A DNA stretch of 64,000 bases from Ulva prolifera (lineage: Eukaryota; Chlorophyta; Ulvophyceae; Ulvales; Ulvaceae): positions 5,566,522 to 5,630,521 of the forward strand of contig CM041202.1 of the NCBI GenBank assembly GCA_023078555.1, written 5' to 3'. The notes beneath the pieces are model-generated. The model saw only the letters and a program-made list of their open reading frames with translations, was not told where the DNA came from and made no database searches. Position numbers and translations under genes: made by a program. This document shows positions 1-64,000 of the stretch, in pieces (the stretch's first letter is position 1; every line of letters begins with the position of its first letter).

Positions 1-991
1 TTCATGATCAGCTCTGGCCACATGGCACCCGATCCGATCTGACGGGAGTCGCGTTGACTGGTAGGTGCCGGCCGCTTTGTTCGCTGACCGGCTGTAGTAG
101 CTACCGCGGCGTCACGGTACTAGCAGTTGGGCATGCAAGCCTGAGGAGCATCACAGCAATCGTGCAGACACCCAGCATCAGCACACTGCCTCATACAGAA
201 CACCTCCAACGCACTGTAGCCACTCATATGGTGCCCCATGCATGGCGCCATGCAGACGACCAGCACCATGCATACAACGGCTCTGCTGCGGAGACAATTT
301 GAGAACTTGTGGGGCTGGGCCGTGCGAGAGAAGCTACAGCATTTGCCACGCTTCTGTTCCACCACGTAAGTGACAGCAGAATCGTGAAGCCACCCCTAGG
401 CGTGTATCCGATCACACGCGCGTATTTATTTCTCATGATCATACAAAGCTGTTCATGCTCGGCAGAGCTGCGTATAGCTATAGGATCGGTCGCACACTCG
501 TGACAATCGCGTCGCTTATTTCTAGATACAGATGGCCAGCGGCAACCCGACCACCCTGACCTGCGAAAGCTAAAAAAAAAAGACTGATATAAATTGTATT
601 CGGCAAAGTTGCGCTGGATGTATACAAATGCGGACGACAGCCTGCAGCAAGTCGAGCAGACGCACATGCAGCCGTGAACCAGGCAAGCAATGGGACGACA
701 TCACAGCTGTGATGTACAGGGGGTTTCCAGGTGGTTTACCCTTTCGGCATATCACATGATGTGGTCCCATCGATTCGGAGTTGTCAAAATCCTCTTCAGG
801 ATACGGCTCAGTACATTCAGATTTACTTTATTTGACGTCACGTGCATAGAGCGTGGCAGTAGACGATGCAGCCGTCAGGCAGCGGAGCAGCAGTCATGCT
901 CAAGCTTAGCTCTAGAGCTGCAGCGCTACAAAAGAGTGAACGGGAGAAGACAAACACCAAAACCGAATCTCATCCGAATCAACAGCAACAA

Positions 992-993
<2 letters not shown>

Positions 994-1028
<35 letters not shown>
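994..1028. repeat. (AC)n microsatellite, about 17 units
   Basis: Uninterrupted AC dinucleotides. About 30 bases upstream (about 927-969) is an inverted copy of a dispersed motif (TACAAAAGAGTGAACGGGAG) that also occurs near 37.5 and 38.3 kb. Apart from this, I see no supportable gene in 1-1100. Confidence 0.95.
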
Positions 1029-1031
<3 letters not shown>

Positions 1032-1118
1032 CTTCATCCATACCAAATGTAACAAGCTAGGTGTTTGTTACAGTTGCGAGTACTACCAGTAGTAGCCTGC
1101 CAAGACAGCCCCGTCGGC

Positions 1119-1600
1119 TCATCGGCCGGTACTATGGCGGCCTTTGATGACCGCTCGCTGCCCCCCCCCCCCCCCCGCCTCCGCCGTCAAGGCGGCAGCC
1201 GCCTGTGCAGCGACACCGGCTTCATGATCATGTACAGGTGCTGAATCAGGAGGTGAGCGATCCACGTCAGGCATGGTTGGCTCACTACCGTCGGCGGAAG
1301 CTGTTGCTGCTAGCGAATTTGATGTACCGCGGTGAGTATCGGCACGAGCGAGGCTGTCGGTGTTGCTACCACCGGACGGTGCTGTAGCGGCTGTACTACT
1401 AGTGTACTGTCGTGGTGCTCTCACGTACGCGTGGCTCCAGCTTAGCAGGCATGGAGAAGGCAGAGGCAAAGCTGGGGGTCTCCATGAGGTGGTCACGGCT
1501 GCTGCCCATGGCCACATATGCATATATGCATGCAGGAAGCCCCCGGAGAGCTGCGGCTCCGGCGAGGCTGGCGGGGCCCTTGCAGGCGGGTGGGGTGAGT
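1119..1600 (-). pseudogene. Decayed copy of a module exon of the NYN-like gene
   Basis: Read on the minus strand, 1.40-1.60 kb encodes a 'SSRDHLMETPSFASAFSMP' module. The related downstream polar sequence (for example 'SPPDSAPVHDHEAG') lies in a different frame within 1119-1523. Both parts match, in the same order, the module exon of the neighbouring gene at 8170-8745 ('SQDRLIETPSFASLFSMP' then 'SPPGAVPGHEAEG'). The frame change and a C16 homopolymer (1161-1176) inside it indicate a non-functional duplicate. No intact splice framework was found around it. Confidence 0.6.
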
Positions 1601-2532
1601 GCTGTAACCCTGTTACGATCTTGTGATATGTGCACTATAGCTGCGTGTGCTGTTTCGTGGAGTTTTTCATGGTTAACCACGTACGTTGGACTAATGCCAA
1701 CACAGTGCTCGCTGTGTCCAGACACAGTCGCAGGAACTCCAATTGTATAAACTTAGGCACCAAACACGCACCGTGGAATCATTCACAGTGCAAGCCAACA
1801 TGCACAGCCCAATTGAGCTTCTTACTTGCATGCAGCGATCTCAACGTATGGGTTGTATGGCTTCAGGTCTGAAACGAACGGTTGCATGTCACGCAGTTCG
1901 AAGCATGCGCATTGCAGCGAGAACAAGCCACACCTTAATCCTTGAGATTCAGGCGGGGGACTGGCTTCTAGCTTCACGTCTTCAGCTTCACTATCCTGGA
2001 CCCTCGGCCACAAAGGCTTGCAAAACCGGGTCCAGGCTCACATGTACAGTGTCAGCTTCGAAGCCTGGTGAGGTGCTCTGTGTGTCGGTAGCCCGCGTGT
2101 GTGCAGCTCCCGCGTGTATGCGATTGAGCTGGAGCTCGTTGGACCCTATTCCCTGATACTGTGGTGTTCTGGCGTGCAATGTGGCACACCGGTGTGCCTG
2201 GGTGACTGTTCCACCCCACGCTTCCCTGCGCCGGGGACGGCCATGCTACAGCGGGATGCCGGCATTCGTGTGAGCACGAGGAGCCCTCGGCGTTGTGCGT
2301 TGACGGGGCTGTGGGGGTGCTGAGGGCGTGCGGGTGAGGTGCAGACGGGGTCCTCGGAGGCGATGGCGATCGTGATGGCCCCGACGGACCCGCGCTGCAA
2401 GTGCAACATCTTCCGGCTGACGACGCCGGGCGGGCTCAAGCTGATTCAGGGATGTGAGCAGCGGGGCTTCCACGCGCGCGCGAATTCGCCAGCTACGCCC
2501 ACGGCTTCCGTCAAATAAGCAGCAGCAGCCAG

Positions 2533-3095
2533 TCAGCGGTGAGCGCTCACCAGCACGCCCTCCATTGGACCGGCCACTTCTGCCTGAGTGCTGAAGCCTG
2601 GGAGCGGTGGCCATGACGTAGCATCGCTGCTGCTGCCACCGCCAGCGTGCATGTTCGAATGCGGCATGGGGATCCCCATGTCTGCGGCAGGAGGGGGTGC
2701 GGCGGCAGAAGGAGTCCCTGGATCGTCCGTGACCATGGCGGCTGGCTGCTCAATAGGAGACTTGGGTGGCTGCCCGTATGCGCCAGGAGCATCAGGAGTT
2801 GTTGCAACAGAGGACCTGGTGTACATGCTCAATGGACCGGGCATCCTGCACAAACTCAACAATGGGGTCATCAGCTGGCAGTGGGCCGTCACTGGCGGCA
2901 CGTCGCACCCGGGCGGGGGCGTCAGTGCCTGCGGTGTGCCAAGACATGGGCTCAGAGGGGCTGGAGAAGAGGGAAGCGGAGGGGCGGGTGTCGATGAGGT
3001 AGTCGTGGCTGCTGTCGACCTTCAAGAAGCCAACCCAGTGCCCCGTCCGCAGCCGCCTCGTGGGTTGGGTTTGGGAGGCCTGCTGCGGCAGCGGC
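2533..3095 (-). pseudogene. Decayed copy of a second module exon of the NYN-like gene
   Basis: Minus-strand reading gives '[18 protein letters not shown]' followed by '[12 protein letters not shown]'. Further on, in another frame, it gives 'AAAPPPAAD' and '[20 protein letters not shown]'. These align in order with the module exon at 9136-9750 of the intact gene ('WGGFLRVDRSQDYLIETP', 'AAAPPPAAD', 'SWPPLPGSSAQAEAVGPAEG'). A frameshift near 2.8-2.9 kb separates the two halves. With the copy at 1.1-1.6 kb it forms a segmental duplicate of two adjacent exons lying just beyond the 3' end of the parent gene. Confidence 0.65.
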
Positions 3096-3564
3096 AGTGG
3101 ATGCAGGCGCCTTATCCGGATCTACAAGCACATAGGCGCTGCGGGGTAAGATGTGACCCTCGTGTGCCGGTCTCCATTGTGTGCAGCAACGTTGCAAGTT
3201 AACTGATGCAGCACTGGAGACCGCATTCACCTCTTGCCTGAGCTTGGAACCATGCACACTCACAGCCGCGCATACAATTATGCGTGGGCACGTGGATACC
3301 ACTGATGATCTGGCAGATCGATAGTACGTGTACATGAGAGGAAGCGAAACCGCCTGGCGCATTACTTCACTTGCTATCCGTTCCGGAGCCTTGAGAACAA
3401 GGCTGCCTGCTCGAATGTGGTTCATGTCAAGCAGTGCTGGATATGGATTGATGACATGTACTGATTTGATTGCACGCCACCCCGGCCTGCATGAGAACGC
3501 AATTCGCATATGCTTCAGGCTACAACTGGGCTGTCTCTTCTTCGCCAAGCTGCACAGACAAGCG

Positions 3565-3565
<1 letters not shown>

Positions 3566-3597
<32 letters not shown>
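3566..3597. repeat. G32 homopolymer
   Basis: Thirty-two consecutive G residues on the + strand, between the decayed exon copy and the last exon of the minus-strand gene. A G-quadruplex is possible. Homopolymer length is prone to assembly error. Confidence 0.95.
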
Positions 3598-3600
<3 letters not shown>

Positions 3601-3858
3601 CCTTTAAAGCCCTCCTTACCCGCGCCACCGCACACCGGATCCATGGTACGATTACATGGCACAGCAAGCTCGCACCGCACTGCTCGAGCGTGAGACTCCC
3701 ACATTGGTGCATGCTTCACTGGCAAAGATTACTGTGGCACAGGAGACACTTGCAAGCCTGGACCGTCAAGAGACGGCACTGGGTGACACTACTATCTGGG
3801 CATCTCGAGCACAGCTCAGGCAAATGTTAGCATGAAAAGTGATAGTCCTTGCTGACTG

Positions 3859-6800
3859 TCAACATTCGAATGCCGACAATTCTTGATGGTCAAGGCTGAT
3901 GGTCAATATAAGCGAACGCGCCAAACGCATCACATGTACAGGTTCATTGAAATCAACATCTTCCAACAGACACTCCATCTGCTGTGGATGCTGCAGCAAC
4001 AGCTCGATCAGCATCAACGTCCCCTCCAAACGTCGCAGTTCAGGGTTTCTACCGGACGCTTCCGGAAAGTTCTTCTGTGCCAGCTCCTGCAACAGCATGC
4101 TGGACTTCACAGAAGCGTGACAGAAGCTGGCTGCTGGGGTACTCACTGCTAGCAGCTGATCAACCTTTGTTTGCCAGTGACTCCACGTGTGGACCTCGCA
4201 GGCAGGTGATGGCAGTGCATGACATTGATGGTCACGTTGATGCTGCGGTGTCTAGAGCTTGGGATCCAAGCCAACGGTTACATACATGCGTAGCTCATCC
4301 GTTTCAAGCTGGCTGCAAAGACTTACAGCACACCTGCAATTGCGGAATGAAACTGTGCGTACCAACAGCTGGTGTTGCAGGGCAAGCAGTGGTGACGGCG
4401 GCGTCACACCTGTGCCACCTCTGCAAGCCGCACACGAAACTTGTCGTCCTCTGTGAGAACGACAAGTAACATGACCAGCAGCTCGCCCGAGGTCTCCAGT
4501 GATTCCAGGGCAGCGGTCATCTCTGTCTGGAGGTTTTCAGCTGGCAACTTGCTCATCCGGGAACACTCTGCCACTGCGTCTTCAAGGGTTCCAGCGGAGG
4601 GATGCAATATCGATTGATAGGCTAGAAGCTGCCTGATCTCACTGCCGTCCTCGAAATACGTAGAGGGCAGCATTGCCACGACATTAGACACCGCGAGGTC
4701 GGGAACCACGTCCGCCCCGGCAGGCGGGCGCTCGCAGGGCCGAATCGTCAGAGCGACTCTGGGCGTGCACGCGGCGGCCTCGATCAGCAGCTGGCGGCCG
4801 AGAGCAACCGTATTTGGACAGGCTGCCGCTGCCAGCGCAGCTTTTTTGCCTGACTTCGATGCAAATGACGGCGTCTTGGGGTCCTGCAGCGTGCCACACA
4901 ATTTACATATGCACCCCTCGACATTGTTGTGAACACACTGCTGGACGAGAGATCAGATGGCGCTCGCCATGGCGGCCCATGCTGCCCAAACGCATGCATC
5001 AGCTGCAGCAGATACGGCCATAGTGCGAGCCGTCAGCATAGTGGATAGTGTCACTGGGCAAGCAAGACATGGTCCATTGATTCTACACTGATAGCTACTG
5101 ATAGCTACTAGCATTTGCTAGCTGGCGTCGCAGCCCAGTGGCGTTGAGCTACCACGATGCTGGCCATGGCGACGACCAGTCCTGCTACAACGCAACGAGA
5201 ACACCACTGCATGCACTCTGCATGTGAGAAAGAAGTGGCTACTGTGTGCACTGCGGGCTTGTGCAAACGGTTGGTGGGTCGTTCAACACATACAGGAAAA
5301 CCATATAGGGCATTCACATTGGCACTGGCAACGACTGGCACCCGCATTCCGAATCTGAGTCAAGCCAGGGTGCGGCCGCCAGGTCCGCGAGGACGGGGGG
5401 GACGAGCATCCTGAAGACGCGGCACACAGGAAGCACACCAAGACACACTTCCCCAGCTGAGCATTCAAATCATGGCAGTCGGCCGCGGCCAGCATCTGCA
5501 CCACTGCATCTGTGCCCCAAGCGCTCCATGTTCTCCAATTTTGCAAGCCGGCGACCAGCGCCTTCTTGAACTTGGGGAGGTGCTGCAAATCCTGGGGAAA
5601 CTCATCAAAGCTGCACAGGCGCTCTGGTTCGGACATCATGGCTACCTTGAGCTCGCTGAAGACAGTGCCGGACATCAAGTCCAGGCACCGGCTCAGCTCA
5701 GCGTACTTTTCGGACCGTGTCTTTGCCCTGAACTGTCGGAGGGCAATCATGTGCTGTTTTGGCAAGCTTGGGATCACGGCAGGGCTGGCTTCCGAGGCTA
5801 CCGCGTGCTCAGCTGGCGACTGGTGGCTGGTCGGGCTGCTAGAGGGCTCGTGCTGCGCAGATGAACCACTTTGACCACTCACGTCCGTCTCGCTGGGGAA
5901 ATACTGCTCCTGCATGGCGCCACCAGACTGGACTGGAGTGGAGGCGCCTGCCAGAGCGGCTCCAGGCGGCGCCGCCTCAGTCGTGCGGGGCTCCCGTGCG
6001 GACACAAACGGGCTCATGGAAGGGTCCGGGCTGGGGGCAGATGGGGTGGTCAGGGGTTTCCCGCCGGCGAGGGTGATGTGCAGCCAGGCGGCGCCATGCG
6101 GCACAGCCGCCGCCGCAGCGGTGGCATCCTCTTGCCAAGATGCGGTCACGGCGATGGCGCTGCGGCTCAGCATGCGGAGCGTGCTCAGCACGGGGGCCGA
6201 GCCGGGGTCGCTTGAGACGATGACGTACACACCGCTGGGGTCGTCATTGGCTGCCTGCATCAGAGACGCCCCATCGATACGGATGGTTTTGGCAAGGTGT
6301 AGGCGCACCTGCTTCGGGAGAACCTGTCTCTGACTGCGAATGTGATTAACGGTGCTCAACACACATAAACATTCTTGTTTCGTAATTTATCCCCATTTAA
6401 ATGAGCCCCGGGGCGTGGTCTGCTGTCGGAACTGTTTTCACAGGGGCAATTTTTTAAATCTTTGGATCGTTAATCCGGCCTGAAGCGCTGCATGTGAAGT
6501 TGTGCTGCACAGATGATATGGTGGAAGTTGTATAGCAACAGGGCCCAGGTTCACACCTGGAGGGCGTGGGCCGTCATGCGTGAAGTGGCTGCAGGGGCCC
6601 CACTCTGTGCGCCCACTCCGATGTCCACCAGCAGCACCCCCCCTGCACGCTGCGCACGCTGAGACCGGCCAACTGCTATTGAGCACGCATGCTGCACTCT
6701 ATAGCATAGCAGCGCGTCCACGCATGTGATCGGTGCCTGGCTCGTCATGCTATTCAGATTCACGGGTGTCGAACAGCAGAACACATCATGTGGTATAAGA

Positions 6801-9800
6801 ATGCAAAACACGCAATACAAGCGTGCAGTGTGGGTACCTCTACGGAGGACACCGTGGCACCCTTGATTCCCAATGGCACTTGCTGACTAGATGCCAGCAT
6901 GCGTGCATGCATGCGTGCATGCACTGACGCCAGCTGGGTGCCACGCTGCTGAGGCAAACACAGTAGCAGTGCCATAGACCCAACATGAGGGGTCATATGG
7001 CCGGAGAGCAGTATCAGACGGGTGTGACCCGCTCCAGGTCGGAGCAACGTGTGGCCTTTGGCTTTTTTTTGGTACGTCGCGCAAGGTGGCTGCAGGGGTG
7101 CAGTGAATTCATCTCAGATAGTGAAAACACGCACCTGCGGGTCTGTCATGTGCAATGCCGGGGTCGCAGAGTGCTGCGGCGGTGGCGCCGCTGGCAAACA
7201 CGTCCAAGCTGCGGACCTGCACACAGCACTCTCTCCGCACTGCCCCGCCACCGCAGGTTACACAGGCGAAAGAACACGGACAAGGTTGGGCATGGTCAAC
7301 CTACCCATGCGCATTTTGTCCTTTGACATCCCTTGCTGTGTGACTGACAAGTGTTGCAGAGGTGAGTGAGGGCACGTGGTGCGTTAGAGAACAAAGGCAG
7401 CAAGGCGGGCAGCACCGCGAAAGAAGCAAGCAGACGAAGCACACACCCACACACCCACGCACGCACGCACAGACCCCACATCACGTGGTGTCATAGACCG
7501 ATTCATACATGTATAGCACCCGCACGTGAGCACTCAAAAATGTGAGTTAACAGCAGCCGTGCATGGGTCTCTAGCAGGGGAGGAGCATCGTGATGGACTC
7601 CGCGGATCCACCTGAGGTGGGAAGTTCGCATTCGCACCTGGGCGCCGGGGAGCTCCTGCAGCAGCGCAGTCAGCAGCGGCGCGCGGTACGGCACCGAGTC
7701 GGCGTCCCACATCACGCGCAGCTGCGGCCGCCCCTGCTGCGGCAGCGCCTGCTCCGTGCTGTGTGCTGTGACGGACGCAACCTCTACCGGCCCGGACACG
7801 GATCCATTGAAGACCTCCGGGCCGTCTGGTTCTGCAGACAAGCAGGAGGCCTCGGCTTGCAGCCGTGACCATTCTGAACGGACTGCCATGGAGGTGTGCT
7901 GTACTCAACATGGACGGCGCATAACCAGCCGGCTACGGGCCGCTCAGCTGGTCCCACTATGCTGTGGAGCCCCATGCAATCTCATGGGGCCCATGCATGC
8001 ATGCACACGACAGCACGTCATGGACCGCCACACGGCATGATGATGCCAGGACACCCACCGGCACAGGAATGGTCTTGCAGATCTGTGGTGATCACACAGC
8101 ACAGCACAGCAGCAGACGGCCCAGCCGTCAGGAAGAGGGGCAGCAGTCATGCTCGGAGCTACAGCGCACCCGCAGCCACAGCCGCCTGTTCCTCCGGACC
8201 GCCGCCAAACGACAGCGTCTCAGGCATCGGCGTGCCACCCCCGTTACCAACCGGGGTCGGCCCCGGAAGCGCGTCTGGCTCTAGGAACGAGCTCCTCCGC
8301 CAATCCGGCAGAGTGTCCAGATCGACCGCAGGCTGCCGTGACAGCGCCGGCGCCTCTTCTGCCGGCGCCACCGCAGTACTTGCCGATTGCTCGCGGCCTG
8401 GCCCCGCCTCGTCAGACCCCTGTGTACCGCCCTCTGCTTCGTGTCCGGGTACAGCGCCAGGAGGCGAGTGTTGAGAGTCACGCGCAATTGGCACACCGCC
8501 ATCGCCGGACGCTGTTGCTTCTTGCGAGTCTGAAGCAGTGCGGGGCGAATCGGCACCAGCGCTGCTGCTGCTGGCGCTGGCACTGGAGGGGGTTATGGTG
8601 GCTGTGGTGCTGTCTCGTGGCTCCGGTTCAGCAGGCATGGAGAAGAGGGAGGCGAAGCTGGGGGTCTCGATGAGGCGGTCCTGGCTGTTGTCCACCTGCA
8701 GGAAGCCCCCCCACAGCTGCTGCTCTGGAGCGGCCGGCCGGGACTCTGCAGGGCGGGCGGTGTCAGCAAGTGTGGGCGCAGTGCGGGAGTCGACAAAACG
8801 TGGTGTGTGAGTGGTGTGACCCAGTGCTACAACATACGCTACAGTTGTGTGTGCCGGTGCTAGGCCATGAGGTTTTCCAGTGATAGGACTGATGAGTTCA
8901 GAGAGGTCTCTGTGTCTGGAAACAGTCGTGGAGATCCGGCAGGACAGGCTCATGCGATCGTGGGATCGGACGCACACGAACGAATCGTTGAGAATACGTG
9001 CCAACATGCATGAACTGCATGCAGGACACATGGGTGCATCAACGCATGGGAGCACCTCAGGCACAAGAGCACATGCGTTAAGCATGCAGTACGCAGTATA
9101 CATGTCGGTGCCTACACAACGACACCAAGCCACACCTCCTTGCAGGGAATCCCGCTCCGCATCCGCAGCTTCGCTGTCTTGTCTTTCGGCCACCGCAGCC
9201 GCCGCAATCAGGTCAGAGCTATCAGTGGCAGCTTCATCGTCCACGCCAACGGCTTCCCCCGGATCTGCAGCAGCAGCTGCGGCAGCGTGTGGGTCGACCG
9301 GCTCGCCCTCCGCCGGACCCACCGCTTCTGCCTGAGCGCTGGAGCCTGGGAGCGGCGGCCACGACGCAGCACCACTGCCGCTGCCTCTGCCGGCGCCTGC
9401 GTTCCCCACGTCGGCGGCAGGAGGGGGGGCGGCGGCAGGAGGAGTCACAGGGGCGTCGTCCGCGACCCTGGCGGCTGGTGTGGCCACGGGCACGCGAGGG
9501 TCATCAGCTGGCGGACGGTCGCCGCCGGCATCGAGCTGCGCAGAGGCTGGGGCGGCGGCGCCTGCGGGGTGCCCAGATACAGGCTCGGAGGGGCTGGAGA
9601 AGAGGGAGGCGGAGGGGGGGGTCTCGATGAGGTAGTCCTGGCTGCGGTCCACCCTCAGGAAGCCCCCCCACAGCGCCTCCTCCGCTGTTGCTTCTGCGCG
9701 GCCCGCCGCGGCTATCGCAGCGGAAGCAGATGCTGCATCCTCCGCCGTACCTGAAAACCAGTGTTGGGTCGCTTTGCAGCATTTGCAGGGATGCCACCCG

Positions 9801-11400
9801 AATAATAGACCTGGATATTCGGAATTGTTCTATGTGATCGGGCCCGATGACCCAACACTGCTGAAAACACGGGCCCGCTCTGGCGCTGCTGGAATGGAGG
9901 AGCACCCTCAAGCGCATGCGGATCGGCAATGTGAGGACAACTCTGGAGATGGCACGTACAACTTGAGCAGGCATGGAAGCATGCGCATGCACGGCAACCA
10001 TGCGTGACCTCACCATGCGTGGGGTTGCCAGCCACGGTCAGGCTGGCATATTGACATGTGGAGGCCAGCCAGCAAACATGTGACGCTATCAAAGACGACA
10101 TCGCGCCCAGAGAGCTCCCGCATGCAGCAGAACATCGGCGGGTGGAAGCAGCAGGTGCACACGGTCCTGCTCCGTGGCAGGGCCATGCCTCAAGGGTTGT
10201 GTTCATGTAGCGCTGGGGTGACGCGCACCGCCTGCTGCCTCACCAGCAGCCACCTGGCTGCCCACGGGGGCAATGGCTGCTTCATTGGAGCTTACATCAT
10301 CTGTGTTGGATCTCTGTGCTGCTGGTGCCTGCGCTCCTTCCTGTGCATTGGACTGTGGGGCCGAAGTGTCTGCCACCGGGGCACCTGCTTGTGTGGGCAG
10401 AGGATTCTCTGATGCGATGACCCCTGAGTCCTTGGTCGGTTTATCTTGAGAGGCTGCTGTAGCTGTGGCTTGGGCGGTCGGGGGCTCTGCAGGGCTGGAG
10501 AAGATGGAGGCATAGCTGGGGGTCTCGATGAGATGGTCCTGGCTGCGGTCAATGTGGACGGCAGGCCGCACAGACGCGGCAGCAGAAGAATTCCCGATTC
10601 GAATATCTGCAACGATGCCGAGGTATTAAGCGAGATTGTCAGCTGTGTTGGCACCAGAGTGTCACAGATGTAGCCTGTCCACGTGGGTCTGTTCCGAGCG
10701 GGCACGCAGCCACATGGCCCTGGCGTCAGCTGCACACCACGCTGTGCAGATAGGAAGAGCGTATACTATCACCTTCCTGTCCGTGAATGAGCTATGAAGT
10801 GCACATGTGTTCTGTATGTCGGTATGCCATTGCTGCCTTGATGTCGCGAAGTGCTAATAGATCCACACCATCTGGGGCAACGTGCACAGTCAGCTTCGAT
10901 GCAAAGGGGAACCAGCCAGCAAATGCTGTGCATGGAGAGCAGTTCAACATCTGTCTACCTGGACGCTGGGTGCTAGACATGCTACTGTGGGCTGGAGAAC
11001 TCCCGAGCACACTGGCAACCACCGCCGATCAAGCGGAGAGCATACGGCTTATGAAACAGATCTCATGAGTATTCACAGATGTCAGTTGCTAAGTACGCGG
11101 AGCTGCAGTCGCACCATGAGATACTGAGGTGCTGGCGATGCGGTCACGCACAGCTGCAGCATCGGAGGTTGAGCCTGGGCCAGATGTGGCACCTGGCGAG
11201 CCATCGAATGAGTCAGTGCAATGCGGCTCGTAGCGATTTTGATCAGGTGACCTGCCGGATTCAGCTCCGTCGGGCCCTTGGACCGGTGTGGCTTGTGAAA
11301 CGGTCTGCTCAGTCGAGTCTTGTCCGGCAGCGTGGGGTCGCCCAGGTGGCTCATCACGCCCACATTTGCTTTCAGAGTATCTATGCTTTTGTCTCCTGAC
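3859..11400 (-). CDS. Multi-exon gene: NYN/PIN-like nuclease-fold protein with repeated LIETPSxASLFS modules
   Basis: Proposed minus-strand exons, phase-consistent except where noted: about 11400-11115 (tentative), 10606-10244, 9750-9136, 8745-8170, 7831-7638, 6323-5439 (3' end approximate), 4883-4410 and 4086-3859 (stop). Exons 2-4 each carry one module, roughly 'DxLIETPSxASLFSxP', twice preceded by 'LWGGFL', in Ala/Ser/Pro-rich probably disordered sequence. Exons 5 and 6 join to a possible NYN (MARF1/limkain-type, PIN fold) domain. The strand 'VMWDADSVP' resembles the family's WDxxN start, and 'SGVYVIVSSDPGSAPVLSTL' resembles its 'LISGDxxFxPxLxxLR' strand; both aspartates are present. The rest is helix-rich ('FDEFPQDLQHLPKFKKAL') and unrecognised. 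NYN domains usually act on RNA, so an RNA-processing role is an inference from fold only. The start codon was not located. A hAT-like MITE lies in the intron between exons 2 and 3. Confidence 0.55.
6440..7500. other. Intronic stretch of the NYN-like gene
   Basis: Part of the 7637-6324 intron. It contains a (TGCA)-rich alternating purine-pyrimidine run at about 6898-6930. At about 7388-7440 is an inverted fragment of the dispersed LINE 3'-end family (ACAAAGGCAGCAAGGCGGGC...). No exon can be supported here. Confidence 0.5.
9759..9860. mobile_element. hAT-like MITE, 102 bp, with 8-bp target-site duplication
   Basis: Perfect 12-bp terminal inverted repeats (CAGTGTTGGGTC at 9759-9770; GACCCAACACTG at 9849-9860) are flanked by a perfect direct repeat CTGAAAAC at 9751-9758 and 9861-9868. 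An 8-bp target duplication and a terminus beginning CAGTG are hallmarks of hAT-superfamily non-autonomous elements. The internal part includes 'TTCTATGTGATCGGGCCCGA', also found in diverged form near 30.2 kb. On the minus strand the duplicated site reads GTTTTCAG and supplies the acceptor of the downstream exon of the host gene. Confidence 0.85.
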
Positions 11401-11499
11401 GTGGTGAGCTGACACGCTTGCTCGTGCCTGCGCACCATGGTACCGGCGTGCCCAATTACCGCTAGCAGCGCTTACACGCATCGTGCTCAAGCTACCGTG

Positions 11500-13809
11500 A
11501 CGTTACTGCGAAGCATGGCAGCAGGCCATGTGAAATCAATTCGGCATGTACTGATGGCGCATACTTTTGATCTCGCAATGACGCTGCGCATGCGTTGCCT
11601 GCGCTGCTCGGCGATGCTGCTACCTAGACATGTACCTTTGTGGTCTCGGCACAGGTACCTGACCAACTGAGCCCCATTAACCCTTTCATATGGCAGTAAT
11701 GTACCTCGTGTCGCTCCGGTGCGCAGCCTTGTGGTGAACAGCTTGGAGCTTGATCTCCAATGTGTATTGAATCCCACACACCACAGGTTCATGCATGACT
11801 ACCTGTGAGGGAGATGCCTGGCGCATCCTACTTTATTCACCGCTGCCATGGCAGCTAAACCCCCAAAATCACGGCCACCCAATAGCATGTTGCAGCTCAT
11901 GTTCCCATGCATGGTCAGACGGCCATGCAGAGAGTCAGACACACATTAATCGCAATTGCGAGATCTAGAAGCTTCGACATTCCAGTTTGATCACGTCATG
12001 GGATCACGGCACATCATGAACATAATCCAGCCTGTGGGCGGCCACGAAACCGACCCCGGGCTTCGATTTATGGCCTCCAGCGCGGAGAAATTTAACTTAG
12101 GTAACGAGGAAGGTAGCACCACGTTGACCGGGGAGCTCGAGGACATGTCAACCAACCCATCTCAACGCACCCAAGCCACAGCCAGCATGCATGAAGCCCG
12201 CCTGGAACAAGCACCCAGCCACCCTGACGTGGTACTGTGCTGGAGCAGGCCTCGCTGCAACATATTGGCACATGGTACCATGTCAGTGTTGGGAAGCGAG
12301 GCTCCGCTTCGGCTGGCACACTCAGGTAAATATTCAAATATAGTATGCAGCTGCTGCCGCATGCGGAGATTAAGCTCGCACTGGAACATGTGCACAAGTC
12401 AAGGGCAGCATCTCTGGGCTTCCATTTTGGCACGTAGTAAGCACACAGCCGTCGTCGCTGCACCGGTACCCTGCGGCCGGGTGAAAGGGGAGCTCCTAGC
12501 TATAGGCCCGCCCGAGCGAGTCGTCACCGAGCCGGATGATCGCATATGTGCAGACCGTCTGCACCTACATCCGGCTCGATGACGTGTACATGTTCAGGTG
12601 GCAGCACCAATTGAAGCAGCCAAGCCCAGTGCAAGTGATGACTGCAATTAGCTGAATTCACTACTACTGTGTCGCGGGCTGGGATGTTATTGCGTGTGAT
12701 CGGCTTTGATGTGCTCGTCAAGCCTCCAGAATGTATGCATATCGCGCGCCGGATAGTCACTTCGGTTGCGGCATGCGGCTTGCTTTGACCAAAGCTTTGA
12801 CACAGGCGTCGGCGACCGCACGCGTGTGCACAGCCGCGTCAGGTCTATCTCGAGATATGTAAGCCTCCTCAGGCTGGTGAGATATGCAAGCCTCCTCAGG
12901 CTGGTGATCAGTGGCGGCGGCCGGCAGTGCACCATGGCTTTGCAATCGGCGGCCATAACACTACAAGGATGCCAGGCAGGTGATGCTGTACATTATCAGT
13001 GACCCATTGCCCGCTGAACAGTATGCAAACAGTGTCCAGATGTGTATGAACTGTATGGCGATCGACGCAGGAGTGGCCGAGTGCTGTACAGCTAACGTGC
13101 TTTCTGACAGGGATGTGAACGGTGATGTTTCACGGTCGACGCGCTGCGACTGTGGAAAATGTACACTTCTGTGCGACGAGTGCGCGAGCTGTCCATTCAA
13201 TCGTGTGAAATGTGCACGAGTGCCTGGGTGATGTGCACTTCGGCCTGCATCATGCAGTGCACGTGGACCGGCAAGATGCGCTCGACGAGAACATTCCTCG
13301 CGTGGCGTGTTCACGTCCTTAAAAACCGGCACATTACTGACACTCTTTCACCAATGATGTACTCGTCAGGCGTAAGCAACGAGTGCTGTTATACCACGAT
13401 GATGTACAGTTGGTGCACACGACATGCGATAGCAGATACCCGGTCATGCGGTCCGTGTATAGGCTGCAGCTGCTTTACATCATCTGGAGCTCCTATTGTC
13501 CGGAAAATAGTTATTGTCGATACTATCATGCCACTCTGGCCCTCGTGTCCGTGCCGTCGCACTGGCAATCGGTGAGGTACCGAAGCAGCCATCACATGTA
13601 GGCTGTAGCTATAGCAGCTGGCCAGCGCCAGCTGAGCCATGGCTCAGGCGGTGCAGTTGGCATCAATAAAAATAATAAGAAAAAATGCCGCCATCCGTGC
13701 ACCATCACCCTCTGCCTCGTGATCCCAGCAACCAGTGCTGGAGTGTACCTTCCCCTTTGCAGTATCTCTCGGAAACAGGTAAAGGCTCCCGCCAGCTCGG
13801 CAGCACACT
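11500..13809. other. Gene-poor interval between the NYN-like gene and the transposon
   Basis: No reading frame here has convincing splice structure or recognisable protein features. Open frames such as the one over 11.96-12.58 kb (+) look like chance frames. The only repeat noted is the 27-bp tandem pair at 12852-12905. Confidence 0.4.
12852..12905. repeat. 27-bp tandem duplication
   Basis: Two adjacent 27-bp copies (12852-12878 and 12879-12905), each starting GAGATATG and containing AAGCCTCCTCAGGCTGGT. They differ at one base. Each unit holds the small palindrome CCTCAGG. Confidence 0.9.
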
Positions 13810-16414
13810 TCAATTATCCCATTGAGTCACTAGATTCTGCAGCTCCTCAAAGTAGGCCATCTTTTGCTCCATTAGTTCCATCTTGGTTTCCTGCAGCTCC
13901 GCCACACGGCTTATTATCCCCTATAGTCATTTTGACCTGAAGAACACATTGCAAACGTAGGCTGAGCCACACCTTCAGTTTCCCGACTGTGTCCTGTGCG
14001 GTCCGCATTTTGGGCTTGACATTGTTGCGCTTGCCAGCACAGCCCTGCTTGCATTCTTCAATCACTGCTTCTTGCTCGTCGATCTTGCTCTGAATTGATG
14101 TCAGTTCCTTGGCCAGGCGAGCCAGTTCACTCTTCAGGAATTCCTTACGGTCAACGACGGGGTGGCTTGTGGAGCTGACCTGCAGCTGTGCAGGCTGAGT
14201 ATGGGTTGGACATGTTGTGTGCGGTGCAGATCACTGAGTATTAGGCAATGCTGAGTTGGTGCATACATGCACATAGCAGTCTAGTGGAGATCTGACCGCA
14301 CCTGGACATCAGGGGAAGGAAGTGCCCCATCCCCATTTGCCTCCTTGTCGCTCAAAGGTAGGCCCATCAGGTCTACATCGTCGATGCCAATCATCGCCAT
14401 CATATCATCCACAGCTGCACTGTCAACGGCCACGGATGGCACCACTGTTGCGTTGTGTGTCTGGTCTGTCTCCGCAGCCTGGGTCGGCAACTGTGCACAG
14501 AACATTGCAGGGGAGACATACGGGGTCTGATGTCCATGACCAGTGACTTGCATGACCTGCTATTAGCAGACACAATCAGTCCTTGAATGGGGCAGGCAGT
14601 ACAATCATACCGCCCATGACATGCTGGCACCCCGTGCCTTTGCAGGTATTAGAAGTCGAGAGCATGTTACCTCTGAAACGGCTCTGTGGGCCCCCTCGCC
14701 GTGAGTGCCCACATCAAACTCGGAGGCCAATTTGCTAGGAGGGCGCCATTCCGTAGATGCACCGACGCCAGCAATCGGATCGGGTTCTGGTCTCTTCCTG
14801 CCGACCTCAGGAGGTGGTAAGTACCTCAGGTTGGCCGTCTCTGGGGTCAATCCCATGTACCTCAGCCTCTCTGGTATCTTCCTCTCCGTGGCGATACATC
14901 TCGTGTTGCCGTGCATGACCTGAACATGTTCTTAAGCTATCAGATATTGGGCTGCCAACAACTGCGAGCAGCATCTCATAGTCTCAAGTTGGCTGCTAGT
15001 ACACAGACTTCGATGATGCCTGCACTTGACACCATCGTACCTGCTTCAGGTTGCCAGCTACACCCGGGGGAAGCTGCAGGGGGATGGCTCGGGCGATGGG
15101 GTCAGGTTCAAGATGATCTTTCTCTGGTGTCTGACCTGTTCTCTCGAGGTTGGACACATTGGCATCCTTAGCAGTGATCTCCCATTTGGGCTCGAACTTG
15201 TACTTAGGTTCATCAGGCTGCCACGGAGGATAGTGGCCGTCATCAAAGGCCCATTCCAGCCTTGTCTTCTGTACATGGCCAGCCACTGCGGCTGTACCAC
15301 CATCGTGCCTGACCTGTAACGCACGCATCCCATCATTATCAGCACATGGCCCATTCGCACAATCCAATTGAACAGGCTCTAGAGCACGTGCCAGCTTTCT
15401 GTCAAACTGCATGGAAAGTTCCATTAAGGATTTCCCTGGTCCTTTTGCCTCGTGTGTTGCCGCGGGATTAGCTCGCAGTGCTGCTGCGAATTTGCGGATG
15501 TTGACATTGTTATTGCCCATGCGTCCGTTGACCGCAGTCCTGCACAGTGCATTGTGTTGAACCATCCGGAGGAAGCAGGTTCCGGTCACAGTGAGGGCAA
15601 GAGTACCTGCTACCAACAAGCGTCGTATACCCCATCATCATCTGTTCCCATGCCTGTGTCAGATTATGAATTTTGCGTCCGGCCTCCTTCTCTTTGTCTG
15701 TCTCGCCATTCTCCATTGCCTATGTCAGTATAGCAGACAACTTAGCACATGCACTTGCAATCGACCACATGCACGTGCACTTGCAATCGGGGTAGCTCTG
15801 CGCACCTCTTTTGCAAACTCAACCATTCCTTCAACGGGCGTCACCTGAAGCCAACAGCCGTCTGGCGTAGTCGTGTCGTCAAGTACCTTTTTCGCCTTGG
15901 CGCTTTTTTTATACCCCTCGGGTAGTGCTTTCAATGTCTCCCGGATCTTCGCGCACATGAAGATACCGCCCCTCAATTTAGCAACTTTGGAGTCCACGTT
16001 CCTTGCAGTCGTCCCGTCGCTGACGCATGACCGACTGCCGCCACGATCGAGCGTGCTCGTGGCAGCCGGAGTTGGCCCCGTCAAACTCGAAACCGCCCAG
16101 ACCTTGCCAGGCAGCTCTGGTGTTACGGGATCGGCTCCCTCGGGTAATGCAACGGTGTCACACAACAACTCCAGTAAATCAGCGCCTGTGTAAATGGCTC
16201 CGGTCGCGCCTGTAGACTTTGATCCCGTGGGAGTCACTCTGAACTTGTGCCGCTTCCATTCGGACCCATCGGTATCGTGGGATACATTGATGCCACAATT
16301 CACTAGCAATGTGAGCATGAACGAATTTTGATCGCGCGGTTTGGTATGACACTTGCTGAAAATCTGCTGCGACTTGCCGTCAACATTGTTGCATTTCAAA
16401 AGCACATTTGCCAT
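13810..16414 (-). CDS. Transposon companion protein, 682 aa, C-terminal coiled coil
   Basis: Seven minus-strand exons splice in perfect phase: 16414-15806, 15719-15607, 15539-15041, 14919-14671, 14556-14302, 14185-13973 and 13920-13810 (stop TGA). The sum is 2049 nt. Start at the first ATG (MANVLLKCNN). The middle is charged and Pro-rich ('WQPDEPKYKFEPKWEI', 'YLPPPEVGRKRPEPDPIAG'), followed by an acidic stretch ('MIGIDDVDLMGLPLSDKE'). The C-terminus is heptad-rich ('SELARLAKELTSIQSKIDEQ' in exon 6; 'VAELQETKMELMEQKMAYF' in exon 7) and probably dimerises. Exon 7 uses the acceptor CTATAG, four codons upstream of this coiled coil; the nearer-consensus TTCAG would give a different short tail. The 67-nt intron 2 can be read through to give 'CPHCDRNLLPPDGSTQC...C', resembling a zinc ribbon that ends at a stop, so alternative splicing is possible. 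By analogy with CACTA elements it may bind element ends; no homologue was recognised. Confidence 0.6.
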
Positions 16415-16546
16415 GATGCCTACGCCTATGAAAGGTTTCCTTGAACTGGGTTGTGTGACAGTGCGCGGTGGCAGGTGATCGGTGGTAGTTTGTACATGCT
16501 GGATATTTGTACGTAGCTTGCGGTTTGAATGCGGGACCGCGTGGCA

Positions 16547-16580
16547 GTGGCGACTAGAGGCTTAAGCCTCTAGTCGCCAC
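16547..16580. promoter_or_regulatory. Perfect 34-bp palindrome in divergent promoter
   Basis: GTGGCGACTAGAGGCTT is followed directly by its exact reverse complement, with no spacer. It lies 133 bp upstream of the companion gene start (16414) and 209 bp upstream of the transposase start (16789), between two oppositely transcribed genes. It could be a dimeric binding site for an element-encoded protein or a relic of joined inverted ends; both readings are inference. Confidence 0.8.
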
Positions 16581-16788
16581 GACCAGCTTTGATGAAGTCG
16601 CTGGACTGTGGGCCAAAGATGCAAGGCGAGTGCTCTGTCGTGCGCATCACGGATCGGGTGAGAGAGATGGTATTATAATTAGCCTCTTGGTGATTGGAAG
16701 CGTTTGATATGGAGCACAGTGGAGCCAGTACAATTGCGTTTTACGATTAATCGCCGCTCGCACCACCTGCATCCGCAACCGTTCAAGT

Positions 16789-19700
16789 ATGCAGGCCGAT
16801 CACGTAGCGACGGAGCCCATGGCGAAACGTGTTAGGAGGACAAAGGCTGACATGGAGTACAGTCTTGCGCAGAAAGGTATTTACAGTGACCCTGACGCAA
16901 ATGGTGCTCAGAGGTACAGATGCAAGCACTGTCACACTCCTTTCGCGCCCTCTAGCAGACCGCATGCAACGCGGCACGAGTGCCAGGCTGCCCTGGGTGT
17001 GGCTCATCATACCGACACCGACGTTGGCGGTCCATTTGCCGGCTGCGACACGAGGCTGCCCTTGGGGGCATCTCTGCAAGACGAGCCTGCTGCTGGCTCC
17101 GGCTCCCCAGAGGCATACACGTACAGCATTCCAGAATGCACGGAAGATTGGGCGGTAGGCACTGAGGCAGATGCACCTGTGTATTTCACAGCAGAAGAGG
17201 CCGATTTAATCGCTATGGCAAGGGCGACTGCCTTCAATGCTGCCTATGAGGTGTGACATCCTGATCCCGCAGCTGAGTTGCACAAGTCCATGTTAGAGCA
17301 GTACATCAGAGAGGTACCTCTCTAGTACCGGTGCATATTTATTCATGAACGAGTGGGCTAGGACGCATGTTGCTACAACTGTGTTGTTGCAGGAGTTGAT
17401 CGGAGATGACGACTGGAGAGCCCGAGGCGGACTAGAGGACCTGGATGAGGAAGACGAGGATGACATCGCCCCTCGGCCAGCTGGCGATCGTGGCCCATTA
17501 CCGGGTCAAGAGCTCGCTGAGGCCGCAGCCGCTCAGGGTGTGTATGCACCTAGGCCCATCGGTGTCCATCTGGCTCCGGCGCAACGGCGGTTGCAGGAAG
17601 TCCATGCTGCGCAACAGGGTGGTCGACCGCCTAAGAAGGGGACCGGCGCATGGTTGTGTGCGCACCGAGGGGATCCCATCACACCGGGGCATGCCGTCAC
17701 CGTTGTGCAGGCCTGTTACTGGTTGGCGACGATGAAGAACGATCACAGAGTCACAGACACAGTGATTGATCAGTACTGTGCGATGATGCACCACCTAATC
17801 CTGCCGCCTGACAATTTGTACCCAGCATCATACCATATGGTGAAGGCGGTATTGGACGTGGAATCAAGCACCACGTGTACTAAACATATATGTGACAAGT
17901 GTTGGACTGTCTTTCCAACAATGGATCCGGCTCAGTATCATGGAAATGCAGATGCAGTGTGTGCTGCTGAAGGCTGTGGCAACCGGCGTTTTGACGTTTC
18001 TGAAACTGGTGGGGTGTTCCCCAAGCGGAATATTTACTACTTTGATGTACGGGCAACGGTATTGGACCTTCTGGATCCAGTATTGGAAGACCTCGATGCA
18101 TACCGTGAGCAGCGAAAACAGGCCTACCAAGACCCTGCATCTTTTTTGAGCAGCCCCGCCGGACTGCACGTGGACGCCGCTATAGGCCACAAGCTCAGCA
18201 ACCCCTCCGTTGAGGAGAATGAAATTGTGATTCCGTTTTCAGTGGGTACGGTGCACCTAACCTGGGCCAGTAATACGGCATGTAGTTGCTGCCTAGCTCT
18301 AGTGTGACAATGCCACCGGTTCCTGCAGGGGGGGATGGTGTCCAGATCTACACCAACAAAGTGTACGGTACGTTGGCTTGTGGGCTGAAGTTGACTGATG
18401 CGCCAGAGGGTTTGCAAGCCAAGAATATAACATGGTCCCCGGTGTGCATCGTTCAAGGACCAACAGAGCCTGGCTCTTACCATGATGTCATGGCCCCCAT
18501 CATAGAATTCTTTGAGAAACATGATCCAGGTGTGGTGTTGCTGTACATGCCTACTGACTTCAACGACATTCCACTCCTGTTGAGCAGTCTCTCACACTGA
18601 GTGAACCTACAGGCCGACCAGGTTCCACACCTCTCCTGGTCGATGTTGGCGGGCCACAGCTGCTGAAAGTGTGGCCGGTTCTGGTGTGTGCACAGGGAGA
18701 CATCCCGTTCATGACCAAGTTAACAGGCGGCTTGCATCATACCGGGCCGAATGCCTGCTTTGCGTGTGCGATGTCGGGGGCCCACAACCACGAAGCCAAC
18801 ACTGTCCGGTACGTTGCTGTGTGGACTGGAAGGCGGATATTCCAGATCCAGACGCGTGCAGGGGCTACACTTGAGACCCCACCTGGTGTATCTGCAGATA
18901 TATGCAGATATATACAGCTGCCGTATGTATGCAGGTGGTTGGGGTTTGATGCTGGAATGAAACAGAGGGTCCCATGTTATGCCGCAGCTGGGCACTGTGC
19001 ACCAATGGCAGGTCAGACGTTGCATCCACAGGAATTGGCTGCTGTTGATACCTCTGGGGACCATCCTCGCGTGCCGCTAGGTTACCTCCAGAAGGATGAT
19101 GGGCGTTACCTTGCGAGGACAGCCTTCACTGATCCCATCGATGTCGCCCCAAGTACCTGGCTGACAGACAATGTGCTGAAGCTAAGCGACCTTGAAATCA
19201 AGATGCGCGGTAGAAAGGCAAAACTCTATCAAGACCAGGTGCTGCACCCATCACTGGAAGCAGTCGAAAAGAAGGATCAGACCCAGCGGGAGGAGTGGGC
19301 CAACCAGATGCAGAAGGAGCTCGGAGCTCGCGGAGAACCGATGTTCCAGAGCCTGTCCTACGTGAAGTATGTCTCTTGCTGTTCGGACTGTCTTCCCGAA
19401 TATGTACCTGTTTCCTGCAAGGACGGGCAGTACTGACTGCTTAATCTTAAGTGTGCAGCCCGTGTCATTTCTTTCGATACGGGATTGCACACATCTTCTT
19501 GCTGGGCATCCTCAAGGACTTCTGGCGCATGTGGCTGAGGCAGGTGTCTTCTGGAGGACATGTTCTCCCGACTTACATCCGGCAACACATCTCAAAAAAG
19601 GGATCTGAAATTCTGGTGACAGAGTTGTTTGGCAAGCCGTACACCGACTTGATTCGGTGAGTCTCCTGCCATCTCTGTCGGTGTCTCGACATGCACCTTC

Positions 19701-21263
19701 TGTGAAGCAATCGTTACTGTTGCATTGCATGCCCCACAGTACTGTGGGGCACACTAGTGTGTCGATGAACTCTATCGTTTGCTGCTGGTGCAGGTACAGA
19801 GGACTGTGGATGATGGAGGAATGGCTGGCATTCACCGAGACATTCTCCATGTTTCTCCTCCACGACCTACCGTGGAAACGAGAGCATCTCGGGCTGAAGA
19901 AGGCTTTCGACGAGCAGTGGACACTGCTGCGGTCCTCGGTCCTTTATTTCATGAAGTGGCATGATGGTCAACACACCGAAGAGCGAATATTGCAGGCACA
20001 GAAAGATCTGTTGGAGTATGGCAGAATTGTAGAGAAGGTCCGCACGCTGCAGATGTACTCGCTTGGGCAAACAGACAGCTGATGGACCTGCGTATGCGTA
20101 TTGCAGACTTGTGAAGCTTGTGTGACTGCCGTCTCTAAAGCACTTTGCCAACATGTTCGAGAATGCAGGCCTACGGGGGCAGATTTTTGACGACATACAA
20201 GCTGCATCTTGCTGCCATGCACCTGGCAGACCAGGTTCGGGCATGTGGGCCTGGCTATACGTGGTCAGAGTTCTGGGTGGAACGCATGGTTCAGCTCGTA
20301 AAGCGAATGGTGAAGTACCGCAGTACTGCCTATCCTGAACTGCTATTTGTGCACGATTGGCTACTGACCCTAGCATGCCGCCGGGTGAAGTTGACTCCAG
20401 ACGGGTGTCACTGTGTGTCACTGGCTGAAGCGCTGCGGGCCGTCAAGAGACGTCGCCAGTGTTCACGTGACATGCCCCTCCCAGACCAGGCGCTGCTACT
20501 GGGAGCACCCAAGAAGGTAGATGCCGGGGAAAAGGGAGAGGTGCTGTGGAGCCCCACCCCGGGCGCTTCGGGGGATGCTCAGCTGATGAAGGGATTGCCT
20601 CTGCTCCTATTTGAAGACACGACCCTCCTACAGGACGGGTGGCCAGTGTTCAAAGACACCGAGGCTGCTGAAAGAGAGGGCCTCATTCTGCATGAACTGG
20701 GGTTGGAAGGCCCTCTCGGTGCGGGCAAGGCTGGAGTTGAGGTGGAGTTGCAGAAGTTCACCCGGGCTGACCTTCCAATCGGGGATACCATGAGCAGTGT
20801 GCAGTGCAAAACGCAGACCAGGAAGAACAATCAGTGGTTCCTGATCCGATACAGTGTAGCTTATGCAGACGGGCGCACTGAAATGAAGGTGTATGTGGGG
20901 CAGTTTTTGTACTTTGTGCGCGCAACTTTCACGAGTAGTATGCTGCCAGAGGGGGCATATCGTCCGGGCTGCGATCGGCAGCACCCAGCTGATTTGCGGC
21001 TGGGGGTGGCTAACCTGTACACAAGTGTGGACCAGCATGGACCGGGAGTTCGGCCTGCAGACCCGGGTATCAGCCGGCTGCACGAATTTGTGAAAGTTGA
21101 CAAGTTGGACCCCTCCAAACCTGGCACCCGGTTTGAGGGGGTGTTTGTGCTAGATCTTAGGGCAATCGACTCGCAGGCAGTACCGACACGCGAGAGAAAT
21201 GACACAAGGTTCTTTTGTGTTTCTGCAAAACTGTCAAGTAGGTATGCCGGTGTAAAGCGATAG
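16789..21263 (+). CDS. tnp2-family transposase with one in-frame TGA
   Basis: Seven exons join in phase: 16789-17313, 17393-18245, 18329-18586, 18613-19366, 19459-19656, 19794-20037 and 20169-21263 (3927 nt, 1309 codons). Near residue 45 is a BED-like finger (CKHC...HATRHEC). Residues about 350-390 hold a C-x2-C...C-x4-C finger ('CDKCWTVF'...'CAAEGCGNRRF'), as precedes the core in tnp2 proteins. The core has 'DGVQIY', then 'GDIPFMTKLTGGLHHTGPNA' followed by CFAC, matching the tnp2 pattern 'GDxPxxxKLxGxxxHxxxxxCxxC'. 'TYKLHLAAMHLADQVRACGP' and 'FWVERMV' correspond to the family's later conserved block. Codon 156 (17254-17256) is TGA although the frame continues with protein-like sequence to a GT donor at 17314. 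So the copy is probably inactivated by one nonsense change, unless TGA is read through or the base is wrong. Confidence 0.75.
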
Positions 21264-21316
21264 GTACAGGGTGGCTGTTGCTTTGTGCTGAGAATCAGGT
21301 CTGGTTATGTACACAT

Positions 21317-23443
21317 TCGATGTGTGATGCATCTGTGCTTCAGTCCCGGGTCGTGCAGCAAGAGGGCTGCTCGGGAGAGACTGCTACATGCGTGCCTCGT
21401 GCCAGCATTTTGCCAAACACGCACACTCGTGCAACAGTGCAATCCTGACAGGACTCTCAAGCTATCAGATTAATTCTTTCACCATTCGACTGACAAACAT
21501 ATCCACTGCATTCTCAGCCAAGGTTCACGGCCCGATGCATATGCAGACATCAGCTCTGGCAGCTTGAGTCTGGACTAAATAATGGTAGGCTGCAGCCCTC
21601 CCGGGAGAGCAGACATCAAAATTTTTTGGTGGCCCACAAACCGCCCATTCTTATACCTATTCGATGTGTGATGCATCTGTGCTTCAGTCCCGGGTCGTGC
21701 AGCAAGAGGGCTGCTCGGGAGAGACTGCTACATGCGTGCCTCGTGCCAGCATTTTGCCAAACACGCACACTCGTGCAACAGTGCAATCCTGACAGGACTC
21801 TCAAGCTATCAGATTAATTCTTTCACCATTCGACTGGCAAACATATCCACTGCATTCTCAGCCAAGGTTCACGGCCCGATGCATATGCAGACATCAGCTC
21901 TGGCAGCTTGAGTCTGGACTAAATAATGGTAGGCTGCAGCCCTCCCGGGAGAGCAGACATCAAAATTTTTTGGTGGCCCACAAACCGCCCATTCTTATAC
22001 CTATTCGATGTGTGATGCATCTGTGCTTCAGTCCCGGGTCGTGCAGCAAGAGGGCTGCTCGGGAGAGACTGCTACATGCGTGCCTCGTGCCAGCATTTTG
22101 CCAAACACGCACACTCGTGCAACAGTGCAATCCTGACAGGACTCTCAAGCTATCATATTAATTCTTTCACCATTCGACTGGCAAACATATCCACTGCATT
22201 CTCAGCCAAGGTTCACGGCCCGATGCATATGCAGACATCAGCTCTGGCAGCTTGAGTCTGGACTAAATAATGGTAGGCTGCAGCCCTCCCGGGAGAGCAG
22301 ACATCAAAATTTTTTGGTGGCCCACAAACCGCCCATTCTTATACCTATTCGATGTGTGATGCATCTGTGCTTCAGTCCCGGGTCGTGCAGCAAGAGGGCT
22401 GCTCGGGAGAGACTGCTACATGCGTGCCTCGTGCCAGCATTTTGCCAAACACGCACACTCGTGCAACAGTGCAATCCTGACAGGACTCTCAAGCTATCAT
22501 ATTAATTCTTTCACCATTCGACTGGCAAACATATCCACTGCATTCTCAGCCAAGGTTCACGGCCCGATGCATATGCAGACATCAGCTCTGGCAGCTTGAG
22601 TCTGGACTAAATAATGGTAGGCTGCAGCCCTCCCGGGAGAGCAGACATCAAAATTTTTTGGTGGCCCACAAACCGCCCATTCTTATACCTATTCGATGTG
22701 TGATGCATCTGTGCTTCAGTCCCGGGTCGTGCAGCAAGAGGGCTGCTCGGGAGAGACTGCTACATGCGTGCCTCGTGCCAGCATTTTGCCAAACACGCAC
22801 ACTCGTGCAACAGTGCAATCCTGACAGGACTCTCAAGCTATCATATTAATTCTTTCACCATTCGACTGGCAAACATATCCACTGCATTCTCAGCCAAGGT
22901 TCACGGCCCGATGCATATGCAGACATCAGCTCTGGCAGCTTGAGTCTGGACTAAATAATGGTAGGCTGCAGCCCTCCCGGGAGAGCAGACATCAAAATTT
23001 TTTGGTGGCCCACAAACCGCCCATTCTTATACCTATTCGATGTGTGATGCATCTGTGCTTCAGTCCCGGGTCGTGCAGCAAGAGGGCTGCTCGGGAGAGA
23101 CTGCTACATGCGTGCCTCGTGCCAGCATTTTGCCAAACACGCACACTCGTGCAACAGTGCAATCCTGACAGGACTCTCAAGCTATCATATTAATTCTTTC
23201 ACCATTCGACTGGCAAACATATCCACTGCATTCCTAGCCAAGGTTCGCGGCCCGATGCATATGCAGACATCAGCTCTGGCAGCTTGAGTCTGGACTAAAT
23301 AATGGTAGGCTGCAGCCATCCCGGGAGTGGCGACACGAATAATTTTGGAGGGGCCCACAAACGAGCCATTCTTGTACATGTTTCACGTGTGATGCATTTG
23401 TGCTTGAATTGGGGGTCGTGCAGCAAGGGGGCTGCTCGGGAGA
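21317..23443. repeat. 344-bp satellite, six copies plus a partial
   Basis: The landmark TCGATGTGTGATGCATCTG recurs at 21317, 21661, 22005, 22349, 22693 and 23037, exactly 344 bp apart. A diverged partial seventh starts at 23381. Copies are almost identical: the first two carry ATCAGATTAA where later ones carry ATCATATTAA, and the first has CTGACAAAC where others have CTGGCAAAC. The last full copy is diverged at its 3' end. Near-identity implies recent amplification or homogenisation. Each copy contains a short open frame on both strands, but nothing suggests that they are coding. Confidence 0.97.
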
Positions 23444-23816
23444 TACCGCAGCACTAATTCTGGCACCGAGTGGTACATGGAGTAGTGACACCAGATGAAC
23501 GAGCACGTGTAATCTGCGATATGTGTGTGGACTAATGAAGTACGACTCTTGGTCGAGCGAACATGTTATAGGTTCACCCAGTGCTAGGACGCGTTGGAGG
23601 TATTGGGCTCATTACTGGGTTGTGCTACGCACGTCGCGCGTTGCAGCACGACGTAGGCTTTATTTCCGGACACTCCAACGAGGCAGTAACACAATTACAG
23701 TAACATCGTACCTGACGCGCGGATGTGCCGGAGGTAGCCAGATTTGACGACGACTTGACGTATTCGACAGGCTGATCGCTAGCCAGTTTCCAGTGAACGC
23801 TAATACATTCACACCA

Positions 23817-24986
23817 ATGGGCTCTATTTCGAAAGTACCGTCCAAACAGTACAATAGGGAGTACGATGTAGCACGCTTGATACAAGAGGCTCCCATTTCT
23901 GTGGACGAGGGAGGGGAACAGTATGTTTTCCCAGGATGGTCCAACAGAGATTGGGTTATGGAGGAGCCAGTAGTGCTGATGGACCGAGAGGCCCGAGCAC
24001 GGTGGGGGATGTACTACGTCCAGGAAGATATTGATGTGGACGAGTGCGAGGCTCAAGGGCGTACACACGAGGCCCCTAATGTGATTATGACCCCGTCGGT
24101 TGCGGACACCGTCCATTCAGCCATCCAGCACCTTGCCCGCAATCGGCGTCCCACCCCGCACATATTCGAGGCCATGGCGGATACAAGATGCAATCTATTC
24201 ATTGACCTCCGTGCGTTGGCACCTGGGGCCATTGCGGGGAACGTTGCTGCCTGCAATCAGTGGGTCATCCGGACTACGGATGTGATCCGCAGGTTCCTGC
24301 CGGTATTGTCAGGGCGTATGACTGGCGTCTACGTGGGCGTAGACGCCAGTCATCTTCAATTCCACGTTCTCCGGAACCGCCACCCTTTGCGGCGACAGGA
24401 AGGGGGAATCGGGGCTACACGACAACAGGGCTCCAGTGCAGTACCCGAGCACGACCCCCCTGATGAATTCCTGTGCCGCGTGCTGGTGAAGCATCCACGG
24501 TGGATGTTTAAAGATTTATGCACGATGGATGGATTTCTGGAAGAGGCACTCAGCGCCTTTGAGGAAGAGGATGCGGCTGGGGCGCACGCCTTGAGGTGTC
24601 TGCTTCTGCGCGGATCCTATCGACCCGACGGGTGTGCTTCACCGTCATGCTCCTTCTTAATCCTGTGGCACTGCCAACTCCACAAAAGACTATAATGTTG
24701 AGGTGTTTGCAGGATGGTGTTGCTTATGGGATGCTCCTGGGGCCAGCACCTAGAAGAAGGGGAGCTGCATACGGAAGGGGGGATACTGTGGCCGGACAGC
24801 GAACTCAGCAACTGCCCTGTGCAGCCACCTCACGACGATTTAGTGGATCCGGGGTTCTATGAATTTTTTAATAATCTAGTTAGGACGCCAGGCCTTGATG
24901 ATTATGGGGCTCAGCGCCAACCTGTTCAGCTGTTTACTAGGAAACAGACACCGGTGCAGGCCCACTCTCGCAGTCGCAGCCGTTGA
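23817..24986 (+). CDS. Unrecognised two-exon gene, 350 aa, next to the satellite
   Basis: Exon 23817-24595 joins exon 24713-24986 in phase (donor GTGTCT, acceptor TTTGCAG), 1053 nt in total. An upstream acceptor at 23770 keeps the frame open ('LIASQFPVNANTFTPMGS'), so the true start may lie in a missing upstream exon. The protein has a segment 'EQYVFPGWSNRDWVMEEP' faintly like the ends of some tnp2-type elements, an acidic patch ('EDIDVDECEAQG') and a Ser/Arg-rich end ('AHSRSRSR'). A 36-nt perfect hairpin lies inside the coding sequence at 24318-24353. It may be an accessory or C-terminal gene of the transposon interrupted by the satellite, or a separate gene; no family was recognised. Confidence 0.4.
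24318..24353. repeat. Perfect 16-bp stem, 4-nt loop hairpin within an open frame
   Basis: ATGACTGGCGTCTACG, TGGG, then the exact reverse complement. In the open frame it encodes 'MTGVYVGVDASH', so the structure is compatible with coding. Confidence 0.9.
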
Positions 24987-24989
24987 TCG

Positions 24990-26540
24990 CATGCTGCTGC
25001 AGGTCTTTGTAATAAGTATGCCCAGTGGCTTTGGCAGACCGTGCTTGACAGTAATTGTTGCTGGTTGTGTCCTGGAATCGCGGCCAACGGTCTTTCGAGT
25101 GTAATATATGAACCACGTGGTACTCGCTGTCTAGTATGCATGCCAGCTGGATTCGATTGATCTGTTTATGGACTCGACCACGCTCTTCAACCATGCTGCC
25201 ACAGTCAGTGCAAAAATTTACAAACATCCGAGACTGGTTCCAAGTAGCACTCAGCTAGCTAAACATCAAAATCATTCAAGCATTCAGCAAAAATAGGACT
25301 GCATCCCAGCACTGCACAGCCATTAAATGCGGTATCTGTTTGCATGCGCAGCTAGATGGTGAATGGAAGTATCGTTACACTGTAGGATAGTGGCCAATAA
25401 CCACAGTCCTTCACAGGTGCACCTACTGTTGCAAAGCATGATCGAATACATACAACTACACCTCTGCCATCTGTGGCACAGCAAGGTCCGTGTCCTTGGT
25501 GGCTACAGTCACGATGCCTGCATGTGTGAAGCAGTTAAGCGTGCCAGATGATTGCCCACAAGCATTGCAACCTTGTATACTCAGCCAGCTGAAGGCACAG
25601 CCGATACTATTGCAGATACCGCAGGTATTACCGCTACGAATGGTGGTAAAGCAACTACTGCATCCCACGCCGCTGTACAGACCCCCCGGCAACAGATACG
25701 ATCCGGGTCCTCGGGCAGGGCGCAGCTCGGAACAGGATACAACAGTTAATGATACTGTCTCGGAATTATGAGTGACATATCAGCCAACTTTGCGCAGATC
25801 GTTGCCCCCAGAGCGAGACGGAATACGCACATGTGTCCACTGCTGCGAGGATTAGGCCCGGAGCTCTGTACCACATCGGAGCAGAACAAGCATGGTCCTA
25901 AGCTACAGTACTAGTAGACCTGTCATGACGAGATCTGGCATTTGCCCGAGAGCCGCGAGAGTATGCCACATTGAGCCAGCTACGAGTGCAACGACAGGTG
26001 TGGCGCGGGGCTCGAAGTCTAGAGGAGATGTGTATGTCCATATCCAGCATGTACACGCCAAAGGAGTGTGGATGCGCGTTCCATTGGAGCTCGGCTGATA
26101 GTGGCTTTGGAGACACAATGCGCACGACGAGCGCACTCAGCCCAGCAAAAAATATGCTGTTCAAAGGAGCGTGAAAGCGCGTTCGCGACATGTGCATTTC
26201 GCTCCATGAGGTGCGCTGCAGGTGCGCACCACCACAACACAAATAATATGCTGTTCGTAGGAGCGTGAAAGCGCGGTCGCGGCATGTGCATTTCCTCAAT
26301 GCGGTGCGCTGCAGGTGCGCACCACCACAACACTCCGCCAACACATCTCACCTACATTTTTGGCACGCACTTCACGCAGATACGGAATGTGTTTGAAGAG
26401 TGCGTGAACAGTGCGCGAATGTGCCAGCGAGCAAAACATGTGTCGCGAGTGTACACCCCGACCTGCCTACCATCCTTGTAGTGTAAGCAATTCTTCTTGG
26501 GGGCTCAGGCCAGCAACATTTACGAAGCTGCACAGGCAGC
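24990..26540. other. Intergenic interval after the transposon region
   Basis: No gene can be supported. The stretch holds the 94-bp tandem dimer described separately and otherwise unremarkable sequence. Confidence 0.4.
26152..26335. repeat. 94-bp tandem dimer
   Basis: Two adjacent diverged copies begin ATATGCTGTTC at 26152 and 26246 and share GGAGCGTGAAAGCGCG, CATGTGCATTTC and GGTGCGCTGCAGGTGCGCAC. The last contains the near-palindrome GTGCGCTGCAGGTGCGCAC. Confidence 0.85.
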
Positions 26541-26544
26541 ACCC

Positions 26545-27140
26545 CTATCTTGGCGACCATACCGCACGTGTAAATGCATGACACACAAGATCCCTGTCGA
26601 CACCTGCACCGTGACGAGCGAGCGTTGCATGCCGCCGCTTAAGCAATTGGGAGCCCGGGCCCTCCGGATCCTGGCCAACGTTGGTTAACCTCACGGAATC
26701 TTTGCCCATGAAGCCACACGATTCGACTGCAAACGGAACAAACCGGAACGCGGCATGGTCAGGCACGTCCCGCCGGAAGCGGTCCCGCTTCCTGTACGGA
26801 GGCCTCCGGACGTCCTCCGCCCGCTCCGCCGTTGCACCCGTCTCCCGCGCCGCAGCGGCCACGTATGAGGCCGCCGGCGCATGTGTGACCACGACGTCCA
26901 CGGCCGCCATCTCCACTGGCAGGCGCGGCATGACCACGACGATGTCCCCGCGGCGATTCAGCTCCACACCCGCGCCGCGCGGCCCCTCGCGAGGGCACGG
27001 TAGAGCGGCTCCAGGGCAGACTGCAGTCCGGCGTAAGAGGCGACCAGGCGCACGGCATGCCGTGCACGAGCCAGGTTATCATGGCGCATCTGGGTCTCCT
27101 TTGCCACCTTCTTGCAGACCATGGCGTGGTCTGGTTCGGT
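26545..27140 (-). pseudogene. LINE reverse-transcriptase ORF remnant (C-terminal end)
   Basis: Minus-strand reading from about 27140 gives 'HAMVCKKVAKETQMRHDNLA' and 'ASYAGLQSALEPLYRALA'. After a one-base frame change near 26.97 kb it continues 'ELNRRGDIVVVMP', 'AVDVVVTHAPAASYV' and 'FRFVPFAVESCGFMG' to a stop at 26545. This order (C-x...-RHD, RGD, VDV-xV-HP-xxxSY, FVPF-xxE-x-G) is the region after the reverse transcriptase in many algal and plant LINEs, and parallels the fragment at 57.7-58.25 kb. The frameshift and missing upstream domains show a dead 5'-truncated insertion. A GGTTAAACGCCG motif is duplicated at about 27139-27171, just upstream of its truncated end. Confidence 0.7.
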
Positions 27141-27981
27141 TAAACGCCGTCAGTCGGTTAAACGCCGACAGCTTGTCGGGATCCCGATTTCTTGCTGCAG
27201 TAACACCTTTCAGATCTGTGAAGGCGAGAACACTGTCCACTGCATTAGCACGTACTAACACAAATCACCCACAACTAGTGACACCGGGCCCCCGACGGAA
27301 CCTGAGGGGGTTGTCGGGAACCCCGACATCCAGCAGGCTGCATATCGGGCCAGCCCGACGAAAAAATGGGCAGGGCTTCGGTTTCACGACAGGGAAAACC
27401 ATGCCTGTAGAGCCCTGCTGCGGATGCGGAAAGGAACAATACTAGTCAGCCTCCGAAACGGTCACAAACAACCAAAAAAAAAAAAATCGGCGGAGTCGCT
27501 CTTGCCTACAGCGATGCATGAAAATATAAAAAAATTCTCAGAGCTCTTTGCGCGCTCTAGGACGAAAGGGATCTGATTGAGGGTGTTGGTCAGCTGCACG
27601 TCTAGGGTTGGACACTCACGACATCGGCGGTGAGATGTGCCTCTCGCAAACTCGGATATGACACATTGTAGCTTTAACACAAGCTTGCACGCAACGCGCG
27701 ACGGAATATTCGCTGGCTGCGACACCTTTACGGAACGCTGCTGGCTTCAGTCTCTTCTGCGTCAGTCCAGCATAGCGTGCCTGGATCGTGGGGGAAGCGG
27801 ATATTCATCTGCGTGGGCACAAGCGCACCTCAAGTGTTGCTGACGACGCACAATAGTGCATGACTGACGACAGTTCGGCAGAGCCCTGGTTGTAGCATTG
27901 AATATCATTTATGTAGTATCAGAGGAGCTAGGGCTAGAGTCCTTGGTCCTGGCAACCGCCAGGCCCAGCCTGGAAGGAGGC

Positions 27982-30900
27982 ATGTCGGATGCACGTCACT
28001 CTGCCTCGACGCCCGGCTACGCAAGCGCCGAGCCCAGCGATCATGCGCAAGATCTCGCTCAGCGGTTGACGCTTGTCCATCCGCGTAATGGCATTGTGGA
28101 CGTGTCGGGCAGTTCATCTGCTCCCAGCCCGCTGTTGCAACACAGCCACGCAGCCTTACAGCACCCACATCACTCCGAAGACCGTACAAGGTCCAACCGC
28201 AAAGCTGCGGAGGCAGAGTGCATCAGGCTGGAGAAGCGGAGGGCGCGGAATCGTGCCTCGCAGCGAAAGGCCAGGCAAAAGCTAAGGGTGCGCATGTCCC
28301 GGACTGAAACACTGAAGAACGCAGCGCTCTCTGGGACACCATACAGCGCTTTCACAAGTCATATAGATAGCGATTTAGAGGAGTACATGGATGTGCGCAT
28401 GCTCTGCAGCTAAATACCGCTTCAGGCGTCTATTTGCTTGTGCCACCTGCTCATGCCCTCTTGCGAGCATCTACGACGCATCGGGCTTCTGAACAGTCTA
28501 GTGTGAGGTAATGTGACACTGCTTTCGTGGAGATGTGCGCATAACGCAAAGCACGCGTGAAGAGGGTAGAGGCTGAATGCTGGAGCTGACCTCGCGCGCA
28601 GCTCTGAAGCTCCCACACGCCCTAGCATTCCTGAAGCACTTGGGCTGGGCCGTGCATGGCAGTGGCAGAGCGCACGCATGCTGCGGTACAGCATTATCCT
28701 GCTCCAGCTGGACTGGTGTCCGAGTGTGCCCCTGCCTGGCGTTGACGCTGACAAGGACGACCTTCGTCAGAACGAACAGTGATGCCATGTACGTGCAAAC
28801 AGAACAGCGCCCTTTGGCCACAGTGGCTGCTAGACTGGTGCACCAAGCATCTGCGTCGCCCAGGAGACGTCAAGGTAGCAGTTCAGCTGTGTGGCTGGAG
28901 CATGTCCTTGTGCTTCACTCCGCAGAAGCATGTGTGCCCATGGAGTTTCAGTGTCTGAACATGCATCTGGCATTTGCTTGAAACATCAATTGTCCTTACC
29001 CATGCCAGGTGACAGGCTCACAGCGCTGCGTGAGTGTCAGTGTCTCCGTCTCGGACGGGCCAAGCCCTGAGCCCCTGCAGGCCCCTGTTCAACACACATG
29101 CGGATGATGAATGACCGGTGCACTGCCACTGCTCGTCACACCATTACTTCTATGCTTCTCCCAAGTGTGCTTCTCCAGAGCATGCTCAATCTGAACCGTT
29201 TTCAACAGGACGTCATACATGGATTGCTCATACATGGTGGTGGAGTGCCGGGTGAGTCTTAGTCTTACAAGGAGCACATTGCGACACTGTGGCTGCTCCC
29301 GCACCCCCACACCTGGTGAATCCTGCCCGTAGCCATACATATCTGACCCGACTGGTCACATGCCGGCTGTGAGCACCTGATGCCACCATTGCGCCGGCAT
29401 GACTGACACCACCCACGGCCGTGCAGGAAGAACGGGCCACGCTCCAGGGCCACCTGGCGCAGCTCCAGCAGCGCATCTCCCGCGGCCGCGCCGACCTCGC
29501 GAGCCTGCAGCGGCACCGCGTCGAGGCGCGCAAACGCCTCACGTCCGCGATCTCCGCCCTCGCGGCAGCCGGCTGCCCCCGCAGCGGCGGCAGCTGCCCT
29601 GGCAGCGACAGCAGCTGCGCCGGCACAGAACAACAACCCCCCCACCCTGTGACGCCCGCGCCACCTGCGCCACCTGTGGCCACACGGACGCGGCGGACTT
29701 CAGAACCCACCCGCGCCGCTCCCGCGTCTGCGTTGGCGATACGGACCGCGGACCCCCCCCGCACCAACGACGCGGCGCTTCCGCCCTCAATCACATCATT
29801 CCCCCACCACGCCAGCATCTCGTACGACGACATTCGGCACGCATCGGAGGCGGCGGCCGGCGCCGGCGACGGGCAGCGGCTGTGCATGCGGAAGGTGCTG
29901 GAACAGTGCATGTTCCGGAAGGCGTGGGCGGCGGGGTGGGCACCGGGGGAAGTGTGCTGGTTTGTGCAGACGCAGTACGAGGTGGCGCCGGGGGTGCCGC
30001 TGTCTTACAGCACCACCCTGAGCACGCCGGAGTGCATCGGGTCGATGGCGCTGCACTTTCTCGCCTCCTGCCTGGAATTTTCGCTGTTTGTGGCTATGGA
30101 TGACCACTCAGGTGCGGCCCGCAGCCGTGTCAGGTATCCTTGCAGCGTTTTCACGGCTACCATTAATGAAACATGCCTGGATATCCGGAAGGTCTAGGCA
30201 GGCGTTCTATGTGATCGGGCCTGACGACTTAGCTCTGGCCCCCAGCGAGTGCTTTGGCGTGGGGTGTGATGCTGCACAGAAGTTACTTCGACACACACCC
30301 CTGAACTGCAGTGTCAAGTGCTGTAAGCTCCTGCACATGCGCCTCTCCGCCATTGTGGTGTCTCTACAAACAAAGCGACTGCCGTCCGCTGCAGGAGCTG
30401 ACTACAAGGAGGCGCTTCTTGACCACCTGCCGGGTGTCAGCCTCGGCGTTGCCTCCAAGCTATCCCCACGGCCGGCGGCTCCACTCGCCCCTCGCGCGCC
30501 GCAGCAGGACAAACCGCACAGCACGCAGCACGCCTCGCCGCGGCGGCGGCACAAGGCCGCCAAGCGCAGCACGCTCCCGCCGCTGCATGGCAGCCCCCGG
30601 CCCTGGGCGGACGGCGCGGCCACATGCGATACCCCTGGCACTGACCCATTTCACGACTCGCGCCCGAGGGTGTCCCCGCCGGAGGGCGTGTCCAGGAGCA
30701 CAGGAAGCGGTGCCACAGAAGCGTCGCCGACTCCCAGCGGTGAGAAGGTGCCGGCCGGGGAACACTGGTCTGGGGCCGTGCGGTGCGGCGTGAACGCGAC
30801 GTGTGCTGCGCATGCTGCGCTCGCCGCAATCGTGCTGGCCGTGCAGCGCACGTTCCACGGCCACGTGTCTGTGGCGGAGCTGAAGTGGGCATTTAATCAG

Positions 30901-32663
30901 ACCGCGAGCCACCTGGACGACCTGCTGTTTGCGACGTTTGCGCCGTCGGTGACGGAGGGCGGCGGCCACGTGTCCGGTGTGCCGCTGGCGGCCGACACGG
31001 AGGCCACACGGTTCCACGGCGCGATCACCGAAGCGATGGCGTGCCTTCTGCCGGGAATGCACAAGCTGCTGCTGAAGCTGCCGGACTCGGCGGTGGAGGG
31101 CGCGGAGGTGTGTGCCTGCACTGCCGCTTGCATGCATGCGCACGGACATGCATGCTTCTCGACTTGCATGCATGTGCTCGTTGGTCTGGCATCAGAGCAA
31201 AACGGCACCTTGCAGGCGGCTGTCCGGTGATGGTGCTGCTGTTGCGTTCCCGGTGTTGTGTGCTGAGTCACCTTGCGATTGCCCTGCTCACGTTTTGTGC
31301 GGGTCGGCGTTGAGGACCCAGCCATTCCACCCATAACGGTGCTGCCATTGTGCACTGATGGCGCTTCAGGGTGGTATCTGTTGCAAGGATACAGCCGGAG
31401 AGCCCGGTAGCCACGCCAGGGCAATGCACAAGCACACCAGAGCCACCAAGCACCCCGGAACCTGACTCACGCCGACCTGAATTTGACCAGGGTGGTGTAA
31501 GAATTTGACCAGGGTGCATGTGCAGGTGGAGAAGGGCCCCACGCCAGGGTCCGGCGGCGGCGCCGCACCCCAGCACCCGAATCCGCAACAGGCGAGTCCG
31601 GCACGGGCCCCCACGGCCACAACGGCCGGGGATCTGCAGCGGCACGCCGACGTCATCATGACGCTGTACAGCAGCGGCCACCTGCTGGTGTTGAAGGATG
31701 CGAACCGCATCGTCCGCAACATGTCGGTGAATGGCACCAGGACGATGATCCAGCAGTTCGAGGTGCGCCAGGGTGTATGCGAGCCTCCCGCTGCTGATGT
31801 GTTCGCGGGTCCTACGGCGCTGGTGGCTCACGGCAGGGCACAAAGGTTCTGGTCGTGGCAGCGCATGTGTTGGGCCGCTGCATTGCTGTTGTCGCCGCGT
31901 ACCCAAACCGCGGGGCGTGTTTGTTCCACATCACCGCGGCATCCTGCTGGCGATTCAGGTGCTTGAGTCCCAGACAATGCTGGAACTACAACCCATATGA
32001 GCACCCCCTGTCCTTTCATTCTGGAAACAAGCACACAGCATGTGACTGCTGCCCTCCATGCCACAGGTGGAGAACATGCACATGCGGGTGTACCGGTCCC
32101 TCCAGCTCAGCGAGGCGCAGCGCGAGGCGATGCGCGGAGTGTGGCTTGAGTGGGAGAAAAATCGCCGCTGCATCGACACCCCTGTAGCCACTGCGCGGGC
32201 CTGCCTCGCCGCCCTCCCCCCATGCATCCCCCTGCCCCCGGCCTTCGCGCAGCACGTCTTTGCCGTCGCAGACGGCACCGTCCTCCTCTCAGAACTGCAT
32301 AGGGTGGGCCCATGCGTGTTGGAGCACCCGGGGGGCCCCGCGCCGTGGTTGCGCGAGCCCGTCGTGCCGCTGCTCGGTGCCGCGCAAGAGTTCTCGGCGC
32401 ACGCCGCCGAGGCGCTGCGGCTGCTGTGGTACGTGCAGGAGGCCGAGATAGGGGTGACGAACGCACTCATCTGTGAGCGGCTGCAGCCGGGCCGCGTGCT
32501 CAGCCTGCAGCAGCAGCTGCGGCTGTACTCCTGCCACCTGCTGTTCCTCGGCGCGCCATTCGTCGATTTCCTCGCGCTGTGTCAGCACGCGCTGACTCAT
32601 CAGCGGCGCAAGTGCCTGTTCCGTGCCCTGGACGACCCCTATGGCTCGCCGATGCGGCACTGA
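27982..32663 (+). CDS. bZIP transcription factor A (diverged family member), 845 aa
   Basis: Five exons splice in phase: 27982-28287, 29427-30111, 30395-31107, 31526-31762 and 32067-32663. The basic region (residues about 82-102, 'RRARNRASQRKARQKLR') ends at the exon 1 donor. Exon 2 supplies 'EERATLQGHLAQLQQRI', giving the canonical N-x7-R-x9-L spacing and leucines at zipper positions 1, 2 and 4. Conserved block 2 (about 221-325) contains 'VCWFVQTQYEVAPGVPLSYS'; block 3 (exon 3) contains 'CGVNATCAAHAAL'. Block 4 crosses exons 4 and 5 ('MSVNGTRTMIQQFE' then 'VENMHMRVYRSLQLSEAQRE') and ends in Leu-rich helices. It should act in the nucleus as a dimer; the targets are unknown. Intron 2 carries a diverged relative of the hAT-like MITE. 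The first in-frame ATG is used as start. It lacks the Cys/His cluster of the three tandem paralogues. Confidence 0.8.
30174..30230. mobile_element. Diverged fragment related to the hAT-like MITE
   Basis: Within intron 2 of bZIP gene A, CCTGGATATCCGGAAGG followed by TTCTATGTGATCGGGCCTGA closely matches the inner part of the intact MITE at 9759-9860. Its terminal repeats are not preserved, so the ends are approximate. Confidence 0.6.

Positions 32664-37394
<4,731 letters not shown>

Positions 37395-37484
<90 letters not shown>
37395..37484. repeat. (AC)n microsatellite, about 45 units
   Basis: Perfect array immediately 3' of the TTTGTAAC junction. It is followed by a second family member (CTCCCGTTCACTCTTTTGTAAC at about 37510-37531) with a short ACACA tail. 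Confidence 0.95.
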
Positions 37485-37488
<4 letters not shown>

Positions 37489-37540
37489 GGGCCTTTCTGT
37501 GTTTGTTTCCTCCCGTTCACTCTTTTGTAACACACAAGGG

Positions 37541-39252
37541 CCCACACACCCTCCCTGCAGCTGACTCAGTGGGACTTTGTCTTCATGAAATGCACCACAC
37601 ACCCGGGACTTCATGCGCTCAGCGATACATGACATGAAACGCATCATGAACCTCCGTTAATTGCTGTTTGTTCCAGCTGCAGAGTTCTTCCCTGTCAAAA
37701 CAATGTTCCCTAGGGAACAGCTGTTAACAGGGAATGAGCCTGCCAAGGAGCGAATGCAATCCCAGCTACAGCGCATCCAACTGAGCGCTGAAAACACTGA
37801 CCACGTAGCTACGTGCCTACAGGCTACGTACGGTTTTCCGCTGCGCCGCCTGCCAGGCCTGGGATGTCAAATTTCCTCTTTTCAAGCGGACTGGCCGCGG
37901 GGGCCCCCTGCGGCCAGGGTACACACGTTGCCTAGTACGTAGATATGCTCAACCAAGAGCCAGCCACACAAAACTTCGTAGGACGAGTTCAGATCTTCAT
38001 CACAGGCTGAGGCGAGCCGAGCGAGTGCGCTCTGGCACGCGCCATGCGTGCACCTAGCGCATGCGGCCTGCATCTGTGGCACGCCCGGTCTAGATCTGTC
38101 GCGACTCGCGGCTTGTGCACAGCAGCACGCGCCACCGCGGTGCACCACCATAACGCTTACTCGAGCCCGGAGCCTCGAGAAAAATACGTAAAGCATGCGG
38201 TTGCGTGACGCTTTCGCATGCAGCCAGGGCGTGGGGGCACAGGAATCATCATGATCACTCGAGTGATCTTGCAATTGCAGATTCGGTTTCAGTATTTGTT
38301 TTCTCCCGTTCACTCTTTTGTAATATGCAATTGCAGCTCGTCTGTGCAACGGCCAGCGCTAGCGCATCAGATTGTCTATCTTCGGGGAAAGTCGGTAAAC
38401 AGCATGTCCTGTCATCATGTTTCTCGTTTGAAGGTACGACCTGGGTGCAAAACGCTGTTTGCTGGACGTCCGGATCTGAACTGTGTTCCCCGTCTCCCTG
38501 CCAAATGCAGCATGTCTTCGAATTCGCGAGAATACGAACTCGGGTCTCGACTGACACTGCGCAGATACGTGGTGCAAGTGCACCTCGGCAGCTCCAAATG
38601 ATCTGCGAGATCATACAGTCGTGCTTCGTGGCACCTGCTGCGCAGGTTCCACACCCCTCAATTGGCGTCACTGACAGCATAAGATGTGGTCCGCAGCCTC
38701 AGAGCCTGCCTTACAGTCTCCGTGTACGACTGAGATTAATGAGTTCCCCATTCGCAGGCCTGAAAGAGCGGCTGTTTTACATAATGTGCGGCGGACTGCG
38801 CGGCTTGGTGACGATCTGATGTCACGGCAGGGGCTGATGTACACAGGGTGCATGCATTGGGGCGTGTACGTGTCGTTGAGGGACCGCATAATCGATTACT
38901 GCTGCACCGTCATCACTATCGTCGCACCTTCGCCACTGGCCCCTGCCCGTTACGTTTCCTCCTGCGACACGGGGAATTCGTACGAGCTGGCGAGTAGTGT
39001 CACTGTATACATAACGTTCGGAGATTGCACGGCAATATTTAGTTCTATCAGTGGCGGGCTTGACGTGAGTAGCCATCTGTGAAATCGTGACGAGGGGCAA
39101 ATACATGGTGGTATCAAGCCTGTGACGCGACGATCGTGGTCCTGCACGCATGCCTGTTTGGCCGGAACTAGGCCCAGCGTGCGAAGCGAACGTGCCTCGG
39201 TAGCAGCAGATAATGCAGCACATGCACATTAAGTTGTCAGAGGTAGTACACA
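37541..39252. other. Interval upstream of bZIP gene B
   Basis: No gene supported. Another TTCTCCCGTTCACTCTTTTG tail fragment lies at 38303-38326. A 14-bp palindrome GTTCCCTAGGGAAC is at about 37704-37717. A possible exon-like stretch at 37.68-37.94 kb was not convincing. Confidence 0.4.
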
Positions 39253-42200
39253 ATGTTGCGGATGGATTCCGGGCTGTTGTTCGATGTCATGCGCCCCAAC
39301 GCAACTTTCGCCAGCTTTGGCCAATGCCCAGCGCAAGAGCCCTGGACACCGCCGAATTTCAGCTGTGGAGGCCATGAGGACAGTCTGGCTGAGACTTATA
39401 ACGTTCTGAAGGAGCTAGATAGCGGTGGATCAAGTCCCATGGCTCCGAAGAAGCAAGAGCCTGCGGGGCAGACCTCCTCAATGGACAGCCCTGCTCAGGC
39501 TCCGAAGGCACCGCCACCGAAAACAAGGAGGAGAAGCTATAGCGAGGCCGATAGACTTGAAAGGAGACGCGCGCGAAATCGAGCTGCGCAGGCGAGGTTT
39601 CGCCAGAAACAGAGGGTGCGATGGCCTCATATGACTAGCACCACTTCAAGTTGCAGCCCCACTTCTACCCACCTACCCGCGGCGCTATGGCGTAACCCCG
39701 CAAGCAGTTCTTGCTAGGAAGAACGCTGTCATCCGCAGGATACCGTGTGCTGCACGCATCTGGGCTGGCCCTCATCCCGGGTGGTGTTGCGACGGCAGCC
39801 CGGTTGACAAAACGTCGAGTTTGCGAATGCATCAGACGTTGGACACGAGACATAGCCCCGCGCTGGCGCTGTCATGATCACTCCATCTGGTACCTATGAC
39901 AGAGTGTTGCTGCTTTCCATAGCCTGCACGCTGCAGTATCGAGCGTGTGGACAGCATACTAGTAGCCACGCCACGGCCGTTGATCCACGTCAAGGACCAC
40001 CCACGCGTGGGGACGCGTGCCACGCCGCATGTACACAACCCTAATACCCTTGGCAGCACCAGCGGATCGAGCCTCAGCGCCGCAATATGCAGGAGACAAA
40101 GTGCCCACGATTGTTATACTATTTCACATAACGAGTCATATAGAATATACGTGTACCTGAACGTCACTTGGCACAGCAATACAGGTACACAGCGTTAACT
40201 AGCATGCATGGCACATCTTGATGGATGACTCATGACCACACGTTGCACTCATCCAAACTTGGCCGTGCCGGGGGTACACCTATCCAGTACGGTATACCGC
40301 GGTATGTCTACTTCATGCTAGCTTCAGCGTATCTGATCTGCACAGACATCTGAGCTGACAAGTCTCATGCGTGCAAGTGGGTTGATTGAGATTTCTTGAG
40401 ATTCTTGTTGTCCCTTGCCAATTGTCCAGCCGAGGTGAAACTGTGCTGCAGGGCGAAGCGTTTGCCCCGTGCACCACAACCTGCACTCACTGCTTCGTCA
40501 TGTTTGGATACTATCCAGTAGTACGTGCCTGCAGGGCCCCGAACACATGTTTCATATGAAACATGAACAGGACCACCAGCCCAAGCATAAACACCCCCTG
40601 GACAACACTGGACCGCGAAACGCTGCAGTCTATCTGAAAAAATCCATGCAAATCCATGAACATGTAGTTGCCTTTTATCTTTGTCTACCATGGCAGTTCG
40701 TTGGATGCATGAAGTGATCACAACGCGATGATGATTCCCTCATGTGCCACCAGCCTGATGTCTTCCTGTCTGGCATCCCCATGCAAGCTTTACTTGCCAG
40801 ACTGACAGACAATCATTCATGCTCTGCATGTTCATCCATGCCATGTGCATCCATGCTCTGCATATTAAATTCTGCTGTTTGGGGACCCTATGCTGTTGCA
40901 GGGAGCCGTACATCACCACTGGCATCATGATGGCCTCCCCGCCCATTGGATCAGGGGATACTTATCACCTTAGCAACGTGTGTGAAGCCCTCCAGAAACC
41001 TATATCTAGGCCCTTTGCGGCAGTCCAGTGCTGCAGCTGGTGGTCATACCATTTAGTTGCCACTGCCGTGGCCTGTCTTTTGGCATATCTCCTTCAAAAT
41101 TTTCATTTGCACGCCACTTGCAGCATAATTGCATCAGACAGACAATCTGGATCACACCATGTATGCTTTTTGGTCACACCGCATGTACATGCAGATGTCA
41201 CACCGCTATGATGCAGGGGAAGTCTCTGCCTTGTGGGGCTAGCTAGGCCCTATAGGGGGCCTGTCACATGTGAGGGTAGGTGTAGGCCTGTGATCGAATC
41301 AGGCAGCCTCACTGGCAGGCAGCCGCCTAGGCCGTCTTGCCATCTTACACCCAGTTACGCTCAGTCGCATTCGTGTGTTAACAGCTGATAGGCTCTCTCC
41401 CCAAATGCATGATGCACGCGGAATGCATGATGAGCCGGGCTTTGGGCATCGAGGCGGGTCGGGGCGCATCGCGTGCATCAGCCGAGCATCCTCTATCACA
41501 GCTCGATGAATACAGCTTGACCACAGCGACCGGCAACCGTGGTGGCTGTGCGCAGGATGCGCGCTCCGTGCTCGAGAATCAGATCTTTGCGCGGCAGCGC
41601 ACGATCTCGTCCATGCGTGCGACCGCCGCGAGCCTGCAGCAGCAGAACGCTGCGGCTCTGGAGCGCCTGAACGCAGCCAACACAGCGCTCGCCGCGGCTG
41701 CCGCGGATCGGCCCCCCCGTGCACCCGCCCGCAGCTCCCCAGCCAACACCCTATGCTCCAACGCGCCCCGGGCCACGGACGGCCACGGCGCCTCTCTGTC
41801 GCGCATATACAGTCCCGCATCCTGCCCCTTGGCCACAGACGCCCCCAACGCCCCCCTCGCACAATCACCCGTCGATCTCCCCCCATTGCAACAATCCCCT
41901 CTTGGAGCTCCCGCAGAGCCGGAGCAGTACACACAGCACGCGCTCCCCGCGGGCCGCCCGCCGCCACGCCACCGCGCTGTTCTGCGGCGCAGCACAGCAC
42001 GCAGCAGCACGCGGCCCGAGCCGTCGACGCTCCCGCCGCCAATCTCGTCGTTTCCGCGCTGCGACGGCATCTCGTACCGGGACGTTCTGCAAGCCTCTGC
42101 GGCGCCCGGGCCGTTTGTGGACTTCTCGCACGCGAGCCTGCGGTCGCTGTTGGGCGCGTGCAAGGCGAAGAAGGCCGCCGCGGCCCACGCGCTGCCCGCC

Positions 42201-45036
42201 GACGTCTGCTGGTTCCTGCTCTCGGAGTATGAGGTCGCGCCGGGGCTGCCGCTGTCGTACAGCTCCACGCTGAGCTCTCCGGAGTGTGTCGCGGCGCTGT
42301 CGATTCACTTCCTGCTGCTGACGTTTGAGTTTGCGCTCTGCACCGCGGCGGGTGACCATGGTGCGTGCTGCAGCCTGTGCCACATCTCGGGTGGTGCTGG
42401 GGTACTTGAATGGCAAGTGCAATGACGCTCGAAAAATGATGGCCAGCAAGATGCTTTACCGCAGCCGATGTACTCTTGGCTGGCCATTCCACAGCGTTCA
42501 GGGACATTGTAGGTTCCCAGCACACCTCTTAACAGTTTCTGAGCGATTGAGGAGTACCTATAGCTGGGAACCTCAGCTCCTGCATGCAAATTACTTCTGC
42601 ATCCAAAGTCGGAGGCCGACCTGTGCCTGCAGGCGTCACAGAGGCCATGCATACACCGGAGTCTCCGCCGCACGGTCAGCCGCCGGCAAACCCATATGCA
42701 GGGGGCATGCACCACACGCAAGCATCGACTTCACCCCGCGACCGGGACTCCTGGGCTGCCGCACTCACAACAGCCAGAGGCGTCAAGCGCAGCAGCAGCC
42801 ACGGCGAGCCGGCGGCCCGCCACCCACACCCGGGCCACGAGCCTCTAGAGGATGTGCCCTCCGTACGCATGCGCAGCATCAGCCAGGACGGCGGCCCCCC
42901 GCAAGCGCCTGTGACCGCGTCCCTCCGGAGCGCCGCGTCGGCGGCTGCAGCCATGCATGCTGCAGTCGCACACCTGGCAGACGAGCTTCCCTCGTCCCCT
43001 CCCGCCCCGTACGCCAGCGTAGATATGCATGTGCCAGTGGGGGGTGATGCGAGAGGCTACATGCTTCAGCCGCCGCCAACCGAGCCGCTCCGCTGGAGTG
43101 GCCAGGTGACCTGTGGCGTCGCCCAGCTGACCGACGCGCGAGCGGCCGTCCGCACATGCGTGCGCGCGGTCGTTGCGGCATTCAGCGCGATCGTGCCGCC
43201 GGCCGCGATGCGCCGGCTGTGCATCTCCAACGCTGAGCACATCGAGGAGCTGCTGCATGCATTTCCGACGGAGGCGGCCGACATGCATGGCGCGGAGGAG
43301 GAGATGCATGACGTGGAGGGGTTTGCGTACCACACGGCCGTGACCGCGGCGCTGCAGTTTGTGCTTGGGGAGCTGCGGGGTGGCATGCGGCACATGGCCG
43401 GCCTGATCAATGTCATGGTGCGCCACCCATATATATGCATGTGTATCCCCCCCCCTAGCACCGGGCGTAGTGTTGTGTTTTTACCTGGTAAAAAGGTTTC
43501 AGTGCATCCATGACAGACAGTTTGTGACCACCGCTCAGGCTATGTTTACACCTGACAGAACACGTACTGCCTGAAATATGCGTCTACATGTTGCTGGACG
43601 GGCCGATGCAGTTCTAGGTCCGAGTCATTGGCGGTGGGAGGCGATGGCAGTGGCGTGGTTGTGATCACACATCATGATGTGCAGGCGGGAGTGCCATCAC
43701 AGGGAGGTGTCGGTGGCCCCTCGGGCCCGGCGGCCGTGCAGAGGCGTGGCTTCATCGCGCTGGCATCCTACAGCATGTGCTACTCGCTCACCCTCACCGA
43801 CGCGGCGCGAGTGATGCGTCGGCTCGCCGTGAACGGCACGATACCGCTCATGAAGAACTACGAGGTGCGTCGTGGCTGCGACCGTGCAACAGCGATCGTA
43901 TGCATGGGCGGTGCATGAAGTTTGTGGAAACAATTGCAAGGAAATCTGCAACAACAAGGGCGTGGAATGAGGCTGGCCTGCACAGTGTGTGCGGCGCACT
44001 CCGAGTCACACGCTGCGTGCTGCCCACCCACACGCTGCGTGCTGCGTACCCACATGCTGCGTACACGTGTGCTGTCCACTTCCACGTTAAACACCTGAGC
44101 AAGTGAGCATGGTGAATTTGTAGCATTTGAACTTGCACGGCACACGTGGCAGCGTGCTCTGCAGCTGCCATTTCCGGCGGTGGGTGTTAGGGGGAGCACA
44201 GCCTGTGGGCCAAGCAGCCGCAGGATGTAGCAGCACTGTGTCTGTACGCCGCCCTGGAGCATATGCATGAGTCAGGACTCTTGTATGGCCCTGATGTTCT
44301 CAGTGTAAGAGAATCAAGAGTCTGTCGAAGTCGAGATATGCGTCGCACCGACACAACACTCCGCCATGGACCCTCACCTCAGCCACTCATGCATGCGCCT
44401 GTGCAGGTGGACAACCTCCACATCCGCATGTACCGCATGCTGCACCCGGCGCCGCCCCAACGCGTCGCCCTCGCGGCCCACTGGCACCTCTGGGAGCGCC
44501 GCCGCCGCACCCTTGACGCCCCCATGGCCACCGCCCGCGGCCTCCTCTCCTCCCTCCCCCAGTTCATCCCCATCCCCGCATCCTTCGCGCGCCGCATCTT
44601 CAACATCGCCGACGGCGCCGCCCCCCCGCCGCAGCACGCGCAGCACGCGCAGCACGAGTTCGCGCCGTGGGACCAGCAGCCGGTCGTGCCGCTGCTCGGC
44701 GCCGCGGCGGACGTGACGGCCACCGCCGACGAGGCGGCGCGCCTGCTCTCCTACGTCCTTGCGTCGGTGTCACTGGTGAGCGTCGAGATGAAGGGCATTC
44801 GGCTGCAGCCGGGGCAGCTGCTGAGCCTCGGGCAGCTGTTGCGGCTGCACTCCTGCCACCTGCTGAACCGCAAGGCACCCCCCGTCGATTTCATGGGGCT
44901 CTGCCAGCTTGCCGCGATGCAGATGGCTTGGGAGGAGCGGCGGGCGCGGGAGTGGAAAGCCCTGCAATCGAACATGGGGGAGGATCTCGCGCCCCCGCAG
45001 ACTCTTGGCCAGTGGGGCCGCGGAGGAGGCATGTAA
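39253..45036 (+). CDS. bZIP transcription factor B (diverged family member), 920 aa
   Basis: Five exons join in phase to 2763 nt: 39253-39615, 41556-42360, 42633-43417, 43685-43864 and 44407-45036. Exon 1 ends in the basic region 'RRRARNRAAQARFRQKQR', of the fungal Pap1/Yap1-like NRxAQxxFR type. Exon 2 begins 'DARSVLENQIFARQ', restoring N-x7-R-x9-L. Block 2 includes 'CWFLLSEYEVAPGLPLSYSS'; block 3 in exon 3 starts 'CGVAQLTDARAAVRTCV' and ends near 'AYHTAVTAALQFV'. Block 4 spans exons 4 and 5 ('RLAVNGTIPLMKNYE' then 'VDNLHIRMYRMLHPAPPQR'). Blocks 2 and 3 are split by a phase-1 intron, as in gene A but not in the three tandem copies. The 1.9-kb first intron is the longest of the family here. 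Nuclear DNA-binding dimer is the expected role; targets are not known. Confidence 0.8.
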
Positions 45037-47138
45037 GTGTGCCTGTGGAATTACAAAAAAAAACCAAAAAAAAACCCCCTGCAGCTGAATTATGCCGCCA
45101 CCAGCAGCAAGGCCACGCCAGGTCGCTGTGACATTGGTGAGCGGCATCCGCCGAGTGGTGCGGGGTTGGTGCGGCGCGCCGCCCCGCACCAGTTGCATTT
45201 CACTGTTTCAATCACCGCTGCGTAGCGTGCCGTGATGGCATATGTACATGTGGCGCTATTGGCAGCCGATGTTTCCTGGGTAGGTGTGGTTCTGATCTCC
45301 AGCTTGTGCTCTATTTGCGTCGGCAATGGTGATCCGTGAGGGATGAATCTAACTGCGGTGGTGCGTCTGAGAGGCGAAGGTGCCGCCGCTTGCTGTTCCA
45401 ATAACCAGCCTGGTGTTCCGTACATGCTGTGGTGGCATGGTCTGTACATGGTGTGGTGGCCAATGGGGTGGATTTGTGCGCCTGTGTGTGTTCCAGCCGT
45501 ATGTGTGTTGATAACGTATTGAATCATATACTTCGTTCCTGGTGAGATGCCTGGCAGGCGTGATCTGGAGGGAAGGGGGTGAAGCATAGCAGTGTGCAGT
45601 GCTTGCAGCTGCTCACAGCTGATGGGAGATGCGATGGGCAATTGGTGGGGAAGGACCTATGTGGCCGAGAATTTGCGTATACAGTGGGTGTGTACGCATG
45701 CCAAGCTACTCTGATTGTGCGTTACCCTGTCCTGTTCCTGCCACTGAGATGCGTGGTGATGAGTGCTTCCTGTCGCCTGTGCTGCAGATGTTTCGGGCCT
45801 GTACAATGTTTGCAGGTCGGGAACATCACAGCACAGGTCACCAGTCACGTGACTGATGATCTGCATGGCTATGGTCACCACATGGCTATGGTCACGGTGC
45901 GCCGCAACAGTTGTATATGTCCCCACAAGTGTAACGCAAGTAGCGAATCAAGACGGGTCGACATGTGCCACAGTGTTCTCAGAGGACCCAGCTTTTGTGG
46001 CAGTCCAGTGGTAGAGCGGTCTTATCACTGGACTGCCACATGGACGCATATGATTGCTATGATAATACCGCTCTACCACTGGACTGCCACATGGACGCAT
46101 ATGATTCATATGAATTCGAAGCATGTCATCTGGCTCGACATTCCTGATCACCGGGCACACGTGTACATCATACCGTATCGCCACAATTTGTTAGCACAAT
46201 TGATTGATTGATGTGTATAATGACCAGTAATGGATCAGACCGGAGTGTGCATTGAAGTTCTGCTGCGCTGGGTGAGTGGCTGCGGTGTGGTTTGGTTGTG
46301 TTCCTGAGCGGTTCTTGCAGTGTGCTACCGGCCTCCGAGAGTCTGACAATTCAACTTGCAGCATGCTCACGCCACCTGCCATGGCGGCGCACTTTGCGAC
46401 ATGCAAAGTCAGCAGGCACACGGTATCACACTCACACCGGCTGCCTTCATCCCTGTGACTCACACCAGCTGCAGGCCTTGCAGTGATAGCCTGGAGAAAT
46501 GCTGCTCGCGATAGCCCTAGCAGTGCGCTGCGTCAGATACTTCAGGGGAAGGCAAAACAGGCAGACAAATTCATTAGATGATGATCTCCCAACCGATGGA
46601 GAAGTTGTTGTCTGACACACGAGCATCCACACTGGCCTGAGTGCCTGCCCCACTTCACCAGCCTCAAATTAAGCAACGGGAAGCCCCACTCCGTGTCTGC
46701 ACGGTTACGCAAAGGTTACCTACTATCGGAGGAGGGACAAGGACTTCTTCCCTGGCTTGGCACCGGGCCATCGCGCTGCAGTTTGCCACGGCCAATTGGT
46801 TCCCGCGGCTATCTCAGAGATAGGTCAAGCTGATTTGGCGCAGTGTACATGGCAGAGCACGTCACCTGTATGAACGACTACACAGCTACAGTAGTCTCGT
46901 CAGCATGGGCGGAGGAAACACACTGGGTCGCCGAATCTGCAACAGCCTGCGGAACAGGACATCGCGTCGGGAACGGCACCTCGAGATAGTTTGTCTGTCG
47001 ACTGGAAACTGAGCGGTGACAGCACAATCTGAAAAATGCCCGCGTCCGAAGCGCCTGGCTGAATGGTACTGTGCGCTTGTGCTGGGTGTGTGCTAGTCGT
47101 GCGCATGGACTGCTCATGTGGGCTGTGCTCGGGCGCGA
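45037..47138. other. Interval between bZIP genes B and C
   Basis: Holds the 94-bp MITE at 45997-46090. No coding region can be supported; a small minus-strand frame at 46.45-46.65 kb was not convincing. Confidence 0.4.
45997..46090. mobile_element. 94-bp MITE with GTGGCAGTCCAGTG termini
   Basis: The outer 24 bp at each end (45997-46020 and 46067-46090) are perfect inverted repeats beginning GTGGCAGTCCAGTGGTAGAG. A second terminus, CACTGGACTGCCACATGGAC, lies at 46026-46045, and that end plus flank is repeated at 46077-46106. This suggests a nested or partly duplicated insertion. A relative lies at 57569-57663. No target duplication was clear. Confidence 0.8.
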
Positions 47139-47583
47139 GCTGACAGGATGATGGCCAATGTAAGCGCTCACTCCAGCGGTACGACGCAGTGTCAACAGCC
47201 GTACACGTGCGATCTACATGAAGGGCATCAGCTTCAGCGTCAGTGTTGAGGCTAAAAGATACCTCTTCATAGTTTGCTGCTGTGTCAACGCTGCTACATA
47301 TAAACCTTGCAGATGATGATGGCGCAGCAATGGGCATTGATCCGGAATTTCTTCGCTGTGCAGTGATCAACGTGATGTAAACTTTGTTCAGAATACCTAT
47401 AAAGTAGGTCATTGGACTTTTGCGGTTCCTCATATCGCTTCCACCGTCGACGCGACACCGAAGGCATACCGAGCTGTCGCGCTGTTGAACTGCAAACCCA
47501 AGGCCCCTTCGTTGTACGAGAGAATCGCCATCCACAAAGCAAGGCATACATGCAGTTCAAGCTATTTGGGGGGCTGCAGTGAG
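47139..47583 (+). promoter_or_regulatory. Conserved upstream region of bZIP gene C
   Basis: Contains the core GTAAGCGCTCACTCCAGC (47160-47177), shared exactly with genes D and E. Further shared islands include GATGATGGC, a CACTGATCCGG-like stretch, and GCTGTGCGGTGATCA-like sequence. The core lies 406 bp before the start codon. Confidence 0.7.
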
Positions 47584-50500
47584 ATGGAAATGTTGATGCG
47601 CAACATGTGGGAGTGCATAGATGACCACTGTGCGTACGACAACCCCGGCTCGGCAGGCAGCGCACCAGAACAAACACAAGACCGTAGGAGATCTACAAAG
47701 ACTCATGAAGAGCGGCTAGATCGAACCCGAGAGCGTAACCGGAACGCTCAAAGGCGATATAGAGAAAAGCAAAAGGTGTAGCCCTCTTCCAAAACCGTCG
47801 TTGCCGCGAATGCGCTAGCCAGTCTTTAAATTTCAGCAGCAATTTCTACTAGTATAAGCTTGGATCGGTGCAGCTGCGTTCACGCCAAACCTCGCCTTTT
47901 CTTAAAGCGTTTGCCTGAACGGGCTGCACGCATGGCAGCGGCAACTGCCCACCGGTCGCATTTGACGTACAAAACCTCCATCATGATGCCTGCAACTCTG
48001 GCGTAGGGCACTGTCGGTGTTGTAGACACACGGGAGACGCCTGTGTGTGCAGCAGCAGCAGGAGCAGCAGATCCACGACCTTCAACTTCGCATGGCCAAG
48101 GCAACAGCCGCACGGGCCAAGGCAACAGCCGCACGGGACCAGCTGAACGACCAGCGGCACACTCTGCTCAATCGCCTCATGTCATCACCCCACAGCTCTG
48201 CTTCTCCATGTTCACACGAAGCCACACCTAGTCCAACTCTCGCCCACCCACCTGCAACGGCGCCAACTCCTGCAGCGGCGGCAGCTCCAGCAACGCAGCA
48301 GCTCTGCGCTCCTGCCCACGTCCACTTCAGCACATGCGCAGGGGCGTCTCGCCCCACACATGACACCTGCCTGGTCCGGCCCCGCCACACCAGCGCAGAC
48401 CTGTACACCCGCCACCGTCTCCTACCACCTCCGATGTCATCCTTCCGCCACTGCGCCGCCATCTCCTACGACGACTTCCTCAAAGCCTCCGGAAGCTCCT
48501 CCCGCATCATCGACCTCTCGTGCATGGAGTTCATGGACATCCTGCAGTCCGCACAGGCTGCGATTGCACAGAGGCTCGGCTGCAGCCAGGCAGACATCTG
48601 CTGGGTGGTACAGACACACTACGAGGTCGCCCCGGGCGTGCCGCTGTCCTACTCGTCCAGCCTCAGCTCCCCGGAGTGTGTCGCGTCCCTGGTCCTCCAC
48701 AGCATCTTTGCCCAGCTGGAGGTGGCGGTGCTTTCTGCGGAAAGCGAGTCAGATGCCTCCCAGCGCTTCCCCCCGCTCTTCCGCATGTCCACACCAGCCG
48801 CTGCCACGTCGGCAGAGTCCACAGGGGACCCTGAGCCGATCAGCAAGTTCCCGCGCCGTGAGGCGCCGCGTGTGCACACCAGCTCAGCGGCATCGGCAAG
48901 AACGGTGGACGCGAGCCGCACTCATGAGGACCATGCATGTGAACTTCTCGATGACCTCCGCCTGGGTGGGAGCGTTGGACCGGACGGGGCGGTTCCTCGT
49001 GGAGATGCCGGAGACATGAAGGCCTTCATGCATGAGGTCGACAGCCTACCCTTGGATGAGTGGCTTGAGGACGTCTTTGCTGGTGACGCGGCCATGTGTC
49101 GGGAGGACATGCGCATCGGCGGTCGCTGTGTTGATGCGGTGGTCGAGGGGGGTGAAGGAGGCAACGACACGGCATATGCCTCAGAGCCGCTGTTCGTCCG
49201 CTGCGGGGTGGACGGCGTGGCTGATGGGCGCATGGCCGTCCGGGCTGTGATGCAGCAGATCGTGCGCAGCATAACACAGCACAGCGCGGCGGACGGGGAG
49301 ACAATCACCGAGCTGATACGGTGCTGCGGGAACATCGCAGCAGATGTTGTGGCAGAGTTCGACGCGGGAAGCACAGCCGGTGCCGCGGACGGCGCTGTGG
49401 AAGGGGGTGTCTCAGGCAGTGCGGGGGCTGCCGAGAACGCGCATGCCTCGGCACGGAGCAACGGCAGCTCCCAGCCTCAGCACGAGTGCGAGCGTGCGGG
49501 TGAGATTGCGCCCATACCCCAGCCGATGCCACCGGGTGTGGTCCGGGGGGCCGAGGCTGTCGCGGCCGGTGTTGAGCAGTTTCAAGTGCAGTGCTGCGTG
49601 GACGGCAAGGAGGACACGGTTGCTGGTGTCAGTCACAGAGCGGAGGACAACAGCCATGGTGATGGTGAAGACGAGGGGGACGACGATGGCAGTGGAGAAC
49701 AAGACGACGCTGCGTCGGACGCGTACCACGAGACTGTGACGAGGACGCTGTGTGCCATGCTGCGTGCTGTGCGCGACGTGTGCTATGAAGTCAGCGAGAC
49801 GTGGCCCACTGTGGCGCAGGTGCGGCCGCCTCGATGCTGTCTCCTGCCATGCCCAGTGACTGCTGGTGTTGACATGACTTTGTGGGTTTGGGGGCCTTGA
49901 CGCTGCCAGCGGGCCCTTGCCTGTGGACTGATATACCAACGTTGGGCCTGCATGCTTCTCTCTCCGCTCGTCAAGCATGCAGGCCCAACACGGGCCGATG
50001 AAACACGGGCTGCGCTCGCACTTGATCAGGGTCGTGCTTCTATAGTAGCTATTGCATTAACTTGGGTGCCTGGCAGCCTCGCACGACGGCAGCTCATCGA
50101 TGTCGTCACCCATGAGCAGAGCTTCCTGTTTCCAGGCGGCGGAGGCGCCTGTGCCGGCGGCGGAGGCTGAGGAGCTCCGGCAGGAGAGGGTGCATCTCAC
50201 GCTGTCTGAGATCTGCACCACCCACGCCATGTCAACGCGGGATGCAGGCCGCATGACGCGCGGCATGGCCGTCAACAACATGTCAAACTCTCGGAAGCAG
50301 TTCGAGGTGCGCTCCTCTCCGCCCCGATCGTTGGAACCTATTTCCATCTGTGCAGGAGATACCATGTGTGCATGCATGTGTGATGTTTGCCGGTGTGCTT
50401 GTGTGGGTGCCAGCTGTTGCGCTTTTTCAGTCTGCGACGCCGTGGCTGCCGCGGCAGATGCATGACGGTGCCACCATGCCGCCGCCACGTCGCAGGAGGC

Positions 50501-51566
50501 CTCTCTGTGTGGCACATGCACTCCTCCTCGCTGCGTACCTCAGTGTATGATAGCAAAGTTAGTTCCCACAGTTGCTGCTGACCTTGCGGTCGTGAAGAAG
50601 TATGGAACTGCATGTCATGCCTGCCCACCAATCGATCCCTGGTACGAAAGATCCAGCTGTCCAGCTGTCCAGCACCTTTCCGTGCACTGGTCCAACAACA
50701 AGGGCTCCATCACGAGCCGGGATGTAGCGGCATGCACTGCTACACCTCCCTCCGGCCACGGTTCTACATCTGCGGCTTTGCGCCTGTCCTGCCGCCCTGC
50801 CGCATGCAGCCGAGCGCCCAGCCAGGCCCACTTGGCGCAATGCATGCAGGTGGAGAATGCCCACATCCGCTACTACCGGCAGCTGGCCCTGTCGGCGGAG
50901 CAGCGCGCCCAGATGGCTGCGTGGTGGCACTCCTGGCTCAGAAACAAGGGTACCCTTGACACCTCGGCCGCTGCCGCCCGGCGCGCGCTGAACGCGCTGC
51001 CGGACACCCTGCCCCTCCCGCAAAGCCACCTCAGCCACATCTGCCACGTGGCAGAAGGGGCCATGCCTCCGCGTACTTGTGCCGCCTGCGCCGCTGCCAC
51101 GCTCTGTGCCTCCCCGGGACCGTGCAGCTGCACACACGGCATGCATGAGCAACATGCATGTCACGCCGCAGCGTCGGAGAGTGGGGCGGTAGGTATGCAT
51201 GTTGCTGGGGTCCAGGTCGCCAGTGGGTGCGCGGGCTGTGGCGGGTCGGTCGGGGATGATGCGGGCGGCGTGCCGCTGGGGGCGGACGCGGGGGGCATGT
51301 GTCGTGCCGCGGAGGCTGTGCGGCTTCTGCGGGGCATGCAGGATGCGGACGGGGCACTGTCGGTGTCCGCGGCGGTAATGCATCAGCAGCCCGGGGCCCT
51401 GCTGGATGCGGATCAACTGGCGTACATCTGTCGCAAGAACGTGCTGCAAGGGTGCCCGATGATCGACAGCCTCGTGCTGTGCCAGCTGGCGGCCACGCAG
51501 CTGCGGCGGCAGGAGCTGTACCGCTGGCCGGCCATGCTGGGCGCGCCGCTGCCAGAGCGCATGTGA
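47584..51566 (+). CDS. bZIP transcription factor C (tandem paralogue 1), 948 aa
   Basis: Four exons join in phase to 2847 nt: 47584-47775, 48053-49819, 50136-50306 and 50850-51566. The basic region 'RTRERNRNAQRRYREKQK' closes exon 1 (64 aa). Exon 2 opens 'QQQEQQIHDLQLR' and contains 'AKATAAR' twice, an exact 21-bp duplication. Unlike the other four genes, zipper position 1 (N-x7-R-x9-) is Q, because three residues are missing relative to D and E. Block 2 ('ADICWVVQTHYEVAPGVPLS') and block 3 ('LFVRCGVDGVADGRMAVRAV') share exon 2 without an intron. Between them are acidic patches ('HACELLDDLR', 'LDEWLEDVFAGD'), possible activation motifs. An Asp/Glu tract precedes 'AYHETVTRTLCAMLRAVRDV'. The last exon carries a Cys/His-rich linker ('CAACAAAT', 'CSCTHGMHEQHAC', 'CAGCG') before the conserved C-terminus 'CQLAATQLRRQELYRW'. 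The start is the first ATG of the exon. Confidence 0.8.
49941..49989. ncRNA. Intronic hairpin, perfect 17-bp stem (candidate structured RNA)
   Basis: In intron 2 of gene C, GTTGGGCCTGCATGCTT (49941-49957) pairs perfectly with 49973-49989 around a 15-nt loop. It may be a small inverted-repeat element or a miRNA-type precursor; the stem is short for the latter. The structure is seen directly; the RNA identity is a guess. Confidence 0.3.
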
Positions 51567-51778
51567 CCGCGCTGCGCGTGCTGCGTGCTGTGCTGTTCTC
51601 TGGGAAGTGCTGTAATCTTTGGCTTCCTGAATCATGTCATTATGGCATCGCAGTCACGGCACTTACTGTGACGTGCCCGCGTCCCATGGGCTTCGCTGCA
51701 GTGACAGTGCGCTCTGGACGAATGTTGTGTCGGGCGTGCTGGCCGCGTGCATGGGGACGGCTGTGTACTAGCCGAGCC

Positions 51779-51797
51779 ACGTATCTCCGAGATACGT
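51779..51797. promoter_or_regulatory. Short palindrome upstream of bZIP gene D
   Basis: ACGTATCTC-C-GAGATACGT, a perfect 9-bp inverted repeat, lies 13 bp before the conserved core GTAAGCGCTCACTCCAGC. Its dyad symmetry would suit a dimeric factor; no counterpart was seen upstream of C or E. Confidence 0.4.
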
Positions 51798-51799
51798 AC

Positions 51800-52232
51800 C
51801 GCTGCTGAAGTAAGCGCTCACTCCAGCGACGCGCATCACATCGTCAAGAGCGGCAGGCGGGCGCCTTGCATGAGCGACTTGCGGGTCAGATTCTGTTGTA
51901 GACGAACATCGTTGCATGGATGGACACTGTGTCAGCGCTGCCAAATCGAAACGCGCAAGAGATGATGGCCGGCACTGATCATGACCCGCCAAATTTCAGC
52001 TGTACGGCGGGCATATCATGGCGTACATTCTCTCAGCATAATTCTTGATAGACACATCTGTTATGTACATGTTTCCTCATATCGTTTCCACCTGCGACGC
52101 GCATCCAAGGCATGGAGCTGTCGCTTTTCAAACTGCATGCGCACGGCCCATCTCGCTGTCCGAAAGCAGATGCCATTGCCACATCCTTCAAAAGATAACT
52201 TAACTTATTTGGCCTGCTTCGGGAAGACGTAG
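51800..52232 (+). promoter_or_regulatory. Conserved upstream region of bZIP gene D
   Basis: The core GTAAGCGCTCACTCCAGC is at 51810-51827, 405 bp before the start codon. Downstream islands shared with C and E include GATGATGGCCGGCACTGATC and a TTTCAGCTGTACGGCGGGCAT-like stretch. Confidence 0.7.
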
Positions 52233-55200
52233 ATGATGATGCGTGACCCGGGGGACCGGACAGACGACTACTGTGCGCGCAACACTCTGGGCTCTGCAAG
52301 CAGCACACCAGAAAAGACACGCGACCGTAGAAAGACATCAAAGACTGATGCAGAACGGCTGCGTCGAGCTAGAGAGCGCAACAGGAACGCTCAGAGGCGA
52401 TACAGAGAACGGCTGAAGGTATGCACTGCGTACTGTGCAGCCCTCGTCCATCAACGACGTTTCCGTGAATCATTGATGCACCAGTCACTTTACCAGCTTC
52501 AGCAGGATTCCCTAGCAGAACGCTTGCAGTTGGCTGCATCAACACCAATTCTCACCAAGTCGCGTCCCAGAACTTTTGGCAGCCTCTAGCATGTATATAG
52601 AGGCTGCCAAAAACCCTGGGACGCATGACAGCTGAAAATGCCCACCATGCGCCCCGGTCCCACTTTCCGCAACACCAGATGTCACGGCATCGGCATCGTC
52701 ATTTGTGCGACTTTGGCTTCAGGCCACGTTCTGTACCATGCGCACACGGGAGGCGACTGCTTGTGCAGACAGAACAAGACAGCCTGGAGCAGCAGATCGC
52801 CGACCTCGCACTGCGCAAGGCTGAAGCAACTGCCGCACGGGATCGGCTGCACAGCGAACGGCACGCCCTGCTCGACCGGATCATGGCCCCGTCGTCAACT
52901 CGAAGACCTGCACCACAAGCATGTCCACGCGAAGCCACACCTTGCCCAGCCCTAGCACACGCAGCTGTGGCACTGCCGATGCCTCACCCCACACAACACA
53001 CCTCCCTCGTCCGGCCCCGCCACACCAGCGCAGACCTCTACACCCACCGCCCCCTCCGACCTCCTCCAGTCTCGTCCTTCCGCCACTGCGCCGCCATCTC
53101 CTACGACGACCTGCTCAAAGCTTCCGGCAGCTCGTCCCGCATGATCGACCTCTCACGCATGGGGTTCATGGACGTCGTGCAAGCTGCACAGACTACGATC
53201 GCACAGGGGCTCGGCTGCAGCCAGGCGGACATCTGCTTGGTGGTGCAGACACTCTATGAGGTCGCCCCGGGCGTGCCGCTGTCATACACATCCTTCCTCA
53301 GCTCCCCACATTGTGTTGGGTCCTTAGTCCTCCACAGCATCTTCGCGCGGCTGGAGACTGCGGTTCTTTCTGTGCATAGCGAGTCCGATGACCTAGGGTG
53401 TGGGCCCCGAGCTACCAAACGGCTGTTCACACCAGAAGCCACCATGTCGGCGGACCCATCAGAGGCGCCAGGCGCGAGCTCCAAGCGCGCATGCCACGAT
53501 GCCATGCATTCGCAGCCCCGCTCGGCAGCTTGCATGCATGGGAACCATGCATATGTGCATCTTCGTGGCAGTGCCACTGGAGGCCCTGCAGAGCCGATGT
53601 CCGTCCGCTGCGGGCTAAACGGCGTGGCTGATGGCCAAGTGGCGGTCCGGGCGGTGATGCAGCAGTTCGTGCGCAGCATAGCCCAGCACAGCACGGCGGA
53701 CGGGGCGACGGTGGCGGCTCTCATGCGGGCTTGCGGGGACATTGCAGCAGATGTTGTGGAAATGTATGACGCGACAAGCACGCCCGGCGCCGCTGCTGGC
53801 ACTGTGGAAGGGGTGGGGGAGGGCGGGCCGGGCGGTGCCGAGGCTGCTCCGTGTGCTGCGCATTCTGCGGCCCCTGCTGGCGACGGCAGCCCCCGGCCAG
53901 CGCACGAGCGCGGGCATGCGGGTCAGGGTGCGAATCGGCCCCGGCCGATCCCGCCGCGTGCGGACCAGAGCATCGGCGCTGCCGAGATTGATGTCGGTGA
54001 ATTTCAGAGGCATTGCCGCGTCAGCAGCCGGGGAGACGGGGCTGCCTGTAACGGCGCTGCGGAGGGGCCAGCGGCCGATGGACACACAGCAGCAAGTAGA
54101 GCAGCTGATAATTGCAAAGCGACAGGATCTAGACTGGTCGAAGGTGATGTTTGCGGCGGCGGCGATGCACGTTGGGAAGAAGACGTGGCAGAGTCGGATG
54201 CATACCAGCAGGCTGTGACGAGGACGCTGTGTGCCGTGCTGCGTGCTGCGCGCGACGTGTGCTACGAGGTCAGCGAGGGATGGCAGGCTGTGCTCCCTCC
54301 TGGCAGGTCCCGGCAGGTGCGGCCGCCTCCGTGCTAGATCATGTCCTCGGCCGCACTCGTGTGGTGGCCTGAGGTTAAAAGCACTGTCGGCGGGAGCACA
54401 ATAGGTGGCCTCAACGATGGCAGCGGGGCGGCCACGTGTTTGAATTGAGCCTACAGGTCTGGCAACAATGGTCGTAGAAGCCGCGAAAAGTTTTCCCCGT
54501 TTTATTTTCGCACTTCATCTGGGTGATATGTCGACGTCGCTGAAGTACAGGAATTCCTCTGGTGCATGACCATCTTTGTTTCATTTCTGCCCAATATCCC
54601 CCGAGTGAGCAGTGTTGGTAGTTTGCAGGCGGCAGAGGAATATCTGCCGGCGGCTGTGGCTGACAACTCGAGGCAAGAACAGGTTCACATGTTGCTGACG
54701 GAAGTCAGCACCAGCCACGCCATGGCGATGCGTGATGCTGGCCGGGTGATGTGCAGTCTCGGAGTGAATCAGATCCCGGTGCTCACCCAGCAGTACGAGG
54801 TACGCTCCTTGCCTCCCAAGCGAATCCATGCACCGAATCTAGAAGGGGATGCTCATGCGCTCATCTGTGCACACACAACTGCAGCCTGCGGATCTGTGCC
54901 GTTTGCTCAGCGCGTGATAGGTCTTCTGAGCGTGGTGGGTGTTGCGTGCGTGCGTGTCTGGGTGTGTGCTTGGTCTGCTTACTTCTTTCGCGGTGCTGCC
55001 CGCCTTACCTCCTTTATGCTTGCAACACAGCTGCGTTGTTTCCTGGTGTGCGTGGGTGGCCGCCAGCTGTGATGCGGTGTGATGTGACCACCCCGTGGCT
55101 GCCGCATTGCGTGCATGATGGTGCCGCCCAGGCAAAACAACGCTCTCGTGAGAACAAGATGCACACCTTCTGCTGAGTCTCCACGCTCCGTCATCCCTCG

Positions 55201-56275
55201 GGTGTTGCGGAGCTGGCGTATGTCAGAAAGCATACCATGTGCCCCCCGCTTGCCACCTCACGCCCCCTGCCTCACCGCTTACGGCCAGCAACGGCATGCA
55301 TCTCTTATATCTATGCTATAGCATGGTGATGCCATGCATGTGCATCAAGTCCTTCAGACCCTCAGATTTGGACACAGCAGCCAGTGCTGCCTTCGCTCAG
55401 GCCTATGTCTAGCCCTGTGCCAGTGGTCTGAATCACACCACCTGCCTCGTACAGCTACAATTGGATTTAATGTGCGCGGTGCGGCGCCTACCCTTCCGAC
55501 CTCAGCCACTTGCATGCTGAGCTCCAGGCCAGGACAACATGGCGAAATCCGTGCAGATCGAGAACGCCCACGTCCTCTTCTATCGCGAGCTGGCCCTGTC
55601 AGTGGAGCAGCGCGCCCAGATGGCCGCGTGGTGGCACTCCTGGCTCGGACACAAGGGGGCTCTTGACGCCTCGGCCGCTGCCGCTCGCCGCGCGCTGGAT
55701 GCACTGCCGCACTCCTTGCCCCTACCGACAAGCCACCTCAGCCACATCTGCGGGGTGGCTAAAGGGGCCGCGGTGCCGCGCGTGTGCGCCACCTGCGCCG
55801 AGGCCCTGCACCGCGCAGCGCCGGGCCCGCGCGGCTGCTCAGGCGGTATGCATGAGCGACGTGCATGTAGTTCCGCAGCAGTGCTGGTGGGGGAGGCTGC
55901 ATGTTTTCATGTTGGAGGGGGGAAGCTGGCGACGTCTGCGGCGGCTGCGGCGGGCCGGCCGTCAATAATCCAGTTGAAGCGCCGCTGGGGGGCGACGCAT
56001 ACAGCATGTGTCTCGCTGCGGAGGCTGTGCGGCTGCTGCGGGGCATGCAGGACGCGGACGGCGCGCTGGCGGTGTCTGCGGTGACCATTCACCTGCAGCC
56101 GGGGGCGCTGCTGGATGCGTGCCAGCTAGCGTGGATTTGCCGCAAGACCCTGCTGCACGGCTGCCCGATGATCGACCACCTCGTGCTGTGCCAGCTGGCG
56201 GCGACGCAGCTGCGGCGGCAGGACCTGTGCCGCTGGCCGGCCGTGCTGGGGGCGCCGCTGCCTCAGCGCATGTGA
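52233..56275 (+). CDS. bZIP transcription factor D (tandem paralogue 2), frameshifted last exon
   Basis: Exons 52233-52418, 52769-54316, 54629-54799 and 55557 onward. Joining exon 1 ('RARERNRNAQRRYRERLK') to exon 2 ('TEQDSLEQQIADLALRK') gives the canonical N-x7-R-x9-L zipper spacing. Block 2 ('ADICLVVQTLYEVAPGVPLS'), block 3 ('MSVRCGLNGVADGQVAVRAV' and 'AYQQAVTRTLCAVLRAARDV') and block 4 ('MCSLGVNQIPVLTQQYE' then 'IENAHVLFYRELALSVEQRA') are intact. In the last exon the frame is lost at a G6 run (55917-55922). As written, the protein stops at 56084 (810 aa). The family C-terminus ('CQLAATQLRRQDLCRW') continues one base out of frame to a stop at 56273-56275. One missing G explains it, so a sequencing error or recent inactivation are both possible. 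The acidic stretch between blocks 2 and 3 found in C and E is absent (about 65 residues). Confidence 0.75.
52562..52624. ncRNA. Long imperfect hairpin in intron 1 of gene D
   Basis: The 27-nt arm at 52562-52588 (GCGTCCCAG...TTTTGGCAGCCTCTA) pairs with 52598-52624 except for a 3-by-3 internal mismatch; the loop is 9 nt. The length and single internal bulge resemble a small-RNA precursor, and equally a tiny foldback element. Confidence 0.35.
54955..55025 (+). mobile_element. LINE 3'-end fragment in intron 3 of gene D
   Basis: TCTGCTTACTTCTTTCGCGG followed by TGCTGCCCGCCTTACCTCCT and a TTGCAACAC ending matches the family seen inverted at 7.4, 33.9 and 35.4 kb. Confidence 0.5.
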
Positions 56276-57568
56276 CCATGCTGTGCGTGCTGCGTTCTGA
56301 TCTGTGTTAGGAGAAGTATGCTTTGACTTTCTGAACATGACTTACGGCACCGTGACACCTCTGAAAGTCTGGGGCCTCATGCTGAAGGGGCATGCCATCG
56401 AGACAATCGTTCAAGACAACCGCCCGTTTACCACAGGGCCGCATTCGGTGCTGAGCGAGGTTCTCACTCACAGCCGTCTCGATTCTTCAACTTCAGGAGT
56501 TCAACCCATGATCCCAGGGAGGAGGGTACAGCTGTGGTGTGTGCTGTGAGAGGTTCCTCTCGAGACAGAGCTTTGTCGCCTGGCTGCAAGAACAGCCCGA
56601 TGCACCCGGGTACCACTGATGCAGCGATGGCGGATCTGAAGGCGTGTTGAAAGGACAAAGTTGGGAGGCAGGTAGCACCGCAGGGGGTACGTGGTGTGTG
56701 TTTCGCGCCTCACACGGGCAGTCAGGCTGCTTGTGTCGATTGCTGGAGACTCTGTGGGCTTTGCGGGCGCTGCGGCTGCGGCTGTGGCGCTTGTGCGATG
56801 GGCCGGGTGAGTGGCTGTGTGTTGGCGTGTTGTTGCGCTGCTTGCTGGTCTCGCGGGGGTGCCCCCGCCTCGCCGCCTTTGTCCCCGCCACACCGCAGCA
56901 AGGGCGCCCTTGCTGCGTTGGGGGGAGGCAGGTAGCGGGGAGGCAGGTAGCGGGGAGGCAGGTAGCGGGGAGGCAGGTAGCACCGCGGAGAGGTCGCACA
57001 CCGCCAGTACGAGAACACCCTTGCGAGTGCCGCCTGCTCGCAGACCTAAACCCCAGCGGCCTCCTCTCGGCACTACCCGCGTACGTCGACGTCAGCTCTG
57101 CGGTGCCTCATCACCTTCAGGTTCAATTGTTCTCTGACACACATGCCGGCATGCATATATGATATATCTCCTAGAGGGATAGGTGGTCCTGGTGACCGGA
57201 GTTGCCAATCGCCAGAGGATTTGTCCAGGTAGATGTACAGTACTTGACCTGAACGCGGCCACTCGCACAGGGTTGCAACCATCCACGCATGCATGCTGCG
57301 GCCCCTCATGGCTGCGCACGCTCAGACAGCGCGTTGATCGATCGATGTTGATCAGCACCGCAGGCGCGACCGGCGCGGCCAGATGCGAGACGCGCCCGCG
57401 GCCGTCGCCGAGCTGGGGTGTCTGCTCTGATACACCACAGCCTAGCAGCATGCATGCGCTTGGTGGTCGTGGGCTCAGCTACTGCAGCTGCAGTGACAAG
57501 TGTGCTACAACGGCATATGTATATGTATATGGAAGCAGCCGAGTGACATTGCAGCAGCGTGCAGAACC
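56276..57568. other. Interval after bZIP gene D
   Basis: No gene supported. It contains a degraded inverted LINE end at about 56650-56690 (GGACAAAGTTGGGAGGCAGG) and the 15-bp minisatellite described next. Confidence 0.4.
56922..56981. repeat. 15-bp minisatellite, four copies
   Basis: AGGCAGGTAGCGGGG recurs with a period of 15 (AGGCA at 56926, 56941, 56956 and 56971). The unit resembles part of the inverted LINE end (GGCAGGTAGCACCGC) found 300 bp upstream and at the array's right edge, so it probably arose from it. Confidence 0.85.
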
Positions 57569-57663
57569 GTGGCAGTCCAGTGATATGAGCGGTATACCAC
57601 CGGAGCGTCGCGACGCGTAAGGGCCCAGCGGTGTTGCGGTCATGCATGCCACTGGGCTGCCAC
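57569..57663. mobile_element. 95-bp MITE with GTGGCAG termini, relative of the 46-kb element
   Basis: Starts GTGGCAGTCCAGTG and ends CACTGGGCTGCCAC, imperfect inverted repeats extending inward (ATGAGCGGTAT against ATGACCGC). Size and termini match the 45997-46090 element. It abuts the truncated LINE on its right. Confidence 0.65.
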
Positions 57664-57699
57664 AAGAACCAACACAGGAGCACACATACATGCATACAT

Positions 57700-58254
57700 G
57701 CGGCGGGGCCTGGGGAGCCGGCGGGGCCTGGGGATCCGGCGGGGCCTGGGGAGCAGGCCGCTGCCGCGCAGGCAACGGCGCTGGATCAGGTGTTCAGGGC
57801 AGTGGCCCACGAGAAACTGGGGGACATCATGTTTATGCCGCCGGGTGACCCTTTGTGCATAGGAGATGTGTCGGTTGTGAACCCCTGTGCCGGTTCCTAT
57901 TGCGGCCGTGCGGCCCGCGAGGACGGGGGTGCTGCGGAGACGCGGGACGTGCGGAAACGCACTGCTTATCGTTTGTACGACCCTGATGCGTATAGTTTTG
58001 TGCCGTTGTCGCATGAGACGCATGGTCGATTGGGACGGCCTGCCATGAATCACTTGAATCGGCTGGCGGAGGTTGCGTCTCGGTGTGGCAAGGTGAACCG
58101 TGCTTTGTTTGTGACGAATGCTCTGCGCCGGTTGAGTGTGGCGTTGTGCAAGGGGAATGCTCTTGTGCTCCGTGCGGGGCTTCAATCTTTGGCTGGCATC
58201 ACCGGCCGAGCTGTGGTACGTGCTCGTGCCCGGCCTAGTGCCATGACTGCGTGA
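57700..58254 (+). pseudogene. 5'-truncated LINE: C-terminal end of the reverse-transcriptase ORF
   Basis: An open frame ends at 58254 with 'DVSVVNPCAGSYCGRAARED', 'YSFVPLSHETHGRLGRPAMN' and 'LFVTNALRRLSVALCKGN'. This is the conserved tail (DVSV-HP-xxxSY, FVPxxxExxGRxG, and a terminal helix) that follows the reverse transcriptase in a widespread algal/plant LINE group, and it matches the remnant at 26.5-27.1 kb. Upstream endonuclease and reverse-transcriptase domains are missing. Its 5' end is an 18-bp triplication (GGCGGGGCCTGGGGA-type, about 57700-57755). The frame is otherwise undamaged, suggesting a fairly young insertion. Confidence 0.75.
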
Positions 58255-58650
58255 GTGGATTTGCGTGTGTATTCCTGGCAACGGCTCGCTTCCCGGCCTC
58301 TGTCCTTTGTAACTACATACATACAGCTTGTGAAGCATCTGTCCTTTGTAACTACATACATACAGCTTGTGAAGCTAGATGCCTGTGTTTTTCCTAATTG
58401 TGAAGACGCTTTTGTAGTTTCTCATGTGCGGTGCACTTGCCCGTAGTGGGCGTGCACGGACCTGGTGAATGAGTGGATTTGCGTGTGCATTCCTAGCAAT
58501 GGCTCGATGCCCGGCGCCTTTGTCCTTTGTAACTACATACATACAAAGACATGCGTAGTGGGCATGCACGGAGCCGGTGAATGAGTGTGTGGATTTGCGA
58601 CAGTTCTTCGAGAAACGGCTCGATGCCCGGCCTCTCTTCTTTGTAACTAC
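58255..58650 (+). mobile_element. LINE 3' untranslated region with repeated tails
   Basis: Three tandem diverged copies each begin near GTGGATTTGCG and end in TTTGTAACTAC (tails at about 58307, 58347, 58523 and 58638). Two of these tails sit in a perfect duplicate ending CATACATACAGCTTGTGAAG. Coming straight after the LINE frame, they identify TTTGTAAC plus microsatellite as this family's 3' terminus. Confidence 0.7.
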
Positions 58651-58814
58651 AAAGACATCACGTGTACAACACACCCAAGCCACAAACAACCATCCAACGC
58701 CACCGCTATGCAAAGCAACCCGCGCCCCGTACACAAAGATCCCAGCGCAATCAACACACATACTGTTTGTGACGGCTGTGGTGCTGGATGAGCATGAACA
58801 TTTGTGAGGGCTAT

Positions 58815-59222
58815 GCTCGAGCTGTCAGGATGATGGCCGAAGTAAGCGCTCACTCCAGCAGTTTCGATTCAGTGTCAACAGCGGCACACGGGCAACACGC
58901 ATGAATGTCACCAACTCCATCGTGAACTCGTGCTGCAAAGTATTTATGCTACAATGTACCAGTGCTGCAATATGCGGGCCTTGCTAATGGTGATGGCCAT
59001 CGGCACTGATCCGGCATTATTCAGCTGTGCGGTGATCATGTCATAGCGTACATCTCCCCAGATGCGGTTTAATCAGCACAGCTGCTGTTAGACAAGCTGT
59101 GTCTACATTTATCCACGACGCGGCATCGAAGGCATACAGAGATGTGGCGTTTTTGAACTGCATGCGCGCAGCCCCTGTGACAGTCGGAAAGAGGGAGCAT
59201 TCTACAAATACAACAAAATTTA
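58815..59222 (+). promoter_or_regulatory. Conserved upstream region of bZIP gene E
   Basis: GAGCTGTCAGGATGATGGCC precedes the core GTAAGCGCTCACTCCAGC (58842-58859), 363 bp before the start codon. The same order is seen before C (GAGCTGACAGGATGATGGCC then the core). Confidence 0.7.
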
Positions 59223-62200
59223 ATGTCAACCGGTATGGGCTGCTTCGGGGAGACGCAGGCGTTGATGCATAATATGTGGGACCGCTTCGACGACACTTGT
59301 GCGCACGACAAGCTGCGCTCTGTTGGCAACGCATCGCCAGAGATACATGACCGTAGAAAGACTACAAAGACTTATGAACAGCGGTTAAATCGAACCAGAG
59401 AGCGTAATCGGAACGCTCAGAGGCGGTACAGAGAAAGACAAAAGGTATGCAGCGCTCTTCCAGATACGACGTTGCCACGGATGCACTGCACCGGTCGAAC
59501 GCCTTGTACGAAAGCAACAACGATATTACACGTTGGAGCGGGTGCAGCTGTGTCTACGTCAAGCCTCACCAGGCCGCATGGCAGGGAGCTCGCAGCGTCG
59601 TCGTCTCACCTCCATTCAGTGGTAGAGGCGAATGCCCACGATGCGCATGTGTCGCATAAACCATTCATCACAGGCATCCTCGCAAAGTAATGTTTCGCTG
59701 GACATGGGCATGATCACAGTTTGGGATCACGCGAAGGACCCGCTTGTGCAGATCCAGCAAGACAGCTTAGAGCAGCAGATTCACGACCTGCAGCTGCGCA
59801 AAGCCAAGGCTGTTGCCGCACGGGACCAGCTGCACAGCCAACGGCACAGCCTGCTCGACCGGATCATGTCCTCAACGTCGCCGCATGGCCCGGCCTCTCC
59901 TGCATGCTCTCACGAAGCCACAGCGTGTCAAACAATCGCCCACCCAGCTGCAGCGGCGCCAACGCCAGCAGCGCAGCAGCTCCTACGTCCAGCCCACCTC
60001 CCCCACAGCGCATACGCAGGAGCATCTTGCCACACACCTCATCACACCTCCGCCCTCGTCCGGCCCCGCCACACCAGCGCGGACCTGTACACCCACTGCC
60101 CCCTCCTGCCTCCCGCAATCTCCTCCTTCCGCCACTGCGCCGCCATCTCCTACGACGACTTTCTTAAAGCCTCCGGCAGCTCCTCCCGCATCATCGACCT
60201 CTCCAAAATGACGTTCGTGGACGTCGTGCAGTCCGCACAGACTGCGATTGCGCAGAGGCTCGGCTGCACCCAGGCGGACATCTGTTGGGTTGTCCAGACG
60301 CACTACGAGGTCGCCCCGGGCGTGCCGCTGTCATACACATCCAGCCTCAGCTCCCCGGAGTGTGTCGCGTCCTTGGTGCTCCACAATGTCTTTGCAAAGC
60401 TGGAGGCGGCAGTGCTTTCCGCAAACAGTGAGTCGGATGCCCCCGGGGGTGGGTTCCGCGCGCTCACCCGCCTCTTCACCCCGGACGCCGCCACATCAGT
60501 AGCCTCCTCGGAGGTGCCGGACGCGGGCTATAAGCGCGCATGCCGCGAAGCTCCGCACTCCAGCTCAGCAGGCGCGGCGGGCAGGCTTGCTGCAAGATAC
60601 ATGCATGACGACCATGCATGTGGGCTGCTCGATGACCTACGCATCGATTTGCTCGACGAACTGGACGGCCAGCCTGGCTGCGGTGATCCCGGAGATATGA
60701 AGCGATGTTGGCACGAGTCTCACGATGTGCATTGCGGTGAGTGGCTTAAGGACGTCAAGGCCGGTGGCGCGGCCATGAGTCGGGACGATGTGCACACTGA
60801 TGGCCGCTACACGTGTGCTGCTTCGGCATGCGAGGGGGGTGCGCGTGAGGCAGGCGATGCCAGTGCAGGCGCCGCTGAGCCGCTGTTTGTTCGCTGCGGG
60901 CTGACCGGTGTGGCTGATGGGCTCACGGCGGTCCGGGCGGTGATGCAGCAGGTCGTGCGCAGCATAGCGCAGCACAGCGCGGCGGACGACGAGACGGCGG
61001 CCAAGCTGATACGATGCTGCGGCGACATGGCAGCCGATTTCGTGGACAAGTTTGACGCCACAAGCCCGCCTGCTGCCACAGCTGGCGCGGTCGCAGGGGC
61101 GGGCGGAATCTCCAGTAGAGATGAGGCTGCTGCGTGTGATGCGCATGCTGCAGCCCCGAGCCGCGACAGTGTCCAGCGTGAGCAAGAGTGCAAGGTTGCG
61201 GGCGAGAGCGTAAATGAACCCGGAACGATGCCCCCAGGGGCGACTTGGAGAAGCACGGGCGCAGGGGTCGACGTCGGGGAGTTCCAACGGCAGTGCTGTG
61301 TGGGCGGCAAGGCAGACAGCGCTGCCGTGGAGATCGCTGCGGCGACGCCGTCGGCTGATGCACCCAGAGCCAGAGGACACAAGCACATCGATTGTGATGA
61401 TGGGGGAAACAACGATGACCACGCTGTTGATGATGAAGAGGTGGCAGAGGCGGACGCTTACCACGACACGGTGACGAGCACGCTCTGCGCCGTGCTGCGT
61501 GCTTCGCGTGATGTGTGCTACGAGGTCAGCGACGGGTGGCGCGCCGGAACAGCGCAGGTGTGGCCGCCCTGACACAATAGTCTCAGTGCTGAATCGATGC
61601 CCTGATGTAGGCTACGCCTCGCTTTCAAAGGGACTTCGTAAAGAGGCATCAGCTGACCTCAACGCAGGCACACGGATCACGTACGAGATTTCAGCCTCTC
61701 GGGTCGACAGGAACCCAGAGACTGGACGCCTCAGCACTTGATCGGGTGCTCCAATTAATGGGGTTCCTGTAGTGTTGTATGTCAATGGGTGCATGGGTTT
61801 CTCATGCAGAGCCGCCGCGCGGCCCCCGCGCTCAGAGTCCCCTGCTTGCAGGCGTCAGGGGTGCCTCTGCCGGCGGCTATGGCTGAGGAGCGCCGGCATG
61901 ACAGGGTGCATCGCGCGCTGACGGAAGTCTGCACGGGCCTCGCCATGCCGATGCGGGATGCAGCGCGGGTGATGTGTAGCTTGGCAATGAACCAAATCTC
62001 AGTGCTCCTCAAGCAGTTCGAGGTGCGCTATCCGCCGCTCCAGCGGAATCTCAGATTTCTCTCATCTAGAAGGAGACTCTTCTGAAGTGAAGCGTGCGCT
62101 CACAGGCGCGGTGTCTGCTAACGTGCTCTTGCGAATGCCAGCTTGTTTGCTGTTGTGGACTGCAACCCCACGTCAGCCACGTTTGTGGATGCATCCCGGT

Positions 62201-63436
62201 GCCCCCTCAGCTAGCCACTCGACACCCCTCTGATTCACAAAGCATCGATTGTTGCTGAAGGTCCACGCTCGATCACCCCAAAGCTGTCGCTGAGCTGTCT
62301 TGATTAATATGTACTTGTGGAACCTCCATGACATGTTCGCCACCTCAGGGCATCCTGCCATGCCGCGCAGTGTGAGGACTCAACTCGCCGCCTCGCACGC
62401 ACTACCTAGTCTCGTGTCAGCCGGTCCAAGACTTTGTGGACAGCATCAACGGGGGCCCCCCCTATCAGCACATGTACATCTACCAGCGCTGTGCTCTCCC
62501 GCGGCCTGTCCTCACAAGCACACCTCCCACAGCCCACCTCCGACACTCAAACACAACACTGTTTGTCACACAAACTGATAGGTGTGTCATAATCCTGTGG
62601 ATTGACAATCTCTTGATCTTTAGACAGTATGCCATTTGTGTGGTTGGCGCCTTTTATGACTGCGGGCGCCTGCATGGCGAGCGCCCAGCCAGGCCCACCC
62701 TGCACGATGCATGCAGGTCGAGAACGCCCACGTCCACTTCTACCGCCAACTGGCCCTGTCAGTGGAGCAGCGCGCCCAGATGGCCGAGTGGTGGCACTCC
62801 TGGCTCGGACACAAGGGCGCCCTCGGGGCCTCCGCCGCTGCCGCTCGGCACGCACTGGACTCGCTACCGGACACCTTGCCCCTCCCCCAAAGCCACCTCA
62901 GCCACATCTGCCGGGTGGCAGAAGGGGCTGCGCTAGCGCGCACGTGCGCCGCCTGCGCCCAGGCCACGCGCCGCGCTTCGCTGAAACCGTGCGCTTGCTC
63001 AATCACTATGCATGAGAGCCATGCATGTGGTGCCACACTTGGGTCGGGGGATGGGGCTGTGGGTATGCATTCCGGGGGGGTGGAGGCCGCCACCTGCTGC
63101 GCAGGCTGTGGCGATCACGTCGCCGACGGCACATGTGGGGCGCCGTTAGGGGCTGACGCGGGGGGGATGTGTAGCGCCGCGGAGGCTGTGCGGCTGCTGC
63201 GGGGCATGCAGGACGTGGACGGCGCGCTGTCGGTGTCGGCGGTGGCGATGCACCTGCAGCCTGGGGCGCTGCTGGGCGCGGGTCAGCTGGCGTGGATCGC
63301 ACGCAAGACCCTGCTGCACGGCTGCCCGATGATCGACCACCTCGTGCTGTGCCAGCTGGCGGCCACACAGCTACGGCGGCAGGAGATGTGGCGCTGGCCG
63401 GCCGTGCTGGGCGCGCCGCTGCCAGAGCGCATGTGA
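59223..63436 (+). CDS. bZIP transcription factor E (tandem paralogue 3), 972 aa
   Basis: Four exons join in phase to 2919 nt: 59223-59444, 59752-61557, 61852-62022 and 62717-63436. Exon 1 (74 aa) ends in 'RTRERNRNAQRRYRERQK'; exon 2 begins 'IQQDSLEQQIHDLQLRKAKA'. This gives N-x7-R-x9-L with zipper positions L, L, A, L, L. Block 2 ('ADICWVVQTHYEVAPGVPLS') covers about residues 190-290. Acidic patches ('HACGLLDDLRIDLLDELDG', 'GEWLKDV') precede block 3 ('LFVRCGLTGVADGLTAVRAV'; 'DHAVDDEEVAEADAYHDTV'). Block 4 crosses exons 3 and 4 ('MCSLAMNQISVLLKQFE', 'VENAHVHFYRQLALSVEQRA'). The last exon has the Cys/His linker ('CAACAQAT', 'CACSITMHESHAC', 'CAGCG') and an intact C-terminus ending 'APLPERM'. 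This is the cleanest of the three tandem copies and the best reference for the family here. Block names are mine; I do not recognise them as catalogued domains. Confidence 0.85.
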
Positions 63437-64000
63437 CGAGTTCTTGTTTGCTTCTCGCTGGTGTGTGTAATGCACTGCACTGCAGTTTATCAAGTCGAGT
63501 TGCCTTGCAACGTTGTGAACTCTCGTTGTGAACTCTCGACAGACCTGAACGTTTGGGTCCATCTTCTGGAGGGGTAAATCAGGCATACGCTGTAAGCGCC
63601 TCACACCTGTGCAGTCAAGGGTGTCTTTCTAGATAGCTATGGCTGTTTTGGTTCGCATACAAGCGCATAACGCGACCCGTGATCTCCTGAAGATAATACA
63701 CCCCAGCTGGCCAGTGAACCATGCAGCAGGACAGCCGGCATACCGGCACGATTCTACAGTAAACAGACACAGCGAACGGCTGCATGATGAAGTAGATCCT
63801 CTGAGACTCCTCAGAGGCGGTCCCGATTTCCTTGCTCTAGCACATCCGCTGTCGCATCTGCTGCTACCTATAGCTAGCTGTAGGCGCCCGCCGCAGGCGG
63901 GGGGGGGGCATCTCCGGGATGAAGCCGCATGCATGACCCTGACGTGAGCCGCCGCCACCCCCAGCCGTGGCGTGACTACAAGTTGCAGTCTGCAACAACA
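63437..64000. other. 3' flank of bZIP gene E
   Basis: No gene can be supported before the window ends. A frame at 63.64-63.95 kb is open but shows no recognisable protein features, and a short G run (63899-63908) lies within it. Confidence 0.4.

Follow-up and report, generated by a model that had tools for sequence, protein, structure and literature searches.

Introduction

bZIP transcription factors with further conserved domains are known from several lineages. The fungal Yap1/Pap1 proteins have cysteine-rich redox domains and are controlled through nuclear export, and their basic regions follow the signature N-x-x-A-Q-x-x-F-R. TGA-type plant bZIPs have a DOG1 domain behind the zipper. In C. 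reinhardtii, 20 bZIP genes are listed in PMC4827209.

Among described systems, one of the closest to the genes studied here is that of SAK1, which is induced and phosphorylated on exposure to singlet oxygen, is required for acclimation, resides mainly in the cytosol and has no DNA-binding domain in its annotation (PMC4067076). According to the portion of that paper available to us, the SAK1 domain is a mostly helical region of ~150 residues, C-terminal in SAK1 itself, that occurs in 37 chlorophyte proteins, with more distant forms in land plants; a bZIP is possible in 13 of the 37, in seven cases scoring under the Pfam threshold, and PHYRE gave a resemblance to a CnrR-type metal-resistance protein. 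The same portion lists 14 SAK1-domain proteins for Chlamydomonas, several of which have near-consecutive gene numbers, judging from the identifiers in its Table 8. Green algae are thus already known to have bZIP proteins with extended conservation behind the zipper, a feature that the original prediction for the present locus had regarded as rare.

Here, we analyze a window of Ulva prolifera DNA (the whole stretch of 64,000 nucleotides, contig C7 positions 5,566,522-5,630,521) together with searches of the 88.9-Mb genome (44 contigs). Sequence comparisons show that the cluster belongs to a genuine bZIP family, which has expanded strongly and contains a new block in the middle of its proteins.

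Results

Five paralogues within a ten-gene array

The window contains five homologous genes, g1-g5, all on one strand (plus), as predicted, which span positions 27982-63436 from the ATG of g1 to the stop codon of g5, with both ends exact. Exon models were assembled from open frames common to the paralogues, and each start codon is a choice among in-frame ATGs (three in g2). Lengths below exclude the stop codon.

27982..32663, + strand, g1, 845 aa; exons 27982-28287, 29427-30111, 30395-31107, 31526-31762 and 32067-32663 (stop included); GT-AG at 4/4 introns
39253..45036, + strand, g2, 920 aa; exons 39253-39615, 41556-42360, 42633-43417, 43685-43864 and 44407-45036 (stop included); GT-AG at 4/4 introns
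47584..51566, + strand, g3, 948 aa; exons 47584-47775, 48053-49819, 50136-50306 and 50850-51566 (stop included); GT-AG at 3/3 introns
52233..56275, + strand, g4; exons 52233-52418, 52769-54316, 54629-54799 and 55557-56275, the last aligned with g3; frame broken at ~55931; GT-AG at 3/3 introns
59235..63436, + strand, g5, 968 aa; exons 59235-59444, 59752-61557, 61852-62022 and 62717-63436 (stop included); GT-AG at 3/3 introns

Homology among the five genes extends to each block, with BLASTP E-values between open frames as low as 2e-136. All of their introns are GT-AG, with phases 0, 1, 0, 0 in the five-exon genes g1 and g2 and 0, 0, 0 in the four-exon genes g3-g5, and g1, g2, g3 and g5 have no inner stop. 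The anticipated total of about 800-970 residues agrees with the 845-968 residues of these four open models, g4 being frame-broken. Aligned with g3, the last exon of g4 has three additional bases and lacks one, a frame break absent from the original prediction; it is open up to 55931, and the assembled model reaches a stop at 56082, within this exon. Downstream of the break, the g4 sequence read in its own frame retains 80-85% identity to g3 and g5, suggesting that the break is a recent event or an assembly error.

In sequence order, the parts of each gene are a basic region, an intron, the zipper, block 2, a middle block and block 4, and the single architecture proposed originally is therefore present. 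The phrases from which it had been proposed vary among members and are not fixed strings: YEVAPGVPLSY is exact in four of the five genes (YEVAPGLPLSY in g2); VRCGV occurs unchanged only in g1 and g3 (VRCGL in g4 and g5, VTCGV in g2); QFEVENxH, which is interrupted by an intron, is exact in g1, g3 and g5 (QYEIENAH in g4, NYEVDNLH in g2); and LxxQRxxM is present in all except g2, which has PAPPQRVAL. The window also cuts the cluster short. Five members lie within it, but the array itself comprises ten genes (g1-g10) on one strand in ~65 kb, running beyond the window to ~5,659,790 on contig C7. This array is the largest of the family, the other groups consisting of 2-6 loci, and the idea of expansion by tandem duplication gains support from both.

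A bZIP segment split by a conserved intron

The basic regions of the five window genes are as follows.

28216..28287, + strand, g1 basic region, NRASQRKAR; spliced segment under the bZIP_1 cut-off (E 0.011), barely better than for coiled-coil families
39544..39615, + strand, g2 basic region, NRAAQARFR; top PDB chain Pap1, E 0.0032
47704..47775, + strand, g3 basic region, NRNAQRRYR
52347..52418, + strand, g4 basic region, NRNAQRRYR
59373..59444, + strand, g5 basic region, NRNAQRRYR; spliced segment under the bZIP_1 cut-off (E 4.5e-4)

The basic region has its own exon, followed by a phase-0 GT-AG intron of 251-1940 bases that lies at the same site in all ten array genes. When this intron is removed, the bZIP register N-x7-R-x9-L is exact in eight of the ten; g8 has V in place of L, and the zipper of g3, which contains a perfect 21-bp (one-heptad) duplication, is out of register with d positions QRAAQ. 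The zipper d positions are LLALL in g4, g5, g6, g7 and g9 and VLALL in g8, and are weaker in g1 (LLGLA), g2 (LRMLA) and g10 (LLSLQ). A bZIP family of Pfam, bZIP_1 or bZIP_2, was the top family for all five spliced window segments; neither exceeded its curated cut-off in any of the five segments or of four full models, and the full g1 model had no bZIP match at E≤1. We still file the family as bZIP on the basis of the register and heptads, as a Pfam cut-off sets what is detected and does not define what a bZIP is, and the bZIP identity that had been read from the unspliced frames is upheld in this sense. From these features, the proteins would dimerize through the short zipper and bind DNA by a basic region that follows the pattern N-x-x-[A/S]-Q-x-x-x-R.

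Comparison of the basic regions only shows a likeness to Yap1/Pap1: g2 has the fungal signature exactly, g3, g4 and g5 have Y in place of F, and g1 has A at this position, so that g2-g5 share N-x-x-A-Q-x-x-[F/Y]-R. In PDB searches with two genes, Pap1 was the top chain for g2 and the third for g5 (E 0.49), for which ATF-4 ranked first (E 0.079); these matches do not establish a relationship.

Block 2, a conserved segment with two cysteines

Block 2 was delimited from alignments of the family and, in g5, also from a structure model.

29760..30107, + strand, g1 block 2
42012..42359, + strand, g2 block 2
48404..48754, + strand, g3 block 2
53042..53389, + strand, g4 block 2
60088..60423, + strand, g5 block 2

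This segment of ~100 residues contains one cysteine found in 30 of 30 aligned sequences and another found in 29 of 30, as well as one W, one G, one L and one S, each in 29 of 30. No Pfam family exceeded its cut-off in any of the 30 block-2 sequences, and the same was true of Pfam domains in the eight middle-block exons searched. A PDB sequence search with block 2 gave no match at E≤10, and a search of viral and prokaryotic contigs, the range over which the originally suggested lineage specificity was examined, confirmed no block-2 relative. The original prediction had found no nameable domain for blocks 2-4 and had called for structure prediction of blocks 2 and 4; the first statement stands for block 2 and the middle block with respect to Pfam, and is less secure for block 4, which possibly has relatives (see below). 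The AlphaFold2 model of block 2 (mean pLDDT 67.7) has the order strand-helix-helix-strand-strand-helix, and structure comparison gave no convincing match. The predicted structure is thus of the alpha/beta type and includes the two nearly invariant cysteines. Block 2 may represent a new domain, with a model too weak for its fold to be called new.

The cysteines raise the question of whether these genes encode one-component redox sensors like Yap1/Pap1, in which oxidation of the block-2 pair switches activity. Their near invariance would fit such a switch, as would the Yap1/Pap1-like basic pattern in four of the five window genes, the g2 match to Pap1 and the role of SAK1 in acclimation to singlet oxygen (as given in the available part of PMC4067076). 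Against it, the PDB chain nearest to g5 is ATF-4 rather than Pap1, and conserved cysteines can be structural. We consider this explanation unlikely.

Block 4 and its possible relation to the SAK1 domain

Block 4, a candidate SAK1-like domain, is the C-terminal part of each protein; boundaries are from family alignments except as indicated.

32067..32660, + strand, g1 block 4, SAK1-like candidate
44407..45033, + strand, g2 block 4, SAK1-like candidate
50850..51563, + strand, g3 block 4, SAK1-like candidate
55557..56275, + strand, g4 block 4, SAK1-like candidate; out of frame past ~55931
62717..63433, + strand, g5 block 4, SAK1-like candidate; family alignments and structure model

Block 4 has ~180-240 residues, and many members have the motif L-[S/T]-x-x-[Q/D]-[R/K] near its start. 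Its model is helical with low confidence (mean pLDDT 46.1). Three of 24 block-4 members matched LTXXQ (PF07813, the Spy/CpxP family of bacterial periplasmic proteins) at E≤1, one of them just over the cut-off (L046, 24.6 bits compared to 24.3) and two more weakly (L053, E 4.8e-4; L043, E 0.025), whereas the other 21 had no match at this threshold. In a genome-wide scan, LTXXQ matched three places, all below cut-off (best E 0.02), two of which are block-4 exons. The CSLinker family matched two of the 24 members (best E 0.0019). PF13801, the family of CnrX/CnrR-type metal-binding proteins, matched two places in the genome; neither belongs to the family, and block 4 was not matched.

The C-terminal position, helical make-up, LTXXQ resemblance and weakly scoring bZIPs lead us to propose that block 4 may be a SAK1-type domain, in a comparison with the published description of SAK1. 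At this level, the Ulva proteins and some of the SAK1-domain proteins would be alike in combining a weakly scoring bZIP with a domain that is C-terminal, as in SAK1, and possibly helical. They differ in that block 2 is a feature of the Ulva family and has no mention in the available part of PMC4067076, and in number, as at least 48 block-2 loci (see below) compare with the 14 proteins on the Chlamydomonas list in that part of the paper.

A TGA-type origin, with block 4 as a diverged DOG1 domain, would account for the gross layout, in which a C-terminal region that is probably helical lies behind a bZIP. DOG1, however, was undetectable in the genome up to E 10, and hhalign of block 4 with TGA3 gave a probability of 0.1% compared to 0.2% for the reversed TGA3 control. 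The DOG1 identity of block 4 is thus not supported, and we regard a TGA-type origin as extremely improbable.

Genome-wide extent of the family

The family list was compiled by hand from three block-2 queries, with the best candidates scored, and is a lower bound. At E≤1e-3 it contains at least 48 block-2 loci, and three others score more weakly (E 0.004-0.006). The loci are spread over contigs C1, C2, C4, C6, C7, C8 and C9 (weak matches only on C6 and C9). A block-4 query gave 41 places genome-wide at E≤10. For 36 of the 51 block-2 loci, such a place follows in the same orientation at most 4 kb downstream, compared to a chance expectation of ~0.05 by our arithmetic; distances on the minus strand are approximate. 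Three more loci have block 4 at 4-10 kb, one sharing its place with a neighbor, and 12 of the 51 have no block-4 place within 10.5 kb. Among the best 30 of the 51 loci, a basic region lies upstream of 25: 17 were found by pattern within 1.5 kb, g1 and g2 are known from the window, five lie in a further 2.5-3 kb, and L015 was found by a looser listing. No basic region was found upstream of L026, L031, L033 or L035, and L030 has an uncertain fragment of one.

These counts bear on whether the large proteins exist at all. In the alternative, the basic region would belong to one gene and blocks 2-4 to another, which the original prediction had named as a refuting finding, or the exons would have been combined by chance. 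The length of the intron between basic region and zipper in g1 and g2 (1.1-1.9 kb) would be consistent with separate genes. In contrast, the shared phase-0 site of this intron across the array, the bZIP register kept across it in nine of ten genes, and the recurrence of upstream basic regions and downstream block 4 at loci on several contigs all argue for single genes, and we judge the separate-genes explanation to be highly improbable.

An exon-wise six-frame scan of the genome with PF00170 (bZIP_1) gave five places over cut-off, none of which belongs to the block-2 family. A bZIP gene count by Pfam bZIP_1 would therefore comprise these five places and overlook a family about ten times larger. 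The block-2 loci, at least 48 besides the five bZIP_1 places, compare with the 20 bZIP genes listed for C. reinhardtii in the accessible part of PMC4827209. We found no description of such a family in the literature searched, with most subscription papers and bioRxiv preprints outside the search.

Duplication history and selection

A tree built from block 2 of 30 loci places g3-g9 in a single clade (support 1.0). Other clades are three C2 genes at 11.8 Mb (1.0), a C8 pair (0.95) and g1 with g2 (0.87), and the C1 1.4-Mb and C7 5.77-Mb groups cluster together (0.93). As g10 groups apart from its array, the array did not arise in a single burst. The tandem arrays show that the family grew in good part by tandem duplication, as far as can be read from the genome sequence.

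We calculated dN/dS by the Nei-Gojobori method, pooled over pairs among g3-g9; the pairs are not independent, and g4, with its broken frame, was omitted from the last two block-4 rows. Pooled dN/dS was 0.15 for the basic region and 0.22 for block 2. Block 4 gave 0.33 over its first 80 codons and 0.34 over its last 90, and values were higher for the VRCG block (0.43), the zipper (0.44), block D (0.49), the middle-block end (0.55) and linkers (0.52-0.71). The strongest constraint is on the basic region and block 2. Pooled dS was 0.36-0.89, indicating that the array copies are not very recent.

The g4 frame break and the lost zipper register of g3 could indicate that the array consists mostly of decaying, functionless duplicates. 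The exon stretches that were read in the other six genes of g3-g9 are nevertheless open (the second exon of g8 was followed up to its first stop), and the dN/dS values of 0.15-0.34 in the basic region, block 2 and block-4 ends speak against decay, making this explanation very unlikely.

Discussion

The explanation that we favor, and consider reasonably probable, is that g1-g5, members of a family with 48 or more loci, encode green-algal bZIP transcription factors in which block 2 and a SAK1-like block 4 have regulatory roles. Dimers would contact DNA as outlined above, and blocks 2 and 4 would make DNA binding respond to a signal. With SAK1 as the model, this would most likely be photo-oxidative or other environmental stress, because singlet oxygen induces SAK1 and its phosphorylation and acclimation depends on SAK1 (available text of PMC4067076). 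Rapid change in the linkers and zippers might give members of the array different signals or targets, and a redox switch through the two block-2 cysteines is possible. If the SAK1 link is true, the question of how nuclear genes receive the chloroplast singlet-oxygen signal would be connected with many likely DNA-binding proteins that have a domain of this type, and block 2 would be a new conserved candidate sensor.

A bolder version, which we hold to be unlikely, makes block 2 a new sensor and the family a set of ~50 one-component regulators (bZIP, sensor and SAK1-like effector) that are invisible to Pfam-based surveys, with the cysteine pair as the likely switch. Such a receptor-like family would parallel the expanded nuclear receptors of nematodes.

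In a separate observation from the genome searches, which points to an alga of the green lineage, chlorophyll a/b-binding proteins were found at 38 places, one of which strongly resembles LHCII chains in the PDB.

Sequence features within and beside the array

The zipper of g3, one of the tandem bZIP paralogues, has gained exactly one heptad (AKATAAR) through a short direct repeat, listed here with other features of the window.

16708-21263, + strand: series of open frames with weak Pfam matches
21315-23443: tandem repeat, 344-bp unit, 6.2 copies, 98% match
35794-37070: (AC)n run between paralogues g1 and g2, ~639 units, 99% match
48094-48137: perfect 21-bp repeat, 2.1 copies, within the zipper of g3

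The last exon of g4 (window 55557-56275) differs from that of g3 by an insertion of 3 bases and a gap of 1 base, and conservation past the frame break is still good in a frame of its own, suggesting that the break reflects either recent loss or an assembly error. Strand skew is extreme across the (AC)n run, and the long open frames present there in all six frames are spurious products of this run. The Pfam hits of the + strand open frames, RNHCP at E 0.0026 and DUF4218 at E 0.0047, stay below threshold; these frames are possibly a transposon remnant.

Loci on contig C2

3309105-3309266, + strand: third LTXXQ place in the genome, E 0.09
about 11.82-11.86 Mb: block-2 loci L031, L033 and L035

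These three block-2 loci formed a separate subgroup in the block-2 tree (support 1.0), and no basic region was found in the 4-4.5 kb upstream of them; the bZIP may have been lost in this subgroup. The LTXXQ match falls outside the block-4 loci and could mark a SAK1-like gene of a different kind.
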